Positions 1-64,000 of a DNA stretch of 64,000 nucleotides are shown here, one piece after another. Position 1 is the stretch's first letter; the number at the start of each line of letters is the position of its first letter. The notes beneath the pieces are model-generated. The model had not been told where the DNA came from. It was given only the letters and a program-made list of their open reading frames with translations, and ran no database searches. Both the position numbers and the translations under genes were made by a program. This stretch comes from Actinotalea alkalitolerans (GTDB taxonomy: Bacteria; Actinomycetota; Actinomycetes; Actinomycetales; Cellulomonadaceae), in NCBI RefSeq assembly GCF_023369855.1, contig NZ_JAMBPP010000008.1, positions 124,001-188,000 of the forward strand. The letters are read 5' to 3'.

Positions 1-266
1 TCGAGCTCGACGACGTCGTGGTCGGTTACGGCGAGGAGCTCGGCGAGCTGGCCTTCGACGACCAGATCGAGGTGGAGGGGCTGGGCCGGGCGCCGTTCTC
101 GCGCGGCGGGGACAGCGGCTCGCTCGTCTACCGGGCTGCCGACGGGGCAGCGGTCGGGCTGCTCTTTGCCGGGAGCGAGACGGGAGGGGAGAATGGCACC
201 GGGCTGACCTACCTCAACCCGATCGGACCGGTGCTCGCGCTGCTGGGCGCACAGCTCGCGATCTGA
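1..266 (+). CDS. Trypsin-like serine peptidase, C-terminal end (5' truncated by window edge)
   Basis: The reading frame is open from the window edge (first full codon at base 3) to TGA at 264-266, so the N-terminus is missing. The visible 87 residues hold the GGDSGSLVY nucleophile motif of chymotrypsin-fold peptidases, a following strand (VGLLFAGS) and the terminal [10 protein letters not shown] segment seen in bacterial trypsin-like proteins of the NAL1-like group. The catalytic His and Asp would lie upstream of the window. Family assignment rests on the Ser motif and the C-terminal signature; substrate and cell location cannot be judged from this piece. The small gene 65 bp downstream on the same strand resembles the N-terminal domain that normally precedes this peptidase fold. 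Confidence 0.75.
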
Positions 267-331
267 GCGAGTGGTCGTGGGTCGGCCGGGCAGGCCCTCC
301 CCCGGACTGCCGCCGACGAGGCGAGGTGGCG

Positions 332-550
332 ATGACCGACCTTGAGCAGGCGCGTGTCGCCAAGGCGCACCTGCGCACCGCGCTGCAGGGGTGCCACGGC
401 ATCGGTGCGGTGGGGGTGGCCCCCACCGCGGACGGGTACTGCCTGCAGGTCAACGTCAGCGACGAGGGCGACCGGGAGGCGGTGCCGGACACGATCGACG
501 GGGTGGACGTCCGGGTCCGTGTCGTCGGACCGATCCGCGCCAGCGGCTGA
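332..550 (+). CDS. Small protein resembling the N-terminal domain of NAL1-like peptidases
   Basis: A 72-residue product. ATG at 332 is preferred over the in-frame GTG at 326 because a GAGG ribosome-binding site at 323-326 sits 5 nt upstream of it. The protein has a helical start (DLEQARVAKAHL) and then an alternating strand pattern: GIGAVGVAP, YCLQVNVSD, a Pro-rich turn and the terminal DGVDVRVRVVGPIR. This strand layout, ending in a DGVxVxVxxxGxI pattern, resembles the short alpha/beta domain that precedes the protease domain in NAL1-like proteins. It is free-standing and follows a gene encoding the end of such a peptidase, so the two may work together; that link is inference. No catalytic residue is evident. 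Confidence 0.6.
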   Translation: MTDLEQARVAKAHLRTALQGCHGIGAVGVAPTADGYCLQVNVSDEGDREAVPDTIDGVDVRVRVVGPIRASG

Positions 551-637
551 GCCGCCACCCGGAGCTGTCGCCCGGGGTCGCAGAGCCTGCCGCCGGGGGC
601 CGATGGCCCGGGTCGCACCCGGCCGCCTCCGGGAGCC

Positions 638-1126
638 TCAGAGGACGCGCACGGTGCCGATGACGGCGCTCACGTGCAGCACGGCGTCGTGCAGGTCCAG
701 GGTCACCACGGTGACCCCGGCGACCCTGGTGTCCACCGCGTCCTGGACGCGTACCGCCACGACCGGGTCGCCCGAGCCCCTGCGCACCTCGACCAGCCCT
801 TCGGGGAGCCCCGCGTCGACCAGGGCCGCGTTGATCGGGCCGATCAGGAAGGTGACCAGCTTGTGGGCCGGCAACGCCCGCGCGTGCGCGGTGATCTCCG
901 CGGTCGCGACGCCGTCGTCGTACCCGGTGAAGCGCACGGTCACGTCCACCATGCCGACCGCTGCGGCCGCGAACCGCAGGGCCGTCGAGGGGTCGGGGAT
1001 CTCGCGCAGGTCGATCTGCGCGTGCACGACCGACCCCTCGGCCCGCACCGAGCGCACCAGCGGCGGCAGCGGCTCCCGGGCGGTCGCCAGGGCGAGGGCT
1101 TCGGTGAACGGCAGGGCGAGGTGCAT
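638..1126 (-). CDS. Conserved hypothetical protein, 162 aa
   Basis: Start ATG at 1126 is supported by GGAG five bases upstream on the minus strand; the longer open frame upstream has no ribosome-binding site and non-coding-like content. The protein is soluble and mixed alpha/beta. A basic first third (TAREPLPPLVRSVRAEG) leads into repeated beta-strand stretches (VVHAQIDLREI, VDVTVRFTGYDDG, VATAEITAH), a helix with PAHKLVTFLIGPINAAL, and a C-terminal all-beta segment (VVAVRVQ, VAGVTVVTLDLHDAVLHV). No catalytic motif, signal peptide or membrane span is visible. I do not recognise the family. Codon use is normal for the window. It stands alone between the small peptidase-like gene and the NHL-thioredoxin duplicate, both on the other strand. 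Confidence 0.65.
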   Translation of the reverse strand: MHLALPFTEALALATAREPLPPLVRSVRAEGSVVHAQIDLREIPDPSTALRFAAAAVGMVDVTVRFTGYDDGVATAEITAHARALPAHKLVTFLIGPINAALVDAGLPEGLVEVRRGSGDPVVAVRVQDAVDTRVAGVTVVTLDLHDAVLHVSAVIGTVRVL

Positions 1127-1271
1127 CGGGGCTCCGGTGTCGAGGGCGGACCCCTGCACCGTAGGGCGGAGCGCGTCGCACGGACAGTGGTGAGGCGCGC
1201 TGGCAGCACGCGGGCGGGTCGCTGCGCGGACGACCGGCATAGACCTCGCGCACCTCGTGTTCACTACCGGT

Positions 1272-1487
1272 GTGACCTCGAGCAGCGACCCCCAGAGCAG
1301 CAGCCCCCGCCTCCCCAAGGTCCGCGCCTCCGAGCTGGTCGGTCGCGGCTGGCTCAACACGGGTGGGCGCGACGTGACCCTCGCGGACCTGCGCGGCAAG
1401 ATCGTGCTGCTCGACTTCTGGACGTTCTGCTTCCCCAAGAGCAACTCGCTGTCGGCGCCACTCGGAGCCGGATCGGACGAGCAATGA
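1272..1487 (+). pseudogene. Truncated second copy of the thioredoxin-like/NHL-repeat gene
   Basis: The first ~55 codons match the N-terminus of the intact gene starting at 1897: both read VRASEL-GRGWLNTGG-D-TL-DLRG and then VLLDFWTFC. Similarity stops just where the intact copy has its redox motif CVNC; here the frame reads FPKSNSLSAP and ends at TGA 1485-1487. The active-site cysteine pair and all NHL repeats are therefore missing. The GTG start at 1272 corresponds to GTG 1897 of the intact gene, and similarity extends a little upstream (a shared GCATA-GAC element). The stop overlaps the ATG of the next small gene (ATGA), so that gene may use the remnant's translation signals. A short functional peptide is possible but unlikely. 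Confidence 0.7.
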
Positions 1488-1819
1488 TCCAGGAACCGGT
1501 CGACGCTCAGCCGCTGTGTGACCTCTGCGGTGCGCCAGTTCCCGACGACGCATGGTTGACCGTTGAGGTAGATCGCGCGCGTCCCGCGGAGTCGTCAGTC
1601 GTCGGCTTCGACTATCTCAACGCGATCTTCTGCAGCCAGGAGCACGCCTCGCAGTGGCTTGCCGGTCCGCTGCCTGCCCCAGAGCCGGTCGCGCTCCTGA
1701 CACCTTCCCGCGGAGACCGAGTCTTCGACGCGCTTCTGGTCCCCGGCATCGTGCTGGTGATCGCGCTCGCTCTCGTCGGTCTCTGGACTGTGGTCCGCTG
1801 GATCGTCACCCTCTTCTGA
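1484..1819 (+). CDS. Small membrane protein with an N-terminal Cys-rich (treble-clef-like) domain
   Basis: A 111-residue product. Its ATG at 1484 overlaps the stop of the truncated thioredoxin-like remnant by ATGA. Residues ~12-16 form a CxxC knuckle (LCDLCGAP) and residues ~50-55 a second Cys/His group (FCSQEHA), consistent with one small zinc-binding domain. The last 30 residues form a hydrophobic helix (VPGIVLVIALALVG, then WTVVRWIVTLF), a single membrane anchor at the very C-terminus. By eye the GC content of this stretch is lower than its surroundings and codon choice is less biased, suggesting an insertion that split or replaced the end of the duplicate copy. Function unknown; a metal-binding, membrane-tethered protein is as far as the sequence goes. 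Confidence 0.6.
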   Translation: MIQEPVDAQPLCDLCGAPVPDDAWLTVEVDRARPAESSVVGFDYLNAIFCSQEHASQWLAGPLPAPEPVALLTPSRGDRVFDALLVPGIVLVIALALVGLWTVVRWIVTLF

Positions 1820-1896
1820 CGTCCGGAACGACGATGGGCGACCTCGCTGGCCGGACCTGGGCATAAGACGACAGGCATTTCCGGTTGACTACCTCC

Positions 1897-3837
1897 GTGA
1901 CCCAGACCAGCAGCAGCCGCCTGCCCCGCGTCCGCGCATCCGAACTCACCGGACGCGGCTGGCTCAACACGGGCGGCAAGGACCTCACGCTGAAGGACCT
2001 CCGAGGTCGTCTTGTGCTCCTAGACTTCTGGACGTTCTGCTGCGTCAACTGCCTGCACGTCCTGGACGAGCTGCGCGAGCTCGAGGAGCAGCACCGTGAC
2101 GTCCTGGTGATCGTCGGGGTGCACTCGCCCAAGTTCGTCCACGAGGCCGACCCGGTCGCGCTGGCCGCGGCCGTGGATCGCTACGAGGTGCACCACCCCG
2201 TGCTGGACGACCCGGACCTGACCACCTGGTCGGCGTACAGCGCCCGCGCCTGGCCGACCCTGGTCGTGATCGACCCCGAGGGCTACATCGTGGCGCACAT
2301 GGCCGGTGAGGGGCACAAGAACAACGTCGCGGTGCTGGTCCGGGAGCTGGTCGCCGAGCACGAGGCCAAGGGCACCCTGAACCGCGGCGACGGTCCGTAC
2401 GTCCCGCCGCCCGTGACCTCGTCGACCCTGCGCTTCCCGGCCAAGGCGATCCGACTGCCCAACGGGAACCTCCTGGTCGCCGACGCGGGCCACCACTCCC
2501 TGGCCGAGCTGGCGCCCGACGGCGAGACCCTCGTGCGGCGCATCGGGTCGGGGACCCGTGGCCTGGTCGACGGCGGACCTGACCAGGCCCGGTTCAGCGA
2601 GCCCAACGGCCTGTGCCTGGTCCCGCGCGAGCTGGTCGACCACGAGCTCGACGTCGACGTGCTGGTCGCGGACACCGTCAACCACACGATCCGGGGCGTC
2701 CGGCTGGCCGACGGGCAGGTGACGACCGTCGCGGGCACCGGGGAGCAGTACATGGTGGGTGGCGGGGAGAACGTCGACCTCTACCCCGACGGCACGGCCC
2801 CCGTCGACGACCGGTCGGGCGTGGGCTACAGCAGCGACCCCCGGCAGCTGCGGCTGTCCTCACCGTGGGACATCGTCTGGTCCCCGGCGGCCGCGGCCTT
2901 CGTGGTCGCGATGGCCGGCAACCACACGCTGTGGACCCTGGACCTGCTGCAGAACCAGCTCACCCGGCTCGCCGGGACCATGAACGAGGGGCTCGTGGAC
3001 GGTCCGCTCGCCGACGCCTGGTTCGCCCAGACCTCGGGCCTCGCGGTCGACGCCGGGGGCCGCGTCTGGCTCGCGGACTCCGAGGTCTCCGCCCTGCGTC
3101 ACCTCGACCTGGGGACCGAGGGTGGCGTGGTGGGCACGGCCGTGGGCGCCGGGCTCTTCGACTTCGGTCACCGGGACGGCCCGGCCGACCAGGCGCTGCT
3201 CCAGCACCCGCTGGGGGTCGCCGTGCTGCCCGACGGGTCCGTCGTGATCGCCGACACCTACAACGGCGCGGTGCGCCGCTACGACCCGGCGGCCGACGGC
3301 GGCCCGCAGGTCACCACCCTGGCGCGGGACCTGGCCGAGCCGAGCGGGCTGCTCGTCGAGGCGCACGACGACGGAGCGCTCGACCTGCTGGTCGTCGAGT
3401 CGGCCGCGCACCGGATCACCCGACTGCGGCTGCCGGCAAGGCTCGCGGGCGAGATCCTCGACGGCGGGGCGCACCGCACGCAGCGGCCCGTCGCGGAGAT
3501 CGGCTCGGGCGCGGTGACGCTCGACGTCGTCTTCACCCCCGCGACCGGGCAGAAGTACGACGACCGATACGGCGCCTCGACGCGGCTGCAGGTCTCCTCG
3601 ACCCCGCCCGGGCTGCTGCTCGACGGCGCGGGGGACGACGTCCCGCTGACCCGCACCCTGCGGATCAACCCCGAGGTCGCCGAAGGCGTGCTGCACGTCA
3701 CGGCCCAGGCGGCGTCCTGCGACGCCGACCCTGCGATCGAGTTCCCCGCGTGCCACCTCAACCAGCAGGACTGGGGTGTGCCGGTGCGGGTGGTCAGCGG
3801 GGGTCCGGCCGAGCTGAGCCTGCCGCTGCACGGCTGA
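1897..3837 (+). CDS. Thioredoxin-like domain protein with NHL-repeat beta-propeller
   Basis: A 646-residue product. Residues ~25-160 are a TlpA/AhpC-type thioredoxin fold with the redox motif CVNC (context FWTFCCVNCLHVLDEL), a conserved Pro in WPTLVVI, and no signal peptide, so it is probably cytosolic. Residues ~180-520 form an NHL propeller with recurring blades: LLVADAGHHSLAEL, VLVADTVNHTIRGV, VVAMAGNHTLWTL, VWLADSEVSALRH and VVIADTYNGAVRRY. A C-terminal ~110-residue beta domain follows. GTG 1897 is chosen because the truncated duplicate upstream keeps a GTG at the same place; TTG at 1885 is the alternative, and neither has a clear ribosome-binding site. The architecture is common in actinobacteria and animals (NHLRC2), with a presumed thiol-redox role whose substrate is unknown. 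Confidence 0.88.
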   Translation: MTQTSSSRLPRVRASELTGRGWLNTGGKDLTLKDLRGRLVLLDFWTFCCVNCLHVLDELRELEEQHRDVLVIVGVHSPKFVHEADPVALAAAVDRYEVHHPVLDDPDLTTWSAYSARAWPTLVVIDPEGYIVAHMAGEGHKNNVAVLVRELVAEHEAKGTLNRGDGPYVPPPVTSSTLRFPAKAIRLPNGNLLVADAGHHSLAELAPDGETLVRRIGSGTRGLVDGGPDQARFSEPNGLCLVPRELVDHELDVDVLVADTVNHTIRGVRLADGQVTTVAGTGEQYMVGGGENVDLYPDGTAPVDDRSGVGYSSDPRQLRLSSPWDIVWSPAAAAFVVAMAGNHTLWTLDLLQNQLTRLAGTMNEGLVDGPLADAWFAQTSGLAVDAGGRVWLADSEVSALRHLDLGTEGGVVGTAVGAGLFDFGHRDGPADQALLQHPLGVAVLPDGSVVIADTYNGAVRRYDPAADGGPQVTTLARDLAEPSGLLVEAHDDGALDLLVVESAAHRITRLRLPARLAGEILDGGAHRTQRPVAEIGSGAVTLDVVFTPATGQKYDDRYGASTRLQVSSTPPGLLLDGAGDDVPLTRTLRINPEVAEGVLHVTAQAASCDADPAIEFPACHLNQQDWGVPVRVVSGGPAELSLPLHG

Positions 3838-3847
3838 GGCCCCGCGT

Positions 3848-3880
3848 GCACCGCCGTGACGGCCGGCTCACGGGTGGTGC
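3848..3880. terminator. Bidirectional hairpin terminator between convergent genes
   Basis: An inverted repeat lies between the end of the NHL-thioredoxin gene and the end of the pncC-like gene on the other strand. Outer arms GCACC/GGTGC enclose inner arms CCGTGA/TCACGG around an 8-nt GC loop, with 1-2 unpaired bases between arms. There is no U tract, as is usual for actinobacterial terminators. Confidence 0.5.
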
Positions 3881-3912
3881 GGTGCGAGCGCGGAGCGGTA
3901 CCGGCGGGCGCC

Positions 3913-4410
3913 CTACCCCTGCGCCGCCTCCCGTAGCAGGGCGATCGCCCGCTGGGTCGTCGCGACGATCACCTCGGGGGGCGAGCCCTCGAAACGGGCC
4001 TTCTGCGTGCGTACGCCCGACGGAGACCGCACCGCGAACCACACCGTCCCCGCCGGCTCGCCCTCGTCCGGGTCAGGACCGCCGACCCCGGTGACCGCGA
4101 CGCACAGGTCGGCCCCCAGCAGGCGCGCCGTGGACTCGGCCATGGTGCGCGCGCACTCCTGGGTCACGACTGAACCGCGCGGCACCTCGAGCAGCCCGAA
4201 CTTCACCTCGGGGGAGTAGGCCACGACACCTCCGCGCAACCAGTCCCCGGACGACGGCGCCGCCGCGAGGACCGTCGCGATCGTCCCACCGGTGAGCGAC
4301 TCGGCCGTGGCGACCCCCCACCCCCGGCGGCCGAGGGCCTCGACCAGCTCCTTCGTGTGATCCTCGGCCGCGTCGGCCGTCTGCCCGACCGCCCTGCTCA
4401 GGTGTGACAT
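3913..4410 (-). CDS. pncC: CinA C-terminal family nicotinamide-nucleotide amidase
   Basis: A 165-residue protein equal to the CinA C-terminal domain alone, the usual size of free-standing PncC. It hydrolyses nicotinamide mononucleotide to nicotinate mononucleotide and ammonia in the pyridine-nucleotide salvage cycle (family knowledge). Diagnostic motifs are TAESLTGGTIAT (with the catalytic Ser), VVAYSPEVKFGLL, the segment VVTQECARTMAE, and AVTGVGGPDPDEGEPAGTV. A short N-terminal extension with AVGQTADAAEDHTKEL precedes the domain. In many actinobacteria cinA sits beside pgsA and recA; here it is isolated and convergent with the NHL gene, with a TetR gene behind it. Cytosolic. The start ATG at 4410 is the first in frame, with only a weak ribosome-binding site. 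Confidence 0.88.
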   Translation of the reverse strand: MSHLSRAVGQTADAAEDHTKELVEALGRRGWGVATAESLTGGTIATVLAAAPSSGDWLRGGVVAYSPEVKFGLLEVPRGSVVTQECARTMAESTARLLGADLCVAVTGVGGPDPDEGEPAGTVWFAVRSPSGVRTQKARFEGSPPEVIVATTQRAIALLREAAQG

Positions 4411-4453
4411 GGAGCCAGCCTGCCAAGGAGCCTCGGGGTGCGCGAGGCGACCC

Positions 4454-5044
4454 TCAGAGCGCGCCGACCGCCCGCAGCACGAACGTCTCGGTCGCGAGGA
4501 TCGCCGCCTCGCGCCCGCGGCCCTCGTCGGGGATCCCGCGGCTCGACAGGCACGCGTTGACCAGCGGGACGGTGGTCTCGATGGGTTGGGCCGGCAGGGC
4601 GCCGGAGTCGATCCCGGCGGTCAGGATGCGTCGCAGGATGTCCTCGACGACCTCGGCGTGCTCACGCAGGCGGGCGATGGTCCCGCGGGACAGCACGCTG
4701 CGCAGGTCGGGGCCCGGGGCGAGGTGGAACACCCGCTTGAGCTGGGCCTGCTGACGCACGTAGGTGCGCAGCTGCTCGACCGGGTCGTCCACACCGTCCA
4801 GCGCTCGTTCCAGGGTCGCGACGTACTGCTCCGTCTCATGCGTGATGAACGCGATGAGCAGGGACTCCTTGTCGGGGAAGTGGTTGTAGACCGCGGTGCG
4901 GCCGATGCCCGCGGCGCTCGCGATGTCCGCCAGGGTGATCGCGTCGAACCCTCGCTCGGACATGAGGGAGGTCAGCGCGGCGAACAGCTTCTGGCGCGTC
5001 TGCTCACGGTGCTCGGTGAGGGATCCACCGATGATCTTCGGCAT
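4454..5044 (-). CDS. TetR/AcrR family transcriptional regulator
   Basis: A 196-residue protein. The N-terminal helix-turn-helix occupies roughly residues 12-58 (TRQKLFAALTSLMSERGFDAITLADIASAAGIGRTAVYNHFPDKESLL), broken here by the turn at AGIGRT, with the classic YNHFPDKE recognition-helix end. The remaining ~140 residues are a helical ligand-binding domain without a recognised effector signature. It is divergent from the DinB-like gene, starts only 39 bp apart, and so probably controls that gene and itself, although no clear palindrome stands out in the short gap. Its last helix contains REAAILATETFVLRAVGA, typical of the TetR C-terminal bundle. Ligand unknown. Confidence 0.88.
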   Translation of the reverse strand: MPKIIGGSLTEHREQTRQKLFAALTSLMSERGFDAITLADIASAAGIGRTAVYNHFPDKESLLIAFITHETEQYVATLERALDGVDDPVEQLRTYVRQQAQLKRVFHLAPGPDLRSVLSRGTIARLREHAEVVEDILRRILTAGIDSGALPAQPIETTVPLVNACLSSRGIPDEGRGREAAILATETFVLRAVGAL

Positions 5045-5082
5045 CCGACCATTCTCCCACCTGCGGTCACTACGCTCGGTCC

Positions 5083-5610
5083 ATGGCTGACGACGCGATC
5101 ATCCCGGACACCAAGGACTGGACCTGGGTGCTCGAGCAGCCCTGCGCGGAGTGCGGCTTCCGTGCCGAGGAGGTCGACGGACCGCAGGTCCCGGCACTGG
5201 TCGCCGAGTGCGCCGTCCGGTGGGAGCGGGTGCTGACCCGGCCGGACGTGGCCACCCGTCCGGCACCGGACGTGTGGTCACCGCTCGAGTACGCCTGCCA
5301 CGTGCGCGACGTGTTCCGGGTCTTCGACGAGCGGGCCGCCCTGATGCTCGCGCAGGACGGCCCCACCTTCGCCAACTGGGACCAGGACGCCACGGCGCTC
5401 GCCGAGCGCTACGCCGAGCAGGACCCGGGACAGGTGGCGGTGGACCTGGCGGCCACGGCCGACGGCGCGGCCGCGACCTTCGCCTCGGTGCAGGCGGACC
5501 AGTGGGCACGCCGGGGCTTCCGCAGCAACGGATCGGTCTTCACGGTCGAGTCCCTCGCGAAGTACTTCGTGCACGACGTCGTCCACCACCTGCACGACGT
5601 GCAGGGCTGA
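5083..5610 (+). CDS. DinB/YfiT-like metal-binding protein
   Basis: A 175-residue protein starting with the WTWVLEQPC-CGF leader seen in an actinobacterial DinB subgroup. The four-helix-bundle core carries the metal-ligand histidines typical of DinB_2: one in YACHVRDVF after the W-SPLEY helix, and two in YFVHDVVHHLHDV near the C-terminus. Members of this superfamily act as metal-dependent thiol transferases (mycothiol or bacillithiol S-transferases) in actinobacteria and bacilli; assigning that reaction here is inference. It starts 39 bp from a divergent TetR gene, which suggests induction by a small molecule. ATG at 5083 is the only reasonable start. Confidence 0.8.
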   Translation: MADDAIIPDTKDWTWVLEQPCAECGFRAEEVDGPQVPALVAECAVRWERVLTRPDVATRPAPDVWSPLEYACHVRDVFRVFDERAALMLAQDGPTFANWDQDATALAERYAEQDPGQVAVDLAATADGAAATFASVQADQWARRGFRSNGSVFTVESLAKYFVHDVVHHLHDVQG

Positions 5611-5677
5611 GACGAGCCACCGATAGGCCGTTCGGGTGACGTCACGCCCGTCGCCGACCGATCGCGGTCCACATCTT

Positions 5678-5731
5678 TTGTCCACAGCCCTGTGCGTGGA
5701 CTCGTGCGTGAGCCGGGCCGCCTGTGGATGA
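5678..5731. promoter_or_regulatory. DnaA-box-like sequences
   Basis: TTGTCCACA at 5678-5686 is an exact match to the high-GC actinobacterial form of the DnaA box. TGTGGATGA at 5723-5731 is a 7/9 match in the opposite orientation, and a further TCCACA core lies at 5668-5673. They sit 45-100 bp upstream of the promoter of the putative RNA gene. They could mark DnaA control or titration, or be chance; nothing else here looks like an origin. Confidence 0.3.
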
Positions 5732-5774
5732 CTCTGTGCACAGAGGATGTCCCGAAAGTCGCCCCCAGAAGTCC

Positions 5775-5803
5775 TTGCGGGGCGGTCGGGAGAGGTCTAG
5801 AAA
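5775..5803 (+). promoter_or_regulatory. SigA-type promoter of the putative structured RNA
   Basis: TTGCGG at 5775-5780 and TAGAAA at 5798-5803 are separated by exactly 17 bp. The -10 lies in a locally AT-rich patch, rare in this window. Transcription is expected to start near 5810. No coding frame with a ribosome-binding site follows before the hairpin at 6073-6118. Confidence 0.6.
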
Positions 5804-5810
5804 TTGACCT

Positions 5811-6118
5811 ACGGCACCACAGGAACGGCGCCCAGGACGGGGAGACCCGGACCGGGAGCAGAACCGACGGAGTCGTGATCGACCGGAGAACGACGGACCA
5901 TCTCGTCGGGGCAACCCGACGGGCTGCGGATGGTGGCGCAGGTGTTCGCACGGACCGGACGGTGGATCGTCAGCGAACCTGACCGCTCGCGGGAGACCGC
6001 AGAGCGAGGGATCGACCGCATCGCCAGAGCGGGGCGGTGAGGACCGGGCAACCGGAACTCACAGCAGACGGTCACAGCAAGGCCCCTCGGACGCTTACTC
6101 CGAGGGGCCTTCGCTGTG
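5811..6118 (+). ncRNA. Putative structured non-coding RNA of ~310 nt, unrecognised
   Basis: The 629-bp gap between the DinB-like and pirin genes has a promoter at its centre and a strong terminator hairpin, with no credible ORF between. Within it several compact hairpins are capped by GNRA tetraloops: CGTCGGG/CCCGACG around GCAA (5904-5921); CGCTC-GCGG/CCGC-A-GAGCG around GAGA (5984-6006); and GTGAG-GA-CCGG/CCGG-AA-CTCAC around GCAA (6037-6062). A further stem pairs CAGG-TG-TTCGC (5939-5949) with GCGAA-CCTG (5973-5981). I find none of the signature sequences of RNase P RNA, tmRNA or SRP RNA. Length would fit an actinobacterial 6S/Ms1-type RNA, but a row of separate hairpins is not the 6S shape. 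A cis-acting leader for pirin is unlikely given the terminator. Confidence 0.55.
6073..6118 (+). terminator. Strong terminator hairpin of the putative RNA
   Basis: A 13-bp perfect stem AAGGCCCCTCGGA/TCCGAGGGGCCTT (6079-6091 with 6099-6111) has a 7-nt loop. It is extended outward by CACAGC/GCTGTG (6073-6078 with 6113-6118) after a single bulged C, giving 19 pairs. No U tract follows, which is common in actinobacteria. Confidence 0.75.
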
Positions 6119-6239
6119 TCCAGGGTAGATCGCCCTCGGTGAACACCCTGTGAGCGACACGCGACGGTCGGGGGAAGGTCAGGCCGCTCGCCGGTGTTGG
6201 ACCGGGGGAGAGGTGCGACCCCCCGTGCGAGGAGTGGCG

Positions 6240-7229
6240 ATGACAAACCTGGAGACGGCCCCGACCGAGCTCGTCTGCGACGACGCCGAGCGGGTGCCCG
6301 CCCCCGAGGTGCTGCTCCCGCGGGAGGTCCCGCTGGGAGGCATCCGGGCGATGTCGGTGCGCCGGACCCTGCCGCAGCGTCGCAGGTCGTTCATCGGTGC
6401 CTGGTGCTTCGTGGACCACTACGGCCCCGACGACGTCGCCGTCACCGGAGGGATGCGGGTGCCCCCGCACCCGCACACCGGGCTGCAGACGGTGAGCTGG
6501 CTGTTCAGCGGGCAGATCGAGCACCGCGACAGCCTCGGCACCCACGCCCTGGTACGCCCGGGCGAGCTCAACCTGATGACCGCCGGCCGGGGGATCAGCC
6601 ACTCCGAGGACTCCACCGCCGACACCGCGGTGCTGCACGGCGTCCAGCTGTGGTTGGCGCTGCCCGAGAAGGACCGGGGCGCACTGCCGGCCTTCGAGAG
6701 CTACGTGCCCCCCGTCCAGCCGCTGCCGGCCGGTGAGGTGCGGGTGTTCCTGGGCAGCCTGGCCGGTTCGACGTCCCCCGTGGGGACCTTCTCGCCCCTG
6801 GTCGGGGCCGAGGTGAGGCTGCGTGCGGGCCACGAGCAGGTGCTCGTCCTCGACGCCCGGTTCGAGCACGGGTTCCTGGTCGACACCGGAGGGCTCGAGG
6901 TCGGCGGCGTCTCGGCCGACCGCGGTGAGCTGCTCTACCTCCCGGTCGGGACGACCACCGTGACGGTCCGGGCCGCGGGCGACGCCGACCTGCGGGTCGT
7001 CCTCCTGGGCGGGGTCCCCCTGGGTGAGCGGATCGTCATGTGGTGGAACTTCATCGGCAGCTCGCACGAGCAGGTCGAGCAGGCACGTGCCGCCTGGCAG
7101 GCCGAGATCGGGGCGCCCGACGCCATCGCGGTCGGGGGTGGCTCACGCTTCGGCCAGGTGGTCGGTCACCCCGCGCCTGCGCTGCCCGCACCGGTGCTGC
7201 CCCACCACCGGCTGCTGCCCCGCGCCTGA
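6240..7229 (+). CDS. Pirin family bicupin protein
   Basis: A 329-residue protein. ATG at 6240 follows GGAG at 6230-6233; the frame is open further upstream but lacks a ribosome-binding site there. The N-terminal cupin carries the pirin metal-site pattern: PHPHTGLQTVSWL supplies two histidines, and HRDSLG and the segment after RGISHSEDS supply the remaining His/Glu ligands. The C-terminal half (VFLGSLAG to GGVPLGERIVMWWNFIG) is the typical pirin C-terminal cupin with its WWNFIGSSHEQ ending. Pirins are cytosolic iron proteins, some with quercetin 2,3-dioxygenase activity; the physiological substrate is usually unknown. It stands alone, with the putative RNA gene upstream and a hairpin terminator at its stop codon. 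Confidence 0.9.
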   Translation: MTNLETAPTELVCDDAERVPAPEVLLPREVPLGGIRAMSVRRTLPQRRRSFIGAWCFVDHYGPDDVAVTGGMRVPPHPHTGLQTVSWLFSGQIEHRDSLGTHALVRPGELNLMTAGRGISHSEDSTADTAVLHGVQLWLALPEKDRGALPAFESYVPPVQPLPAGEVRVFLGSLAGSTSPVGTFSPLVGAEVRLRAGHEQVLVLDARFEHGFLVDTGGLEVGGVSADRGELLYLPVGTTTVTVRAAGDADLRVVLLGGVPLGERIVMWWNFIGSSHEQVEQARAAWQAEIGAPDAIAVGGGSRFGQVVGHPAPALPAPVLPHHRLLPRA

Positions 7230-7264
7230 CGACGGCCCCTCCGTCACGGGAGCGGGCCGTCGTC
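7228..7264. terminator. Hairpin terminator shared by convergent genes
   Basis: GACGACGGCCC (7228-7238) pairs perfectly with GGGCCGTCGTC (7254-7264) over a 15-nt loop. The left arm overlaps the pirin stop codon, and the hairpin ends 23 bp before the end of the convergent protease gene, so it can serve both strands. Confidence 0.7.
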
Positions 7265-7286
7265 AGCGTCGCTCAGGAGCTCCGGG

Positions 7287-8114
7287 TCACCCGTTCTCGC
7301 CAGGGACGAGGCCGAAGGTGGCCAGCCACTCGAGGTCGTCGGCGGTGTCGACCCGGTACCCGCCCCCGGTCCCGGCGCAGCGCGCGTTGATGCCGTAGGA
7401 GGTCACAGCGGCGATCACGTTGCTGCCCGCGACGAAGATCGGACCGCCGGAGTCGCCGCTGCACGTGCCGCCGGTCGAGGCGTTGTTGGTGAAGAGCACC
7501 GAGTTGCCGGCCTTCTTCTCGCCGAAGGCGGCGTCCTGGTTGATGATCTTCAGTGTTGCCTGCAGTCGGACGAGCTCGGCCTCGGTCAGGCCGGTCTGCG
7601 CCGGCATGCTGCGCTGCAGCCCGTATCCCACTGCGGTGAACACCTGCCTGTTCTGACCTCTCTTGACGAAGAAGGCGTCGAAGTAGGCGAGGTCGGGCAG
7701 GGCGCCGTACTCGTCCAGCAGCACCGGCTCGTCCAGCACGACCAGACCCAGGTCGTTGAGGTAGAACGCGTCGTCGTCGTAGTCGGGGTGCGTGGAGGCG
7801 GTGCCCTCGATCGAGGTCTCACCACCGGTGGGGTACCCGACCGCCGCGCGGTCGGTGAGGTCCTCCTCGAACCACACCCGGGCCCCGTCGGCCCCGAAGG
7901 TGCAGTGACCGGCCGTCAGGAAGATGGTCGGCGAGACGAGGGTGCCGCTGCACCGCCAGGCGGGTGCGCCGTCGACGTCGGCGATCATCAGCCCGACGTA
8001 GGGGTGCTCGCCGGCGTCCGGCTCGCCGTAGCGGATGGCCGATGCGGGTGATGCGGTTCCGACAACTGCCAGCGCCAGGGCAGCCAGACCGACGAAGAGT
8101 CGAGGTCGACGCAT
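7287..8114 (-). CDS. Secreted trypsin-like serine protease (S1 family)
   Basis: A 275-residue protein. Residues 1-26 form a Sec signal peptide (RRPRLFVGLAALALAVVG followed by SPASA and cleavage). The mature part carries the full triad: His in FLTAGHCTF, Asp in LNDLGLVVL and Ser in GTCSGDSGGPIF. Cysteines near the His (WRCSGTL / GHC) and around the Ser match the disulfides of chymotrypsin-fold enzymes. The activation region IRYGEPDAGEHPY resembles the IVGG-type start without a propeptide of any length. It is exported and probably extracellular. The ribosome-binding site is excellent (CTGGAGGAG just upstream of ATG). A perfect 10-bp inverted repeat lies in its 5' region at 8146-8171. Confidence 0.9.
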   Translation of the reverse strand: MRRPRLFVGLAALALAVVGTASPASAIRYGEPDAGEHPYVGLMIADVDGAPAWRCSGTLVSPTIFLTAGHCTFGADGARVWFEEDLTDRAAVGYPTGGETSIEGTASTHPDYDDDAFYLNDLGLVVLDEPVLLDEYGALPDLAYFDAFFVKRGQNRQVFTAVGYGLQRSMPAQTGLTEAELVRLQATLKIINQDAAFGEKKAGNSVLFTNNASTGGTCSGDSGGPIFVAGSNVIAAVTSYGINARCAGTGGGYRVDTADDLEWLATFGLVPGENG

Positions 8115-8145
8115 GGGATCTCCTCCAGAGGACGGGCACGACGGA

Positions 8146-8171
8146 TGACCCGGGACGTTACTCCCGGGTCA
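8146..8171 (-). promoter_or_regulatory. Perfect 10-bp inverted repeat upstream of the protease gene
   Basis: TGACCCGGGA (8146-8155) and TCCCGGGTCA (8162-8171) are separated by CGTTAC. The repeat lies 32-57 bp upstream of the protease ATG. It could be a repressor operator or, if transcribed, a 5'-leader hairpin. No other gene ends here, so termination of an upstream transcript is less likely. Confidence 0.5.
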
Positions 8172-8415
8172 GGACACCCGCCCTCGGAGAGTCGGGCGCC
8201 GTGAGCTGTCCGAGGGACGTTCGGTCCGGGCGGCCCGGAAGCCCGAGGGCTTAGGCTGCGGTTCACGCACGCAGATCCCCGTGCGACCGTCGTCCGGATG
8301 CCGCGAGACCCGCGGGCCGGGCGCGCCAGTCCCCCGCAGTGCGCCTGCGTGACCCGCGTCGACCTCCTCGACCCTGCGGTACACGGTGGGCGCGACCCGA
8401 ACCTGGAGGTGGCAC

Positions 8416-9888
8416 GTGGCTGATCCCCGCGGCTTCCTGAAGAACCGCGAGCGCGAGCTGCCGGCCAACCGCCCGGTCGACGTCCGCATCCTCGACTGGC
8501 GCGAGGTGCACGAGCACCGCGCCGGGCACCCCGAGGACCTCGCCGTGCTGAACCGCCAGGCCGGGCGCTGCATGGACTGCGGGATCCCGTTCTGCCACAG
8601 CGCGTGCCCGCTGGGGAACCTCATCCCGGAGTGGAACGACCTGGTCTGGCGCGGCCAGTGGGCCGAGGCCAGCGAGCGCATGCACACCACCAACAACTTC
8701 CCGGAGTTCACCGGGCGGCTGTGCCCGGCCCCGTGCGAGGCGTCGTGCGTGCTGGGCATCAACCAGCCCGCGATCACCATCAAGAACGTCGAGGTCGCGA
8801 TCGCCGACGAGGCGTGGTCGCGTGGCCTCGTCACACCCCAGGTGCCGCAGTGGCTGACCGGCAAGACGGTGGCCGTGGTGGGCTCGGGACCCGCCGGCCT
8901 GGCCGTCGCGCAGCAGCTCACCCGGGCCGGCCACACCGTGGCCGTCTACGAGCGGGCCGACAGGATCGGCGGGCTGCTGCGCTACGGCATCCCCGAGTTC
9001 AAGATGGAGAAGCACCACATCGACCGGCGTCTGGAGCAGATGGAGGCCGAGGGCACCCGCTTCCGCCCCGGGGTCGACGTCGGCGGGGACCTCACCGGGC
9101 AGGACCTCCGGGAGAGCTACGACGCGATCGTGCTCGCCGTCGGCTCGACCACCCCGCGTGACCTCCCGGTGCCCGGCCGCGAGCTGGGCGGGATCCTGCA
9201 GGCGATGGAGTTCCTCCCGCCCGCCAACCACGTGGCCGTCGGGGACGAGGTCACCGGTCAGGTCGTGGCGACCGGGAAGGACGTCATCGTCATCGGCGGT
9301 GGCGACACGGGCGCGGACTGCCTGGGCACCGCGGTGCGGCAGGGTGCGCGCTCGGTCACCCAGCTGGAGATCCTTCCTCAGCCTCCGCAGGACCGCCCCG
9401 GCCACCAGCCCTGGCCGACCTTCCCGACGCTCTACAAGGTCACCAGCGCCCACGAGGAGGGTGGCGAGCGTGTCTACGCGGTCAGCACCCAGCAGTTCAC
9501 GGGCGACCAGGACGGTCAGGTCGCGGCGCTGCGGCTGGTCGACGTGGAGATGATCGAGGGCCGGCCGACGCCGGTCGAGGGCACCGAGCGTGACATCCCG
9601 GCCCAGCTCGTGCTGCTCGCGATGGGGTTCATCGGTCCCGAGCAGGGTCCGCTGCTCGACCAGCTCGGGGTGAGCCTGACCGGTCGGGGCACCATCGTGC
9701 GCAGCGACGAGTACGCGACGGACGTCCCCGGGGTGTTCGTCGCCGGTGACGCGGGCCGAGGGCAGTCGCTGATCGTGTGGGCGATCGCCGAGGGACGGGC
9801 GGCCGCCGCGGCGGTCGACGCCTACCTGACGGGCAGCTCGGCGCTTCCCGTGCCGGTCACGGCCTCGACGATGGCGCTGCGGCCGTAG
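8416..9888 (+). CDS. gltD: Glutamate synthase small-subunit (GltD) family flavoprotein
   Basis: A 490-residue protein of normal GltD length. GTG 8416 is chosen because GGAGG at 8405-8409 precedes it by 6 nt. The N-terminal domain has the two iron-sulfur cysteine groups CMDCGIPFCHSACPLGN and CPAPCEASCVLGIN. Next come the FAD dinucleotide fold VVGSGPAGLAVAQ, the conserved GGLLRYGIPEFKMEK, the NADPH fold VIGGGDTGADCLG, and the C-terminal VFVAGDAGRGQSLIVWAI. In glutamate synthase it supplies electrons from NADPH to the large subunit, which makes two glutamates from glutamine and 2-oxoglutarate. The large-subunit gene gltB, normally directly upstream, is absent here: upstream is a divergent protease and downstream a convergent VOC gene 4 bp away. 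It may serve a distant GltB or another partner. Confidence 0.88.
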   Translation: MADPRGFLKNRERELPANRPVDVRILDWREVHEHRAGHPEDLAVLNRQAGRCMDCGIPFCHSACPLGNLIPEWNDLVWRGQWAEASERMHTTNNFPEFTGRLCPAPCEASCVLGINQPAITIKNVEVAIADEAWSRGLVTPQVPQWLTGKTVAVVGSGPAGLAVAQQLTRAGHTVAVYERADRIGGLLRYGIPEFKMEKHHIDRRLEQMEAEGTRFRPGVDVGGDLTGQDLRESYDAIVLAVGSTTPRDLPVPGRELGGILQAMEFLPPANHVAVGDEVTGQVVATGKDVIVIGGGDTGADCLGTAVRQGARSVTQLEILPQPPQDRPGHQPWPTFPTLYKVTSAHEEGGERVYAVSTQQFTGDQDGQVAALRLVDVEMIEGRPTPVEGTERDIPAQLVLLAMGFIGPEQGPLLDQLGVSLTGRGTIVRSDEYATDVPGVFVAGDAGRGQSLIVWAIAEGRAAAAAVDAYLTGSSALPVPVTASTMALRP

Positions 9889-9892
9889 CCGG

Positions 9893-10321
9893 TCAGCGGA
9901 ACAGGCAGAACGGGTGACCCGAGGGGTCACGGAGCACCCGCACGTCGGCCTGCGGCTGGGCGTCGGCGAGCGTCGCGCCCTGGGCCACGGCCCACGCGGT
10001 CGCCGCGTCGAGGTCCTCGACCTGGATGTCGAGGTGCTGGGAGGCGACCTGCTCGCCTGCGACGGCGGGCCACACCGGACGGGCGAAGTGCTGCTCGTAC
10101 TCGAAGCTCAGGGTGGGCCCGGGTTGTCCCCGCGGTGGCCCGATCTGCGCGGAGCCCCCGGGCTCGTCCGGGCCGGGCGGCTCGTCCACACCGACCGGCC
10201 ATCCCAGGAGCCGCGCGTAGAAGTGCGCCAGCCCGTGCGGGTCGTCGGTCCCGACGGTGACCGAGGTCAGTCGGAGGAGTGGTCGCCCGGGGTCGGTTCC
10301 TGCCTGCTCGTGGGTGGCCAT
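9893..10321 (-). CDS. VOC (glyoxalase/bleomycin-resistance-fold) family protein
   Basis: A 142-residue single-domain protein with the two paired beta-alpha-beta-beta-beta modules of the vicinal-oxygen-chelate fold. LTSVTVGTDDPHGLAHFYARLLGWP is the first module; QHLDIQVEDLDAA starts the second; ADVRVLRDPSGHPFCLFR is the typical terminal strand with the DP-GHPF-L signature. The usual metal-binding positions are only partly kept (His in SQHLDI, no clear terminal Glu), so an enzymatic role is uncertain. It is convergent with gltD (4 bp gap) and divergent from the PemK-like gene. Start ATG 10321; the ribosome-binding site is weak. Confidence 0.82.
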   Translation of the reverse strand: MATHEQAGTDPGRPLLRLTSVTVGTDDPHGLAHFYARLLGWPVGVDEPPGPDEPGGSAQIGPPRGQPGPTLSFEYEQHFARPVWPAVAGEQVASQHLDIQVEDLDAATAWAVAQGATLADAQPQADVRVLRDPSGHPFCLFR

Positions 10322-10411
10322 GCGTCCAGGATCGCGCGGCACGGGCGCGCGCGGTAGGTGGGAGAGTGCTCGGGTCGACGGCTCCGAGCCGCCGGGCCGG
10401 GAGGGCAGGTG

Positions 10412-10873
10412 ATGATGGGTACCGACGACTGGTCCGAGGTCGTCGTCCTGCTCGGTGAGCGTGGACGGGAGCTCGTGTCGTCGCCGGCGCTCGTGGCGGG
10501 AGTGCTCGGACTCCTCCTGCTCCTGACGGTCCTCGGGGCCCGCCGTCGCCGTGGTCCCCGGCCGGCGGTCGGCGAGATCTGGTTCGCCCGGGTGCCGTAC
10601 CGCGACGGCACCGGGAGGAAGGACCGTCCCGTCCTGGTGCTGGCCGTCGGCGGACGCCGGTGCACGGTCGCGTCGTTCACCTCGCAGGACCAGGGCGTGC
10701 GGGGAGACCACGTGCGGGTGCCGGACGGCATCCCCGGGCTGAGTCGGACCAGCTGGGTGAGCACCCGTCCGGTGCGACTGCCGCGGTCGGCGATGCGGCG
10801 TCGCACGGGTGCACCGGGTGAGGCGCTGGTGGCCTGGTACGAGGACGCCGTCGAGGGTCGCCGTCGGCGCTGA
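10412..10873 (+). CDS. Membrane-anchored PemK/MazF-like protein
   Basis: A 153-residue protein. ATG 10412 has GGAGG at 10400-10404, spacing 7; the GTG at 10409 is an alternative. Residues ~8-40 contain a hydrophobic helix (LVAGVLGLLLLLTVLG) followed by a positive RRRRGPR stop-transfer, giving one membrane span with the bulk inside. Residues ~48-140 match the PemK/MazF fold: AVGEIWFARVPY, the conserved KDRPVLVLA strand, VASFTSQDQ, and a late SWVSTRPVRLPRSA strand. MazF-type proteins are mRNA endoribonucleases paired with an antitoxin, but no antitoxin gene is adjacent. This membrane-tethered actinobacterial subgroup may not be a toxin. The neighbour downstream is an unrelated acetyltransferase with its own promoter. 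Confidence 0.72.
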   Translation: MMGTDDWSEVVVLLGERGRELVSSPALVAGVLGLLLLLTVLGARRRRGPRPAVGEIWFARVPYRDGTGRKDRPVLVLAVGGRRCTVASFTSQDQGVRGDHVRVPDGIPGLSRTSWVSTRPVRLPRSAMRRRTGAPGEALVAWYEDAVEGRRRR

Positions 10874-10886
10874 GACCGTGGACACC

Positions 10887-10914
10887 GTGACACCCCGGTC
10901 GACATGCGTACGAT
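10887..10914 (+). promoter_or_regulatory. Promoter for a leaderless acetyltransferase mRNA
   Basis: GTGACA (10887-10892) and TACGAT (10909-10914) are 16 bp apart. The -10 ends 7 nt before ATG 10922, so the predicted transcript starts at the initiation codon. No Shine-Dalgarno sequence precedes that ATG, in agreement. Confidence 0.45.
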
Positions 10915-10921
10915 CGTCCAC

Positions 10922-11518
10922 ATGACCGACTCCCCGACCCCGACCGACTACTTCGCCGGTGACCCCCGGAGCAACCACGAGCGGATGCTCGCCGGGGACC
11001 TCTACATCTCCGACGACCCGACGATCCTCGAGGCCCAGAAGACGGCCGTGCGGCTCGCCGCGCGGTTCCTGGCCGTGTACGACCAGGACCCCGACGAGGG
11101 CCAGGTCGTGGCACGGCAGCTCTTCGGCCACCTCGACGAGACCGCGTTCGTGCGCGCCCCCGTCCACGTCGACTACGGCAGCCGCATCACCATCGGTCCC
11201 CGGACCTTCGTCAACATGGGGCTGACCGCGCTCGACGTCGCCGAGATCCGCATCGGTGCCGACTGCCAGATCGGGCCGCACGTCCAGCTGCTCACCCCCA
11301 CCCACCCCGTCGAGCCGCAGCCGCGACGCGACAAGCTCGAGGCGGCCAGACCGATCACCATCGAGGACAACGTGTGGCTCGGCGGGGGAGCGATCATCTG
11401 CCCCGGGGTCACGATCGGCGAGAACAGCGTCATCGGCGCCGGCGCCGTGGTGACCCGCGACGTCCCCGCCAACAGCGTGGCCGTGGGGAACCCGGCCAGG
11501 GTGATCCGCACCATCTGA
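10922..11518 (+). CDS. Sugar O-acetyltransferase (maltose/galactoside acetyltransferase-like, hexapeptide repeat)
   Basis: A 198-residue left-handed beta-helix acetyltransferase. The N-terminal Mac domain reads RMLAGDLYISDDPTILEAQ. Hexapeptide repeats follow from residue ~90 (ITIGPRTFVNMG, IRIGADCQIGPHV). The catalytic His is expected in LLTPTHPVEPQPR, and the terminal coil reads VWLGGGAIICPGVTIGENS then IGAGAVVTRDVPANSVAVGNPARVI. The family transfers acetyl from acetyl-CoA to the 6-OH of glucosides or galactosides in the cytosol. ATG 10922 is preferred to ATG 10904 because the promoter spacing predicts a leaderless transcript from it. A TetR gene follows 14 bp downstream on the same strand and is likely co-transcribed. 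Confidence 0.88.
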   Translation: MTDSPTPTDYFAGDPRSNHERMLAGDLYISDDPTILEAQKTAVRLAARFLAVYDQDPDEGQVVARQLFGHLDETAFVRAPVHVDYGSRITIGPRTFVNMGLTALDVAEIRIGADCQIGPHVQLLTPTHPVEPQPRRDKLEAARPITIEDNVWLGGGAIICPGVTIGENSVIGAGAVVTRDVPANSVAVGNPARVIRTI

Positions 11519-11532
11519 GACGAGGGCAGCCC

Positions 11533-12090
11533 GTGAGAGCTCGCCGTGCCGACCCCGACCGCCGCGACCGGCTGATCGACGTAACCATCGACCTCATCGC
11601 CGAGGTCGGCGTCGCCGGCATCTCCCACCGCAGGATCGCCGCACGCGCCGACGTGCCGCTGGGCTCCATGACCTACCACTTCGAGGGCATGGACCAGCTC
11701 CTGCACGAGGCGTTCACCCGCTTCGCGGAGCGCATCGCGGCGTCCTTCGAGGTGCGTCTGCGCGCGGCCGATGACGTCGACCAGGCCCTCGAGGCGGTCG
11801 CGGACCTGGTGCACGAGCTGTCCGACCCTGCGAGCAGCCGCGACCAGATGGTCAGCTACGAGCTCTACACGCTCGCCGCCCGCGACCCGCGGTACCGCAG
11901 GATCACGACCTCGTGGATGCGCCGCAGCCGCCAGGAGCTCGAGCGGCACTTCGACCCGCGGGTGACCCGGCAGATCGACGCGCTCATCGAGGGGCTCGCC
12001 CTGCACCGCGCGCTGGACGACGAGCCCTTCGACCGGGACCTGACCCTGGAGGCGGTCCGGAAGGTCGCCGCAGCACGACCAGCGCGATGA
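11533..12090 (+). CDS. TetR/AcrR family transcriptional regulator
   Basis: A 185-residue protein. GTG 11533 has GAGGG at 11522-11526, spacing 6. The helix-turn-helix spans residues ~10-55: RRDRLIDVTIDLIAEVGVAG, then SHRRIAARADVPLGSMTYHFEGMDQL, where the YHF motif ends the recognition helix. The C-terminal helical domain resembles the BetI/YcdC-like group with helices rich in Arg/Glu (ELYTLAARDPRYRRITTSWMRRSRQELERH). It follows the acetyltransferase gene closely and may regulate it. Its last ~105 bp overlap the end of the convergent membrane-protein gene. Confidence 0.85.
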   Translation: MRARRADPDRRDRLIDVTIDLIAEVGVAGISHRRIAARADVPLGSMTYHFEGMDQLLHEAFTRFAERIAASFEVRLRAADDVDQALEAVADLVHELSDPASSRDQMVSYELYTLAARDPRYRRITTSWMRRSRQELERHFDPRVTRQIDALIEGLALHRALDDEPFDRDLTLEAVRKVAAARPAR

Positions 12091-12475
12091 CCGCGACGAG
12101 GACGGCGACCCCCGCCGAGATCGCCGACCAGGTCTTCTCGAAGTACCACAGCGGCTCGTACAGGGACGGGATCGGGCCGATCGCCGGGATCTGCACGTAG
12201 ACGCTGAGCAGCACCGCGAGCAGCGAACCCACCGCGACCGCGGCGAAACCCACCCATGCCGCACGGCTCCCGCGGACCGCGACCCACAGGACCACCACGG
12301 CGACCGCGGCCGCCTGCGCCAGGAAGAGCCCGCTGAGCGTGATCCCGCCGTCGGCGAGCAGCGGGGGGCGTTCGAGCGCGAGACGCAGGTGCAGGTACCC
12401 GGAGTACCCCAGCGCGACCGCCCCGAGCAGCCGGAGCACGCCCGAGGTCCGTCCTCCTGATGAACCGCTGACCAC
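11984..12475 (-). CDS. Small integral membrane protein, four predicted spans
   Basis: A 163-residue protein. GTG 12475 is preceded by a near-perfect AGGAGG five bases upstream. Four hydrophobic stretches are visible: VLRLLGAVALGYSGYLHL; LFLAQAAAVAVVVLWVAV; AAWVGFAAVAVGSLLAVLL; and WSAISAGVAVLVAVIALVVL. The loop IPAIGPIPSLYEPLWYFEKT lies between spans 3 and 4, and the tail is Arg/Pro-rich. Its final ~105 bp overlap the TetR gene on the other strand; the last span ends before that overlap, so the tail may be poorly constrained. I do not recognise the family. A frameshifted small gene lies immediately upstream on the same strand. Confidence 0.65.
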   Translation of the reverse strand: MVSGSSGGRTSGVLRLLGAVALGYSGYLHLRLALERPPLLADGGITLSGLFLAQAAAVAVVVLWVAVRGSRAAWVGFAAVAVGSLLAVLLSVYVQIPAIGPIPSLYEPLWYFEKTWSAISAGVAVLVAVIALVVLRRPSGPPPGSGPGRRARRPARGAGRAPR

Positions 12476-12519
12476 GGCGACCTCCTCGTCCGACGCCGGC
12501 GCCCGGCGTGCTCCTGACG

Positions 12520-12781
12520 CTAGGTGACCGCCGTCCGTCCGTCCATGATCGCCTCGTGGGAGGGTGAGGGCTCGGCGAGCGCGAGGGCGACGGCGTCTCC
12601 TCGCGCAGCAGCTCGAGGTACCGCAGGCGCAGACGGTCGCGCGTGGCCTCGGTCCACGGCTCGTAGAGGTCCTCGGGGGGCTGGCTGCTCCGTCGCGGTC
12701 GCGGACCTCGGCGACCAGGTCGAGGCGCTGCGCGACGTCGTCGAGCCGATGAGGGAGGTGTGTGGTCGCGCGACGGCCCAC
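12520..12781 (-). pseudogene. Frameshifted small gene upstream of the membrane-protein gene
   Basis: No single frame is open, but three consecutive protein-like stretches lie end to end on the minus strand. The first is THLPHRLDDVAQRLDLVAEV; the second, after a one-base shift in a run of six C, is PPEDLYEPWTEATRDRLRLR and YLELLRE; the third, after another shift, is DAVALALAEPSPSHEAIMDG, ending in RTAVT and TAG. The Arg/Leu/Glu-rich helices look coding and the order is coherent. GTG at 12781 is a possible start. Either a decayed gene or sequencing errors in homopolymers. The family is not recognised; it may once have been co-transcribed with the membrane protein 45 bp downstream. Confidence 0.45.
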
Positions 12782-12797
12782 CGGGCAGGATGGCCTG

Positions 12798-13379
12798 GTG
12801 CCGATCCTCACCACGCCCGCACTGCCCGTCGGCAGCCTCGCACGGAGGGACCAGCCGGTGCTCGACGCCGGCGCGGCGGTGCTCCGACCATGGGCCCCTA
12901 CCGACGCCGCCGCTGTCGTCGCGGCATATGCCGACCCGAGCATCCAGCAGTGGCACGCGCGCACCTTGAGCCTGCCCGAGGCGCAGGCGTGGATCGCGGA
13001 CTGGCCCGACCGCTGGTCGCACGAGAGTGGCGCCGGCTGGGCCGTCGAGGACGGCGGTCGGGTCGCGGGGCAGGTGAGCCTGCGCCGGGTCCACCTGCAC
13101 GAGGCGTGCGTGGAGCTGTCCTACTGGGTGCTGCCTCCGGCCCGCGGCAGGGGGCTGGCGACCGCATCCCTGACCGCCGTCACGCAGTGGGCCTTCGCCC
13201 TGGGCGTGCACCGCGCCGAGCTGGACCACTCCACGCGCAACCACGCCTCGTGCCGTGTCGCGACGAAGGCGGGGTTCCACGTCGAGGGGACCGCGCTGGC
13301 GCGGGGCCTGCACGCCGACGGCTGGCACGACATGCACCTGCATGCCCGGCTCAGCACCGCACCGGGCGCGGGAGCCTGA
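12798..13379 (+). CDS. GNAT family N-acetyltransferase (RimJ/RimL-like)
   Basis: A 193-residue protein. GTG 12798 has AGGA 7 nt upstream. The acetyltransferase core reads: LDAGAAVLRPWAPTDAAAVVAA (strand 1 and helix 1); GWAVEDGGRVAGQVSL; VELSYWVLPPARGRGLATAS, which contains the acetyl-CoA pyrophosphate loop motif RGRGLA; and HRAELDHSTRNHASCRVATKAGF with the N-x-AS-x-x-V-A-x-K-x-GF signature of RimJ/RimL relatives. The family acetylates N-termini of ribosomal proteins or small-molecule amines; the substrate is unknown. It is a single gene flanked by a decayed gene upstream and DUF1761 downstream. Confidence 0.85.
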   Translation: MPILTTPALPVGSLARRDQPVLDAGAAVLRPWAPTDAAAVVAAYADPSIQQWHARTLSLPEAQAWIADWPDRWSHESGAGWAVEDGGRVAGQVSLRRVHLHEACVELSYWVLPPARGRGLATASLTAVTQWAFALGVHRAELDHSTRNHASCRVATKAGFHVEGTALARGLHADGWHDMHLHARLSTAPGAGA

Positions 13380-13500
13380 GCGCCGGTACTGAGCGCCGGT
13401 GCCGACGGTGCTGGAGGGCTCGCCGTCGAGCTGGCGCCGGGCGTAGCATCCCGGCTCAGCGCCCGTGCCGGGGTGCCTCGACGGGGAGGCGGCGATCATC

Positions 13501-13926
13501 ATGGTTCCGGAGATCAACTGGTGGGCGGTGGTGGTCGCCACCGTGTCGACCATGGTGGTCGGCTCGATCTGGTACGCACCGAAGGTGTTCGGCTCCCGCT
13601 GGGAGCGTCTGGCGAAGATCGAGAGCCCCGCGAACGCCTCTGTCGCGATCGGCGTGACGCTCCTGGTCAGCCTCCTCACCTCGTGGGTCCTGGCGGGGGC
13701 GTCCGCGATCGCGTGGTACTTCTACGGCGGGTCCTTCTTCACGAACGCCGTGGTGACCGCGGTGATCCTCTGGGCGGGCCTGACCGCCGCCCGGTTCATC
13801 ACGCACGACGCCTTCGAGAACCGCCCCTGGCGGCTCACGCTGATGAACGTCGCGCACGAGCTCGTGACGTTCCTCGTCATCGCGGTGATCATCGGGGCGT
13901 TCGGGATCGACTCGCCGGCCGCGTAG
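13501..13926 (+). CDS. DUF1761 family membrane protein
   Basis: A 141-residue, four-span membrane protein. The opening PEINWWAVVVATVSTMVVGSIWY and the following APKVFGSRWERLA are the signature of DUF1761, including the conserved W-Y-x-P-x-x-FG-x-x-W. Further spans are AIGVTLLVSLLTSWVLAGA, FTNAVVTAVILWAGLTAARF and ELVTFLVIAVIIGAFG. Function of the family is unknown. ATG 13501 is used; GGAGG lies 12 nt upstream, longer than ideal, and no better start exists. A 17-bp near-repeat (GGTCAGGCGGGCTGCG twice) follows the stop codon, between this gene and the convergent VOC gene. Confidence 0.85.
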   Translation: MVPEINWWAVVVATVSTMVVGSIWYAPKVFGSRWERLAKIESPANASVAIGVTLLVSLLTSWVLAGASAIAWYFYGGSFFTNAVVTAVILWAGLTAARFITHDAFENRPWRLTLMNVAHELVTFLVIAVIIGAFGIDSPAA

Positions 13927-13950
13927 CGCGTGGTCAGGCGGGCTGCGCGG

Positions 13951-14811
13951 TCAGGCGGGCTGCGTGGTCAGCGCGATGCTGTTGAGCCACGGGTCCTGGG
14001 TGCGCACCGTCGCACCGTCGTCGGCGACCGCGAACCCGGCCAGGCGCAGGCGGTCGCTCACGGCGTCCAGGTCCTCGCGGTCGGGGACGGTGATGGTGAC
14101 CTCGCCGAGCCCCAGGGTCGAGGCCCGGGGGCCGGCGCCCCTGCTGTTCCAGGTGTTGACCGCGAGGTGGTGGTGGTACCCGCCCGCACTGACGAACAGC
14201 GCGCTGGGCATCGCGAACGTGGTCTCGAAGCCGAGGGTGTCGACGTAGAAGCCACGTGCGAGGTCGATGTCGCCGACCTGCAGGTGGACGTGGCCGACCT
14301 TGGCCCGGGCGGCCGTGATGCCGCTCAGCGCGTCCTCGGTGAGGTGCTGCTCGAGGTAGGTCCGCGGGTCCAGGGCGATGGTGTCCATGGCGACCTGCCC
14401 GCCGTCCCAGCGCCAGCCCGAGCGGTCACGGTCGTGGTACAGCTCGATGCCGTTGCCCTCGGGGTCGGTGAAGTAGAACGCGTTGCTCACCAGGTGGTCG
14501 GCGCTCCCGACGAACTGCGAGCGCGGGTGCCGGGAGGCGGTCAGCACGGCGGCCGCGAGGTCGGCCGCGGTCGGGAACAGCACCGCGGTGTGGAACAGGC
14601 CGGCCTGGTGGCGGGCGGGCCGCGGCAGGCCGGGCGTGTGCTGCAGGACGACGACGGCGGTGCGCCCGCGACCCAGGACGACCGAGCCGTCGCCCTCGGT
14701 CACGGTGGTCAGCCCGAGCGCCTCGCGGTAGTACGCGGCCATGCCGGTCAGGTCCTCCACGTGGAGGGCGACGGCGTCGACGTCGGTGACGGCGGGAAGG
14801 AGGTCGGTCAT
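13951..14811 (-). CDS. Two-domain VOC protein, catechol 2,3-dioxygenase (CatE)-like
   Basis: A 286-residue protein with two VOC domains. The N-terminal domain reads ALHVEDLTGMAAYYREALGL ... GLFHTAVLFP ... FYFTDPEGNGIELYHDR. The C-terminal domain reads GHVHLQVGDIDLARGFYVDTLGFE ... YHHHLAVNTWN ... TQDPWLNSIALT. Extradiol dioxygenases use two His and a Glu: candidates are His in FHTAV, Glu in GIELY and His in VGHVHL. The CatE-like family is often annotated as ring-cleaving, but many are quinone or thiol-stress proteins next to MarR regulators. It is divergent from a MarR gene, with two matching operators in the gap, so induction by a phenolic or quinone is likely. A 7-codon leader ORF overlaps its ATG. 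Confidence 0.85.
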   Translation of the reverse strand: MTDLLPAVTDVDAVALHVEDLTGMAAYYREALGLTTVTEGDGSVVLGRGRTAVVVLQHTPGLPRPARHQAGLFHTAVLFPTAADLAAAVLTASRHPRSQFVGSADHLVSNAFYFTDPEGNGIELYHDRDRSGWRWDGGQVAMDTIALDPRTYLEQHLTEDALSGITAARAKVGHVHLQVGDIDLARGFYVDTLGFETTFAMPSALFVSAGGYHHHLAVNTWNSRGAGPRASTLGLGEVTITVPDREDLDAVSDRLRLAGFAVADDGATVRTQDPWLNSIALTTQPA

Positions 14812-14831
14812 GTCAGCCTCACGTGGGTCAT
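14808..14831 (-). CDS. Seven-codon upstream ORF overlapping the CatE-like start
   Basis: ATG at 14831 reads MTHVRLT and stops at a TGA that overlaps the CatE-like ATG as ATGA. A GGAG lies upstream of the small ORF, and a GAGG inside it serves the main gene. This could couple translation of the main gene to the leader or be incidental. Confidence 0.35.
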   Translation of the reverse strand: MTHVRLT

Positions 14832-14865
14832 GGTGCTCTCCTGCCTCCGGCGGACCGGAAATTAG

Positions 14866-14910
14866 TTGAAGCGACAACCACACTCTAGGCACGGAAACTT
14901 GTAGCGTCAA
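14866..14910 (-). promoter_or_regulatory. CatE-like gene promoter with two MarR-type operators
   Basis: On the minus strand TTGACG (14910-14905) and TAGAGT (14887-14882) are spaced by 17 bp. Two copies of the 12-bp palindromic element TTGWAGCGWCAA lie at 14866-14877 and 14899-14910, exactly 33 bp apart (about three helical turns). One overlaps the -35 and the other the transcription start, the expected placement for repression by the divergent MarR protein. Confidence 0.65.
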
Positions 14911-14930
14911 CCTTTTGGTAGCGTGGGCGC

Positions 14931-15422
14931 ATGACGACGCGGTGGCTGACGCCCGACGAGCTCCGGGCCTGGACGAGCTTCGTGGCGGTCGTCGAGCTGT
15001 TGCCCCGGGCCCTGGAGACCCAGCTGCGTCGGGACTCCAACCTGTGGCACTTCGAGTACTACACCCTCGCGATGCTCTCCGAGGTGCCCGGGCGCACCCT
15101 GCGGATGACCGACCTCGCCTCGCGGACCAACGCGACGCTGCCGAGGCTCTCCCACGTGGTCAGCCGGCTGGAGGCGCGTGACCTCGTGCGTCGCACGCCC
15201 TGCGCCGAGGACCGCCGCGCCATCGACGTCGCCCTCACCGAGGCCGGGTGGGAGGCCGTCCGGCAGGCCGCACCGGGACACGTCATGGCGGTCCGTGAGG
15301 CCGTGCTGGACGCCCTCACCCCCCACCAGGTCCAGGCCCTCGGTGAGATCTCCGCGGCACTCCTGACCCGCCTCGACCCGAACGGCGCGATGACGGCGCC
15401 CTACCGGCCACCCACGCCCTGA
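14931..15422 (+). CDS. MarR family transcriptional regulator
   Basis: A 163-residue winged-helix protein. The N-terminal dimer helix is PDELRAWTSFVAVVELLPRALETQL. LWHFEYYTLAMLSEVPGRTL is the classic MarR helix-2 context; MTDLASRTNATLPRLSHVVSRLEARDLV is the recognition helix; and RRTPCAEDRRAIDVALTEAG is the wing. A single Cys in the wing (TPCAEDRR) could act as a redox sensor, as in some MarR proteins, but that is inference. It is divergent from the CatE-like gene over a 119-bp gap with two copies of TTGWAGCGWCAA, so it very probably represses that gene and itself. The ATG lies 6 nt after a TAGCGT that could be a -10 for a leaderless transcript. Confidence 0.9.
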   Translation: MTTRWLTPDELRAWTSFVAVVELLPRALETQLRRDSNLWHFEYYTLAMLSEVPGRTLRMTDLASRTNATLPRLSHVVSRLEARDLVRRTPCAEDRRAIDVALTEAGWEAVRQAAPGHVMAVREAVLDALTPHQVQALGEISAALLTRLDPNGAMTAPYRPPTP

Positions 15423-15492
15423 CCCGGGGCCGGGCGTCGGTAGCTCAGGCGTCGGCCGGTGCGGACGCCGGCGGGTTCAGGCGTCCGCGGGC

Positions 15493-15780
15493 TCAGGCGT
15501 CCGTGGCCACCAGGTCCCGGTACTCGGGGTGCCGCTCGAGGAAGGCACGGACGAACGGGCACAGCGGCACGATCCGCACCTCGCGTGCACGCAGGTCGTC
15601 GAGCACCCCACGGACCAGGGCCGAGCCCAGTCCCTTCTCCTGACGTCGCTCGTCGACCTCGGTGTGGAGCAGCGCAACGTCCCCGCCACGCCGCTCGGAG
15701 TACTCGAGGTGCCCGACGACTGCGTCGTCGACCACCAGCTCGTACCGGGACCGTTCCGCGGCGTGGACCACGCGTGGCAC
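15493..15780 (-). CDS. Small GNAT-like acetyltransferase (NATD1/YidJ type)
   Basis: A 95-residue minimal acetyltransferase-fold protein. The YELVVDDAVVGHLEYSER strand pair, the central VALLHTEVDERRQEKGLGSAL with acetyl-CoA loop Q-x-K-G-L-G-S, and VPLCPFVRAFLERHPEYRDLV at the end match the NATD1/YjdJ group. The conserved CPFV-x-x-F-x-x-xHPEY motif is diagnostic. The reaction is unknown; members bind acetyl-CoA with an exposed cysteine. GTG 15780 starts 10 bp after the stop of the upstream VOC gene, so the two are probably co-transcribed. Confidence 0.85.
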   Translation of the reverse strand: MPRVVHAAERSRYELVVDDAVVGHLEYSERRGGDVALLHTEVDERRQEKGLGSALVRGVLDDLRAREVRIVPLCPFVRAFLERHPEYRDLVATDA

Positions 15781-15789
15781 GTCTCGTCC

Positions 15790-16539
15790 CTACCGGTCCG
15801 TGGCCGGGGTCTGCTCGTAGACCCCCATCTCGTTGCCCTCGGTGTCCTCGAGGACCGCCCACCCGCTGGACCCGTCGATCGCCTGCCGGGGCTGCACCAC
15901 CCTGCCGCCGTTCGCCTCGGCGATCGTGAGCGCCTCGTCGATCGAGTCCACGTGGATGTAGCTGCGCGGCTGCGTGAAGGATGCGTCCCGTGGCGCGAGA
16001 CCTCCGCTGAGCGCACCGTTCGGCGCCTGCCACATCGGGTAGCCCTCGAACCCCGCGACCTCGCGGATGTCCCACCCGAACAGGTCGCCGTAGAAGGCCT
16101 GGGCGCGCCGGGTGTCCGTCACGGGGATGTCCACGTGGGTGATGTCGCCGTGGGACATGGTCACCGTGTCCCGCACGGGCTCGGGCATGCTGCCCTCGTA
16201 CAGGCCGATCTGGTTGCCCTCGGGGTCGGCGATCACCGCGACCCAGCTGGTGTCGCTGATCGGGTCCTTGTCCTGCAGCAGGCGGCCCCCGAGCTCGGTC
16301 GCCCGCGCGGCGACGTCGTCGACCGACCCCACCTCGACGTAGAAGCGGGGCGTGCTGAACCCCTCCTCGCGACGGCCCATCCCGCCGCCGCTCACCTGGT
16401 TGGGTGCCCGCCACATCGGGTAGCCCTCGTACTCGGGTGACTCCTGGACGTCCCAGCCGGCGACCGCGCGGTAGAAGTCCATCGCGCGCTGCATGTCGTC
16501 GAACGGGATCTCGGTGTGGGTGATGTCTCCGTGCGCCAC
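15790..16539 (-). CDS. Two-domain VOC family protein
   Basis: A 249-residue protein made of two similar halves. Each starts with MxHGDITHxxIP (MAHGDITHTEIPF and MSHGDITHVDIPV), continues with AxxFY-x-x-x-x-GWD, then FEGYPMWQAPN or YEGYPMWRAPN, and ends in ADPEGNQIGLYEG or EDTEGNEMGVYEQ. This is an internal duplication of a single-domain glyoxalase-like unit, common in actinobacteria. The His at each THxxIP and the Glu near each terminal strand are plausible metal ligands. Function unknown. ATG 16539 is the start; the NATD1-like gene follows directly. Confidence 0.85.
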   Translation of the reverse strand: MAHGDITHTEIPFDDMQRAMDFYRAVAGWDVQESPEYEGYPMWRAPNQVSGGGMGRREEGFSTPRFYVEVGSVDDVAARATELGGRLLQDKDPISDTSWVAVIADPEGNQIGLYEGSMPEPVRDTVTMSHGDITHVDIPVTDTRRAQAFYGDLFGWDIREVAGFEGYPMWQAPNGALSGGLAPRDASFTQPRSYIHVDSIDEALTIAEANGGRVVQPRQAIDGSSGWAVLEDTEGNEMGVYEQTPATDR

Positions 16540-16696
16540 TGCTGTCTCCCCTCAGCCGGGCGGCCCCGTCGGGTCGTCGAGGTCGTTCAGTGCAGCGTAT
16601 GGCCGGGGTCCGACACGCGCGCCGCCGGGGTTTCGTCCATGCACGGCGGCGGATCACCCATCGGCCCGGCACCCGGTGCTGGCCTAGGGTCGGCGG

Positions 16697-19174
16697 GTGC
16701 CCAGCGACGCGTCACGGACCCCTCCCCGACCTGCCCCCCGACGGCTCCGGGTCACCGCTCCGCCGGTGCCGCTGCGGGATCACCTCCCGCTCGGAGAGCC
16801 GGCCGGCACGGCCGATCGCCTCGAGGTCACGAGCCGATGGGTCGAGCGCGACGGCCGACCGTGGTTCCCCGTCTCGGGCGAGGTGCACTACTCCCGGGTC
16901 CCACGGGACCGCTGGTCCGAGGTGCTCGGGCACGCGCGGGCCGGTGGGCTGGACTCGGTGGCGGCCTACGTGCTGTGGCGTGCGCACGAGCCCGAGCCGG
17001 GTGACTTCCGCTGGGACGGCAACCTCGACCTGCGCGCCTTCGTCGAGCTCGCGGCCTCGCACGGGCTCGACGTCGTCGTCCGGATGGGGCCGTGGGCGCA
17101 CGGCGAGGCCCGTCACGGAGGCTTCCCGGACTGGCTGGTGGAGCGTCGGCTGGACACCCGCACCGACGACCCCGCCTACCTCGAGCTCGTGCGGGCGTTC
17201 TTCGCCGCGACGGTCACCCAGCTCAGCGGTCTGGGTCACGCCGAGGGTGGGCCGGTCGTCGCCGCGCAGATGGACAACGAGCTCTACGACCAGCCCGGGC
17301 ACCTCGCGACCCTGCGGGAGATCGCCGAGGACCTCGGGCTGCGGGTCCCCCTGTGGACGGCGACAGGGTGGGGCGGGGCGAAGGTTCCGCGCACGCTCCT
17401 GCCGGTCTACGGCGCCTACGCGGACGGCTTCTGGGAGGACTCGCTCACGCCGTGGCCCCGGTTCGCCGCGACCCATTTCCGCTACGACGCCGTCCGCGAC
17501 GACCTGTCCGTCGGGGCCGACGTCCGCGAGGTGCTCGACGGGCACGTGGTGCTCGACGGAAACGTGGTGCTCGACGGGCCGGGCGCTGACCCGGGGACGG
17601 GACCGCTCGACGACGACCTCGTGCCGCTCGCCGACGACGACGTCGTGCCGTTCGCGACGTGCGAGCTGGGCGGCGGGATGCACGTCGCCTACCACCGGCG
17701 GCCCCTGGTCACCCCGCAGGACGTGGCCGCGCTGACCCTGGCGAAGATCGGCAGCGGCTCGGTCTGGCAGGGCTACTACATGTACGCGGGCGGGACGCAG
17801 CGCACCGCGGTGCGGGCCGGGCAGGTCGGGGGTGAGCAGGAGTCGCACGCCACCGGGTACCCCAACGACGTCCCCGAGCTCACCTACGACTTCCACGCCC
17901 CGATCGGCGAGCACGGTCAGATCAGGCCGCACCACCACCTGCTGCGGCGCCAGCACCTGTGGCTGGCGGCCGAGGGGGAGCGTCTCGCGACCATGACGAG
18001 CACGACCGGTGGCGGGAGCGAGCACCCCGACGACCTGCGGTGGGCCGTGCGGGGCGACGGACGCAGCGGCTACCTGTTCCTGACCACCTACCAGCCGGCG
18101 CGGCAGCCCCTTGCCGCGCAGCACGGGGTCCAGGTGACCGTAGCGTTCGACGACGACGTCGAGGTGAGGGTCCCGACGGTGCCCGTCGACGTCCCGGCGG
18201 GGGTGTCGGTGGCCTGGCCCCTGCGCTACGCGCTGACCCCGGGCCTGGTTCTGCGCAGCGCCACCGCGCAGGTGCTGACCCGTCTCGCGGTCGCCGACCA
18301 CGAGGTCGTGGTGCTCGTCGCGACCGCGGGCGTGCCCGTGGAGCTGGTCCTCGAGGGAGACGTCGGGGTGACCGGCGCCGGGCACGGCGAGCACCGCGAC
18401 GGCGCGACGGTGGTCCACCTGCGCGCAGCGCCGGGGCCTGGGTGCGTCGTCGACCTGCCCGGGGTGCGGATCATGGTGCTCGACGAGGCTGCTGCCGACC
18501 GTCTCTACCGTCTCGAGGTCGGCGGGCGTGACCGCCTGGTGCTGTCCGACGCCCCCCTGTACGTCCAGGACGGTGCGCTGGTCGTGCACACGGACAGCGA
18601 GCAGGTGACCGTGTCGCTGCTTCCCGCGCCTGCAGGGCTGCGGGCCTTCGGCGGGCAGGCGGGGCCACCGCGCGACGAGGCCCCGTGGCACAGCTGGTCG
18701 CTGGACGTGCCGGCGGCGGGGCACCGTTCCCTGCTCGACGGGCCGCGTGCCCTCGACGCGACCGCGCCCGAGCCCGTCCACGGGGGACCGATGGACCGCC
18801 TGAGCACGCCCACGGACTGGTCCGGTGCCGCGCAGGTTCGTCTCGACGTGCCCCGCGAGATGCTCGACGGCGTCGACAGGGTGCTGCTGCGGGTGCGCTG
18901 GCGCGGCGACGTCGGGCGGGCCTACGTCGGGGACCGGATGATCAGCGACCACTTCTGGCACGGTCGCCCCTGGGACCTCGACCTCACGCCCCTGCGCGAC
19001 GAGGTCGTCGAGCAGGGGGTCCGCCTCGAGCTGCTGCCCTGGGACGGCGACGCGGGGGTGTGGGTCGATCCCACGGTCCGGGGCATCCAGGACGGCGTCG
19101 TGGTCGACGACGTCGAGGTGGTCCGGGTCGCCCGGGTCCGCCTCGAGCTCGAGGAGGCAGAGCCATGGGGCTGA
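16697..19174 (+). CDS. Beta-galactosidase, glycoside hydrolase family 35
   Basis: An 825-residue protein. The catalytic (beta/alpha)8 domain covers residues ~45-370: PVSGEVHYSRVPRDRWSEVL is the GH35 N-terminal signature, LDSVAAYVLWRAHEPEPGDFRWDG the canonical second motif, and GPVVAAQMDNELYDQPG holds the acid/base Glu (usual form GGPII-x-x-Q-x-ENEYG). The nucleophile Glu is expected in FATCELGGGMHVAYHRRP. The remainder comprises beta-sandwich domains. There is no signal peptide, so it is cytosolic and likely acts on imported galactosides. A short internal repeat, VVLDG three times with near-identical DNA, lies at ~17550-17580. GTG 16697 is the likely start. The next gene overlaps its end by 10 bp, showing translational coupling. 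Confidence 0.85.
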   Translation: MPSDASRTPPRPAPRRLRVTAPPVPLRDHLPLGEPAGTADRLEVTSRWVERDGRPWFPVSGEVHYSRVPRDRWSEVLGHARAGGLDSVAAYVLWRAHEPEPGDFRWDGNLDLRAFVELAASHGLDVVVRMGPWAHGEARHGGFPDWLVERRLDTRTDDPAYLELVRAFFAATVTQLSGLGHAEGGPVVAAQMDNELYDQPGHLATLREIAEDLGLRVPLWTATGWGGAKVPRTLLPVYGAYADGFWEDSLTPWPRFAATHFRYDAVRDDLSVGADVREVLDGHVVLDGNVVLDGPGADPGTGPLDDDLVPLADDDVVPFATCELGGGMHVAYHRRPLVTPQDVAALTLAKIGSGSVWQGYYMYAGGTQRTAVRAGQVGGEQESHATGYPNDVPELTYDFHAPIGEHGQIRPHHHLLRRQHLWLAAEGERLATMTSTTGGGSEHPDDLRWAVRGDGRSGYLFLTTYQPARQPLAAQHGVQVTVAFDDDVEVRVPTVPVDVPAGVSVAWPLRYALTPGLVLRSATAQVLTRLAVADHEVVVLVATAGVPVELVLEGDVGVTGAGHGEHRDGATVVHLRAAPGPGCVVDLPGVRIMVLDEAAADRLYRLEVGGRDRLVLSDAPLYVQDGALVVHTDSEQVTVSLLPAPAGLRAFGGQAGPPRDEAPWHSWSLDVPAAGHRSLLDGPRALDATAPEPVHGGPMDRLSTPTDWSGAAQVRLDVPREMLDGVDRVLLRVRWRGDVGRAYVGDRMISDHFWHGRPWDLDLTPLRDEVVEQGVRLELLPWDGDAGVWVDPTVRGIQDGVVVDDVEVVRVARVRLELEEAEPWG

Positions 19175-20460
19175 ACCGTCCGGACGTGACGCGGGGGAGC
19201 CGGCACCTGCCGGACCGTCTGGCGATCACCCTGTGGGACTTCTCCTGGTACGTCCGCACCGGCCCCGGGGAGCCGTTCGAGGACCTGGACGCGGCCTTCG
19301 CCCGAGCCGGCGAGCTGGGGTACAACGCGGTCCGGATCTGCGCGATGCCGTTCCTGCTGTTCCGCTCCGGGCTGGACACGACCGCGCTGCGGCTGGGGCC
19401 GATCGGGGGCGACTACGCCGGGCGGGTGCGGTGGTACGACGTCGGCCGGCCCACGACGATCGACGCCCGCGAGCACCTGCTGCACCTCTTCCGGACGGCC
19501 GACCGGCACGGCATGGTGGTCATCGCGTCGTCCTGGGAGTACCAGCAGAGCCCGGCGTTCGCGGCGGACCGGGCCTGGTACGACGCGCTGCACGCCGTCG
19601 AGCCGGACGATCGGATGGTCGTCCTCGGGGAGGCGCTCGCGGACCTCGTCGACCTGCTCTCCGAGCACGGACTGGCTCACGTCCTGGCCTTCGTCGAGCC
19701 GCACAACGAGGTGCAGGCCGGGCACCTCACCGCAGGCCTGCCCGGTCGCGACGATCCCGTGGTCGAGCTGCGTGACCGGCTCGAGGCGGGTATCGCGGCG
19801 TTCAGCGCCCGGCACCCCGAGATCCTGTGCGGCCCGAGCTACGCCGCGGTCCCGGTGACGGCCATGCGTGGGCTTCCGCGCAACGTGGGCGTCCTGGTGT
19901 TCCACCCCTACGTCTACGGCGTCCTGGACGACCTGGTGCGCGAGTTCGCCCTGCGCGGCGACCCCGCCGACTTCCCGCAGGACCGCGCCGACGCCGAGCT
20001 GCTCCGACCGGGCGCACCACGCCTGGCCGACTGGGCGCCACCCGCGGACGAGGAGTGGAAGCGGCACGCGTCGATCGTCGGGCACGCCGAGATCTACCTG
20101 CACCACTGGTGCGACCCCGCGGCCGTCGACCGATGGCTCTACGAGCGCTACGGCGCGCACCGGGTCGCGATGGCGGTGCGGCTCGAGGAGTGGATCGGCA
20201 TCGCCGCGGACAACGCCCAGCGCCTCGGCGTCCCGCTGGTGCTCGGTGAGGGGTGGGTCGGCTACACCCCTCGCGACTGCAGGTTCGAGGAGGGCCCCGT
20301 GGGAGCGCAGATCTGCCGGGACGCGGTCGCCCACGCCGCCCGCGTCGGCGCCTGGGGTGCGGTGGTCTGCTCCAACGCCGCACCGCACCACGCCATGTGG
20401 GCCGACGAGGCGCTGCAGAAGGAGTGCACCGCGGTGATTTGCGAGACGGCTGACGGCTGA
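19165..20460 (+). CDS. Cellulase-like GH-A clan glycoside hydrolase
   Basis: A 431-residue protein. ATG 19165 has GAGGAGG at 19151-19157 and overlaps the end of the GH35 gene. It is a single TIM-barrel of the GH-A clan: DRLAITLWDFSWYVRTGPGE at strand 1, NAVRICAMPFLLF at strand 2, the acid/base in LAFVEPHNEVQ at strand 4, a late GVLVFHPYVYG strand, and the nucleophile in LVLGEGWVGYT at strand 7. There is no signal peptide or carbohydrate-binding module. Such proteins are often annotated as cellulase-like and sit next to beta-galactosidases, which suggests a joint role in trimming an imported oligosaccharide. The exact family and linkage specificity cannot be set from sequence alone. Confidence 0.78.
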   Translation: MGLNRPDVTRGSRHLPDRLAITLWDFSWYVRTGPGEPFEDLDAAFARAGELGYNAVRICAMPFLLFRSGLDTTALRLGPIGGDYAGRVRWYDVGRPTTIDAREHLLHLFRTADRHGMVVIASSWEYQQSPAFAADRAWYDALHAVEPDDRMVVLGEALADLVDLLSEHGLAHVLAFVEPHNEVQAGHLTAGLPGRDDPVVELRDRLEAGIAAFSARHPEILCGPSYAAVPVTAMRGLPRNVGVLVFHPYVYGVLDDLVREFALRGDPADFPQDRADAELLRPGAPRLADWAPPADEEWKRHASIVGHAEIYLHHWCDPAAVDRWLYERYGAHRVAMAVRLEEWIGIAADNAQRLGVPLVLGEGWVGYTPRDCRFEEGPVGAQICRDAVAHAARVGAWGAVVCSNAAPHHAMWADEALQKECTAVICETADG

Positions 20461-20574
20461 CAGAGGACGGAGGCCGAGGGACCGCCCCGCCAGCCTGTCG
20501 CGGCGACGGCTCCCGAGGCGACGACCGTCGTATCGACCGATGGACCAGTGCTCGACGGGCGCTCGCGCTGCCGG

Positions 20575-22080
20575 TCAGGCGGTCGCCCGGTTGACAAGGT
20601 CGACGAGCTGCGTCACGTCGGGGTCCCCGTCGAGAGCTGCAGGCAGGCCCTCGGCCTCGGCGCGAAGGTCCGCGGCGCTGACGATCGCGGACCACGGCCC
20701 GCCGACGAGGCGATCGGTCAGCAGCGCGACCACGAGGTCCTGACGCAGACGGGGCGAGGCCTCGCGAGGTGAGGTGGCACAGGCGGAACCGGCCAGGGTT
20801 GCGGAGGCCTCGACGGCTCGGCCCGTGTCGTCGAGGTAGCGCACCGTCGCCGTGACGAACGGTTCCTGGGACCAGCCCTCGCGGAGGGCGACCTCGTAGA
20901 GCGCCGTGGTCGCGTGGCCCGCGAAGACCTCCCCACCGTCGATGGCGTCGTTGCGGAAGTCCTCGTCGGCGATGGCGCGGTTCTCGTACCCCAGGAGCCG
21001 GTAGCCGGAGACCTGGGCGGGGTCGAACTCGACCTGGGCCCTGGCGTCCGTGGCGGCCACGACGAGCGAGCCGGTCAGTCCTGTGGCGAACACCCGCTCG
21101 GCCTCGGCGGCGGTGTCGATGTAGACGTGCCACCCGTCGCCCTGGTTGGCCAGCTGCTCGAGCAGGTGGTCGTTGTAGGTCGTGATGCCGACGCCGACCG
21201 AGATGAGGTTGATCCCGGCCTTGGCCTGGGTGCTGATCCGCGCCAGGATCCCCTCGGGGTCGGTCTCGCCGACGTTCGCCACCCCGTCGCTGATGAGGAT
21301 GACGCGGGTCATCCGACCTTCGGTGCGCATCGACATGGCCACGTCGTAGCCGAGCGCGAGGCCGGCCGCAGCGTTCGTCGAGTCCCGGGGCGCCAGCTCG
21401 TCGATGGCCGCGAGGATGCCGTCACGCTCGGACGCCGGCGTCGGCTCGAGAACCACGTCGGCCTCGGTGGAGTAGCAGACCATGGCCACCCGGTCGGTGG
21501 GCCGCAGCGAGGAGACCAGCGTCCGGAGGGCCGACTTGGTCGTCTCCATCTTCCCGGCCTCGTCCATCGACCCCGAGCAGTCGACGACGAGTGCGAGGTC
21601 GGCGTCGACCCGGGTGATGCTCGAGGCCGGCGTGCTGCTGATGCCCACGCGGACGAGCCGGTGCTCGGGGCGGAAGGGCAGCACGGTGGCGTCGATGCTG
21701 ACGCCGAGCCCCCGCTCGGGGGTCGGGTAGTCCTGGGCGAAGTAGTTGACGAACTCCTCGGTGCGGACCTCGCTCGGGTCGATCGACCTCCCGTTGGCGA
21801 CGGCGTCGCGGAACCGGGTGTAGGAGCCGGTGTCGATGTCGAGCGCGAACGTCGACAGGGCGTCCCGCGCCGGGTCGGTCATCCCGAGGTCGGGTGCGAG
21901 CTCCGAGGGAACAGGGTCGGGATAGGGCGCCTCGGCGCGGTCCGGCCCGGGCTCGATGGTGCCGGACCCGTCCCACTGGCTGTCGCCCGCTGTGCAGCCG
22001 GTCAGGACCACCACGGCAGCGAGCGTGGCTCCGGCAAGACCGATCATCCTGCGGCGGTAGATCATCATCTGAGTCCCCAT
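20575..22080 (-). CDS. VWA-domain lipoprotein (YfbK-like)
   Basis: A 501-residue protein. The N-terminus is a lipoprotein signal: basic IYRRR, hydrophobic LAGATLAAVVVL, lipobox TGC. The YfbK-type N-terminal region includes STFALDIDTGSYTRFRDAV and RTEEFVNYFAQDYP. The von Willebrand factor A domain carries an intact MIDAS: DCSGSMDEAGKM, the conserved Thr in PRDSTNAAAGL, and Asp in ILISDGVANVGETDP. The C-terminal YfbK domain follows (QVEFDPAQVSGYRLLGYENR). It is exported and membrane-anchored, probably a metal-dependent adhesion or assembly factor of unknown partner. Start ATG 22080, or ATG 22068 which has GGGGA at a better distance. Confidence 0.88.
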   Translation of the reverse strand: MGTQMMIYRRRMIGLAGATLAAVVVLTGCTAGDSQWDGSGTIEPGPDRAEAPYPDPVPSELAPDLGMTDPARDALSTFALDIDTGSYTRFRDAVANGRSIDPSEVRTEEFVNYFAQDYPTPERGLGVSIDATVLPFRPEHRLVRVGISSTPASSITRVDADLALVVDCSGSMDEAGKMETTKSALRTLVSSLRPTDRVAMVCYSTEADVVLEPTPASERDGILAAIDELAPRDSTNAAAGLALGYDVAMSMRTEGRMTRVILISDGVANVGETDPEGILARISTQAKAGINLISVGVGITTYNDHLLEQLANQGDGWHVYIDTAAEAERVFATGLTGSLVVAATDARAQVEFDPAQVSGYRLLGYENRAIADEDFRNDAIDGGEVFAGHATTALYEVALREGWSQEPFVTATVRYLDDTGRAVEASATLAGSACATSPREASPRLRQDLVVALLTDRLVGGPWSAIVSAADLRAEAEGLPAALDGDPDVTQLVDLVNRATA

Positions 22081-22211
22081 CTCGAGGCGTGGCGTGGGCC
22101 ACACGCTAGGAGGCGGGCTGTTCGTTCGTGGCGGAGTTGCCGGGATGTGATCGAAATGATCACCGTTCCGTGTCCCAGGGAGCCGACTCGTGGCCGGACC
22201 GTGACCTGGCG

Positions 22212-22886
22212 TTACGCCGTTCGGGGGACGGGGCGCGCGGGTCGGGGTGTGGCGGCGATCCCGGCCAGGATCCAGTCGAGGCCCGTGTCGAAGATCTCGT
22301 CCATGCCCAGGGTGAAGAAGGCCGGTCCGACGCGGGCTGCGGTCGGGTGCTCGGACGGGTCGATCGCCTCGAGGCCTGACACGAAAGCCTTCGCGCGGCT
22401 GGGTCGCTCGGCGATCCGCCGGGCATCGGCACCGTCCTCGATGCTGATCCGGGAGAATGTCCAGCTCATGATGAGCGCCGACCCGCGGGCGACGGTGGCG
22501 TCGTCGAGCTCCGCCTCGGCCAGGGCCGAGGTCAACAGCTCCAGGAGCCGGTACGCCTCGGGTCCTGCCGGTCCGTTCTCCATGAGCCAGGTCGCGACGC
22601 CGGGGTACTGACGAAGCACCCGTCGTTGGGCCACCGCCCACGCGCGCGCCCGGTCCTGCCAGTCGCCGTCGGCTGTCACCTCGGGGCGGACCTGCGCGCC
22701 GATCTGGTTCGCGACGAGACGCACCAGGTCCTCGCGGTTGGACACGTGGCGGTAGAGCGCCATCGCGGTCACGTCGAACCGGGCTCCGACGGCGCGCATG
22801 GTCAGCGCCGAGAGGCCACCGTGCCGGGTGATGTCGACCGCGGCATCGACGATGGCCTCCCTGCCCAACGTCGCCACGGCCGCCAT
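22212..22886 (-). CDS. TetR family regulator, divergent from the transport operon
   Basis: A 224-residue protein. The helix-turn-helix reads REAIVDAAVDITRHGGLSAL, MRAVGARFDVTAMALYRHVSNREDL with the LYRHV recognition-helix end. The C-terminal domain (about 150 residues, ENGPAGPEAYRLLELLTSAL ... FFTLGMDEIFDTGLDWILAG) belongs to the TetR_C group seen in class-type TetR proteins. The gene is probably leaderless: TAGGAT on the minus strand (22898-22893) ends 6 nt before the ATG. The shared 111-bp gap with the ABC operon contains a palindrome at 22913-22932 that would overlap the -35 regions of both promoters, so it is the likely repressor of the operon and of itself. Confidence 0.88.
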   Translation of the reverse strand: MAAVATLGREAIVDAAVDITRHGGLSALTMRAVGARFDVTAMALYRHVSNREDLVRLVANQIGAQVRPEVTADGDWQDRARAWAVAQRRVLRQYPGVATWLMENGPAGPEAYRLLELLTSALAEAELDDATVARGSALIMSWTFSRISIEDGADARRIAERPSRAKAFVSGLEAIDPSEHPTAARVGPAFFTLGMDEIFDTGLDWILAGIAATPRPARPVPRTA

Positions 22887-22892
22887 CGCACG

Positions 22893-22943
22893 ATCCTATC
22901 GAGCGTCGGGTGAATGAGACTGGTTCTCAATTGCTGGTAGTAT
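22893..22943. promoter_or_regulatory. Divergent promoters with shared palindromic operator
   Basis: AATGAGA (22913-22919) and TCTCAATT (22925-22932) flank CTGGT, with arms TGAGA/TCTCA exact. Rightward, TGAGAC (22915-22920) and TAGTAT (22938-22943) are 17 bp apart. Leftward, a TAGGAT -10 lies at 22898-22893. The palindrome overlaps both -35 regions. It may be the operator of the TetR protein; its form (A-ATGAGA-N5-TCTCA-AT) also resembles Fur-type metal boxes. Confidence 0.5.
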
Positions 22944-22997
22944 ACGCAGTAAACACCGACATCGGGTTGGTGGGACGACCGTGAGGGAAGGTGCCGC

Positions 22998-24527
22998 ATG
23001 GCTTGGAGCACGATGCGTAGGCTCACCGCCGCAGGAATCGCACCAGTGGCGGTGTCGCTGGTCCTGGTGGGGTGCTCCGCCGGACCCGAGCCGGGGCCCG
23101 GGCCGGAGCAGGCGGCAGCCCCCGTGACCACGACCGGCGGTGCGCTGCGCGCAGCCTTCGCCGGTGGGTCGACCGAGACGCTGAACTACCTGAAGGGCCC
23201 GACGGCCCTGGACTACGTGCGCGCACGTCTGGTCCACGCACCGTTGTGCGAGCTCGACCCGAGCGCCCCCGAGGGGGTCGCCTACGGGGTGGTCGAGCAG
23301 ATCGACGTGAGCGAGGACCTCGCGCAGTACACCCTGCACATCCGGGACGGGGTGACCTTCACCGACGGGACCGCGCTGAGCGCGCAGGACGTGCTGTACT
23401 CGCTGCGCGCGCCGGTCCTGCTCGAGGGCCTGCCGTTCACGAGGCTCGTGGCGCGAAGCTTCGACCTGGACGCCGCCACGGTGACCGACCCCTCGACGGT
23501 CGTGCTGCCCACGCTCGCCCCCGTCGCGGACGGCCGCGAGCTGATCTGCCAGAGCATGCTCGCGATCAAGGACGGCACGACCGAGTTCACCCCGCAGACC
23601 CCGTCGTCAGGGCCGTTCACCATCGCCGCATTCGAGCCAGGTCAGTCCACGCTGCTCGAGCGCAACGACGACTTCTACGGACCGGCCCCGACCCTCGACG
23701 AGATCGCGCTCGTCTCGATCGCGGACGGCACGGCCCGGGTCAACGCCCTGCGCCAGGGGCAGGTGGACTACGTCAGCGGACTCTCGCCCGCGCAGGCGCA
23801 GACCCTCGAGGGCGAGAGCGAGGTCACCGTCGTGACGAGCGACCTCCCCTACGCCTCGTACCAGTTCTTCTCGATGAACCTCGACGTCGAGCCCTTCGCC
23901 GACCCGCGGGTGCGGGAGGCGTTCAAGCTCGCCGTCAACCGGGAGCAGATCATCGAGAACGTCTACTTCGGGCACGCGTTCGAGGGCAACGACGTCCCGG
24001 CCCTGGGGTTCAGGAGCTACGACACGACCCTCGAGCAACGTGCCTACGACCCCGACCGGGCGCGCGAGCTGCTCGCCGACGCCGGCCAGGAGGGCATGAG
24101 CGTCGAGCTGACTGCTGGGCCCGAGCTCCCGGGAATGGTCGAGACCGCGACGCTCCTGGTCGAGGACCTCAAGGCCGTGGGGGTCGACGCGACCCTGCGC
24201 GAGCTCGCCCCTGGCCAGCTCTTCGCCGACTACCCGGCCTACCTCGCCCTGCCGTTCAAGGTCGGCTACAGCCCCCCGGCGCTGTTCGAGCCGAACTACA
24301 CACCCGGCACCTTCCCCGAGGTCGACGTGCTCGTGCAGACCGCGCGCAGCGCGCCCACCGCCCAGGAGAGGCTCGAGGCCTCGCACGCGGCACAACGGCT
24401 GCTGTGGGAGCAGGGCAACCAGATCGCCCCGGTGTTCGTGCCGGCGATCAGCGCGGCCTCGACCGCGGTGGGCGGCGTCCGGGAGCTGCAGTTCCCCGAT
24501 CTCTCCCAGGCGACGGTCACCCGCTGA
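22998..24527 (+). CDS. ABC transporter substrate-binding lipoprotein (SBP_bac_5, peptide/nickel type)
   Basis: A 509-residue lipoprotein: basic start, VAVSLVLVG and lipobox Cys 26 (VGCSA). A linker rich in Pro/Gly/Glu precedes the binding domain. Family-5 landmarks are GGALRAAFAG, the YTLHIRDGVTFTDGTALSAQDVLYSL signature (conserved W replaced by Y), the SGPFTIAAFEPGQSTLLERND segment, and a central RVREAFKLAVNREQIIENVYFGHA. The C-terminal NYTPGTF-PEVDVLVQTARS replaces the more usual N-Y-x-N-P-x-x-D. It binds the transported ligand outside the membrane and delivers it to the permeases encoded next. ATG 22998 has GGAAGG upstream. First gene of a six-gene operon. Confidence 0.88.
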   Translation: MAWSTMRRLTAAGIAPVAVSLVLVGCSAGPEPGPGPEQAAAPVTTTGGALRAAFAGGSTETLNYLKGPTALDYVRARLVHAPLCELDPSAPEGVAYGVVEQIDVSEDLAQYTLHIRDGVTFTDGTALSAQDVLYSLRAPVLLEGLPFTRLVARSFDLDAATVTDPSTVVLPTLAPVADGRELICQSMLAIKDGTTEFTPQTPSSGPFTIAAFEPGQSTLLERNDDFYGPAPTLDEIALVSIADGTARVNALRQGQVDYVSGLSPAQAQTLEGESEVTVVTSDLPYASYQFFSMNLDVEPFADPRVREAFKLAVNREQIIENVYFGHAFEGNDVPALGFRSYDTTLEQRAYDPDRARELLADAGQEGMSVELTAGPELPGMVETATLLVEDLKAVGVDATLRELAPGQLFADYPAYLALPFKVGYSPPALFEPNYTPGTFPEVDVLVQTARSAPTAQERLEASHAAQRLLWEQGNQIAPVFVPAISAASTAVGGVRELQFPDLSQATVTR

Positions 24528-24530
24528 CCG

Positions 24531-25496
24531 GTGCGCGTCGACGTCTGGATCACGGCGAGGGTCGTCACCGCTGCGGCGACCCTCGCCGTGCTCACCGTGA
24601 TCGTGTTCTGGGCGACCGAGGTGCTCCCGGGTGACGCGGTCGGCGTGCTGTCCGGGCCGACCGCGACCGACGCCGAGAGGGAGGCCGTCCGACTCGCCCT
24701 CGGCCTGGACCGTCCGGCCCTCGAGCGGTACCTCGAGTGGATCGGGGGCGCGCTGCGGGGTGACCTCGGCACATCCCTGGTCTCCGGTCGCGAGGTCGCC
24801 CCGCTCGTCGGCGCCCGGCTGTCCACGAGCCTGGCCGTCCTCGTGCCTGCCGTGCTGCTGATCGTGACGCTCGCCGGGACGCTCGGCACCGCCGCGGGAC
24901 TCCGTCACGGGGGCCGGCTGGACCGGTGGCTCAGCGGCACGACCCTCGGGCTCATCGGCACCCCGGACTTCCTGATCGCGACCGCCCTGCTCGTGCTGCT
25001 CACCGCCTGGTGGCCGGTCCTGCCCGCCGTCGCGCTCATCCCGCCCGGGCAGTCCCTGTGGAGCCATCCCGAGCTGGTCGTCCTGCCCGCCGTGGCCCTC
25101 GCGCTCGGCGGGTTCGGCTCCACGATGCGGCTGCTGCGCGCCTCGGTCGCGCAGACCGTCACCACCCCCTTCGCCGAGTTCGCGCGGCTCAACGGGGTGC
25201 GCGGGCACCGCTACGTGTGGGGGGTCGTGGTCTCGAACGCCCTGGCCCCGGCTGTCATGGCCCTGGCGGTGATGACCGCTGGGCTCCTGGGCGGGGCGAT
25301 CGTCGTGGAGACCCTGTTCAACGTGCCCGGAATGGGCTCCGAGCTCACCCAGGCGGTCGCGGGCCGCGACGTGCCTCTCGTCCAGGGACTGAGCCTCGTG
25401 CTCGGCACGATGACGCTGCTGCTCCTGCTCGTCGGTGACGTCGCTGCCAAACTGCTGCACCGTCACGCCCCGGCCACCTCGGGTGGCCACCGGTGA
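24531..25496 (+). CDS. ABC transporter permease (DppB/NikB type)
   Basis: A 321-residue membrane protein. GTG 24531 starts 3 bp after the lipoprotein gene. The N-terminal span is [26 protein letters not shown], here split by the P-GD signature of DppB-type permeases. The sequence LGLDRPALERYLEWIGGALRGDLGTSL matches the family loop. Several spans follow (LAVLVPAVLLIVTLAGTLG; FLIATALLVLLTAWWPVL), and the EAA loop for ATPase contact is in EFARLNGVRGHRYVWGVVVSNALAPAV. VVETLFNVPGMG is the conserved final motif. It forms the channel with the following permease. Its stop overlaps the next start by GTGA. Confidence 0.9.
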   Translation: MRVDVWITARVVTAAATLAVLTVIVFWATEVLPGDAVGVLSGPTATDAEREAVRLALGLDRPALERYLEWIGGALRGDLGTSLVSGREVAPLVGARLSTSLAVLVPAVLLIVTLAGTLGTAAGLRHGGRLDRWLSGTTLGLIGTPDFLIATALLVLLTAWWPVLPAVALIPPGQSLWSHPELVVLPAVALALGGFGSTMRLLRASVAQTVTTPFAEFARLNGVRGHRYVWGVVVSNALAPAVMALAVMTAGLLGGAIVVETLFNVPGMGSELTQAVAGRDVPLVQGLSLVLGTMTLLLLLVGDVAAKLLHRHAPATSGGHR

Positions 25497-26311
25497 CCGC
25501 GCGCCGCTGGGTTCTCGCCGTCCCGGTGCTGCTCGTGCTGACCGTCGCCCTGGCTGGTCCATGGGTCCCGGCAGGAAGCGTGACGGCACCGATCGGCGCC
25601 TCGTTCGCCCCGCCCACCGCCGAGCACCCCCTGGGCACCGACGTCCTGGGCCGCGACGTCTTCGCGCGGGCCCTGGCCGGGGGCCGGGTGCTGGTCGCCC
25701 AGGCCGTCGCCGCGACCCTGCTCGGCAGTCTGGTGGGACTCACCGTGGGTGTCTGGGCAGGCGTGACCCACCACCGGGCCGTCGGGCGGTCCCTCATGCG
25801 GGTCGTGGACGGCCTCGCCGCGCTCCCGGCGTTGCTGCTGCTGATGCTGCTGGCCACGGGGATGCCCGGCAACGACGTCGCGGTCGCGGCGGGGATCGCG
25901 ATCGTGAGCGCGCCCTTCTCGGTCCGGGTGCTTCACGAGAGCGCGGCCCGTCTGGCTGCGACCGACTACGCGCGTCACGCCGAGGCCCGCGGCGAGGGAC
26001 TGCTCACGCGGACACGCTCCGACATCCTGCCGGGCCTGGTCCCGGTCGCTCTCGCCGAGGCCGGCATCCGGTTCGTGGCGGCGACCCAGCTCGCCGCGAC
26101 CGCGGGCTTCCTGGGGCTCGGCGCCGGGGCACCCGTGGCGAACTGGGGTCGGATGGTGCGCGAGAACAGCACCGGCGCCGCGATGAACCCGCTGCCCGTG
26201 ATCGTCCCGGCCGCGCTGCTGGTCGTGCTCGCGGTCAGCGTGACCGTCCTGATCGACCGCACCTCGGTGTCCACCCGCCTCGCGCCCGAGCGGATCGAGC
26301 GAGCGGCATGA
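25493..26311 (+). CDS. ABC transporter permease (DppC/NikC type)
   Basis: A 272-residue membrane protein. GTG 25493 overlaps the previous stop. Signature elements are PTAEHPLGTDVLGRDVFARAL (the HxLGTD-x-xGRD motif of DppC-type permeases), VGLTVGVWAGVTHH, and the EAA loop YARHAEARGEGLLTRTRSDILPGLVPV. ATAGFLGLGAGAPVANWGRM is the typical near-terminal motif, and a last span is PVIVPAALLVVLAVSVTVLI. The protein lacks the longer N-terminal tail of some DppC proteins. It is the heterodimer partner of the preceding permease. The stop codon overlaps the ATPase gene's ATG (ATGA). Confidence 0.9.
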   Translation: MTARRWVLAVPVLLVLTVALAGPWVPAGSVTAPIGASFAPPTAEHPLGTDVLGRDVFARALAGGRVLVAQAVAATLLGSLVGLTVGVWAGVTHHRAVGRSLMRVVDGLAALPALLLLMLLATGMPGNDVAVAAGIAIVSAPFSVRVLHESAARLAATDYARHAEARGEGLLTRTRSDILPGLVPVALAEAGIRFVAATQLAATAGFLGLGAGAPVANWGRMVRENSTGAAMNPLPVIVPAALLVVLAVSVTVLIDRTSVSTRLAPERIERAA

Positions 26312-27726
26312 CCGTCGTCGCGAGCATCAGCGGTCTGACCGTGCTGACTCCTGGCGGCACCGCGATCCTCGAGGGGGTCGACCTCGAGCTCCCCGCCGGA
26401 ACCGTGACTGGGCTCGTCGGACCCTCGGGGGCGGGCAAGACCACCCTCGCGTGCGCCCTGCTGGGGCACCTCGCCCCTGGGCTGCGCCGCACGGCGGGCA
26501 CCGTGCAGGTCGCGGGCCTCGATCCGTTCACCCCTGATGGCCGACGTGCGTTGCGTGGCCGCCTCACGGGATACGTGCCGCAGGACCCCGCCAGCGCCCT
26601 CAACCCCCGGCAACGCATCCTCACCCAGCTCGGCACGGCCGACAGGATCGCCCACCCCGGGGCGCGCCGCCGTGACCGGGCCGAACGGGTCGCCGCAGCC
26701 GCCCGCGCCGCCTCGCTCGACGAGAACCTGCTGCGCCGGCACCCGGGACGGCTCTCGGGAGGGCAGGCGCAGCGGGCTGTGCTGGCCTGGATGCTCGTCA
26801 GCCGGCCACGACTGATCGTGCTGGACGAGCCCACGAGCGGGCTGGACCCCCAGACCGCACTCGCGGTGGCCGCCGCGTTCGTCGACCTGCCCTGGCGGCC
26901 CGCGGTCCTGCTCATCAGCCATGACGCGGGGGTCGTCGCCCGGATGGCCGACCGCACCTTCGAGGTGGACGCGGGCCGCCTCTCACGCGCGCCGCGGGCC
27001 ACGGGCACCGCTGCAACCCCGGCACCGGCCCCGGCGCCGCTGCGCCGTCGCGTCGCGTCGCGGGACGCGATGCTGTCCGTGGCGGGCCTGCGCATCCGGC
27101 ACGGTGACCAGCGGATCATCGACGGGGCGAGCTTCGCCGTCGACCTGGGTGAGTTAGTCGCGCTACGGGGGGACTCCGGGAGCGGCAAGACCTCGCTCGC
27201 CCGCGCCCTGGCCGGCCTCGCGGCACCGACCGCCGGACGTCTGCACCTGCACGGCTCGCCGGTCGGGTGGGACGCGGCCGCCCGGGCACGGGCCGGTGGA
27301 CCGTTCCTGGCCTACGTCGGCCAGGACGCTCGCGCGACCCTCAACCCGCACGAGCCCGTGCGCCGGACCCTGCACCGGGCCCTGGCCTCCGCAGCCCGCA
27401 CGGGCCGCACCCGTGGCTGGAGCCTCGAGGAGGTGCTCGAGCGGCTCGAGCTCGACCCGCAGCAGCTCGAGCGGACACCCGACCGGCTCAGCGGCGGGCA
27501 ACGGCACCGGGTCGCCCTCGCTCGTGCGATCACCGCCGCACCTGCGGTGCTGCTGTGCGACGAGACCACGGCCTCGCTCGACGCGCGCACCGAGCAGCGT
27601 GTGCTCGACGCCCTCGACCACCTCCGCCGCGACCGCGGCACCCCGGTGCTGCTCATCACCCACCGCGACCACGTCGCGACGCGCTGCGACCGCACCCTCA
27701 CCCTCAGCGAAGGACTCCTGCGATGA
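26308..27726 (+). CDS. Fused double-ATPase subunit of the peptide/nickel-type ABC importer
   Basis: A 472-residue protein with two complete ABC ATPase domains in one chain, equivalent to DppD and DppF. Domain 1 has Walker A GPSGAGKTTL, Q-loop VPQDPASALNP, signature LSGGQAQRA, Walker B RLIVLDEPTSGLD and switch LLISHD. A Pro/Ala-rich linker (TAATPAPAPAPL) leads to domain 2: Walker A GDSGSGKTSL, Q-loop VGQDARATLNP, signature LSGGQRHRV, Walker B VLLCDETTASLD and switch LLITHRD. Both sites look competent. It lacks the C-terminal oligopeptide-domain (oligo_HPY) cysteines that often follow these ATPases. It powers the two permeases encoded just upstream. Start ATG 26308, overlap ATGA on both sides. 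Confidence 0.9.
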   Translation: MTVVASISGLTVLTPGGTAILEGVDLELPAGTVTGLVGPSGAGKTTLACALLGHLAPGLRRTAGTVQVAGLDPFTPDGRRALRGRLTGYVPQDPASALNPRQRILTQLGTADRIAHPGARRRDRAERVAAAARAASLDENLLRRHPGRLSGGQAQRAVLAWMLVSRPRLIVLDEPTSGLDPQTALAVAAAFVDLPWRPAVLLISHDAGVVARMADRTFEVDAGRLSRAPRATGTAATPAPAPAPLRRRVASRDAMLSVAGLRIRHGDQRIIDGASFAVDLGELVALRGDSGSGKTSLARALAGLAAPTAGRLHLHGSPVGWDAAARARAGGPFLAYVGQDARATLNPHEPVRRTLHRALASAARTGRTRGWSLEEVLERLELDPQQLERTPDRLSGGQRHRVALARAITAAPAVLLCDETTASLDARTEQRVLDALDHLRRDRGTPVLLITHRDHVATRCDRTLTLSEGLLR

Positions 27727-29468
27727 ACCAGCTCGACCTGCTCCGCCCCGTCCGTGGGCTGCTGATCCTCGCTGCCGCGTTCCAGGCCGTTGCCGCAGCG
27801 CTGACCCTGGTTCCGTTGCTCGCGCTGATCGCGTTCACCGGTGCCTGGCTCGAGGGTGACCCGGCCCCTGGTCCGGGGGTCGTCCTGGCAGCGGTGGGCG
27901 GGGCGCTCGGGAGCCTGGGGGCTGCGGCCCTGGCGACCGTGCTGACGCACCGGGCCGACGCCGACCTCACCTGGCAGCTGCGCACCCGCCTGGCCAGGAC
28001 CATCCGACACCTGCCCGTCCCCGTGGTGACCGGGCACGGTGCGGGTCGGATCAAGAAGGTGCTGCACGACGACACCGGTGCGCTGCACTACCTGGTGGCC
28101 CACACCCTGCTGGACCTGACCGCGCTCGTCGTGACCCCCCTCGCGGGGCTGGTCGCGCTCGCCCTGATCGACTGGCGCCTGGCCCTGCTGGCCCTGCTGC
28201 CGCTCGTTGTCGGTACCGGGTGCTTCGTCCGGGCGATGCGCGGCTCGGCCGCGAACTTCGTCCAGTACGCGACCCAGCAGCAGCGGATCAGCACCGCGAT
28301 CGTGGACTTCGTGCGCGGGCTGCCCGTGGCGAAGGTCTACGGCGGCCCCGGCAGCGCGCAGGCCCGCTTCCGCTCGGCGGTCACCGACTTCCACGACTTC
28401 TTCCGGGCGTGGTCCCGGGGCACCGCCCCGGCGACGACCGCGTCGTGGCTCGTGGTGACGCCGGCGGTGGCAGTCGCCCTGCTCACCCTTGCGGGCGCCG
28501 TCGGCCTGCGGTTCGGCTGGGTGACCCCGACCGCGCTGGTCGCCGGGGTGCTCCTCGGGCCTGCGGTCTGCGCGCCCGTGGCCGTCGTCGGGCCACGGAT
28601 CCAGGCGATCCGCACGGGGCTGTCCGCGGTGGGGTCCATCAACGCCTTCTTGGCGCAACCCCGTCTGGTCTGGGGGGACGGCGGTACGCCGGGTGGGACG
28701 GGCGTGCTGCGCCTCGACCACGTCAGCTACGCCTACGGCGACGAGCAGGCGGCACTGGTCGACGTGACCCTCGAGCTGCCCGCCACGGGCCTGGTCGCCG
28801 TCGTCGGGGAGTCCGGCAGCGGCAAGAGCACCCTGGCCGGGCTGCTCGCGCGCTTCATCGACCCCACCCAGGGCAGCGTCCGGCTCGGTGGCGTGGACCT
28901 GCGCGAGCTGAGCGAGGAGACCCTGTACCAGCAGGTCGGGTTCGTCTTCCAGGACACCGGGCTGCGCCAGGCCAGCATCCGTGACGTCCTGACCGGGGGC
29001 CGGCCCACCCCCGAGCGGGACGTCGTCTGGGCTGCGGTCGCGGCGGCGATCCACGACGACGTCCTCGCCCTGTCGCGGGGATACGACACCGTCCTGGGCC
29101 AGGACACCGACCTGTCCGGTGGGCAACGTCAACGCCTGTGCCTGGCGCGCGCCCTGCTGCGTCGTCCAACCGTGCTCGTGCTCGACGAGGCGACCTCGGC
29201 GCTGGACCCCACCACCCGCGCGGTCGTGATGGAGACCCTCACCCGTGAGGCGACCGAGCGGACGGTCCTGCTCCTGACCCATCAGCTGGCCACGGTGACC
29301 CGGGCGGACCAGGTGGTCGTGCTCGAGTCCGGACGGCTGGCCGGGGTCGGGACCCACCACGAGCTGCTCGAAGGTTGCGCGGCCTACCGGACCCTCTGGG
29401 AGACCGAGCCGCCCCCGCCCCCGGAGCGGTACCGGACCCCCGTCGCCGCCACCCCGAAGGACGTCTGA
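27723..29468 (+). CDS. ABC half-transporter (type IV/exporter fold), subunit 1
   Basis: A 581-residue protein: six-span transmembrane domain (residues ~1-310) followed by an ATPase domain. Spans include LILAAAFQAVAAALTLVPLL, VVLAAVGGALGSLGAAALA, ALVVTPLAGLVALALIDWRL and LLALLPLVVGTGCF. The ATPase has Walker A GESGSGKSTLAG, Q-loop FVFQDTGL, signature [10 protein letters not shown], Walker [13 protein letters not shown] and switch LLTHQLATV. It pairs with the next gene product as a heterodimer, like IrtA/IrtB or YbtP/YbtQ, which import iron-siderophores despite their exporter fold; most other relatives export. No periplasmic-partner or siderophore-interacting domain is fused. ATG 27723 overlaps the previous stop (ATGA). 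Confidence 0.87.
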   Translation: MNQLDLLRPVRGLLILAAAFQAVAAALTLVPLLALIAFTGAWLEGDPAPGPGVVLAAVGGALGSLGAAALATVLTHRADADLTWQLRTRLARTIRHLPVPVVTGHGAGRIKKVLHDDTGALHYLVAHTLLDLTALVVTPLAGLVALALIDWRLALLALLPLVVGTGCFVRAMRGSAANFVQYATQQQRISTAIVDFVRGLPVAKVYGGPGSAQARFRSAVTDFHDFFRAWSRGTAPATTASWLVVTPAVAVALLTLAGAVGLRFGWVTPTALVAGVLLGPAVCAPVAVVGPRIQAIRTGLSAVGSINAFLAQPRLVWGDGGTPGGTGVLRLDHVSYAYGDEQAALVDVTLELPATGLVAVVGESGSGKSTLAGLLARFIDPTQGSVRLGGVDLRELSEETLYQQVGFVFQDTGLRQASIRDVLTGGRPTPERDVVWAAVAAAIHDDVLALSRGYDTVLGQDTDLSGGQRQRLCLARALLRRPTVLVLDEATSALDPTTRAVVMETLTREATERTVLLLTHQLATVTRADQVVVLESGRLAGVGTHHELLEGCAAYRTLWETEPPPPPERYRTPVAATPKDV

Positions 29469-31219
29469 TGCTCCGCGCACTGCACCGCCTGCTCCCCGCC
29501 GCCGACGCCCGGGCGCTGTCCGTCCTCACCGCGTGGCTGGTCGCCTCGGCCGTCCTGCAGGGCGTCGTGCTGGGAGTGGCGGGGGTCGCCGTCGCCGCTC
29601 TCGTGGACACCGGCTACCAGGGCGCGCGGCCCTGGCTGGTCGCGCTCGCGGTCACCGCGGCCGCCTTCGTCGTCGTGCAGTGGGTGGCGCAGATGATCGC
29701 CTTCCGCACCGGTAGCCAGACTGCCCGTGCCCTGCACCTCTCGCTCGGTGAGCACGTCGCGCGGGTCCCGCTGGGGTGGTTCACCCCCGCCAGGCAGGCC
29801 GAGCTCGTCGACACCGCGACCACGGGTGTTCCCCAGCTGATGTCCTACCCGGCGATCCTGCTGCGACCCGCGATCACCGCCGCGGTCACCCCGGTCGCCG
29901 CCGCGGCGACCCTGGCCGTCCTGGACTGGCGCTTCAGCCTCGCGGTGCTCGCCGCGTGCGTCGTGGCCTGGTACGTCAGCACGTTGAGCCGGCACCTCGC
30001 GCAGACCGTCGATGACCGAGGCCACCGGACCGACGCCGAGGCTGCCCACCGCATCCTCGAGTACGCCGTCCGGCAGCCGGTGATCCGTACCGACCTGCGC
30101 CCCGAGGACGACGACGTGCTCGAGCGCGCCCTCCACGAGGCCGCCCGTGAGTCTCGTCGGTCGACGGTCACGGTGCTGCCCGGGCTGCTGCTGTTCAGCT
30201 TCACGCTCAACGCCCTGTTTGCCGCGCTCATCGCGGTGGGGGTCCTCTGGGTCACCGACGCGACCCTCTCGGCCGCCGCGTTCGTCGGGCTGCTCGTGAC
30301 CACGGCGCGGCTGATCTCGCTGGTCGCGGCCGGTGCCGAGCTCGCCGCCGGTCTGTGCCTGCAGCGCGGTGCCCTCGACCGCATCGGTGACGTGCTGGGC
30401 GTGCAGCCCCTCGAGGTGCTCGACGTGCCGGGCGCGCAACCCGAACCACGGGACGAGGTGCTCGTGGAGGTCCAGGGCGTGACCTTCGGCTACGACGACA
30501 CCACGGTGATCGACGACGTCAGCTTCACCCTGCCGCGACGTGGCCTGACCGCGCTGGTCGGGCCGTCGGGCTCGGGCAAGACGACCATCAGCCGGCTGCT
30601 CGCCCGCTTCTGGGACCCCCGCGCGGGCCGTGTCCTGCTGGCAGGGGCGGACCTGCGCACCCTCGAGCCCGACGCGCTCTACGCCGGCATCGCGATGGTC
30701 CTCCAGGACGACTACCTGCCCGACGGCACCATCGGGCAGAACATCCGTGCCGCCAACCCGGGCGCGACACAGGCAGAGCTCGACCACGCCGTCCACGCCG
30801 CGGGACTGGACTCGACCATCGTCGAGCTCCCGGCGGGGCTCGACACCCCCAACGGACCCGGCGGTTCCCGCCTGTCCGGGGGGCAGCGCCAACGGGTGTC
30901 GATCGCCCGGGCGCTCCTCAAGGCCGCCCCGCTCACGATCATGGACGAGGCCACCTCGGCCCTCGACCCTGAGAACGCGCGCCTGGTCAGCGCGGCGGCC
31001 CGTGAGCTCGCCCGGACGAGCAGCGTGCTGGTGATCGCCCACCACCTTGACACCGTCGTCCACGCCGACCAGGTCCTCGTGCTCGACCGTGGCCGGATCG
31101 TCCAGCAGGGGACGCACGCGCAGCTCCTCGACAGGCCTGGCCGGTATCGGGAGCTGCTGCGGGACCATGCGGGTGGTGAGGTGGCGGGCGTCAGAGGCAC
31201 ATCGGGTCGGTTCGCCTAG
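29468..31219 (+). CDS. ABC half-transporter (type IV/exporter fold), subunit 2
   Basis: A 583-residue protein with the same layout as its partner. The membrane domain includes [61 protein letters not shown] and [21 protein letters not shown]. The ATPase domain has Walker [14 protein letters not shown]-loop [13 protein letters not shown], signature [10 protein letters not shown], Walker [13 protein letters not shown] and switch VIAHHLDTV. The two half-transporters share the order membrane domain-ATPase and a one-base TGATG junction. This is the last gene of the operon; no convincing terminator hairpin follows directly. Whether the pair imports or exports, and what, is not visible in the sequence. 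Confidence 0.87.
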
Positions 31220-31367
31220 ATCGGTGTGTACGCCCTCGAGGCCCGCCGCGCTGCCATACACCGGCAGGTTGGTGGAGCGGCCTCGGGGCTCTCCGCGAGT
31301 GCTCGGCGGCAGCGCTCGTGGTCCTCGCGTCGCTACTCGTAGCGTTGGTGTTCTGCGCGGGTGTCGG

Positions 31368-31487
31368 TCAAGACGCCAACGGCAGGATCGCGAAGACGAC
31401 GAGAAGGCCGGCGTGGGCGGGGCTCCACCAGCGCAAGGGCGCAAGGGTGAAGCTGATCAGTGCCCCGTAGACAACCTCGACGAGCAC
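31368..31487 (-). CDS. Tiny hydrophobic ORF or gene fragment
   Basis: A 39-residue frame from GTG 31487: VLVEVVYGALISFTLAP, then LRWWSPAHAGLLVVFAIL, ending PLAS and TGA. It reads like two short membrane helices and has convincing amino-acid content, but no good ribosome-binding site. A 9-bp perfect hairpin lies directly upstream. It is either a remnant of a larger membrane protein or a very small one; nothing else in 31220-31605 looks coding. Confidence 0.3.
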   Translation of the reverse strand: MLVEVVYGALISFTLAPLRWWSPAHAGLLVVFAILPLAS

Positions 31488-31489
31488 CT

Positions 31490-31514
31490 GTCCGCGCGCG
31501 TGAGACGCGCGGAC
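31490..31514. terminator. GC-rich hairpin between the ABC operon and the chemoreceptor gene
   Basis: GTCCGCGCG (31490-31498) and CGCGCGGAC (31506-31514) pair perfectly around CGTGAGA. It lies about 270 bp after the ABC operon and 92 bp before the chemoreceptor start. A terminator role is plausible, although distant from the operon end. Confidence 0.4.
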
Positions 31515-31605
31515 CACGTCTTCACCCCCTGGGCACCTCACATGGGCCGTGAGGCCGCCGATATCAGATCCGATGGTCTGCCGTTCCGAGGAGAAGTAGG
31601 ACTGC

Positions 31606-32991
31606 GTGCGTGCAACGAGCGTTCTCCCGACCGGTGTCGAGCGCACCTTCGGAGACGACGAGATCATCGTGTCCAAGATTGACGCCAAGGGTCGCTTCAC
31701 CTATGCCAACGCGGACCTCCTGCGGGTGTCCGAGTACGACGAGGCCGACCTGATCGGCCAACCTCACAGCAAGATCCGCCACCCCGAGATGCCCAGGATC
31801 ATCTCCAAGGTGATGTGGGAGACCATCCAGGACGGCCAGGAGATGTTCGCGTACGTGAACAACCTCGCCTCCGACGGCGCGCACTACTGGGTCTTCGCCC
31901 ACATCACACCCTCGACAGCAAGCAACGGAACTCCCGTCGGCTATCACTCCAACCGCCGCAGCCCGGGTCGTGGCGCGGTCCAGGCGGTTGACAGCTTGTA
32001 CCGTCGGCTCAGTGCCGAGGAGGGCAAGCACAGCCGGCCCGCGGACGCGATGAATGCCTCGGGGCTGCTCCTGGAGCACGAGCTCGCGACGCTCGAGATG
32101 ACCTACGACGAGTATGTGTGGAGCCTCGCCGAGCTCGAGAGCTACCGTCGCGCGGTCGACGTGCTCGCGCAGGCGTTCGTCAGCGTGGCCGGTGGGGATC
32201 TTGAGGTCCGCATCCCGCCGCTGGCCGGGCCGTCGGCGCTCGCCGCGCTGCGCGATGACGTGAATCTCAGCCTCGACGTGATGGACGCGTTCGTCCGTGA
32301 GTCCGGGGCCTCCCTGACCGCCGCCGCACAAGGCCGTTTCCACCGCCAGTTCCTCGTCCGGGGCATGCCCGGCACCTTCCGCGATGGTGCGCAGCGCATC
32401 AACACCGCGCGGGACTCCATGCGCGACGGCGCCCGCTCCCTCGAGGAGCAGAACGCGACCCGCCAGCTCATGGTCGACAAGGCCATCGAGGTCTCGGTGC
32501 ACGTCGCGTCCGCCTCGACCGAGCTCGGCGCCTCTGCCCAGGTCCTGGCAGCGTCAGCGCAGTCCGGCGTGGACGAGGCGAACGCCGCACTGAGCACCGT
32601 GCAGGCACTTGAGCTGTCGGCGAAGGAGATCCAGCAGGCAGTCTTGATGATCAAGAACGTCGCGTCACAGACCCGACTTCTCGCCTTGAATGCGACCATC
32701 GAGGCCGCCCGCGCAGGCGAGTTCGGCCGAGGCTTCGCGGTCGTCGCCGCGGAGGTCAAGACGTTGGCCGACGAGTCCGCCCGTTCGTCCGACGACATCA
32801 CTGCACAGGTCGCGGCTTCCCGCGCTGCGACCGAGGTCGCCGTCCAGGCCATCGACCGCGTCGCAGGAGCCATCCACGAGATGAACGACCAGGTCGTGGC
32901 CATCGCACAGGCGGCCGGTGGGAACCAAGGCCTGTCCGACCTTGCCGAGACCCTCCACAGCGACATCTCCCGCTTCGCCAGCCAGCACTGA
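31606..32991 (+). CDS. Soluble PAS-domain methyl-accepting chemotaxis protein (Aer-like)
   Basis: A 461-residue protein with no membrane span. Residues ~15-120 are a PAS domain of the Aer class: [42 protein letters not shown] and [12 protein letters not shown]-like context (here MWETIQ), [20 protein letters not shown]. This class binds FAD and senses redox or oxygen in Aer. A linker with helices follows, then a signalling domain whose hairpin tip is intact: [24 protein letters not shown] and [19 protein letters not shown]. The C-terminal helix is short, ending soon after the tip's return arm. No other chemotaxis gene is nearby, so it must signal to a distant CheA/CheW cluster. GTG 31606 is the likely start. 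Confidence 0.87.
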
Positions 32992-33152
32992 CACCGTCCA
33001 CGCGCTTCCATCGCGTGAGGGAGTGGGGCTGCATCTGCATCCTGTGACGATCCGGCGGTACGCGCAGCCGGAGCCGAAGCCGTGATCAGCGACCTTCGAG
33101 CTGCTCGCGCACCGGGGCGGTGGCCTAGGTCGGACCGCAAGACCCGCCGCGG

Positions 33153-34175
33153 TCAGGCGCGGTCCGCGGCCGGTCGGGTTGACTCGCGGGCCACCACGCG
33201 GGCTGGGGAGATGACCTCCCGCGGTGGCCCGGCGGTGCCCTTGCGCTCGATCCGTTCGATCAGCATCTCGACAGCGGTGCGGGCCATGAAGTCGTGGCCG
33301 GGATCCACCGTGGACAGTGACGGGATGGTGAACCGGGCCTCGATGATGTCATCGAAGCCGATGACCATCACGTCGTCCGGCACCCGCAGACCGGCATCCG
33401 CAAGCCCTCGCATCGCCCCGATGGCCAAGGTGTCGGTGAGGCAGAACACCGCGTCGATGTCGTGCCCTCGGTCCAGGAGCTCGCGCACGGCGTCACGGCC
33501 CGCCGGCATGGTGACGTTCCGCGGTGCGACGACCAGATCGGGGTCGACCGCGATGCCGGCGCCCAGGAGTGCGTCGCGGTAGCCGTGGAACCGCAGGCTG
33601 GCGACACCGGAGTCGGGCTCGGCCTCCACCTCGGCGATCATGGCGATGCGACGTCGCCCGGCGCCCAGGAGGTGCTCGGTCGCTGCCCTCGCCCCTTCGA
33701 CGTTGGCCATGGCGAGGTGATCCAGCGGACCGTCGAAGATCCGCTCCCCCAGGATCACTGCAGGGAAGTCCACCTGGAGCAGTGCTGCGTCCTCCTTGCC
33801 GAGGCCCACCACGCTGAGGATCACGCCGTCGTACTGGTAGTTGCGCGACTGCGCGAGTGTGGTCAGCTCCTTCTCCCGGCTCAGGCCGGTCTGCTCGATC
33901 GCCACGCGGAACCCGGCTGCCTCGGCGTGGGTGATGATCCGTGCGGCCAGCTGGGCGAAGTAGGGGCTGTCGACCTCGGGCACAGCGAGGCCGATCGTCC
34001 CGGTGCGGCCCTTGCGCAGGTTGCGGGCGGCGAGGTTGACCCGATATCCCAGGGTGTCGATCGCCTCGAGCACCCGGCCTCGCGTCTCGGGGCTGACGTT
34101 GCGGCCGTTGATCACGTTGGACACGGTCATCACGGAGACCCCGCTCGCGCGCGCCACGTCCTGCATCGTCACCAC
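33153..34175 (-). CDS. LacI family transcriptional regulator
   Basis: A 340-residue protein. The N-terminal helix-turn-helix and hinge are typical: TMQDVARASGVSVMTVSNVIN with GRNVSPETRGRVLEAIDTLGY and VNLAARNLRKGRTGTIGL. The periplasmic-binding-protein-like effector domain follows, with DGVILSVVG, ATEHLLGAGRRRIAMI, AVFCLTDTLAIGAMRGLADAGLRVPDDV and VIGFDDIIEARFTIPSLSTVDP. GTG 34175 has GGGAGG upstream. It is divergent from the GH43/ABC/GH2 genes, and two TGTAACG-type operators lie in the shared gap, so it most likely represses that locus until an oligosaccharide-derived inducer binds. Confidence 0.92.
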   Translation of the reverse strand: MVTMQDVARASGVSVMTVSNVINGRNVSPETRGRVLEAIDTLGYRVNLAARNLRKGRTGTIGLAVPEVDSPYFAQLAARIITHAEAAGFRVAIEQTGLSREKELTTLAQSRNYQYDGVILSVVGLGKEDAALLQVDFPAVILGERIFDGPLDHLAMANVEGARAATEHLLGAGRRRIAMIAEVEAEPDSGVASLRFHGYRDALLGAGIAVDPDLVVAPRNVTMPAGRDAVRELLDRGHDIDAVFCLTDTLAIGAMRGLADAGLRVPDDVMVIGFDDIIEARFTIPSLSTVDPGHDFMARTAVEMLIERIERKGTAGPPREVISPARVVARESTRPAADRA

Positions 34176-34314
34176 GGCGAGCCTCCCATCGTCACGTCTG
34201 TCGCTCCCTCAGGGGGCGGCCGGCGGCAGCTGCGCAGGCGCCGGAGGCGGGAACCGGGGCATCGGAGAGCACCTCTGCGCCATCGGTTCTTCGGGGTACG
34301 CCCAGCATCTCGCA

Positions 34315-34330
34315 CATGTAACGCTACATG
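34315..34330. promoter_or_regulatory. LacI-type operator 1
   Basis: CATGTAACGCTACATG is a 16-bp near-perfect palindrome with the central CG typical of LacI-family sites. It lies 140 bp upstream of the lacI-family start and 86 bp (about eight turns) from operator 2, a spacing that permits looping. Confidence 0.65.
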
Positions 34331-34380
34331 AGTTCAGCCCTCGTGAGGGGCTGGTTGAACAAAGACCCAGGTCGCAGCGC

Positions 34381-34414
34381 TTGCGCAGGCTGCAGATCGC
34401 GATGTAACGTTAAA
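34381..34414 (+). promoter_or_regulatory. Promoter of the GH43-ABC-GH2 genes with LacI-type operator 2
   Basis: TTGCGC (34381-34386) and TAACGT (34405-34410) are 18 bp apart. The operator TGTAACGTTAAA (34403-34414) covers the -10 element and shares the TGTAACG core with operator 1. This implies a 5' leader of about 170 nt before the GH43 start, in which nothing distinctive was seen. Confidence 0.55.
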
Positions 34415-34587
34415 GTCGCTGACGCAGACATCGGGGTCGCGACGACGGAGTCGTGCTGAGGGCGCCTACCGGCACCCCAGCATGAGAGCCGCCGGACGCG
34501 CACACCCGGCGCCGTGGACGCGAGCCTCCGGGCGTCGACCGATCGCTGTGGATCGGACGCCTCCCCCTCCTGACACTGGAGCACTCG

Positions 34588-35508
34588 ATGACGAGACCTC
34601 CCTCGACCGGCCAGGGCACACGTCCGGCCGGTCCGTCGACCATCTCCGGCAGCTACGCCGATCCGGCAGTCGTCATGTCAGACGGCCGGTACTACGTCTA
34701 CCCGACGACCGATGGGCGCGCCGACTGGGGCGCGGACGCCTTCCGCGTCCTGTCGTCGGTCGACCTGATCGAGTGGGAGGACCACGGAGAGGTCCTTCGC
34801 CTCGGGCGAGAGGTCCAGTGGGCAGACCGTCGGGCCTGGGCTCCCGCGGCCCTGGTCCACGGCGGGAAGGTGTACCTGTACTTCACCGCCGACGAGAACA
34901 TCGGTGTCGCGGTCGCCGACCACCCGACCGGACCGTTCCAGGACATCGGGCATCCCCTGGTCGAGCGCGGGCAGTTCCCCGGGACGACGATCGACCCGGC
35001 GGTGTTCGTCGACGACGACGGGGCCGCCTACCTGTACTGGGGGAACGGTGTCCTGCACGGCGTACGCCTGGCGGACGACCTGGTGTCGTTCGACCCCGCC
35101 GAGGTTCGGAGCTGGGAGCCGCCAGGCTTCCGGGAAGCAGGCTGGGTCCACCGCCGTGGAGCCATCTACTACCTGTCCTGGTCCGAGAACGACACCCGCG
35201 AAGAGGACTACCGGGTCCGATATGCGACCGGCCCAGGTCCGTTCGGGCCGTGGACCCACCGCGGTGTCCTGCTCGAGAAGGAGCTCAGCCGTGGGATCCG
35301 CGGGACGGGGCACCACGCGATCCTGCGCCTTCCCGGCCTGGACGCATGGCTCATCGCCTACCACCGCTTCGCCGTCCCGGACGGCGACGGCTATCACCGC
35401 GAGCTCGTCTTCGACGAGCTCAGACACCGGCCCGACGGGCTCCTGGAACCGGTGCGGAACAGCCCGGACGCCTTCACGTACCCCCTGACCCGATTCGCCA
35501 CCCAGTAG
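34588..35508 (+). CDS. Glycoside hydrolase family 43-type five-bladed beta-propeller enzyme
   Basis: A 306-residue protein without a signal peptide, so cytosolic. The three GH43 acidic residues are visible: Asp (general base) in GSYADPAVV near residue 26, Asp (pKa modulator) in GTTIDPAVFVDDDG, and Glu (acid) in GFREAGWVHRRGAIYYLSW, the counterpart of the usual F-x-EAxxxxK-x-x-YY. Additional blades include RAWAPAALVHGGKVYLYFTA and GTGHHAILRLPG. Members remove arabinose, xylose or galactose from oligosaccharides; the specificity is not determinable here. ATG 34588 has GGAG 7 nt upstream. It is the first structural gene of the LacI-controlled locus, 12 bp before the binding-protein gene. Confidence 0.85.
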   Translation: MTRPPSTGQGTRPAGPSTISGSYADPAVVMSDGRYYVYPTTDGRADWGADAFRVLSSVDLIEWEDHGEVLRLGREVQWADRRAWAPAALVHGGKVYLYFTADENIGVAVADHPTGPFQDIGHPLVERGQFPGTTIDPAVFVDDDGAAYLYWGNGVLHGVRLADDLVSFDPAEVRSWEPPGFREAGWVHRRGAIYYLSWSENDTREEDYRVRYATGPGPFGPWTHRGVLLEKELSRGIRGTGHHAILRLPGLDAWLIAYHRFAVPDGDGYHRELVFDELRHRPDGLLEPVRNSPDAFTYPLTRFATQ

Positions 35509-35520
35509 AGAGAAGCTGAC

Positions 35521-36804
35521 ATGTCCATCCTCACGAACCGTCCGAGCCCGACGTCGGGTGTGCGGCGTGCTCCAGCCCGCGTCGGCATCGCAGCAGCGGT
35601 CGCCGGCTCCCTCCTCGCTCTCTCGGCCTGCAGCACGGACGGCGAGCAGGACGCAGGCGGGACGACGACCCTGAGCTTCTTCTCGTGGGACGGCGAACCG
35701 GTGATGGCGCCCGTCATCGAGGCGTTCGAGGAGCAGCACCAGGACATCCAGATCGAGTTCTCGAGCGCTCCACCGGTCCAGGAGTACATCTCCACGCTCC
35801 AGACCCGCATCTCGTCCGGCACCGCGGCAGACGTCTTCATCATGGCCGCGGAGAACAAGACCAACCTCATCGAGGGCGAGTTCGTCGTGCCGCTCACCGG
35901 TGAGCCGTTCATGGAGAACATCGCCGAGTTCAACCAGCAGACGTACGGCGCCGACGGCGAGGTGTACGCGATGTCGTTGTCGTCCTGGGGCGGCGGGATC
36001 GTCTACAACCGCGAGCACACCGATGCCGTCGGGATGAGCGATCCGCCGACGGACTGGGACGCCTTCCGTGACCTGCTCGCTGACCTGGAGGACACCGGGG
36101 TCGCTGCGTTCTACGAGAACCTGCAGGAGATCCCGATGTCCCTCCAGGCACTCGTGGGTGGCTCCTACGAGAGCGACTTCACCGTCGATCAGCGCATCTT
36201 CGACGGAGAGACGACCTTCGAGGCGGAGTGGACCGAGCCCCTGCAGACCTGGGCGGCGCTGTTCGAGGACGGCCTGATGTCTCCGGACGTCGTCGGGCTC
36301 AGCGGCGACCAGATCCTGGACGAGTTCGCCAACGGTCGCGTCGCGATGATGGCCACCGGGCCGTGGAGCCTGCCGACCATCCGCGAGACCGCACCCGACA
36401 TGGACTTCGGGTTCATGCCGTTCCCAGCGCCGGCCGGCCAGGAGGCCTACCTCCCGGGTGCGGCGTCCCCCGGGTACGCCATCAACTCGGCCACGGACAA
36501 CGAGGAGGCTGCCAAGACCTTCCTCGCCTTCCTGGCCAGCCCCGAGGGCGTCCAGCTCTACAACGAGTCCAGCTCCGCCATCACGACCACGGGAGACTTC
36601 GAGCCGACCGTCGACCCGGTCCTGGAGGACGTCGTGGAGCCCATCCGGGAAGGCCGCGTCTACCTGGCCCAGATCTCCTGGCCTCGCTACGAGGACGTGC
36701 TGATGACCACTGCCGTCGCGAGCCTGCAGCAGGTCATCCTCGGCCAGCGTGAGCCCGCCGATGTGGCCACCGCCCTCGACGAGGTGCTGGAGCAGCAGAG
36801 CTGA
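35521..36804 (+). CDS. Sugar ABC transporter substrate-binding lipoprotein (SBP_bac_1)
   Basis: A 427-residue lipoprotein: AAAVAGSLLALSACS contains the lipobox with Cys ~39. The mature protein is a family-1 sugar-binding protein: TTTLSFFSWDGEPVMAPVIEAFEEQHQDI, TRISSGTAADVFIMAAENKTNLIEG, the YAMSLSSWGGGIVYNRE hinge segment, ILDEFANGRVAMMATGPWSLP, and a C-terminal AAKTFLAFLASPEGVQLYNESSSAI. It delivers an oligosaccharide to the two permeases encoded downstream. No ATPase gene is present in the cluster, so a shared MsiK-type ATPase elsewhere must energise it, as is usual in actinobacteria. ATG 35521 is preceded by AGAGAAG. Confidence 0.9.
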   Translation: MSILTNRPSPTSGVRRAPARVGIAAAVAGSLLALSACSTDGEQDAGGTTTLSFFSWDGEPVMAPVIEAFEEQHQDIQIEFSSAPPVQEYISTLQTRISSGTAADVFIMAAENKTNLIEGEFVVPLTGEPFMENIAEFNQQTYGADGEVYAMSLSSWGGGIVYNREHTDAVGMSDPPTDWDAFRDLLADLEDTGVAAFYENLQEIPMSLQALVGGSYESDFTVDQRIFDGETTFEAEWTEPLQTWAALFEDGLMSPDVVGLSGDQILDEFANGRVAMMATGPWSLPTIRETAPDMDFGFMPFPAPAGQEAYLPGAASPGYAINSATDNEEAAKTFLAFLASPEGVQLYNESSSAITTTGDFEPTVDPVLEDVVEPIREGRVYLAQISWPRYEDVLMTTAVASLQQVILGQREPADVATALDEVLEQQS

Positions 36805-36875
36805 CCACTCGCCCGCGCCCCGCCGGACGACCGGCCGGGCGCGGGCGGTCAGGCTCCGTATCGGAAGGAGGCGCC

Positions 36876-37844
36876 ATGTCACAGCAAGCACCAGCTCCCC
36901 TCGCGGTGGGCGATCGCGTCGGACCGGGTGAGGGGACCGGGACCGAGCCCCGGGCTCGAGGGCGACGATGGGACCGCGCGGCGGTTGCCGACCGGCTGTT
37001 CCTGCTACCGGTCGGCGTCGTCTTCGTCGTTCTCTTCCTCATCCCCGTCATCCGGTCAGGGTGGTGGAGCCTGACCAACTACAACGGCTACACACCGGAC
37101 TACGACTTCGTGGGGCTGGCGAACTACGGCCGGCTGTTCTCCGACACCGCGATGGTCTCCGGCTTCGTCTTCACGCTGCTCTACACCGTGGCGACGACCC
37201 TCGTCGTGACCTGCCTGGCGATCCCGCTCGCCGTCGTCCTCAACCGGAAGTTCATCGGACGCAACTTCGTCCGGTCGGCCTTCTTCTTCCCCGCGATCCC
37301 CAGCATCGCGGTGCTCGGCCTCGTGTGGGGCTTCATCCTGTCGCCGTTGGGAAGCGGTGTGATCAACCGCGTCATCGAGACGTTCGGCGGCGCGTCGGTC
37401 CCCTGGTTGTCGACTCCTGGCCTCGCGCGCTTCTCGGTGATCCTCGTGGGCGTGTGGAGCCAGGTCGGTTGGCACGCGATCCTCTACCTCGCCTACCTGC
37501 AGGCCATCCCGGAGGAGCTGACCGAGGTGGCCATCATCGACGGGGCCAACGGCCGTCAACGGTTCTTCCACATCACCCTGCCGATGCTCGCGCCGGCCAT
37601 GACCGTCAGCCAGCTCCTCCTGCTGACCGGAGGGCTCAAGGTGTACGACCTACCCGTCACCCTGACGGGCGGGGGACCGGGCTACTCGACCTTCACCCTC
37701 ACCCAGGCGATCATCCAGCGCGGCATCGCCCAGTCCGAGTTCGGGCAGGCCTCGGCGCTGGCCGTCGTCTTCATGCTCGTCATCGGCCTGATCGTCGCCG
37801 CGCAGCTCGCCGTCGCCCGACGACTGGAGAGGCGCATCCAGTGA
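36876..37844 (+). CDS. Sugar ABC transporter permease (MalF-type)
   Basis: A 322-residue membrane protein. ATG 36876 has GGAAGGAGG just upstream. A ~35-residue cytosolic tail precedes six spans, starting FLLPVGVVFVVLFLIPVI. The typical loop WWSLTNYNGYTPDYDFVGLANY follows. The EAA motif for ATPase contact is in EVAIIDGANGRQRFFHITLPMLAPA, and the terminal VYDLPVTLTGGGPGYSTFTLTQ is diagnostic of MalF-type subunits. It forms a heterodimer with the next gene product; the two genes overlap by GTGA. Confidence 0.9.
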   Translation: MSQQAPAPLAVGDRVGPGEGTGTEPRARGRRWDRAAVADRLFLLPVGVVFVVLFLIPVIRSGWWSLTNYNGYTPDYDFVGLANYGRLFSDTAMVSGFVFTLLYTVATTLVVTCLAIPLAVVLNRKFIGRNFVRSAFFFPAIPSIAVLGLVWGFILSPLGSGVINRVIETFGGASVPWLSTPGLARFSVILVGVWSQVGWHAILYLAYLQAIPEELTEVAIIDGANGRQRFFHITLPMLAPAMTVSQLLLLTGGLKVYDLPVTLTGGGPGYSTFTLTQAIIQRGIAQSEFGQASALAVVFMLVIGLIVAAQLAVARRLERRIQ

Positions 37845-38659
37845 ACAAGAGCCGTCACGTCCTCACGAGCCTGGTCATGGTGCCGCTCGCGGCACTGGTG
37901 GCCGTGCCCTTCTACTACATCGTGGTCAACACCTTCAAGACGCACCAGGAGACGGCGACCTCCCCGCTCGCGCTTCCGAGCGGGCTCCGCCTCGACAACT
38001 ACGTCGAGGTGTTCGAGACCCTCCCGGTGCTGCAGAACCTCCTCAACACCGTCATCGTGACGGCCGCCTCGGTGACCACGATGCTGCTGATCGGCGCGAT
38101 GGGCGCCTTCGGCATGATCATCCGCAGCACCCGGTTCAACACGTGGTTCGGCGCCCTGATGGTGCTCGCCTTCCTGGTGCCCTTCCAGGCCACCCTGCTG
38201 CCGCTGTACCGGATGCTTGTGACCGCCCGGCTCGTGGACACGCTCCAGGGTCTGGTGGTGCTCTACGCCACGGGGGCGATCTTCTGCTACTTCCTCATCC
38301 TCGGGTACATGCGCACGGTGCCGACGGAGATCATCGAGGCTGCGCGTCTGGATGGCGCCGGGCCGCTCCGGATCTTCTGGAACGTGGTCATGCCGCTCAT
38401 CCGACCAATCCTCATCACCGTCGGCGTCTTCCAGACCATGTGGGTGTGGAACGACTTCATCATCCCCAACGTGTTCATCAGCTCGACCGGCAACCGGACC
38501 CTCGTGCTGCTCGTCTACTCCGCCGTCGGGCAGTTCTCCGTCAACTGGCCGATGTTCATGACCCTGACCGTGATCGTGCTGATCCCGATGGTGATCTTCT
38601 TCGTCACGATGCAGCGCTTCATCGTCAGCGGCCTGGTCGCCGGCGGTGTCAAGGGATGA
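37841..38659 (+). CDS. Sugar ABC transporter permease (MalG-type)
   Basis: A 272-residue membrane protein starting at GTG 37841, overlapping the previous stop. LTSLVMVPLAALVAVPFYYIVVNTFKT is the first span with the family's Y-x-x-x-NSFK-like motif. Further elements are LDNYVEVFETLPVLQNLLNT, the EAA loop EIIEAARLDGAGPLRIFWNVVMPLIRP, and VFQTMWVWNDFIIPNVF followed by late spans ending RFIVSGLVAGGVKG. Together with the upstream permease it forms the oligosaccharide channel. The GH2 gene begins 25 bp downstream and is co-transcribed. Confidence 0.9.
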   Translation: MNKSRHVLTSLVMVPLAALVAVPFYYIVVNTFKTHQETATSPLALPSGLRLDNYVEVFETLPVLQNLLNTVIVTAASVTTMLLIGAMGAFGMIIRSTRFNTWFGALMVLAFLVPFQATLLPLYRMLVTARLVDTLQGLVVLYATGAIFCYFLILGYMRTVPTEIIEAARLDGAGPLRIFWNVVMPLIRPILITVGVFQTMWVWNDFIIPNVFISSTGNRTLVLLVYSAVGQFSVNWPMFMTLTVIVLIPMVIFFVTMQRFIVSGLVAGGVKG

Positions 38660-38684
38660 GCCCGCAACGGAAGGACCCGCAGTC

Positions 38685-41645
38685 ATGACGGCACAGCACA
38701 CCCACGAGTCGGTCGTCCTCCCCCAGGGGGTGCGAGCGCCGCGGTTCCGCCCGCCGGCCGGCGCGTCGAGCACCGCCAGCCAGAGCCTCGACGGTCCCTG
38801 GCGCTTCCGTCTCTACCCCGAGGCGACGACGGGAGCCGATCCCGCCGACGCCGGGTCCGACTGGGCCACCCTCGACGTCCCTGGGCACTGGCAGCTCGCC
38901 GGGGCGCCCGACGCGTGGCCGTACGGGACTCCTGCCTACACCAACGTGCAGTTCCCGATCCCGGTGGACCCACCGCGGGTGCCGCGCGCCAACCCCACCG
39001 GTGAGTACCGGCGCACGTTTGCCGTCCCTCCGGCGTGGCGCAGCCAGGGCCGCGTGGTCCTGCGGTTCGAGGGCGTGGACTCGTGGTTCGAGGTCGCGGT
39101 CAACGGTCAGGTGCTGGCGCAGTCCCACGGGTCGCGACTGCCCACCGAGGTGGACGTCACCGATGCCCTGGTCGACGGGGAGAACCTGCTCGCGGCGCGC
39201 GTCACGCAGTGGTCGGCACAGACCTACGTCGAGGACCAGGACCAGTGGTGGCTGTCCGGCATCTTCCGCAGCGTCAGCCTCGAGCACCGGCCCGTCGGCG
39301 GCCTCGAGCACGTCTCGGTGACGGCCGGGTACGACCACCGCACAGGAGCGGGCGAGCTGCGCGTCGACGTGGAGACCGGCGCGGGCTCCGCCGTCGTCCG
39401 GGTGGCCGAGCTCGGCGTGGAGGCGCGGGACGGCGAGACGGTCCGGGTGCCGGTCGAGCCGTGGAGCGCCGAGAGCCCGCGGCTGTACGACGTCGCCGTC
39501 TCCACTCCTGCCGAGACGGTCACCCTGCGCGTCGGCTTCCGAACCGTCACCACCGAGGATGGCGTGTTCCGCGTCAACGGCAGGGCCGTGAAGCTCTACG
39601 GCGTCAACCGCCACGAGTTCGAGCCCACCCGCGGCCGTGCCGTCACCCCCGAGACGATGCTCGCGGACGTGCTGCTGATGAAGCAGCACCACGTCAACGC
39701 CGTGCGGACCAGCCACTACCCGCCGCACCCCCACTTCCTCGACCTGTGCGACGAGCACGGGCTGTACGTCGTCGACGAGAACGACCTCGAGACGCACGGC
39801 TTCGAGCCGCTCGGTTGGCGCGGCAACCCGACCGACGACCAGGCGTGGGCGCCGCTGCTGGTGGATCGGGTCGTGCGGATGGTTCGACGCGACGCCCACC
39901 ACCCGAGCGTCGTCGTGTGGTCGCTCGGCAACGAGGCCGGGCGTGGCCAGAACCTCGCCGCCATGGCCCAGGCGGTGCGCAGTCTCGACGGCTCGCGCCC
40001 GCTGCACTACGAGGGGGACTGGGCGAGCGGCGAGGTCGACATGTACTCGCGGATGTACGCCGCGAGCCCGGAGGTCGCCCTCATCGGCCGCGGTGAGGAG
40101 ACCGCACTGCCCGACGGAGCGTTGGACAGTCACCGACGCGGCCTGCCGTTCGTGCTGTGCGAGTACGCGCACGCGATGGGCAACGGCCCCGGCGGGTACA
40201 CCGACTACCTCGATCTGATCGACGCCCACCCGCGACTGATGGGCGGGTTCGTCTGGGAGTGGATCGACCATGGCATCGTGCGGCGGGACGCCGACGGCAC
40301 ACCGTTCTACGCCTACGGGGGCGACTTCGGCGAGGAGCTGCACGACGGCACGTTCATCGCCGACGGCCTGCTCCTGCCCGACCGGACCCCGTCTCCGGGG
40401 CTCGTCGAGCTCGCTGCGGCGTACGCGCCGTTGCAGGTGCGGCCGGCCGCCGCGCGTCCGGGGGCACTCGAGCTGCGCAACCGGTACGCGTTCACGAGCA
40501 CCGAGGGCGCCCGCCTCGAGTGGACCCTGATGGGGGAGGACGGCGTCGTCGGGCAGGGAGAGCTGGAGGAGATCCTCGCGCCCGGTGAGTCGCGGGTGGT
40601 CGGTGCAGCGGAGGTCGTCGGCGACGCGCTCATCGAGTCGGCCGGCGACGGCGGGCTGTGGTGGCTGGTCCGGGCGGTGCCGCGCGAGGCGCCGTCGTGG
40701 GCGCCGGAGGCCTTCGACCTCGGCGCCGGGCAGGTGCTGGTCCGGCAGGCGGCACCGCTGGCCCCGGCGCGCGGTCCCCTCACCCGGACCGCGGACGGCC
40801 ACCACGCCGTCGGCCCGGTGGTGCTCGATGCCACAGGTCGTCTCCTGCGCGTCGGGGCGACCCCGGTGCGGCTCGCACGTATGGACGCCTGGCGCGCGCT
40901 CACCGACAACGACGCCCGGCGCGCCTGGGGTGATCCGATCGGGGACGGCGAGGCCTGGCGGCGGGCCGGGCTGGACCGACTCCACGAGCGCGTGGACCGT
41001 GTGGAGCTCGAGGGCGACACGCTCGTCGTGACCGCACGCACCGCGGGTGCGGCCAGCGACTGCGGCTTCACCGTGCGGTACGAGTGGCGGACCGTCGACG
41101 ACACGACCGCCGACCTCGTCCTCCGGCTCACCCCCGAGGGGAGCTGGCCGGGCTCGGTACCGCGGCTCGGGTGGCTCCTGGCGCTCGAGCAGCCCAGCGC
41201 TGGTGACGTGACCGTGGACTGGACCGGCCTCGGGCCGCACGAGTCCTACGCCGACTCCGCCCGGGCCGCCCTCGCGGGCCGGTGGCGGCACACCGTCGAC
41301 GACTGGCAGACCCGATACACCCACCCGCAGGAGAACGGTGCTCGCCGCGGGGTGACCCGGGCACGCCTGGACCTCGCGGCCGGTCCGCTCACGTTGCGCG
41401 CGGTCGAGGTGCGGGTCGGTGGGCGTCCCGTGCACGGCGTCGAGCTCACCGCCCGACCCTGGTCGGACACCGCGCTCGACGCCGCCGCCCACCCGCACGA
41501 GCTCGCCCCCGACGGCGTGCTGTGGCTGCACGTCGACGCTGCCCAGCACGGGCTCGGGTCGGCGGCGTGCGGCCCCGGTGTGCTGCCGAACGCTGTGCTG
41601 CGCCCGACGCCGGTGACACTGCAGATCAGGTTGACGGTGGGGTGA
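38685..41645 (+). CDS. lacZ: Beta-galactosidase, glycoside hydrolase family 2
   Basis: A 986-residue protein of LacZ length. ATG 38685 has GGAAGGA about 9 nt upstream. Domain order matches LacZ: sugar-binding jelly roll (residues ~30-200; FRLYPEATTG, VDVPGHWQ-like DVPGHWQLAG, YTNVQFPIPVDPPRVP), immunoglobulin-like domain, TIM barrel (~285-580), and the C-terminal beta domains including the LacZ small chain. Catalytic residues: acid/base Glu in VVWSLGNEAGRG and nucleophile Glu in FVLCEYAHAMGNGPGG. It has no signal peptide and acts on imported beta-galactosides in the cytosol. It closes the LacI-controlled operon and ends 21 bp from a convergent gene. Confidence 0.92.
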   Translation: MTAQHTHESVVLPQGVRAPRFRPPAGASSTASQSLDGPWRFRLYPEATTGADPADAGSDWATLDVPGHWQLAGAPDAWPYGTPAYTNVQFPIPVDPPRVPRANPTGEYRRTFAVPPAWRSQGRVVLRFEGVDSWFEVAVNGQVLAQSHGSRLPTEVDVTDALVDGENLLAARVTQWSAQTYVEDQDQWWLSGIFRSVSLEHRPVGGLEHVSVTAGYDHRTGAGELRVDVETGAGSAVVRVAELGVEARDGETVRVPVEPWSAESPRLYDVAVSTPAETVTLRVGFRTVTTEDGVFRVNGRAVKLYGVNRHEFEPTRGRAVTPETMLADVLLMKQHHVNAVRTSHYPPHPHFLDLCDEHGLYVVDENDLETHGFEPLGWRGNPTDDQAWAPLLVDRVVRMVRRDAHHPSVVVWSLGNEAGRGQNLAAMAQAVRSLDGSRPLHYEGDWASGEVDMYSRMYAASPEVALIGRGEETALPDGALDSHRRGLPFVLCEYAHAMGNGPGGYTDYLDLIDAHPRLMGGFVWEWIDHGIVRRDADGTPFYAYGGDFGEELHDGTFIADGLLLPDRTPSPGLVELAAAYAPLQVRPAAARPGALELRNRYAFTSTEGARLEWTLMGEDGVVGQGELEEILAPGESRVVGAAEVVGDALIESAGDGGLWWLVRAVPREAPSWAPEAFDLGAGQVLVRQAAPLAPARGPLTRTADGHHAVGPVVLDATGRLLRVGATPVRLARMDAWRALTDNDARRAWGDPIGDGEAWRRAGLDRLHERVDRVELEGDTLVVTARTAGAASDCGFTVRYEWRTVDDTTADLVLRLTPEGSWPGSVPRLGWLLALEQPSAGDVTVDWTGLGPHESYADSARAALAGRWRHTVDDWQTRYTHPQENGARRGVTRARLDLAAGPLTLRAVEVRVGGRPVHGVELTARPWSDTALDAAAHPHELAPDGVLWLHVDAAQHGLGSAACGPGVLPNAVLRPTPVTLQIRLTVG

Positions 41646-41666
41646 GCCCGGTGGAGTCGTCGGGCG

Positions 41667-42767
41667 TCAGGAGCTCGCGTGCGGCGTCGCGACCGCGGCA
41701 ACGGCCTCCGCGAGCGCGCGTCGGAGCGGTCCGACGTCCGTGCCCACGCGCGTGGGGTGCACCCTGTTCGTCAGCAGGACGGTCACCGTCCCCCCCACGG
41801 GGTCGACGACGAGGGATGTGCCGGTGAACCCGGTGTGGCCGATCCCGCATACCGAGCCCATGAAGGTCGCGTCGGCGACCCGGAAGCCGGCTGCCTGCCC
41901 GTAGCCGGCGGGTGAGGCGACAGCAGGGTGCACCAGGAGCTCGACGGACGCGGCGTCGAGCACACGCCCGGCCCGGCCCTCGCCGGACCGCAGCACCATC
42001 TGCCCGACGGCGAGGACGTCGTCGGCTGTGCCGAAGAGTCCGGCGTTGCCGACCGGTCGGCCGAGGGCGTGGGCGAGCTCGTCGTGGACCTCGCCTCGGA
42101 TGCTCCCGCGGTGCGGTTGGGTCTCGGTGGCGACAGCAGCCGGCAGGTCGACCGGTCCGAACGCCATCGAGCCGGCGCCGAGCGGGACGAGCGCGCGATC
42201 GCGGAGGATCTCGTCGAGACGGGCCCCTGTCACCAGCTCGAGCAAGCGGCCGACGGCGACGAACCCCAGGCAGGAGTAGTCCGGGCGGGTGCCGGGCGGC
42301 GCCTCGAGCGGGGTGGTGAGCACGCGGTCGAGCAGCCGCTGCCCACGCTCGGCCTGCCACAGCGTCGACGTCGGCGGCAGCCCTGCGGTGTGCGTGAGCA
42401 GGTGTCGCAGCGTGATCTCGTCGGCACCCTCGCCCGTGCCGACCTGCAGGGTCTGCGCGACCGGGGCGTCCAGCTCGACCACGCCCTCCTCGACGAGGGA
42501 CAGTGCCGCGACGGCGACGACGACCTTGGTCAACGAGGCGAGGTCGAACCGGTCGCCCGCCGTGAGCTCCGCGCCGCCCTCGGCGGCCCGCCCCTGCAGG
42601 AGCCGCACGGGCGGCCCGCCCGGTGCGTGCACGGCGACCGATACCGCAGTGCCCGGCACTCCTGCGGCATGGGCCTCGTCGAAGACGCGGGTGACCGCCC
42701 GCTCGAGTGCGTCGTCCGCCGCTCGGGCCTCGGGGACAGCGGAGGGCTGCGTGGTGCTCAGGTCCAT
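41667..42767 (-). CDS. Beta-lactamase-fold serine hydrolase (YbbE-like)
   Basis: A 366-residue cytosolic protein (no signal peptide). The active-site Ser-x-x-Lys is S78-LT-K81 in RFDLASLTKVV. The second motif is Y164-S-C instead of the usual Y-x-N, and an HTG triad in GIGHTGFTGTS takes the place of KTG. These changes are common in class-C-like esterases or amidases. LRHLLTHTAGLPP is the typical motif after the SxxK helix. In Bacillus subtilis a relative (YbbE) is encoded in the murQRP-nagZ-amiE-namZ region for cell-wall sugar recycling; its place here, last gene behind murQ-ABC-kinase, matches that context. It may trim the peptide or ester from muropeptides. It overlaps the kinase gene by 10 bp. 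Confidence 0.85.
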   Translation of the reverse strand: MDLSTTQPSAVPEARAADDALERAVTRVFDEAHAAGVPGTAVSVAVHAPGGPPVRLLQGRAAEGGAELTAGDRFDLASLTKVVVAVAALSLVEEGVVELDAPVAQTLQVGTGEGADEITLRHLLTHTAGLPPTSTLWQAERGQRLLDRVLTTPLEAPPGTRPDYSCLGFVAVGRLLELVTGARLDEILRDRALVPLGAGSMAFGPVDLPAAVATETQPHRGSIRGEVHDELAHALGRPVGNAGLFGTADDVLAVGQMVLRSGEGRAGRVLDAASVELLVHPAVASPAGYGQAAGFRVADATFMGSVCGIGHTGFTGTSLVVDPVGGTVTVLLTNRVHPTRVGTDVGPLRRALAEAVAAVATPHASS

Positions 42768-43750
42768 AGCAGCCCGCTCACCGCCTCGACCGGCGGATCA
42801 CCGGCCGCCAGGGCACGGGCCAGGGCGACGGCCCCGGCGAGCGGGTCACCGGCCGGGTCGACCAGCCGAACCTCGGGTCGTGCGGTGGCCAGGTGACGCC
42901 GGAACGCAGTGCTCACGGTGGGGACGTCGAGCACCCCGCCGACCCCGGACAGCACGGGCGGCACCCCGTCGCGCAGCACCGCGGAGGCGGTGGCTGCGAG
43001 CGCGCGACCGGCGCGGTCGACGAGCTCCGTGGCCGCCCGGTCACCCGCCGCGGCGAGCGCCGTGACGGCCGGCGCGAAGGAGGCGAAGAGGGTCGCCGGA
43101 TCGTCCCGGCCGTGCACCGCACGCGGCCACCCGGAGGGGTCGCCGAGCAGGTCGCGACCGGCAGCGAGCAGGGTCGCGCCGTCTGCACCGGCCCCCGTGC
43201 CGCCGTCGACCGCAGCGCCGTCGACTGCCCGGCCGTCGTGCTCGGCGAGTGCCCGCCGCAGTCCTTGCGCACCCAGCCACGCGGCACCGCCGTCGTCCCC
43301 CAGCAGGTGCCCCCAGCCGTCGGCGCGGTACCAGTGCCCGTCGTCGGTCCGGCCGAGAGCGACCGACCCGGTCCCCACGGCCAGCACCGCGCCCGGACCG
43401 TCGCCGAGGGCGCCGAGGTGCGCGGTGAGCGCGTCGGCAGCCAGGGCGACCCGGGTGGTCCCGCTCACCTCGACGAGCCGCGCGGCGAACCGGCCGTGCT
43501 CGGCGGCGAGCGAGGACATGCCCGTGGCGCCGACCGCGATCGAGGCGACCGCTCCGCCGCCCCCGGCAGCGGCCCGGACATCCCCCAGCACCGTGCGGAC
43601 CACTCCGAGGACCGCGGCCTCGATCGCCGCGCCCGTCTTCGCCGCTCCCGGCGCCACGACCGAGGCGATCGTCGTGCCGTCGTCGCGGACGGCGACCGCG
43701 CGGCTGCTGCTGCCGCCGACGTCGACCGCGACCAGCACGCCCGGAGTCAC
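42758..43750 (-). CDS. BadF/BadG/BcrA/BcrD-type amino-sugar kinase (N-acetylglucosamine/MurNAc kinase-like)
   Basis: A 330-residue ASKHA-fold kinase. The phosphate-1 motif reads LVAVDVGGSSSRAVAV; a mid-domain VSGTTRVALAADALTAHLGAL contains the catalytic-Asp region. AVLAVGTGSVALGR is the phosphate-2 motif and GWGHLLGDDGGAAWLG the family signature. VLSGVGGVLDVPTVSTAFRRHL is the adenosine region. Relatives phosphorylate N-acetylglucosamine or, as in Clostridium MurK, both MurNAc and GlcNAc at O6. With an ABC importer (which delivers unphosphorylated sugar) and murQ in the same operon, a MurNAc/GlcNAc kinase role is the best inference. GTG 43750 overlaps the permease stop (GTGA). Confidence 0.85.
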   Translation of the reverse strand: MTPGVLVAVDVGGSSSRAVAVRDDGTTIASVVAPGAAKTGAAIEAAVLGVVRTVLGDVRAAAGGGGAVASIAVGATGMSSLAAEHGRFAARLVEVSGTTRVALAADALTAHLGALGDGPGAVLAVGTGSVALGRTDDGHWYRADGWGHLLGDDGGAAWLGAQGLRRALAEHDGRAVDGAAVDGGTGAGADGATLLAAGRDLLGDPSGWPRAVHGRDDPATLFASFAPAVTALAAAGDRAATELVDRAGRALAATASAVLRDGVPPVLSGVGGVLDVPTVSTAFRRHLATARPEVRLVDPAGDPLAGAVALARALAAGDPPVEAVSGLLWT

Positions 43751-44673
43751 TTGCTCATGCCGGCGGTGAGGCCGTTGATGATCTGCTTGGTCGCGATGAG
43801 GAAGATGATCACCAGCGGGACCGTCGCGATGGTCAGGCCCGCGAACAGCTGCGGCCAGTCGGTCGAGTACTCCCCGAAGAAGCGGGTCAGCCCCACGGGC
43901 AGGGTGTAGGTGTCGCGGTCGCGCAGCAGGATCAGCGGGTAGAAGAAGTCGTTCCAGACCGGCACGAAGCGGAAGACGATCACCGTGGCCAGGGCCGGGC
44001 GGACCAGCGGGAGCAGCACGCGGACGAAGGTCTGGAACGGTCCGGCCCCGTCCAGGCGCGCGGCCTCCTCGAGCTCGACGGGCATCTGGCGGAAGAACAC
44101 CGCGAGCACGAAGGTGCTGAACGGGATCCCGAGCGCCGCGTACACCAGGATCAGGCTGAGCCGGCTGCTGGTCATGCCCAGGGCGTCGAGCATGTAGAAC
44201 AGCGGCAGGATCGCCAGGTGCACCGGGAGCATCAGCCCGGACAGGAACACCATCTCCGTGCCGGCCAGGAACCGGCTGCGGCTGCGGGCGAAGGCGTAGG
44301 CGGCGAGCACCGAGACGACGGTGCCCAGGGCGACCGACCCGACGGTCACGATCGCGGAGTTGATGAAGTACGTCTCGAAGGACGCGGTGAGCCACGCCTC
44401 CCGGTAGCTGTCGAGGGTCGGCTCCAACGGCAGACCGAGCGGCTCGGTGGCGATCTGCTGCTGGGACCGCAACGAGTTGTTCACCATGAGCAGCAGCGGG
44501 CCGATCGCCACGACCGCGTAGCCCCACAGGAAGATGTTGGTCAGGAGGGCACCCACCCGGCCGCCCTCGCGGCGGGCCGGACGGCGTCGTGCAGGTCCGG
44601 GCGGGGTGATGCGGGCGTCCTGGGAGGCCTCGGTGCGCGGCAGCTCGGCCGGGACGTGCTGGACGGTCGTCAT
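43747..44673 (-). CDS. Sugar ABC transporter permease (MalG-type), murQ operon
   Basis: A 308-residue membrane protein. ATG 44673 shares one base with the previous stop (TGATG). A long Arg/Pro-rich cytosolic N-terminus (about 45 residues) precedes the spans, the first being FLWGYAVVAIGPLLLMVNNSLRS. The EAA loop is in ELEEAARLDGAGPFQTFVRVLLPLVRPA, followed by VFRFVPVWNDFFYPLILLRD and the terminal FLIATKQIINGLTAGMSK. It pairs with the MalF-type subunit encoded just upstream. No ATPase gene lies in the operon, implying a shared ATPase. Confidence 0.9.
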   Translation of the reverse strand: MTTVQHVPAELPRTEASQDARITPPGPARRRPARREGGRVGALLTNIFLWGYAVVAIGPLLLMVNNSLRSQQQIATEPLGLPLEPTLDSYREAWLTASFETYFINSAIVTVGSVALGTVVSVLAAYAFARSRSRFLAGTEMVFLSGLMLPVHLAILPLFYMLDALGMTSSRLSLILVYAALGIPFSTFVLAVFFRQMPVELEEAARLDGAGPFQTFVRVLLPLVRPALATVIVFRFVPVWNDFFYPLILLRDRDTYTLPVGLTRFFGEYSTDWPQLFAGLTIATVPLVIIFLIATKQIINGLTAGMSK

Positions 44674-45635
44674 CAGAAGAGCCTCCGCTCGGCCCGGCGC
44701 ATGAACCGGGTGATCACCACGGACACGACGAGGATGAACAGGAACAGGACCGTGGCCAGCGCGGACGAGATCCCGATCGAGTTGGCGTTCCCGCTCTCGA
44801 ACGCGGTGCGGTAGAAGAGCAGCATCATCACGTCGGTGGACCGCGCCGGACTCCCGGAGGAGCCGCCGAGCGCGAACGGTATCGCCATCGACTCCATGGC
44901 GCCGATGAAGGTCAGGACGGTGATGATCCCGATGGTCGGGGTGAGCATCGGCAGGGTGACGTACCGGAACCTCTTCCACGACGTCGCACCGTCGAGCGAG
45001 GCGGCCTCGTCGATCTCCGGGGCGATGCCGCCCATCGCGGCCCCGTAGAGCAGGATCGGGAACCCGATCCACTGCCAGGCGGTGACGCCGACGACGACCC
45101 AGATGGCCAGGTTCGGGTCGCCGAGCCATGGCTGGGCGAGCGAGTCGAGGCCTACGCCGCGCAGGATCGCGTTCACCGGGCCGAACAGCGGCGACAGCAT
45201 GAGCGACCACAGGTAGCCGATGACCATGGGGCTGACCAGGTACGGCAGGGCGAAGATCGTCTGGAACATCCGCTTGGTGCGCTTGCGGCGGTGCAGCAGC
45301 GCGGCGATGCCCAGGCCGAGGGTGTTCTGGAAGAGCACCGCACCGCCGAAGAGCAGCAGGTTGTGCAGGAAGGCGTTGCGCAGGTCGTGCGCGTAGGGCG
45401 CCTGGGTCAGCAGCGTGACGTAGTTGCTGAACCCGGCGAAGCCCGCCTGACGGGTGCCGGCCCAGTCGAAGAACGAGTAGCTGAGCGCCGCGACCATCGG
45501 GTAGAGGATGAAGACCCCGAACAGCAGGGCTGCGGGGAGCACGAACGCGAGCCCGACGCCGAAGGGCAGGTGGATGCCCGTGTTCTTGCTGCGCGGTCGC
45601 GCCGTGCGGCCGACCGTTGTTGCGGGGGCTGTCAT
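44673..45635 (-). CDS. Sugar ABC transporter permease (MalF-type), murQ operon
   Basis: A 320-residue membrane protein. ATG 45635 has AGGAAGGA upstream. Elements: FGVGLAFVLPAALLFGVFILYPMVAAL, FFDWAGTRQAGFAGFSNYVTLL, MVIGYLWSLMLSPLFGPVNAILRGVG, the EAA loop EIDEAASLDGATSWKRFRYVTLPMLTP, and ESMAIPFALGGSSGSPARSTDVMMLLF near the end. It is the heterodimer partner of the next gene product. It lies 69 bp downstream of the binding-protein gene. Confidence 0.9.
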   Translation of the reverse strand: MTAPATTVGRTARPRSKNTGIHLPFGVGLAFVLPAALLFGVFILYPMVAALSYSFFDWAGTRQAGFAGFSNYVTLLTQAPYAHDLRNAFLHNLLLFGGAVLFQNTLGLGIAALLHRRKRTKRMFQTIFALPYLVSPMVIGYLWSLMLSPLFGPVNAILRGVGLDSLAQPWLGDPNLAIWVVVGVTAWQWIGFPILLYGAAMGGIAPEIDEAASLDGATSWKRFRYVTLPMLTPTIGIITVLTFIGAMESMAIPFALGGSSGSPARSTDVMMLLFYRTAFESGNANSIGISSALATVLFLFILVVSVVITRFMRRAERRLF

Positions 45636-45704
45636 GTCGGTCCTTCCTCGGCGAGCGGTGGGCCGGCCGCCGGGGGGAGGGCACCCCCGGCGGCCGGGTG
45701 GGGA

Positions 45705-47003
45705 TCAGGGGCTCGGCGTGAACCAGGTCGAGACGCCGGTCTGCAGGTTGGTGGCGAGGTCCTCGGGCGTGGCCTGTCCCAGGAACAGGCTCTGGATGTC
45801 CGGCCCGAGCACCGCGGTGCCCGCCGGGTCGCCGTAGCGGAAGTTCACCAGCAGCAGGTAAGGCGCCGGGTTCTCCGTGTACTGCTCGTTCATCTCCTGC
45901 ATGAGCGGGTCGGAGTACTCGACCCCCGGCAGCGGGGAGAACTGCTGGGCCTCGTCGGCGAAGATCTGACCGAACTCGGGGGTGGCCATCCAGCTGAGGA
46001 GCGCGAGCGCCTCCTCCTTGTTGGCCGAGGAGGCGTTGAGACCGAAGCTACCGTCCGCGTACCCGGGGGTCACCGGGGTGTCGAGGACCGAGCCGGGGGG
46101 CGGCGGGACCTGGTAGACGCCCCACTCGGTGTCCGGGGCGCCGTCGCGGAAGGTCGGCAGGTCGAACGAGCCGCCCGGCCACTGCGCGGCCAGACCCGCG
46201 GTGAACTGCAGGGAGGCGTCTGCGACGGCGATCGCGCTGACGTCCGGGTCGAGGTACTGCTGCATCTGCTCGACCATCTCGAGGGAGGCGACGTAGTCCG
46301 GGTCGGTGAAGTCCTTCTCTCCGGACAGGACGGCTGCCTCGAACTCGGCGCCGCCGTAGCGGGCCGAGCCGACGATGTCGTGGAACATCGGGAGCACCCA
46401 GTCCTCGCGGGCTCCGAGCGCCATCGGCGTGACGCCCTCGGCGAGCAGCGCCTCCTGGAGGTCGATGAACTCGTCCCACGTGGTGGGCTCCTCGAGGCCC
46501 ATCTCGTCGAACATCGTCTTGTTGTAGAACATCTGCATGGTCTGGTACGCGAAGGGGACGCCGTAGGTCAGGCCGTCCTCCTGGCCCTCGGACGCTCGCA
46601 GCACGGTCGGCTCGAACTGGTCGAGCCCGTCGATGTCGTCCCCGATCGGGTCGAGCTGCCCGGCGCGGATCGCGTTCTGCACACCGCCGTAGGCGCGCAG
46701 CATCGGGATGTCGGGGCCGTCGCTGCCCTCCATGCCGGTGGCGAGGATCTGGTTGTACTCGGTCGGCTGGAAGCCCTCGAACTGGATGGTGACGCCGGGG
46801 TTCTCCTCCTCGTACACGTCGAAGATCGCCTCCCACGCGGGGGCGGTCGCGGCCTGCCACGACCAGACGGTCAGGGTGACCTCCTCACCGCCGTCCGCGG
46901 GCTGCTCGCCCGACGCGGGCGCGTCCGAGGCGGGGGCACAGGCGGTCAGTGCCAGGGCACCGACGGTGAGTCCGGCGAGGACCAGGTGCTTGCGAGTCGT
47001 CAT
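45705..47003 (-). CDS. Substrate-binding lipoprotein of the murQ-linked ABC importer
   Basis: A 432-residue lipoprotein: RKHLVLAGLTVGALALTAC gives a signal peptide with lipobox Cys ~22. Family-1 sugar-binding features are EVTLTVWSWQAATAPAWEAIFDVYEEENPGV, YNQILATGMEGSDGPDIPMLRAYGG, TYGVPFAYQTMQMFYNKTMFDEMGLEEPTTWDEF, and GLAAQWPGGSFDLPTFRDGA. By context it should capture MurNAc, GlcNAc-MurNAc or an anhydro/peptide form released from peptidoglycan; the ligand is inference. The conserved Trp-rich stretches suggest sugar stacking. It is the second gene of the operon, 65 bp after murQ. Confidence 0.9.
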   Translation of the reverse strand: MTTRKHLVLAGLTVGALALTACAPASDAPASGEQPADGGEEVTLTVWSWQAATAPAWEAIFDVYEEENPGVTIQFEGFQPTEYNQILATGMEGSDGPDIPMLRAYGGVQNAIRAGQLDPIGDDIDGLDQFEPTVLRASEGQEDGLTYGVPFAYQTMQMFYNKTMFDEMGLEEPTTWDEFIDLQEALLAEGVTPMALGAREDWVLPMFHDIVGSARYGGAEFEAAVLSGEKDFTDPDYVASLEMVEQMQQYLDPDVSAIAVADASLQFTAGLAAQWPGGSFDLPTFRDGAPDTEWGVYQVPPPPGSVLDTPVTPGYADGSFGLNASSANKEEALALLSWMATPEFGQIFADEAQQFSPLPGVEYSDPLMQEMNEQYTENPAPYLLLVNFRYGDPAGTAVLGPDIQSLFLGQATPEDLATNLQTGVSTWFTPSP

Positions 47004-47068
47004 GGCTGTGTGTCTCCGTGCTCGGTTGCGGGTGGATGGGGTTTCGGCGGTGGGCCGCGGCCGTGGGG

Positions 47069-47986
47069 TCACGGCGTGAGTGCCCGGATCGCCTCGCGCA
47101 CGGAGCCGGAGGACTCCGTGAGCGCGCGGTGGGCGACGTCGACGTCGACGTCGCACAGGGTGGCGACCAGGGCCTTCTTGAGGTCGCCGTCGGCACGGAC
47201 CAGGGCCTCGTGCGAGAGGTCGAGGTTCCGGCCGGTGGCCTCGGCGAGGATACGTACCGTGCGGTCGCGCAGCTTCGCGTTGGTGGCGACCAGCGAGACC
47301 ATGAGGTTGGACCAGACCCGGCCCCGGCGCACCATCAGTGCGGTCGAGAAGCCGTTGAGGACCAGCTTCTGCGCCGTCCCGGCCTTGAGCCGGGTCGAGC
47401 CGGTGAGCGCCTCGGGGCCGGTGTCGACCTCGATGGCGAGGTCGACGTCTGCCGAGAGCGCCGCACCGGGGTTGTTGGTGATCAGCGCGGTGACCGCGCC
47501 GGCCCGGCGGGCCGCGCGCAGGGCCGCGCCCACGTAGGGCGTGCGTCCGGAGGCAGTCAGCCCGATCGCGACGTCGTGCGGGCCGAGGCCGGCCGCGGCC
47601 GCGGCGCCCTCGTCCTCGGAGTCCTCCGAGTTCTCCACCGCCCGCACCAGGGCGGTGTCGCCCCCGGCGATGTGCGGGATCACGGTACCTGCGCCCAGGT
47701 TGAACGTGGGGAGCAGCTCGACGGCGTCGAGCACCGCCAGCCGGCCCGAGGTGCCGGCGCCGAAGTAGTGGATCGCGCCCCCGGCCGCCAGTGCGGCGTC
47801 TGCTGCGTCGACCAGCCGGGCGACCGTCGGGAGCTGCCGCGCGACGGCGGCAGGCACGGTCGCGTCCTGGCGGTTGAGCAGGATCAGCACCTCGAGGGAC
47901 GTCATCTCGTCGAGTCCGGCCGAGTCCGCGAGCCGTTCCTCGGTGCGTGCGACGCCCGTGGGCCAGATGCCAGCGGTGGTGGTCAT
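47069..47986 (-). CDS. murQ: N-acetylmuramic acid 6-phosphate etherase
   Basis: A 305-residue SIS-domain lyase that removes D-lactate from MurNAc-6-phosphate to give GlcNAc-6-phosphate in the cytosol. Diagnostic motifs: LNRQDATVPAAVARQLP near the start, HYFGAGTSGRLAVLDAVELLPTF (phosphosugar loop and the first catalytic Glu), VRAVENSEDSEDEG holding the second acidic catalytic site, IGLTASGRTPYV, and the terminal VWSNLMVSLVATNAKLRDRTVRIL. The PTF-x position is Asn rather than the usual Gly. It is the first gene of the minus-strand arm and divergent from an RpiR/MurR regulator; direct repeats in the gap are the likely operator. Start ATG 47986 with AGGA upstream. Confidence 0.93.
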   Translation of the reverse strand: MTTTAGIWPTGVARTEERLADSAGLDEMTSLEVLILLNRQDATVPAAVARQLPTVARLVDAADAALAAGGAIHYFGAGTSGRLAVLDAVELLPTFNLGAGTVIPHIAGGDTALVRAVENSEDSEDEGAAAAAGLGPHDVAIGLTASGRTPYVGAALRAARRAGAVTALITNNPGAALSADVDLAIEVDTGPEALTGSTRLKAGTAQKLVLNGFSTALMVRRGRVWSNLMVSLVATNAKLRDRTVRILAEATGRNLDLSHEALVRADGDLKKALVATLCDVDVDVAHRALTESSGSVREAIRALTP

Positions 47987-48041
47987 GGGTTCCTGTCCGT
48001 CCTCGCGCCACTGCCGGGTGCAGGAGCGATCCGCACACTAT

Positions 48042-48083
48042 TGGCAAGATTTCTCGCGTTGTCCAGCCCCTCTGGCAATATTT
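48042..48083. promoter_or_regulatory. Direct repeats in the murQ/murR gap, candidate RpiR operator
   Basis: TGGCAAGATTT (48042-48052) and TGGCAATATTT (48073-48083) match at 10 of 11 positions and are 31 bp apart, three helical turns. They are the only AT-rich motifs in the 160-bp gap and flank possible promoter elements for both directions (for example TGGACA/TAGTGT toward murQ, spacing 19). Confidence 0.5.
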
Positions 48084-48146
48084 ACACGCGGACTCCGATC
48101 CGTGGCAGAGTGGGCGCCGTCACACCCCGTCGACCCGCGGAGAGCC

Positions 48147-49013
48147 ATGTCGAGCAGCGTCCTGACCACGCTCCACCAGCGCATGCCCGCGATGACGCCG
48201 ACCGAGAGGCGGGTCGCCGCCCACGTCGTGGCAGAGCCCGGGGCCATCCGGACGCTGACCATCACCGACCTCGCGCACGCCGCCGGTGTGTCCATCTCCT
48301 CGGTCGCCCGGTTCTGCCGGACCCTCGGCTTCGACGGCTACCCCGAGTTCCGGATGTCGCTCGCCGCCGACCTCGGTCGTGAGGCGCAGTCCCGCGAGCG
48401 GTTCCAGATCAGCGACGGCGACGTGGACCCGGCCGACGGCGTCAGCGACGTCGTCTCGAAGGTCGCGTACCACGAGGCCGCCACGATCGAGCAGACCGCC
48501 CGCGACCTCGACCTGGTCGCCCTCGACGCCGTCGCCGAGCGGATCGTCGCAGCCCGCCGGGTCGACATCTACGGCACCGCGTCCAGCGGCCTCACCGGGC
48601 AGGACCTGCACCTCAAGCTGCACCGGATCGGGCTGTTCAGCCAGGCGTGGACCGACCAGCACCTGGCCCTGACCAGCGCCGCGCTGCTCTCCCCCGACGA
48701 CGTCGCGATCGCGTTCTCCCACTCGGGCCGCACCCTGGAGATCGTGCAGGCGCTCGACGTCGCGCGGGCCACCGGCGCCACGACGATCGCCATCACGAAC
48801 TTCCCCGACTCCCCGCTCGCCGCCCAGGCGGACATCGTGCTGGCGACCTCGGCCAACGAGACCAAGTACCGCTCGGGCGCGATGTCGAGCCGGATCGCCC
48901 AGCTGGCCGTCGTGGACTTCGTCTTCGTCCGGGTCTCCCAGCGCCTCTACGACCGCATGTCCACCAACCTGCGCCTCACGTTCGACGCCGTCCGAAGCCA
49001 CCGCCTCGACTGA
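48147..49013 (+). CDS. murR: RpiR family transcriptional regulator (MurR-like)
   Basis: A 288-residue protein. ATG 48147 has GGAG at 48139-48142. The N-terminal HTH_6 domain reads MTPTERRVAAHVVAEPGAIRTLTITDLAHAAGVSISSVARFCRTLGFDGYPEFR (shown in parts: TPTERRVAAHV, HAAGVSISSVARFC, LGFDGYPEF). The C-terminal SIS sugar-phosphate domain has RVDIYGTASSGLTGQDLHLKL, VAIAFSHSGRTLEIVQALDVA and the terminal SSRIAQLAVVDFVFVRVSQRL. E. coli MurR of this family represses murQP and is released by MurNAc-6-phosphate. Its position divergent from murQ and heading the second arm supports the same inducer here. Confidence 0.9.
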   Translation: MSSSVLTTLHQRMPAMTPTERRVAAHVVAEPGAIRTLTITDLAHAAGVSISSVARFCRTLGFDGYPEFRMSLAADLGREAQSRERFQISDGDVDPADGVSDVVSKVAYHEAATIEQTARDLDLVALDAVAERIVAARRVDIYGTASSGLTGQDLHLKLHRIGLFSQAWTDQHLALTSAALLSPDDVAIAFSHSGRTLEIVQALDVARATGATTIAITNFPDSPLAAQADIVLATSANETKYRSGAMSSRIAQLAVVDFVFVRVSQRLYDRMSTNLRLTFDAVRSHRLD

Positions 49014-49026
49014 GAAGGACCCGCCC

Positions 49027-50220
49027 ATGACCGCCAGCACCCTCTCCCGCCAGGCCGTCCCCCGGACCGGGCTCGACCTGGTCGGCGCAGGCCGGGGCCC
49101 CGACCTGACCGGCCTGCGCCTGGGCCTGGTCACCAACGACGTCACCCTCACCTCGGACCTGCGGCGGGGGCGCGAGGCGCTCGTCGCCGCGGGTCTGGAC
49201 CTGCGCCTGCTGTTCACCCCCGAGCACGGCCTGACCGGACTGGCCCGCGAGGGCGCGCTGATGGGCGACGAGGTCGACCCCGTCACCGGGCTGCCGGTGC
49301 GCTCGCTCTACGGGGACACGCTCGCGCCGTCGGGCACGGACCTCGCCGGGCTCGACGCCGTCCTGTACGACCTGCCCGACGTCGGGAGCCGGTTCTACAC
49401 CTACATGTGGACCCTCAGCCACGTCCTCGAGGCGTGCGCCGCGGCCGGTACGCGACTCGTGGTGCTCGACCGCCCGAACCCGATCGGCGGGGACCTCGCC
49501 CTGGCCGAGGGACCGATGCTCGACGAGGAGCGGTGCCAGTCGTTCGTCGGGCGCTGGTCGATGCCGATCCGGCACTCCCTGACCATCGGTGAGCTCGCCC
49601 GGTGGTGGGTGAGGTCGCGCGGGATCGACGTCGAGCTCGAGGTCGTGCCGGTCGAGGGATGGACGCGGGACCGTACCGCCCTCGACGGTGCGGCGCACTG
49701 GACCCCGCCGTCCCCCGCGATGCCGAGCGGGTTGACGGCCCTGCTGTACCCAGGCACCTGCTTGTTCGAGGGCGTCAACCTCGCCGAGGGCCGCAGCACC
49801 GCCGTCCCGTTCCGCGTGCTCGGCGCCCCGTGGCTGGACGCCGAGGAGATGGTGCGGCGCATCCGCGACCTGCAGCTCCCCGGCCTGCTCGCCACGCCCT
49901 ACCCGTTCACCCCGTTGACCCGCGACCACGCGGGCGAGGCCTGCCAGGGCGTGCTGCTCGCGGTGACCGACGCCGCCGCGCTACGACCGGTGCGCTCGGT
50001 CGTGCGGATCCTGTCGGTGGTGGCCGAGCTGCACGGCGACCGGCTCGAGGAGCGCACCGCGCCGCACATGCCCGGGGAGTCGCCGCGAACCGCCCTCGAG
50101 AAGCTCTTCGGTCAGGTGGACGCGTTCGCCGAGATCTCCTCGGGCCAGTGGGACGACCCGTCGCGCTTCGACGTCCCGCAGTGGGCCGAGGCCGTCGCCG
50201 ACTCGCTGCTGTACCGGTGA
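49027..50220 (+). CDS. namZ: NamZ-like DUF1343 exo-beta-N-acetylmuramidase
   Basis: A 397-residue DUF1343 protein. ATG 49027 has AAGGA 7 nt upstream. The family signature is complete: LRLGLVTNDVTLTSDLRRG, LLFTPEHGLTG, PVRSLYGDTLAPS, the central YDLPDVGSRFYTYMWTLSHVLEA, VVLDRPNPIGG, SFVGRWSMPIRHSLTIGELARW, TALLYPGTCLFEGVNLAEGRST, and a C-terminal LFGQVDAFAEISSG. NamZ of Bacillus subtilis releases MurNAc from the non-reducing end of muramyl disaccharides outside the cell. This copy has no signal peptide, so it should act in the cytosol on imported MurNAc-GlcNAc or muropeptides. It is the second gene of the murR arm, 13 bp downstream of the regulator. Confidence 0.88.
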   Translation: MTASTLSRQAVPRTGLDLVGAGRGPDLTGLRLGLVTNDVTLTSDLRRGREALVAAGLDLRLLFTPEHGLTGLAREGALMGDEVDPVTGLPVRSLYGDTLAPSGTDLAGLDAVLYDLPDVGSRFYTYMWTLSHVLEACAAAGTRLVVLDRPNPIGGDLALAEGPMLDEERCQSFVGRWSMPIRHSLTIGELARWWVRSRGIDVELEVVPVEGWTRDRTALDGAAHWTPPSPAMPSGLTALLYPGTCLFEGVNLAEGRSTAVPFRVLGAPWLDAEEMVRRIRDLQLPGLLATPYPFTPLTRDHAGEACQGVLLAVTDAAALRPVRSVVRILSVVAELHGDRLEERTAPHMPGESPRTALEKLFGQVDAFAEISSGQWDDPSRFDVPQWAEAVADSLLYR

Positions 50221-50259
50221 GCGGGCTGTACCGGTGAGCGGGCTGTACCGGTGAGCGGG
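50209..50259. repeat. Three perfect 17-bp tandem repeats across a gene junction
   Basis: CTGTACCGGTGAGCGGG occurs three times in tandem (50209-50225, 50226-50242, 50243-50259). Copy 1 contains the namZ stop codon and copy 3 the GTG start of the next gene. As 17 is not a multiple of three, copy-number change would not extend either protein but would alter the spacing between them. Confidence 0.9.
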
Positions 50260-51579
50260 GCCTCGCCCGCCGCCTGGGCGGCGCTGGCCCCGCACCTGGT
50301 CGGCCTCGACGTCACCGACAAGGGCTGGAGCCCGGCGCTGACTGCGGTCGCCGACGCCCCCGTGCCGCTGAGCGAGGCCTCGACGCCGGTACTCACGCTC
50401 GACGTGGCGGTCGCCGAGCGCAACCTGCTGGCCATGCAGGAGTGGACCGACCTCCGGGGCGCGGTGCTGGCTCCGCACGGCAAGACGACGATGACCCCGG
50501 CCCTGTGGCACTGGCAGCTCGCCGCCGGGGCCTGGGCGATCACCGTCGCGACCGAGGCCCAGCTGCGGGTCGCCCGGGTGGCCGGTGTCCGCCGGGTCCT
50601 GGTCGCCAACGAGCTGCTCTCTCCCACCGGTCTCGCCTGGCTCGCCGGCGAGCTCGACGCCGATCCGGACCTCGACGTGACCTGCTGGGTCGACTCGGTC
50701 GAGGCCGTGCACCAGATGACGCGCGCCCTGGCCGCCGTCGGGGCCCGGCGGGCAGTCGGTGTGTGCGTCGAGATCGGGGTCGACGGCGGTCGCACCGGAG
50801 CGCGCACCGACGAGCTCGCCCACGCGGTGGCCCACGCCGCGCGCGACTCCGACCAGCTCGAGCTGCGCGGGGTCGCCGCGTACGAGGGCAGCGTCCCGGG
50901 CCGGGACGAGGAGGACAAGGCTGCCGGGGTCCGGGCCTTCCTCGCCCGCACCGGCCGGACCTTCGTCGCGCTCGCCGACCTCCTCGAGACGCCTGAGCCG
51001 ATCCTCACCGCCGGGGGCAGCGCCTACTTCGACCTGGTGGCCGACGAGCTCTCCACCGTTGCGGCCACGGTCCCCGGGGCCCGGCTGGTGCTCCGCTCGG
51101 GCGCCTACCTCGTGCACGACGACGGGCTCTACCGTGGCTCGACCCCGGCGGCAACCCGCTCCGGGCCGATCCTCGAGGCGGCCGCACACGTGTGGAGCCG
51201 GGTGCTGTCCGTCCCCGAGCCGCACCTGGCCCTGCTCGACGCCGGGAAGCGCGACCTGCCCTACGACGCCGGCCTGCCCGAGCTGCAGCGCGTGGTCCGC
51301 ACCGGGACCGCCGAGGCGGTGGCCGCTCCCGCCGGCACGATCACCGGGACCAACGACCAGCACAGCTACGTCCGGCTCGAGGAGCCGGGGTCGCTCGCCG
51401 TCGGCGACGTCGTCCGCCTGGGGCTCTCCCACCCGTGCACCATGTTCGACAAGTGGCGCACGGTGGTCCTCGTCGAGCCCACCGAGCCTGCCGAGCCCAC
51501 CGAGCCTGCCGACGCGGCTGCAGCGGCAGGCGACCTGAGGGTCCCGACCGTCCGTGGGGTGCTGCGCACATGGTTCTGA
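50251..51579 (+). CDS. PLP-dependent D-amino-acid deaminase/aldolase (DSD1, alanine-racemase N-terminal fold)
   Basis: A 442-residue fold-type III PLP enzyme. STPVLTLDVAVAERNLLAM opens the barrel; the Schiff-base Lys is in LAPHGKTTMTPALWHWQL; VLVANELLSPTGLAWL and VCVEIGVDGGRTGARTDEL are later barrel strands. The C-terminal beta domain keeps the His and Cys of the zinc site in LGLSHPCTMFDKW, a hallmark of D-serine dehydratase and D-threonine aldolase. A short repeat EPTEPA occurs twice near the end. D-serine deamination would give pyruvate and ammonia through 2-aminoacrylate, which fits the ridA gene two genes downstream. GTG 50251 lies within a tandem repeat and has no good ribosome-binding site; the next gene overlaps by 10 bp. 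Confidence 0.85.
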   Translation: MSGASPAAWAALAPHLVGLDVTDKGWSPALTAVADAPVPLSEASTPVLTLDVAVAERNLLAMQEWTDLRGAVLAPHGKTTMTPALWHWQLAAGAWAITVATEAQLRVARVAGVRRVLVANELLSPTGLAWLAGELDADPDLDVTCWVDSVEAVHQMTRALAAVGARRAVGVCVEIGVDGGRTGARTDELAHAVAHAARDSDQLELRGVAAYEGSVPGRDEEDKAAGVRAFLARTGRTFVALADLLETPEPILTAGGSAYFDLVADELSTVAATVPGARLVLRSGAYLVHDDGLYRGSTPAATRSGPILEAAAHVWSRVLSVPEPHLALLDAGKRDLPYDAGLPELQRVVRTGTAEAVAAPAGTITGTNDQHSYVRLEEPGSLAVGDVVRLGLSHPCTMFDKWRTVVLVEPTEPAEPTEPADAAAAAGDLRVPTVRGVLRTWF

Positions 51580-53183
51580 CGATCCGCGGTGGGACCGTTG
51601 TCGACCCGGTGGACGGGCTGTGGACCGCCGACGTCGCGATCGACGGCGGCCGCGTCGTGGCGGTGGGTGAGGGCCTGGCGGAGAGCGCGCGGCTGCGGGG
51701 CGGCACCGTCCTGGACGCCGATGGCCGTCTCGTGCTGCCCGGGCTGGTCGATGCCCACTCCCACGCCGACGCCCGGGTGCTCGACGAGGACGTGCAGCTC
51801 GCGCTCCTGCGCCAGGGGGTCACCTCGGTGCTCGCCGGGCAGGACGGCGTGTCCTTCGCGCCCGGGGACGGCGCCTATGCGACGGACTACTTCGGCCCGA
51901 TCAACGGCCCGCACCCCACCTACCGCGGCGGCGGGGTGGGCGCGCTGCTCGACGGGTACGCCGGCACCACGCGGGTCAACGTCGGCTACCTGGTGCCGGC
52001 GGGCACCGTGCGGCACGAGGTCATGGGCGCCGGTCGGGACCGGCCGAACGCGGCCCAGCTGGCCGCGATGGTCCGTGCGGTCGAGGCCGGACTGGCCGAG
52101 GGCGCGCTCGGCCTGTCCTCGGGGCTGGACTACGTGCCCGGCTGCTTCGCGGACGCGGCCGAGCTCGCGGCCCTGTGCGCGCCGGTCACTGCGGCGGGGG
52201 CGCTCTACGTCACGCACATGCGCGGGTACGAGGAGTCCGCCCCGCGCGGGCTGGCCGAGGTCGAGGACATCTGCCGGCGCAGCGGGGTGGCCGCGCACGT
52301 CTCGCACCTGCACGCCCGCGCCGACCTCCTCGACGGGCTCCTCGCGGGGGCCCGCGACCGGGGCCTGGACCTCACCTTCGACGCCTACCCGTACGCCCGC
52401 GGGTTCACCCTGCTCAGCATGGCGGTGCTGCCCGCCGACCTCGTCGCGCAGGGGGCGCAGGTCGTCACCAGCCGGCTACGCACCGCCGACGGTCGGGAGC
52501 AGGTCCGCGCGCAGCTCGCCCGGCTCGCGGCCACGCCCGGCGCCGGGGACCACCTCGCTGCGGGCTGGCCGTCCCGGATGCGCGTCGCATCGGCCGGGTC
52601 GGCGGCCTACGCCTGGACCGAGGGACGAACCCTCACCGAGGCCGCCGCCTCCCGTGACCCCGCCGCGACCGACCTCGACGCCACGGACCTCGCGCTGCGG
52701 ATGCTGGGCGAGTCGGCCCTGCGGGTCACCGTGGTGCTGGACCCGCCGAGCCCACGCACCGACGCCGAGCTGGCCCGGACCTTCCGGCACCCCGAGGCGA
52801 TGGGCGGGTCGGACGGCATCTACCTCGGCGGCCACCCGCACCCGCGCGCCTGGGGTGCGTTCGCCCGGCTGCTCGCCACCGGCGCGCAGGGCCGGGAGGA
52901 GGGTGCGTGGCCGCGGCTCGCCGACCTCCTGTCGCTGCGACCGGTCGAGCGGTTCGGCCTCGGTGCGCGCGGCCGGGTCACCGGGGGAGCCGTCGCCGAC
53001 CTCGTGCTGGTCGACCCGGCGGCCCTCGCCGACCATGCCACCCCCGAGCACCCGACCACCCTCGCCACCGGGATCGACGACGTCCTGGTCGCCGGGACAC
53101 CCGTGCTGACCGGCGGTGCCCTGACGTCGCACCTCGCCGGGGCGCCGCTGCGCCGGTCCCGCCCCGGGCGACCGACCCCCTGA
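51570..53183 (+). CDS. N-acyl-D-amino-acid deacylase (D-aminoacylase, amidohydrolase superfamily)
   Basis: A 537-residue amidohydrolase. ATG 51570 overlaps the previous gene. The urease-type beta domain (TIRGGTVVDPVDGLWTADVAIDGGRVVAVG) precedes the barrel. The metal HxH is in LPGLVDAHSHADARVL; GLSSGLDYVPGCFADAAELAAL contains the family's conserved Cys region; VTHMRGYEESAPRGLAE and VSHLHARADLL supply later His ligands. The late Asp is in MGGSDGIYLGGHPHPRAWGAF, and VTGGAVADLVLVDP is the returning beta domain. It would release D-amino acids from N-acyl derivatives; within this locus plausible sources are D-lactyl- or muramyl-peptide fragments. Cytosolic. Confidence 0.88.
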   Translation: MVLTIRGGTVVDPVDGLWTADVAIDGGRVVAVGEGLAESARLRGGTVLDADGRLVLPGLVDAHSHADARVLDEDVQLALLRQGVTSVLAGQDGVSFAPGDGAYATDYFGPINGPHPTYRGGGVGALLDGYAGTTRVNVGYLVPAGTVRHEVMGAGRDRPNAAQLAAMVRAVEAGLAEGALGLSSGLDYVPGCFADAAELAALCAPVTAAGALYVTHMRGYEESAPRGLAEVEDICRRSGVAAHVSHLHARADLLDGLLAGARDRGLDLTFDAYPYARGFTLLSMAVLPADLVAQGAQVVTSRLRTADGREQVRAQLARLAATPGAGDHLAAGWPSRMRVASAGSAAYAWTEGRTLTEAAASRDPAATDLDATDLALRMLGESALRVTVVLDPPSPRTDAELARTFRHPEAMGGSDGIYLGGHPHPRAWGAFARLLATGAQGREEGAWPRLADLLSLRPVERFGLGARGRVTGGAVADLVLVDPAALADHATPEHPTTLATGIDDVLVAGTPVLTGGALTSHLAGAPLRRSRPGRPTP

Positions 53184-53215
53184 CGTCTACCGATCACCAC
53201 CCCTGGAGGAGCACC

Positions 53216-53599
53216 ATGAAGAAGGTCATCACCACCGACGCCGCCCCGCGCCCGGCGGGCCCGTACAACCAGCTGGTCGTCGCGAACGGCTTCGCGTTCT
53301 CGGCGGGCTTCGGCCCGCAGGACCCGGCGACCGGCCTGGTGCCCGAGGGCGCCGACGCGCAGACCCGCCAGGTGCTGCGCAACGTCGAGGCGGCCCTGGG
53401 TGCGGCCGGGCTCGGCCTGGGCGACGTCGTGAAGGTCACCGCGCACCTGCAGCACCTGCACCGGGACGTCGCCGCGTACAACGCCGCGTACACCGAGCTG
53501 ATGCCGGCTCCGTACCCCGTGCGGACCACGGTCGGCTCGGACCTGGCGAACATCCTGGTGGAGATCGACGTGGTCGCGGTCGTCCCCGAGCAGGACTGA
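53216..53599 (+). CDS. ridA: RidA family enamine/imine deaminase
   Basis: A 127-residue RidA protein. ATG 53216 has GGAGGA just upstream. Motifs: APRPAGPYNQLVVANGFAFSAGFGPQDP at the start, QTRQVLRNVEAALGAAGLGLGDVVKVTAHLQ in the middle, and the terminal PYPVRTTVGSDLANILVEIDVVAV, where the Arg corresponds to the catalytic Arg that holds the substrate carboxylate. RidA hydrolyses the reactive 2-aminoacrylate released by PLP dehydratases. Its presence in the same operon as a DSD1-type enzyme strongly suggests it clears that intermediate. It is the last gene of the plus arm, followed by a hairpin terminator. Confidence 0.92.
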   Translation: MKKVITTDAAPRPAGPYNQLVVANGFAFSAGFGPQDPATGLVPEGADAQTRQVLRNVEAALGAAGLGLGDVVKVTAHLQHLHRDVAAYNAAYTELMPAPYPVRTTVGSDLANILVEIDVVAVVPEQD

Positions 53600-53619
53600 C
53601 CGACCAGCACCGACCGGAC

Positions 53620-53648
53620 GGCGGCGAACGCCCCCACGGGTCGCCGCC
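53620..53648. terminator. Hairpin terminator between ridA and the D-lactate dehydrogenase gene
   Basis: GGCGGCGA (53620-53627) pairs perfectly with TCGCCGCC (53641-53648) around a 13-nt loop. It lies between two convergent genes ending at 53599 and 53660 and can terminate both. A second palindromic stretch, CCCGGG-TCAGA-CCCGGG, overlaps the end of the minus-strand gene. Confidence 0.6.
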
Positions 53649-53659
53649 CGGATCCCGGG

Positions 53660-56527
53660 TCAGACCCGGGTGGCGACCTCGAGCACCTCGAGCACGTGGC
53701 GGTACGTCCGGCCGGTGGCCCGGGACATGCCCATCTCGCACGTCCGGTTGGCCGAGACGTAGGCGTCGGCGTCGTGCCCGGCGACCTCGGCCGCCTCGGG
53801 TGCGGTCGCGGCCGCGGTGAGCTCGGGGTGCAGCATGCCCCGGTCGCCGGCGAACCCGCAGCAGCCCCAGTCGACCGGCACGGTGACCTCCTCGGCCGCT
53901 GCGGCGGCGACCACCATCAGGTCGTCCATGCCGTCCAGGTGCACGGTCGAGCAGGTCGGGTGCACGACCATCGACCCGACCTGCCGCGCCGGCGTGAGCC
54001 GCGGCAGGACCTCGCGGCGCACGTAGGTGACGGCGTCGAGCACCAGGAGCTGGTCGAACCTCTCGCCTGCCTCGGCCGTCAGGTGCGGCCGCAGCCCTTG
54101 CAGGCCGTGGCTGCACGACGACGCGTCGCACACCACGGGTAGCGCCCCTCCGCCGCTCGCCGTCCAGAGCGCCTCGAACGTGCGCCCCGCCATCGCGTCG
54201 TGGCCGACCGTGAACCCCTTGGACGCCCAGGGCGTGCCGCAGCACAGGGCGTCGACCCCCTCGGGCACCGCGACCGGCAGCCCGGCACGCTCGCACAGCG
54301 CGAGGAACGCCGCTGTGGCGCCGAGGCCGACGTCGTCCGCCCCACCTGCACCGGGGCCGGCGGACGGCGCGGCCTCGAACAGCGACCCCGTGCACGAGGG
54401 GAAGAGCACCACGGCCGACCCCGCGGGAGCGCGCCCGGCGGGCCGGCGCGGACCGGGTCCTGGGAGGTCGGGACCCACCGACGGGACGAGGTCGGTCCCG
54501 AGCACCGCGCGGCCCAGGGCCGACGCGGCGGCGGTCAGCGGGGCCGGCAGGGTCGCGGCGAGCCCGAGCCCGGCGCGCAGCCCGGTCGACACCCCGCCGA
54601 AGTGCCGCGCGACCGCCGCGCCGGCCCGCTGCGCAAAGGGCCCGTGCGCGTCGGCGCGGAGCTCCTTCATCACCTTCCCGGTGTCGATGCCCACCGGGCA
54701 CGCGGCGACGCACAGCGAGTCCGCCGCGCAGGTCTGCACCGCGGAGTAGTCGAAGTCCCGGGTCAGCTCGGCCCGCCGCTCGGGGGAGGACACGGCGATC
54801 TCCCGCAGCAGGACGATGCGCTGGCGCGGGGTGGTGGTCACGTCCCGGCTCGGGCAGGTGGGTTCGCAGTAGCCGCACTCGACGCACCGGTCCAGCTCGG
54901 GGTGCACCGGGGGGCTGGGCTTGAGGTCGCGCAGGTGGGCGTCCGGGTCCTCGTCGAGCAGGACGCCGGGATTGAGCACCCCGCGGGGGTCGCACAGCCG
55001 CTTGAGCTCGACCATCACCTCGTAGAGCGCGTCCCCGTACTGCCGCCGGACGAACGGCGCCATGATCCTGCCCGTCCCGTGCTCGGCCTTGAGCGACCCG
55101 CCCCTCCCGAGCACCAGGTCCACGAGGTCGTCGGTGAAGCGCGCGTACCGCTCGACCTCGGCGCGGTCGTCGAGATGCGGGGTGATCATGAAGTGGAGGT
55201 TGGCGTCCTTGGCGTGGCCGAAGACGACGGCTTCGTCGTACCCGTGGACGTCGAACAGGCGGGTCAGGTCCGCGACCGTCGCCGGCAGTGCGTCCGGCGG
55301 CACGACGACGTCCTCGAGCAGGGCCGTCGTCCCCGGGGCCCGGGCTCCGGCGACCGCGGTGTAGAGCCCCTTGCGGGTGCGCCACAGGCTGGCACGGGCG
55401 GCCGGGTCCCGGGTGAGCGGGGCGACCGGAGCGCTGGTGCGCAGGGCCGCGAGCACCGGGTCCGCGCCGACGACGGCATCGGCGAGCTCGGCCGCCTGCC
55501 CGGCCTGGTACTCGACCAGCAGGGCGGTGTGCCGGTCGACGGCGATCGACCTCAGGACGTCGGCCGCCTGCGGATCGGCCTGCGCGACCCGCAGGGAGGC
55601 GGCGTCGAGCAGCTCGACGGCGTGCGCCCCGGAGTCGACGAGCGGGGCGAGCGCCCCGGTGGCCGTGGCGACGTCGTCGAACACCAGCAGCCCGGTCGCC
55701 GCGAAAGGCAGTGCCGGGACGGTCGCGAAGGTCACCTCGGCCACGAACGCGAGGGTCCCCTCGCTGCCGATCACCAGGTGGGCGAGCATCTCGACCGCGG
55801 TGTCGTGGTCGAGGAGGGCGTTCAGGCCGTAGCCCATCGTGTTCTTCATCGCGAACTGCCGCTCGATCTCGGCCCGCAGCGCGGCGTCGTCGCGCACCCG
55901 GTCCCGCAGCCGCAGCAGACCGGTCCACAGGTCGGGCTCGAGCCGGCGCAGCCGGTCGTCGGCGCCGGGGGCGGCGGTGTCCAGGACGGTGCCGCTGGGC
56001 AGCACGAGGACCAGGGAGTCCACCGTGCGGTAGGCGGTCTGCGTGGTCCCGGCGGTCATCCCGCTCGAGTTGTTCGCCACCACCCCGCCGATGGTGCACG
56101 CGAGCTCGCTGGCCGGGTCCGGGCCGAGGCGGCGCCCGTACCGGGCCAGCCGCGCGTTCACCTGGCGCAGGGTGACACCGGGCTGGCACCGGACGCGCCT
56201 CCCGTCGTCGAGAACCTCGACCTCGGTGAAGCGTCGGCGGGTGTCGACCAGCAGCCCGGCGGTCGAGGCCTGCCCGGACAGGCTGGTGCCACCGGACCGG
56301 AAGGTCACCGGGGTCCCGGACCCCGCCGCGACCCGCAGCAGGCTCGCGACCTCCGCGGCGGTGCGCGGGGTGACCACCGCTCGCGGGGTCAGCAGGTAGT
56401 GAGACGCGTCGTGCGCCATGGCGGCCACGTCGATCGCGCCGGTCCGGACCTGCTCGGGCGAGAGTGCCGCGCGCAGGAGGTCGAGGACGCCGTCGTCCGT
56501 GGCAGGGGGCGCAGAGGTGGGGGGCAT
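53660..56527 (-). CDS. dld: FAD/Fe-S D-lactate dehydrogenase (Dld-II/GlpC fusion type)
   Basis: A 955-residue three-part enzyme. Residues ~45-260 are a PCMH-type FAD domain: VTFRSGGTSLSGQAS, LGPDPASELACTIGGVVANNSSGM and HLVIGSEGTLAFVAEV. Residues ~280-510 are the FAD oxidase C-terminal domain with HAKDANLHFMITP and SLKAEHGTGRIMAPFV. Two 4Fe-4S ferredoxin motifs follow, CVECGYCEPTCPSRD and CAADSLCVAACPVGIDTGK. The C-terminal half carries two CCG domains (LFPSCTGS ... ALCCGTPWASKG; HPTCSTVH ... DWGCCGFAGDRG). This layout is that of D-lactate dehydrogenases feeding electrons to the quinone pool. In this locus D-lactate would come from MurQ, which makes the oxidase a logical partner. It is convergent with ridA and single in its transcript. 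Confidence 0.88.
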   Translation of the reverse strand: MPPTSAPPATDDGVLDLLRAALSPEQVRTGAIDVAAMAHDASHYLLTPRAVVTPRTAAEVASLLRVAAGSGTPVTFRSGGTSLSGQASTAGLLVDTRRRFTEVEVLDDGRRVRCQPGVTLRQVNARLARYGRRLGPDPASELACTIGGVVANNSSGMTAGTTQTAYRTVDSLVLVLPSGTVLDTAAPGADDRLRRLEPDLWTGLLRLRDRVRDDAALRAEIERQFAMKNTMGYGLNALLDHDTAVEMLAHLVIGSEGTLAFVAEVTFATVPALPFAATGLLVFDDVATATGALAPLVDSGAHAVELLDAASLRVAQADPQAADVLRSIAVDRHTALLVEYQAGQAAELADAVVGADPVLAALRTSAPVAPLTRDPAARASLWRTRKGLYTAVAGARAPGTTALLEDVVVPPDALPATVADLTRLFDVHGYDEAVVFGHAKDANLHFMITPHLDDRAEVERYARFTDDLVDLVLGRGGSLKAEHGTGRIMAPFVRRQYGDALYEVMVELKRLCDPRGVLNPGVLLDEDPDAHLRDLKPSPPVHPELDRCVECGYCEPTCPSRDVTTTPRQRIVLLREIAVSSPERRAELTRDFDYSAVQTCAADSLCVAACPVGIDTGKVMKELRADAHGPFAQRAGAAVARHFGGVSTGLRAGLGLAATLPAPLTAAASALGRAVLGTDLVPSVGPDLPGPGPRRPAGRAPAGSAVVLFPSCTGSLFEAAPSAGPGAGGADDVGLGATAAFLALCERAGLPVAVPEGVDALCCGTPWASKGFTVGHDAMAGRTFEALWTASGGGALPVVCDASSCSHGLQGLRPHLTAEAGERFDQLLVLDAVTYVRREVLPRLTPARQVGSMVVHPTCSTVHLDGMDDLMVVAAAAAEEVTVPVDWGCCGFAGDRGMLHPELTAAATAPEAAEVAGHDADAYVSANRTCEMGMSRATGRTYRHVLEVLEVATRV

Positions 56528-56768
56528 TGCCCACGCACGCTACCAACCGTCGGGTGGTGGGCCGGGGTCAGCGGGCCTGCCCGGCCGGAGGGGAGCCTGC
56601 GCACGGCGCCGGAGGCGCCGCGGTGGCCATGGCCGAAGACCTGCCTCGAGGCGCGAGTCGACCAGAAGAGCTCTCAAGGGGAGGTCCGACAGGACCGCGA
56701 CATCAGACGCTTGCGAGCCTGCACGGAGATGTACCGAGAGGGCTGGATCTGCACCCCCTCATGGCACG

Positions 56769-57146
56769 TCATGGCATGCCACTCGGGGCTGACTCGTCAG
56801 GTTCTGCCGACGTTCGGGCTCCGCCCGCGCGGCGCACGTCGGCGATCAGCGCCTCCAAGGCGCGGACCTCGGTCCAGAGGGCTTGCCGACCAGGGCCGGT
56901 GATGCGGACCCACGTCCGCCCGCGCCTGCCGTCGTAGGTCTTCTCGACGGTGACGTAGCCGGCACCGACCAGGACCTCGAGGTGGCGCCCCAGGTTGCCG
57001 TCGGTGAGGTGCAGCGTGCGCTTGAGGTAGCTGAAGTCCGCCTCTCTTGCCTCGGTCAGGATGGTCAGGATGCCGAGCCGTGCTCGTTGGTGGACGACGT
57101 CGTCCAGGCCCGAGGCGGGGTGCTGCTCGTCGTGCGGATCGGTCAT
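56769..57146 (-). CDS. Winged-helix transcriptional regulator (HTH_34/MarR-like)
   Basis: A 125-residue protein. The core is DDVVHQRARLGILTILTEAREAD, FSYLKRTLHLTDGNLGRHLEVLVGAGYVTVEK and the wing TYDGRRGRTWVRITGPGRQAL. This matches the small winged-helix group often fused or linked to membrane proteins in actinobacteria (transcriptional regulators with the DGNL-x-x-H-L recognition helix). It is the third gene of a tightly overlapping minus-strand operon; its ATG overlaps the stop of the membrane-protein gene (ATGA). A role in controlling the operon's own expression is likely. Ligand unknown. Confidence 0.85.
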   Translation of the reverse strand: MTDPHDEQHPASGLDDVVHQRARLGILTILTEAREADFSYLKRTLHLTDGNLGRHLEVLVGAGYVTVEKTYDGRRGRTWVRITGPGRQALWTEVRALEALIADVRRAGGARTSAEPDESAPSGMP

Positions 57147-57688
57147 GGGGCCGGGGTCTGGGCCAGGACCGAGCGCTCGGCGCGGAGACGCCAGATGCCG
57201 AGGCTGAGGATCGTCAGTGCACTCAGGACCAGGACGAGGGATGTCGGGGCGGGTCCGAGGAAGCGGGCGCGGTTCTCGAAGGTGTAGAGGGCCGCGAGCG
57301 GGGACACGACGCCGAGCACCAGTCCGGTGACCCACAGCGCCCTGTCCCGCCCCCGCCATCCCAGGACGACCAGCCCCAGGCCGATGACCAGCAGTGGGCC
57401 GAGGAAGAAGGTGACGACCGGCGCCAGCACGAGGAGCGCGAGCGTCACGAGCACCACGACGCCGTATCCCTGACGTCCCGTCCCGAGCCCGGATCGGGAC
57501 CGACGTGCCCGCATCACGAGCCACAGCACCAGGAAGGTGGCCAGGGGGAGAAGCGCCGAGGGCAGCCCTGAGGTCGCGAGGACGTAGAGGTGGGCGGCGC
57601 TGGAGAGCCAGAACGGATGGAACCTCATCGCCGCCTCGACGAGCACGGCGCAGCCCACGACGATCAGCGGGGCCGATCCGTGGTCCAT
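57143..57688 (-). CDS. Integral membrane protein encoded with the winged-helix regulator
   Basis: A 181-residue protein from ATG 57688, which lies inside the last 25 bp of the upstream lipoprotein gene. Hydrophobic spans: APLIVVGCAVLVEAAMRF; LPSALLPLATFLVLWLVM; GVVVLVTLALLVLAPVVTFFLG and VIGLGLVVLGW; LWVTGLVLGVVSPLAALY; LVLVLSALTILSLGIW. No catalytic motif is seen and I do not recognise the family. Overlaps on both sides indicate coupled translation with the lipoprotein and the regulator. An earlier ATG at 57739 is possible but would place 17 polar residues in front of the first span. Confidence 0.75.
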   Translation of the reverse strand: MDHGSAPLIVVGCAVLVEAAMRFHPFWLSSAAHLYVLATSGLPSALLPLATFLVLWLVMRARRSRSGLGTGRQGYGVVVLVTLALLVLAPVVTFFLGPLLVIGLGLVVLGWRGRDRALWVTGLVLGVVSPLAALYTFENRARFLGPAPTSLVLVLSALTILSLGIWRLRAERSVLAQTPAP

Positions 57689-59010
57689 CGGACGACTGTC
57701 GTCGCCGCGGTGGACTGCGGTGTCTCGAGCGCACGCCATCCGATGAGGTCACCGGCGCAGTACGCCCCTCCGTAGTTGCGCTCCACGTCGATACGCGCCA
57801 GGTCGCCGGTGACGAGATCAAGGACGTACTGCGGTTCATCGGGTTCCATCCCGGACCCGTCGGCCGAGGTCCACACCACGCGGTCCCCGCACAGGGTGAG
57901 CAGTGTCGACCGGCCGTGGCCCGCCAGGGGAATCTCGACCACAGCCCGATCGTCCGGCGTGACGACGTGGATGGCTCCTCCGGACTGACCTGGGACTGCC
58001 GTGGCCAGGGCCAGTCGTGGGCCGTCCGCGACGAGCGAAACCACCGACGAGCCCTCGGCGCCGACGAGGTGTACCACCGGTGTTGAGCCACCGGCACCGT
58101 CAGCCTGTTCGATCCACGCCTCACCGTCCTTGACGTCTGCCCCGTCGCGCGCGGTGCGCGACACCAGGAGGCCGTCGTCGCCGACCGCTGGCATCGACGC
58201 CGCCGCTACCTCGAGCCGGATCGGCCCGGCCCCGTCGGCCGCCCGGGACATGACCTGCATCTCGTACACCGCGCCCCCCGCCCCGGACGCAGGGGTGTCA
58301 ACCGGAGCGGCAGTTGCCCAGTACACCCGCCCCTCGGCGACGAGGGGAGTCGTGTCGCCGTTGATGATGGGCAACGGACCGTCCAGGACCTCTTCGGAGC
58401 GCGCCACGACCCTCACGGCACCCTGATCGTCGCGGGAGAACAACCGCCAGTTCGACCGGTCGAGCGACAGGCTCTCGGTCTCGGCCCAGGCCACCACCTC
58501 GTCCTGCACCGATGCGGCGTACGCCTGCCGGGGGTGCGCATCGGCCAGGATGGTTGATGTGTCCTGCCAGGCATCGAAGATCGCGCCGTCGAACGTGCCC
58601 ATCTGTGACGAGGCCTCGAGCTGGTCGCCCCCGTCGTACTGGCCCTCGGGGATTTCTGCTGCGACCAGGTCGCCCGAGCCGAGGAGACCCAGTGTCAACA
58701 GGTTGCCGTCCGCGGGCGACGACACGCTGACCACGGTGTAGTCGACGCCCTCCTTCGCCTGCCGCGCGTTTTTCAGGTCGAGCGTGACCACCTCGGCGAC
58801 CGACCCGTCGGGCCACCTCAGATGTGCGGGTTCGTACGCGGTCCGGTCGGGGGCCGGACCCAGCGACACCGGAGCGTCGGGCTCAGGGTCGGCGACCTCG
58901 GGTACGAAGGAGCATCCGGTGAGGAGAGCCAGGACGAGCGTCGCACCAGCGGCCGTGACGACGCTGTCCTCGAGTGCACGGCGGAAGTCGGCGGCGCTCG
59001 GGTACTTCAT
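57664..59010 (-). CDS. Lipoprotein with a predicted beta-propeller domain
   Basis: A 448-residue protein. Residues ~15-33 form an unusual, somewhat internal lipoprotein signal: SVVTAAGATLVLALLTGCS, with the lipobox LTGC. The rest is repetitive beta structure with recurring strand-turn units such as QDEVVAWAETESLSLDRSNWRLFSRD, AEGRVYWATAAP, YEMQVMSRAADG, GDDGLLVSRTARDG and CGDRVVWTSADG, which together look like a 6- or 7-bladed propeller. No enzyme motif. It is exported and anchored outside the membrane, and heads an operon with a membrane protein and a winged-helix regulator. That arrangement suggests surface sensing or envelope maintenance; this is inference only. Confidence 0.72.
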   Translation of the reverse strand: MKYPSAADFRRALEDSVVTAAGATLVLALLTGCSFVPEVADPEPDAPVSLGPAPDRTAYEPAHLRWPDGSVAEVVTLDLKNARQAKEGVDYTVVSVSSPADGNLLTLGLLGSGDLVAAEIPEGQYDGGDQLEASSQMGTFDGAIFDAWQDTSTILADAHPRQAYAASVQDEVVAWAETESLSLDRSNWRLFSRDDQGAVRVVARSEEVLDGPLPIINGDTTPLVAEGRVYWATAAPVDTPASGAGGAVYEMQVMSRAADGAGPIRLEVAAASMPAVGDDGLLVSRTARDGADVKDGEAWIEQADGAGGSTPVVHLVGAEGSSVVSLVADGPRLALATAVPGQSGGAIHVVTPDDRAVVEIPLAGHGRSTLLTLCGDRVVWTSADGSGMEPDEPQYVLDLVTGDLARIDVERNYGGAYCAGDLIGWRALETPQSTAATTVVRWTTDRPR

Positions 59011-59246
59011 GCGTCGACCTGACTCCCGACGGCGTCCAAGACGACAGGGACTCGGCTCGACCGCGTGGCCGCATCCGCGAGGCGGCGTGTTGTCGTCGAG
59101 CCCGAGGCAGGGCCTGACAGGTAGGTGTCAGAGGCAGTCACGTAGGGCAGGTCGTGGTTGACGTCATGCATGAGTGTGATTCTGTCGACCATTCGCATGG
59201 CACATGGGTTCACCGCGCAGGCAACTCCGTAGCGGACGCGCTGTGA

Positions 59247-59708
59247 TCAGTACGGCGGCATCTGGTCGACGACCTTGGCGGCCATGTCGACGATCGCCTG
59301 ACACAGCGGAAGGTCGGCCGCGACGTCGTCGGCGGTCGCGGGAAGCTCGTCGAGGTAGTCGCCGGCGTTCCTGGCTCGGCGGATCCGCGTGTACGGCGCG
59401 AGCGTTGGCCCGAGGGGCGGGTGGAGCTGGGCGCGCGCTGCGTCGAAGACACCGGTGTGTCCGGCGTCGCGAGTGGGCCGCATCCCCTGGACGAGCAGGA
59501 TCGCGGTCAGGCCCTTGCGGTTGGCTGCGTGCATCGCGTCGTAGGCGAGCTCGACATCGGTCGCGGCGAGCGTGGCCGCGGACTGCAGGTGGGTGCGGGC
59601 CTTGTCGAGCAGGGCGTCGGCTGCGTCGCGGTGGGGCGGCACGCGCTCGAGCTGTCCGGACGCGAGCATCTGGTCGATGACGGCACGTCCTTGTCCCCAC
59701 GGGTTCAT
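59247..59708 (-). CDS. HEPN-domain protein, putative toxin of a HEPN/MNT pair
   Basis: A 153-residue all-helical protein. LLDKARTHLQSAATLAATDVELAYDAMHAANRKGLTAILLVQG is the typical HEPN core (shown by parts: the AYDAMHAANRKGL helix). The second conserved site is RRARNAGDYLDELPAT, matching the R-x4-6-H/Y pattern of HEPN RNases with Tyr replacing His. HEPN toxins of this class cut RNA or are the target of nucleotidyl modification by the MNT partner. Its ATG at 59708 overlaps the stop of the upstream MNT gene by ATGA, so the two are translationally coupled, antitoxin first. Confidence 0.83.
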   Translation of the reverse strand: MNPWGQGRAVIDQMLASGQLERVPPHRDAADALLDKARTHLQSAATLAATDVELAYDAMHAANRKGLTAILLVQGMRPTRDAGHTGVFDAARAQLHPPLGPTLAPYTRIRRARNAGDYLDELPATADDVAADLPLCQAIVDMAAKVVDQMPPY

Positions 59709-60304
59709 GACGTCAGCCTGTCAGGGTGGTCCGACAGCTCGAGCGGCACGAGCGGGCGGGCGCGGACGGTCGTGACGAACGGGTCGTCCGTACTGCGCCA
59801 TCGCTCCGGGCTGACGTAGGTGACGTTGACCTCGCGGCCGAGCTCAGGCTCGAGGCCTTCGAGGGCGGCGTCGACCGTGCGGCGATCGGGCGCGCCGACC
59901 AGGAGCACGTCGATGTCCCCCGGTGGCCCGCCGGGCTCACCGTGGAAGCGTGCCGCCCAGGAGCCGTGCAGGTAGGCCTCCTCGATACCCGTGATCCCAG
60001 CCAATGCCCGCCCGACCAGGTGGCTGGGCCCGTAGGTCACCACGAGCAGCTGGCGTAGCGGCGCGGTCGCGGGGTTGCCCTCGGCCGGGAGCAGGACCTG
60101 GGCGCGCCCCACGTGCTCGCCCATCAGCAGCCCGGCGTCCAGGAGTCGACGGGTCTCGCGGTAGACCGTCGGCTCGGGTTCACCGAGGGCGCGCGCCAGG
60201 TCCGCCGCGGTGAGCCCCCCATCGCCGGTCAGGACGCGCAGCAACAGGCGCGCCTGGAGCGCAGACCGGAAGATCGGCACGAGCGCGGGAGCAGACGTCC
60301 TCAT
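59705..60304 (-). CDS. MNT-type nucleotidyltransferase with N-terminal winged helix, putative antitoxin
   Basis: A 199-residue protein. Residues ~1-75 form a winged helix (RSALQARLLLRVLTGDG, TAADLARALGEPEPTVYRETRRLLDAGLL). Residues ~100-190 form a minimal nucleotidyltransferase: AYLHGSWAARFHGEPGGPPGDIDVLLVG is the GS-x10-15-D-x-D motif (longer than usual spacing) with a later Asp/Glu in EVNVTYVSPE. Such MNT proteins AMPylate the HEPN toxin; the fused DNA-binding domain would let it regulate its own operon. ATG 60304 is chosen because close relatives start MRTSAP and TAACAT lies 7 nt upstream, but in-frame ATGs at 60313 and 60328 are possible. A 13-bp palindrome lies 17 bp upstream. Confidence 0.8.
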   Translation of the reverse strand: MRTSAPALVPIFRSALQARLLLRVLTGDGGLTAADLARALGEPEPTVYRETRRLLDAGLLMGEHVGRAQVLLPAEGNPATAPLRQLLVVTYGPSHLVGRALAGITGIEEAYLHGSWAARFHGEPGGPPGDIDVLLVGAPDRRTVDAALEGLEPELGREVNVTYVSPERWRSTDDPFVTTVRARPLVPLELSDHPDRLTS

Positions 60305-60320
60305 ATGGCGCATGTTATCA

Positions 60321-60333
60321 CTCGTCAAACGAG
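60321..60333. promoter_or_regulatory. Palindrome upstream of the MNT/HEPN operon
   Basis: CTCGT-CAA-ACGAG is a perfect 5-bp inverted repeat with a 3-nt centre. On the minus strand it contains TTGACG, a good -35, with TATGAG 17 bp further. It is the natural candidate for autoregulation by the winged-helix domain of the MNT protein. Confidence 0.45.
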
Positions 60334-60812
60334 ACTCCGATCTGGCGCTCAGGTGCTCGCGTGAGTCAGATCGCCAGTTCTTGCGGGCCTGGTCGGTGCT
60401 TGTCGGGGCCCGCAGGCTGACCTTGTTGTCGGCTACCGTCCGCGCGGGAGGGCCGTGACGGGTCCGCTCGTGTGCGTCTTGGACCGCTGACGGCGCAGGT
60501 AGGTGAACCAGAGGAGCCGTGTGAGGAAGCCAGCACCTGCGCCTACACCTCGACGCGGGCCCTGGGCCAACGTCTGGGCCGGGCTATGGGAGAGGATCAC
60601 CACGACCGGGCCACCACGCGCCCTCCCGCAACCCCGATTACGAAACGTCGAGAGCCGCCCCACGACGACAACGCCCGGCGGATCAGAGCTCCGCCGAGCC
60701 AGCTCACCGCGCCGTCATGGCCGCCTGCGACTCCTGTCATCGGTCTCCGTCAGTACAGGGCCGCGCCAGTACGGTGTGGGCCACCAACCACAAGTGATCA
60801 AGGGGGAGACAG
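60334..60812. other. Gene-poor interval
   Basis: No frame here has a convincing start, ribosome-binding site and protein-like content. An imperfect inverted repeat (CTGGCG-CTCA ... TGAG ... CGCCAG) lies near 60343-60383. A minus-strand stretch around 60470-60560 reads LTRLLWFTYLRRQRSK and might be a short coding relic. The rest looks like unconstrained or decayed sequence within the accessory island. Confidence 0.4.
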
Positions 60813-60989
60813 GTGGCCGGCTACCTGCTCGCGACCAAGGCGGCGTGCGTGGGTTACGTCGCTGCCAACTCCGGCAGCCTCACGTTCGAGACCCAGAGGG
60901 CCGTCAGGAACAAGCCCTGGATCGCGATCCGGGTCTGGTGCACCGGGCTCCCCCCGGGGTTCCGCACAGCAAGCTGCACGAGCCCGTGA
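60813..60989 (+). CDS. Small hypothetical protein, 58 aa, coupled to the next gene
   Basis: GTG 60813 is preceded by GGGGGAG at 60802-60808. The product runs MAGYLLATKAACVGYVAANS, GSLTFETQRAVRNKPWIAI, RVWCTGLPPGFRTASCTSP. The stop codon overlaps the next GTG by GTGA, the same junction used by genuine operons elsewhere in the window, which supports both small genes. The first half could be a weak membrane helix; two Cys occur in the C-terminal half. Family not recognised. Confidence 0.42.
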   Translation: MAGYLLATKAACVGYVAANSGSLTFETQRAVRNKPWIAIRVWCTGLPPGFRTASCTSP

Positions 60990-61204
60990 GCGCGCGTGTG
61001 CTGCGCATGGCAGGCGTTGCATTGCTGCTGGGGGTGGTCGTCGCCATCGTCGTCGCCCTCCTGCCCAAGCCTGTCCAGGACGCCAACATGATCTGGATCA
61101 TCCCCGTCGCAACGGTCATCGGCGTGTTCGTCGGCCAGCGGGTGAGCCAGCGAGGGAGCGCCTCCCCGACGTCGAGCGAACCGCCGAAGGAATCGTCGCT
61201 CTAG
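60986..61204 (+). CDS. Small two-span membrane protein, 72 aa
   Basis: GTG 60986 overlaps the stop of the upstream small gene. The product has two clear hydrophobic helices, VLRMAGVALLLGVVVAIVVAL and IWIIPVATVIGVFVG, joined by LPKPVQDANM, and a Ser/Pro-rich cytosolic tail ending KESSL. The size and hairpin layout resemble small holin-like or toxin-type membrane proteins, but no signature identifies it. It lies in a region with mobile-element and toxin-antitoxin genes. Confidence 0.5.
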   Translation: MSARVLRMAGVALLLGVVVAIVVALLPKPVQDANMIWIIPVATVIGVFVGQRVSQRGSASPTSSEPPKESSL

Positions 61205-61213
61205 GTATGCAGA

Positions 61214-61480
61214 TCACCTCGCCGGCCAGACATCGCGTACACGTCGGGACGCCCCAGCTTCGCCCGGCAGGGGTGGGGCGTCGGACTCGACCGGTGTCAC
61301 GTAGACCAGGCTGTGGCCCCCACGAGCGGTCACGAAGGGCTTCCCGGTGCTCGCGATCGTCACCGTCCGCACCTTCCCCCGGCGGGTGTCACCTCGATCG
61401 TGCTCAAGGAGATCGATTCGTGGGCGGTGGGCAGGGTGAGCGGCGGCTCAGGAGGCAGCTCGGGCACAGTGCGGTGATCC
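61214..61480 (-). pseudogene. Possible decayed gene with a frameshift
   Basis: Two adjacent frames give continuous protein-like sequence on the minus strand. The upstream part reads VPELPPEPPLTLPTAHESIS and LSTIEVTPAGG; after a one-base shift in a run of five G it continues KVRTVTIASTGKPFVTARGG and HSLVYVTPVESDAPPLPGE before TGA at 61216-61214. It looks like one beta-rich protein with an indel. No family recognised. The surrounding 61.2-62.0 kb shows no other coding evidence. Confidence 0.35.
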
Positions 61481-61969
61481 CGGCACGAGGCGGTCGCACA
61501 GCACTGGATGGTGGCGGGGAGGTCCGGGACGACCTCGGCGGGCCGAGCGTTCCGCCGAGCAAGGGTCTCAGCGAGGTCCGATCAGGCCACAAGATCGCCC
61601 TGACCTGCGCAAATACTGGAAGCTGGTTCCGGAAAGGGTCTGACCTGCGGGGATGAGCGCCCTGCGAGATCCTCTCTACAGGCGAAGGGGTGCTCGTTCT
61701 ACAGGCGCAGGTCAGGGGCACGTTTGGCGGAGTGCACCAGGCAGCCACTACTGGTGGTTGGCGGCTACAGGAGCACGGCAAGGGAGGGGCTGGCTGGCGG
61801 TGGGTGAGCCGGCAGCGGGCGAGCTAGTCGACGGCGCCCGGAGGTGGGCCGTGCGGGCCGGGAGCTCGCCGTGCCACGCGGCCCGGCTCAGTTCCGGGCG
61901 ACGACGGTGCGAGGCGCGAGGCGCCCGAACTTCGGCACCCTCGCGGGTCGGTCATCGCAGGAAGTCGGG

Positions 61970-62310
61970 CACCAGGCGTCGACCTGCTCACCGAACGACA
62001 GCCCGGACCCATCACTGCCCTGTTCGCGACCGAGCAGCACGTCGAGGTCGAGGACCTGGGGCATCTACCAGGTTGTGATCGCCGCCTATCGCGACCCCGA
62101 CCGGGCCAGGGGCCGGGCGATGAGGACCACGTTGATCGCGGGCGTGCGTCACGGCGTCCCGGCCGCGCTGAGCGAGGCGACCACCCCGGGCCGTCCAACG
62201 GGCCCTCCGAGGCGATCAACGGCCGCCTCGAGCACCTACGCGGCACCGCCCCGGGTTTCCGAAAGCTCACCACTACACCGCTTGAAGCCTGCCGGAGACC
62301 GGCGGCTTCA
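61970..62310 (+). mobile_element. Remnant of an ISL3-family transposase gene
   Basis: The C-terminal part of an ISL3-type transposase is recognisable across at least two frameshifts: VDLLTERQPGPITALFATEQ then HVEVE; TWGIYQVVIAAYRDPDRARG then RAMRTTLIAGVRHGVPAALSEAT; and finally a third frame with NGPSEAINGRLEHLRGTAPGF and RKLTT. The N-P-x-EAINGR-LEHLRG-x-x-GFRN motif is the diagnostic C-terminal signature of this family. The N-terminal half and inverted repeats were not found, so it is a dead fragment. It lies just beyond the end of the STAND ATPase gene and marks the area as an insertion hot spot. Confidence 0.7.
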
Positions 62311-62371
62311 GAACACGACCACACCATCCTTTGCGATGAGCCGGTTGAACAGCGCCCAATTATGCCGACCC

Positions 62372-64000
62372 TCAGTGTGTGTGGAAGCGCTCCGCGAGCC
62401 TCTTGATGTGGATGTTCTCCGGGTCTCGGTCGATTCCGCTAGCGATGTATCGCTTCGCGCGCGCATCGTCTTTGACTCGGAGCGCGAGCCAAGCCATTCT
62501 CGACAGATCCGTAGCTGTGAGCTCGCCCTTCGGCGCGCGATCGAGGACATCGAGAAGGGTCTCACACAGGATGGTGCGGTCGTCGTCGGGCATCGTTTGA
62601 AGCTGGTTGTCGGCGTAAAGCTGATTCAGCCGGTATGCCGCCTCGCTCGTAAGTTCGTACGACGAGGTCGGCTGGGTACTACGGCTGACGAGGGCCTGCG
62701 CTTCGGCATGAAAGGCGCCCTGTCTGCGGCAAAGCAACGACAGGCGGGTCCACGCAGAAGAGTCCTCCGGCCGTTCCTCCAGGTAGTGCCTGACGGCCTC
62801 GCTGGCCTCGCCCAGCCACCGCGCGTCCTGCTGCTCCTCGTAGAGATCTCCCAGAAGCAGCCATGCGGGAGCGTGCTGCCGTGCGATATGTTCAAGCACG
62901 GCCCGGTTCGTTTCCAAGACCTCGGCGTCACCCTGCGCCTTCACGGCGATTGCCCTAACGAGGCGTCTGAGGCGAGGCATCAAACCTTGTCGGACATCCG
63001 CTTCGCGCGCTGCGCCGAAGAGTCGCAGGAAGTCCAGGTCGGAGTCGATGGCGCTGCGGAGGGCACTGACCTGCAGCTTCTTGCGGCCGAACAACGCCGC
63101 GGCGAGCGGGACCGTAAGGAACTCGTCGTTGTCGGGCGTGCGCGTCGCCTCGACCATCGAGCTGCGGATGAGGTGATCAACTGCCCGACCCGTGTCGAGC
63201 GGCTCTTCAGCCGCACGAAGCAGCGCTGCCTCAAGCGCGAGACGGGGGACGGCCGAGCGCCAGCCGCAGAGGGTGAGGAACAAGCGCTGGCCAAGGGGTG
63301 TGAGCTGGTTGTAGGTGCGTTCGAACAGGGCCTGAAGCACGTCGTCCCGATTCGCGACTAGATCCCGGAAGTTGGCGGGTTTGCCCAGGTTAGCCAGGTC
63401 ACCGAGAAGGAGCTTCGAAACGTAAGGGTGACCGTCTGACTGGTCGAAAAGATCGTCCTCGAGGGCGGGAGTCATCATCGAACCGATGCCGAGGTGCCTC
63501 GCCGTTTGCGCGACGAGCTCGTCGAACTCTCCGCGGCGCATGCCACCAACTTCTACGGGATAGTCGCCCTTGAAGTCGCGCAGTCTGGTCGTGATCAAAA
63601 TCTTGTTCGGCGGCCTGACGTAGTTGTCTAGCCACTCGTACATCTGCTGTGGGTCAAGGACTGTCTCGAAGTTGTCGAAGACGAACAACAGCGGTTCGTC
63701 GTGGTTGGCTCCTAGTTGTTCAGTCAAGAAGTCCACCTTGCGGAAGCCTTTGTCTTGAGCTGCGGTCGGGCGTAGCAGTTCTACAAGCTGATCAGCGATG
63801 TCCGGGATGCTGACGACCCTTGGGCGAACGAGCTTCGGACCCATTTCGGTCAGATCGACGTCGCGGGCGGAGAACCACAACACAGCAAGGAACCGCTCGG
63901 CGAGCGCCCCGCCCGCAAGTCCGTAGAGAACCTCTAGGGCGAGGGAGGTTTTACCAATGCCACCACGGCCGACAAGTGTGATGACCGCGTGGCGGTCATT
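62372..64000 (-). CDS. STAND-class (NB-ARC-like) ATPase with C-terminal helical repeats, N-terminus beyond the window
   Basis: 542 residues are visible; the frame is open to the right edge, so the N-terminal effector domain is missing. The first residues carry a P-loop, VGRGGIGKTSLALE, followed by AVLWFSARD. Walker B is LLFVFDNFETVL, and ILITTR is the NB-ARC sensor (T-T-R). SDGHPYVSKLLLGDL corresponds to the GxP motif. A winged-helix-like segment follows (ALFERTYNQLTPLGQRLFLTLCGW). The last ~220 residues are TPR-like helical repeats (AWLLLGDLYEEQQDARWLGEASEAVRHYLEE). STAND ATPases act as oligomerising switches, and in bacteria many are antiphage sensors; defence is a reasonable inference here. 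Base composition is lower in GC than its neighbours. Confidence 0.82.
   Translation of the reverse strand, partial: NDRHAVITLVGRGGIGKTSLALEVLYGLAGGALAERFLAVLWFSARDVDLTEMGPKLVRPRVVSIPDIADQLVELLRPTAAQDKGFRKVDFLTEQLGANHDEPLLFVFDNFETVLDPQQMYEWLDNYVRPPNKILITTRLRDFKGDYPVEVGGMRRGEFDELVAQTARHLGIGSMMTPALEDDLFDQSDGHPYVSKLLLGDLANLGKPANFRDLVANRDDVLQALFERTYNQLTPLGQRLFLTLCGWRSAVPRLALEAALLRAAEEPLDTGRAVDHLIRSSMVEATRTPDNDEFLTVPLAAALFGRKKLQVSALRSAIDSDLDFLRLFGAAREADVRQGLMPRLRRLVRAIAVKAQGDAEVLETNRAVLEHIARQHAPAWLLLGDLYEEQQDARWLGEASEAVRHYLEERPEDSSAWTRLSLLCRRQGAFHAEAQALVSRSTQPTSSYELTSEAAYRLNQLYADNQLQTMPDDDRTILCETLLDVLDRAPKGELTATDLSRMAWLALRVKDDARAKRYIASGIDRDPENIHIKRLAERFHTH

Follow-up and report, generated by a model that had tools for sequence, protein, structure and literature searches.

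We found a twelve-gene locus in Actinotalea alkalitolerans, arranged around murQ and murR, that probably imports fragments of bacterial cell wall and uses their sugar and lactic-acid side group as fuel. It lies in a 64,000-nucleotide stretch of contig NZ_JAMBPP010000008.1 (the window). We favor, with moderate confidence, a reading in which the locus, under the control of MurR, serves MurNAc import and use, D-lactate oxidation and, through dsd, daa and ridA (the trio), breakdown of an N-acetyl-amino-aldonate. The trio more likely degrades oxidized amino sugars than D-amino acids. Family membership, operon layout, N-termini that appear free of signal peptides, recurrence and co-occurrence are results at the level of sequence; we infer all substrates, the cytoplasmic site and the regulation.

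In the proposed pathway, a CUT1-type ABC importer would bring in a saccharide that contains MurNAc; a disaccharide of the MurNAc-GlcNAc type, bare or still bearing peptide, is the likeliest cargo. In the cytoplasm, it would be trimmed by the AmiE-like hydrolase, the exo-muramidase NamZ would free MurNAc, and the BadF kinase would phosphorylate MurNAc and perhaps GlcNAc. The FAD/Fe-S dehydrogenase would convert D-lactate to pyruvate, and therefore the ether side chain would also be fuel. The trio would not act chiefly on D-amino acids. Its substrate would be an N-acetylated amino-aldonic acid, e.g., N-acetylglucosaminate (GlcNAc1A), and deacetylation and deamination would yield 2-keto-3-deoxygluconate. 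Other parts of the genome encode a KDG-kinase-like protein and a KDPG aldolase that would take this product to pyruvate and triose phosphate. Repression by MurR would cover the divergent arms, if not more, and would be lifted by a muramyl ligand.

Organization of the locus around murQ and murR

The initial annotation described two divergent arms around murQ and murR with dld convergent at the end, and this layout was confirmed, with twelve intact genes. All of the ORFs are open at the coordinates in Table 1, and profile scans agree with the families assigned.

Table 1. Genes and spacer of the murQ-murR locus (positions in the window)
Feature	Coordinates	Strand	Basis
Serine hydrolase, beta-lactamase/YbbE (AmiE-like) family	41667..42767	-	PF00144
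BadF-family amino-sugar kinase (MurK-like)	42758..43750	-	PF01869
ABC importer permease 2 (perm2)	43747..44673	-	PF00528
ABC importer permease 1 (perm1)	44673..45635	-	position and synteny only
Lipoprotein-like solute-binding protein (sbp) of the importer	45705..47003	-	PF01547
murQ, MurNAc-6-phosphate etherase	47069..47986	-	NF003915, PDB 4s12
Divergent murQ/murR spacer	47987..48146		direct repeat, possible operator
murR, MurR/RpiR-family regulator	48147..49013	+	HTH_6 and SIS domains
namZ, NamZ-family exo-N-acetylmuramidase	49027..50220	+	PF07075, PF20732
dsd, fold-type III PLP enzyme of the D-serine-dehydratase kind; proposed amino-aldonate ammonia-lyase (OngC-like role)	50251..51579	+	PF14031 (D-ser_dehydrat), PF01168
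daa, D-aminoacylase-like amidohydrolase; proposed N-acetyl-amino-aldonate deacetylase (OngB-like role)	51570..53183	+	PF07969 (Amidohydro_3), GQDG/SHxH signature
ridA, RidA-family imine/enamine deaminase (OngD-like)	53216..53599	+	PF01042 (Ribonuc_L-PSP)
dld, FAD and 4Fe-4S fusion 2-hydroxyacid dehydrogenase; proposed D-lactate dehydrogenase	53660..56527	-	PF02913, PF01565, Fer4_8, weak CCG

Genes within each arm are closely spaced. On the minus arm, gaps of 65 bp (murQ-sbp) and 69 bp (sbp-perm1) are followed by overlaps of 1 bp (perm1/perm2), 4 bp (perm2/kinase) and 10 bp (kinase/hydrolase). The plus arm has 13 bp between murR and namZ, 30 bp between namZ and dsd, a 10-bp dsd/daa overlap and 32 bp between daa and ridA. 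dld is convergent with ridA, 60 bp away, and belongs to neither operon.

The murQ product scored 351.8 bits against NF003915 (cut-off 168) and 286.9 against TIGR00274, slightly below the cut-off of 302. It matches PDB 4s12 at 1e-65, and its glutamates in AVELLPTF and AVENSED, which we take to be the catalytic residues of MurQ, align with glutamates of 4s12. The 160 bp between murQ and the adjacent, divergent murR contain an 11-nt direct repeat (TGGCAAGATTT and TGGCAATATTT, copies 31 bp apart), a possible operator. The repeat pattern does not occur elsewhere in the window, including upstream of dld, and is not kept in the loci of relatives.

Proposed import, phosphorylation and cleavage of the saccharide

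The importer genes recur near murQ. perm2 (PF00528, 1.1e-16) is 70-80% identical in loci L037 and L043-L045, and perm1 is 76-79% identical in these loci and in L226. The solute-binding protein (PF01547, 7.4e-31) was modeled (pLDDT 87.4), and its closest fold is the chitin-oligosaccharide-binding protein 7eho (1.7e-28). Neither an importer ATPase subunit nor a PTS gene (MurP) is among the twelve genes; an ABC importer and a kinase stand in place of the latter. Of 136 murQ loci, 14 have the same importer nearby, and two of the 14 are from Bacilli. In L226, from a second family, it accompanies serine hydrolase, murR and namZ genes without murQ between.

The kinase (PF01869, BcrAD_BadFG, 2.6e-21) has as its best solved relative the MurNAc/GlcNAc kinase 8zo3, presumably from Clostridium (8.9e-14 alone, 5.5e-30 as a family profile). 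D106, the BadF catalytic Asp, is invariant (8/8) and is at the offset of D95 of Tannerella forsythia MurK, although chain numbering may shift by one. Ala105 aligns with MurK Thr94; this position is small or hydrophobic in 41 of 43 locus kinases (Asp in L145, His in L130). The Ala is not decisive because 8zo3 has Asn there. The triad S133-P134-L135 is reported to give Tannerella MurK its MurNAc specificity (PMC10465942). It is not kept in the window kinase, and GlcNAc could be the main substrate because Asp144-Gly145-Trp146 replaces it. Gene families and layout give good support to MurNAc catabolism by way of MurQ, with an ABC importer plus BadF kinase taking the place of a PTS. The importer route had been called unusual; it belongs to a minority of murQ loci but is not unique.

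The serine hydrolase matches PF00144 (Beta-lactamase, 1.1e-52) over residues 27-350 of 366, and NamZ, to which we take B. subtilis ybbC to correspond, has both of its domains (PF07075, NamZ_N, 2.7e-65; PF20732, NamZ_C, 5.7e-31). Better-known NamZ members are secreted. Crude hydropathy (not SignalP) revealed no signal peptide on the hydrolase, whose N-terminus was compared with longer relatives, or on NamZ, which begins at its domain, as it does in L043-L045, with no signal-like stretch. Ten of 17 NamZ relatives have 17-40 extra residues ahead of the aligned start, nine of them with an Arg pair close to the N-terminus. Because signal peptides seem to be missing from both proteins, cleavage by them is probably cytoplasmic.

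Association of dld with murQ

The dld product combines FAD-oxidase, 4Fe-4S and CCG (weak match) domains in one chain. Its NCBIfam matches, all below cut-off, favor 2-hydroxyglutarate and glycolate enzymes over Dld, and among solved structures a glycolate oxidase comes closest, with a D-lactate dehydrogenase behind it. We propose that it is a D-lactate dehydrogenase, an assignment that sequence does not separate from glycolate or 2-hydroxyglutarate enzymes.

Genomic context supports this proposal, and more strongly than could be seen when the initial annotation suggested the D-lactate link. In the family sample, murQ is present in 37 of 41 genomes with dld versus 22 of 108 without it (Fisher 2.7e-15, uncorrected for kinship). 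The association survives stratification by genus (one-sided p 7e-8; 102 of 149 genomes, those with a printed genus). The same-strand neighbor is murQ, the kinase gene or murR for 15 of the 22 dld genes read. These neighbors occur in five gene orders other than that of the window, with co-directional murQ-kinase-dld, kinase-murR-dld and murR-dld-murQ among the orders in relatives. This dld is absent from 22 of 59 murQ genomes of the family and from all 38 named murQ loci, and a second dld, 59% identical, is elsewhere in the same genome. In one study, engineered C. glutamicum accumulated lactate while growing on MurNAc, for which its authors proposed an increase in Dld (PMC6165865).

The trio, alternative readings and known systems

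dsd matches PDB 3gwq at 1.4e-70, and H394 and C396 of its HPC motif, the ligands presumably expected for a Zn-type D-serine dehydratase, are invariant (16/16). The ridA product matches PF01042 at 2e-24. All NCBIfam matches listed for daa and dsd are far below cut-offs. The daa fold is equally close to D-aminoacylase and PpOngB (TM 0.77-0.79); among solved structures, its nearest relatives are D-aminoacylase and N-acyl-D-glutamate deacylase, not PpOngB. PpOngB residues, with Gln298 left out, were mapped onto daa through A. faecalis D-aminoacylase, in a residue numbering that we assumed. In the daa subfamily, Asp replaces the canonical Cys ligand and His replaces a Lys (each 23/23). The site described for PpOngB has Cys/His/His metal ligands, Lys254, Ser291 and Ser292, and the Lys is reported to be conserved in D-aminoacylases and OngB (PMC12017989). 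At Ser291-Ser292, the window daa has Phe-Thr, and relatives vary.

We looked at 32 daa loci outside murQ clusters. Eleven have a KDG-kinase-like and/or KDPG-aldolase gene (the KDG-kinase-like proteins tested were all below NCBIfam cut-offs), 10 have a GH20 hexosaminidase gene, and 11 have none of these. Among the loci with a kinase or aldolase gene, four of 11 have daa without dsd or ridA; ridA is in 23 of the 32, including 22/22 with dsd. Such company is the pattern published for amino-aldonic-acid catabolism (PMC9537276), and resembles that of the ong pathway of oxidative chitin use. The window cluster has no KDG kinase gene; a KDPG aldolase and a KDG-kinase-like gene are elsewhere in the genome, which also encodes an LPMO10-CBM5/12-GH18 protein. 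The window daa and dsd group with the KDG-kinase loci, and those of L044 and L045, plus the L043 daa, with the GH20 loci. The murQ-linked trios come from two trio lineages.

The initial annotation assigned the trio to D-residues of muropeptides, and this now appears doubtful because the genes elsewhere lie with KDG-kinase-like, KDPG-aldolase or GH20 genes. We consider it somewhat unlikely that dsd, daa and ridA degrade muropeptide D-amino acids or L-Xaa-D-Xaa dipeptides to pyruvate or other keto acids. The family names, the HPC motif and the closest solved relatives of daa would fit, the imported sugar may carry peptide, and OngC is reported also to deaminate D-serine and D-threonine (PMC9537276). 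However, 21 of the 32 daa loci contain genes unneeded for D-amino acids, and in the daa subfamily there is neither the Cys ligand nor the Lys, which are reported to be conserved in D-aminoacylases and OngB (PMC12017989). It is unlikely that the trio, dld or both are unrelated neighbors of a locus that is confined to MurNAc and has namZ as its last gene. In favor of this reading, dld is convergent in the window, and daa neighbors murQ in only 3 of 136 loci (3/58 in the family, 0/78 in others), and these three belong to two genera of the same family. As the control gene for dld, daa lost its co-occurrence with murQ within genera (stratified p 0.52). Both results speak against a fixed link between trio and murQ. 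Against chance proximity are the five other gene orders and genus-stratified co-occurrence of dld, and the operon-like spacing of trios from different lineages, which in the window follow murR-namZ and in L044 and L045 the serine hydrolase gene.

It seems quite unlikely that importer and kinase serve GlcNAc or chitooligosaccharides while MurQ merely recycles the cell's own wall. The binding-protein fold and the kinase triad, which is not of the MurNAc-specific type, would suit such substrates, but the importer lies beside murQ, accompanied by NamZ and MurR, and 14 of 15 relatives of the binding protein are near murQ and one (L226) beside murR-namZ, in a search almost only of murQ loci. A bolder and distinctly improbable idea is that the plus arm is an oxidative pathway of peptidoglycan use, an ong cluster with NamZ in place of the GH20 hexosaminidase, for imported muramyl disaccharides oxidized at C1. 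Cleavage of these (MurNAc-GlcNAc1A, or else an aldonic acid of MurNAc) would give MurNAc, for use by MurQ and Dld, and an N-acetyl-amino-aldonate, for use by the trio. If true, oxidized bacterial cell wall would serve as a nutrient in nature, with the Asp-ligand deacylase subfamily as the enzyme for it.

Our preferred reading, MurNAc use with D-lactate oxidation and a trio acting on an amino-aldonate, combines parts of known systems. MurQ, MurR, an AmiE-type hydrolase and a NamZ-family protein are shared with B. subtilis murQ-murR-murP-amiE-nagZ-ybbC (PMC5061867). That cluster is described with the PTS protein MurP and extracellular AmiE and NagZ, whereas here there are an ABC importer and BadF kinase, no signal peptides were seen, nagZ is absent, and dld and the trio are added. 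Kinase plus MurQ replacing a PTS, a likeness for which 8zo3 also stands, is found in T. forsythia murTKQ (PMC10465942), where the transporter is MurT and the kinase has the specificity triad not kept here. The plus arm unites deacylase, PLP deaminase, RidA and RpiR regulator in one cluster, as in an ong-type pathway; the Pseudoalteromonas prydzensis ong operon is reported to hold RpiR/MurR regulator, D-aminoacylase-like, D-amino-acid-deaminase-like and RidA genes (PMC9537276; PMC12017989). Here, NamZ stands for the beta-hexosaminidase, the deacylase is without the Cys ligand, kdgK is not in the cluster, and murQ has joined. Streptomyces coelicolor SCO4305-SCO4308 likewise has murQ and a murR-like gene without murP (MurP is missing in that organism), plus two genes of unknown function there; the passages on this cluster mention no importer, kinase, NamZ or dld (PMC5061867).

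The locus suggests a transporter, a kinase and a lactate sink for MurNAc use in actinobacteria without MurP, and a fate is proposed for the D-lactate released by MurQ. The actinobacterial trio, which resembles D-amino-acid enzymes, may belong to the catabolism of amino-sugar acids.

Gene layout and the probable catabolism of MurNAc

We found that the locus, in a genome of 4.37 Mb that is probably an actinomycete's, judging from relatives of its genes, is arranged as the initial annotation described it, and the gene families are those it named (see table). Searching between ridA and dld gave no consensus match to a promoter or terminator. The GH2-like gene of the neighboring sugar cluster is convergent with the serine hydrolase gene and ends 21 bp from it. 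The direct repeat in the murQ-murR spacer is unique in the window. Among the fetched gene neighborhoods other than those of the source genome (L002, L005, L006), one exact match was found, in L131 only. The repeat is a possible, unproven candidate for a MurR operator and is not conserved in relatives.

Features of the locus and of the adjoining parts of the window
Feature	Position	Orientation	Description
Whole locus	41667-56527	both strands	twelve genes
murQ / murR		divergent	160 bp in between
Genes downstream of murQ			lipoprotein-like sugar-binding gene, two permeases, BadF kinase, beta-lactamase-family hydrolase; spacing tight or overlapping
Genes downstream of murR			namZ, dsd (D-serine-dehydratase-like), daa (D-aminoacylase-like), ridA; spacing tight
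dld		convergent	FAD/4Fe-4S dehydrogenase, 955 residues; 60 bp past ridA
Direct repeat	48042-48083		two 11-nt copies separated by 31 bp, located in the murQ-murR spacer
Sugar cluster	33153-41645		LacI-like regulator, ABC binding protein, permeases, GH2-like (lacZ-type) gene; labels by inspection
ABC genes	24531-31219		peptide-type ABC permeases and ATPase, then two ABC-exporter-like genes; labels from inspected translations

The proposal that the locus serves the catabolism of MurNAc appears to be right. MurQ scored 351.8 bits (cut-off 168), both glutamates are retained when it is aligned with PDB entry 4s12, and the closest solved protein to the kinase is a MurNAc/GlcNAc kinase (PDB entry 8zo3). 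In Tannerella MurK, S133-P134-L135 and T94 are named as allowing the lactyl group (Stasiak et al., PMC10465942). The triad positions are Asp-Gly-Trp in the window kinase and Gly-Gly-Trp in 8zo3. The T94 position is Ala in the window kinase and small or hydrophobic in 41 of 43 locus kinases (the exceptions are Asp in L145 and His in L130). This residue does not decide specificity, because 8zo3 has Asn there. The safest reading is that the window kinase would be a dual MurNAc/GlcNAc kinase. A model of the binding protein, built from 15 sequences (pLDDT 87.4), had a fold nearest to those of chitin-oligosaccharide-binding proteins.

The N-termini suggest that the imported saccharide would be cleaved in the cytoplasm. 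NamZ of the window and of L043-L045 begins at the domain itself, as does the window hydrolase; namZ begins 13 bp after murR, and the hydrolase and kinase genes overlap at the start of the hydrolase. NamZ of 10 of 17 relatives is extended by 17-40 residues upstream of the aligned start; 9 of these 10 have an Arg pair close to the N-terminus, as in twin-arginine signals. (NamZ of L085 and L127, apparently truncated by the gene finder, is uninformative on signal peptides.) In the loci inspected, the longer NamZ is adjoined by longer hydrolases and by NagZ with hydrophobic starts. The N-terminal scan as a whole relied on a crude hydropathy measure that gave equally high scores for some murQ controls.

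We read 140 murQ loci: 60 of the 64 places in other genomes of the family (those in G043, G073, G095 and G129 were left out), 40 places from the class, chiefly the top scorers, and 40 named loci. murQ was called in 136; the gene finder called none in 4. Neighbor labels such as GH13, LacI, SDR and SSS came from inspection and from BLAST to such neighbors, with HMMs for checked examples only. An importer of the window type was present in 14 of the 136 loci (4/58 family, 8/40 class and 2/38 named, the last from Psychrobacillus and Viridibacillus). The ABC-plus-kinase route, which had been called unusual, is thus not unique to the source genome. In L226, a locus from a different family, the identities are 50-79% for serine hydrolase, importer, murR and namZ, and no murQ lies between these genes. 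Importer, MurR, NamZ and hydrolase are thus a core that recurs. By inspection, eight loci (L036, L038, L040-L042, L076, L077, L132) have a sodium/solute-symporter-like gene near murQ and anmK, mostly with the kinase; it is possibly a MurNAc transporter that is neither ABC nor PTS.

Association of dld with murQ

We found that dld, the proposed D-lactate dehydrogenase gene, is associated with murQ across the family. Among 149 other genomes of the family sample, 41 had dld, 59 had murQ and 37 had both, and dld was within 10.1 kb of murQ in 14 of the 41. The association held after stratification by genus (one-sided p = 7e-8; 102 genomes, the 47 of 149 with no genus listed being left out here and in the corresponding daa test). 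In one genus (g8), 8 genomes had both genes and 6 had neither. Several gene orders recur beside dld: murQ-kinase-dld (six loci), importer-kinase-dld (two), murR-dld near namZ and nagZ (two) and kinase-murR-dld (four, including one not close to murQ). One locus has murR-dld-murQ, its gaps being 292 and 198 bp. The nearest neighbors of the window copy in the dld tree are the kinase-murR-dld copies, with support of 92/96, below the starred level.

Not all copies follow this pattern. Five of the loci read for dld (L220, L222-L225) had no murQ, kinase or murR beside it. In the class samples, dld was beside or <5 kb from murQ in 2 of 38 other dld genomes (G212 and G230; read by eye from two listings with differing genome samples), and most copies were unlinked. 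The source genome itself has a second dld (C35:2998-5868, in L201), 59% identical and by inspection beside GntR-like and isochorismatase-like genes; the stretch read around it contained no murQ.

The co-occurrence, the genus-stratified link and the recurrent gene orders rule out that dld beside murQ is a mere local accident. The claimed link to D-lactate oxidation is well supported by the stratified co-occurrence and gene orders, although the window dld is convergent, the genome carries the second copy, and dld is missing from 22 of the 59 murQ genomes of the family; it was also absent from all 38 named loci. The window dld probably acts on MurNAc-derived D-lactate, a substrate that its sequence by itself does not establish. 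That lactate from MurNAc is put to use has long been proposed (PMC3022706, PMC6165865, PMC6572805). Among the open-licence PMC papers listed, none described dld in murQ operons or a linkage of dld to MurNAc genes in actinobacteria.

The dsd-daa-ridA trio and its proposed ong-like role

The trio had been proposed to clear the D-residues of muropeptides. This is probably wrong, as daa loci elsewhere follow the pattern of the ong pathway of Pseudoalteromonas prydzensis. There, OngB (D-aminoacylase-like) and OngC (D-amino-acid-deaminase-like) convert N-acetylglucosaminate from LPMO-cut chitin to KDG; growth on N-acetylglucosaminate requires OngD, a RidA protein; and the repressor of the operon is an RpiR regulator (Jiang et al., PMC9537276). 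Outside murQ clusters, we examined 32 loci that carry daa of the window type, mostly best matches and not randomly drawn. dsd was present in 22 and ridA in 23. A KDG-kinase-like and/or KDPG-aldolase gene was present in 11, of which L182, L183, L207 and L215 were without dsd or ridA; L208 and L214 had dsd, aldolase, kinase, ridA and daa all together. GH20 was found in 10, all of the same family as the source genome, and 11 had neither kinase/aldolase nor GH20. We favor the ong pattern over a D-amino-acid pattern because of these kinase, aldolase and GH20 genes. In examples checked with HMMs, aldolase and PfkB domains were above Pfam cut-offs; the NCBIfam KDG-kinase models were below theirs.

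The source genome has two KDPG-aldolase-family genes and one KDG-kinase-like gene. On contig C11, close to one of the aldolase genes, a gene (C11:147-2396, in L199) encodes a 749-residue protein with AA10 LPMO, CBM5/12 and GH18 chitinase domains; by inspection, the region resembles one for uronate catabolism. None of the open-licence PMC papers listed described an ong pathway in actinobacteria.

By descent, daa is not an OngB. The metal-binding Cys of D-aminoacylases and PpOngB (the P. prydzensis deacetylase) is Asp, and their Lys is His, in all 23 aligned daa; a conserved Ser position is Phe in the window and varied in relatives. Among solved proteins, PpOngB is not the nearest to daa, and the daa model (pLDDT 90.5) matched D-aminoacylase and OngB alike (TM 0.77-0.79), so the fold does not separate them. 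We have moderate confidence in an OngB-like role and do not claim membership of the OngB family.

Union of the trio with the murQ locus

In the daa tree (36 rows) and the dsd tree (25 rows), the window trio groups with the KDG-kinase-like loci, and those of L044 and L045 with GH20 loci, as does daa of L043, where the contig stops. Starred branches require at least two changes of murQ label. Most simply, trio and murQ would have been joined in two unions. Compared with L188 of the same genus, L044 and L045 have a serine hydrolase-importer-murQ/namZ block lying between daa and GH20 of a shared GH20-daa-dsd-ridA cluster.

Our results are most consistent with import of MurNAc saccharides, cytoplasmic cleavage, processing by kinase and MurQ, and D-lactate oxidation, with the trio acting on an N-acetyl-amino-aldonate; we hold this combination somewhat above even odds. 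However, the trio and/or dld might be unrelated neighbors of the locus. murQ was present in 51 of 74 family genomes with daa and in 8 of 75 without, a raw co-occurrence as strong as that of dld, but it was gone after genus stratification (p = 0.52; 102 genomes), so the raw co-occurrence in this sample is largely kinship. Only the dld link survives, and the daa result is a useful check on it as well as a reason for caution over the trio. This control slightly weakens the combined reading, and also the reading of oxidized peptidoglycan given below, and strengthens that of unrelated neighbors, which we still consider unlikely.

The two unions speak in favor of a shared diet, on the thin base of two events in 136 loci and no genus-stratified co-occurrence. 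That diet might be oxidized peptidoglycan, with NamZ in place of GH20. We regard this as quite improbable. Among the titles and abstracts listed on peptidoglycan and LPMO, none dealt with such catabolism. The plain alternative for a shared diet is that organisms eating dead bacteria and chitin would encounter MurNAc and GlcNAc1A together.
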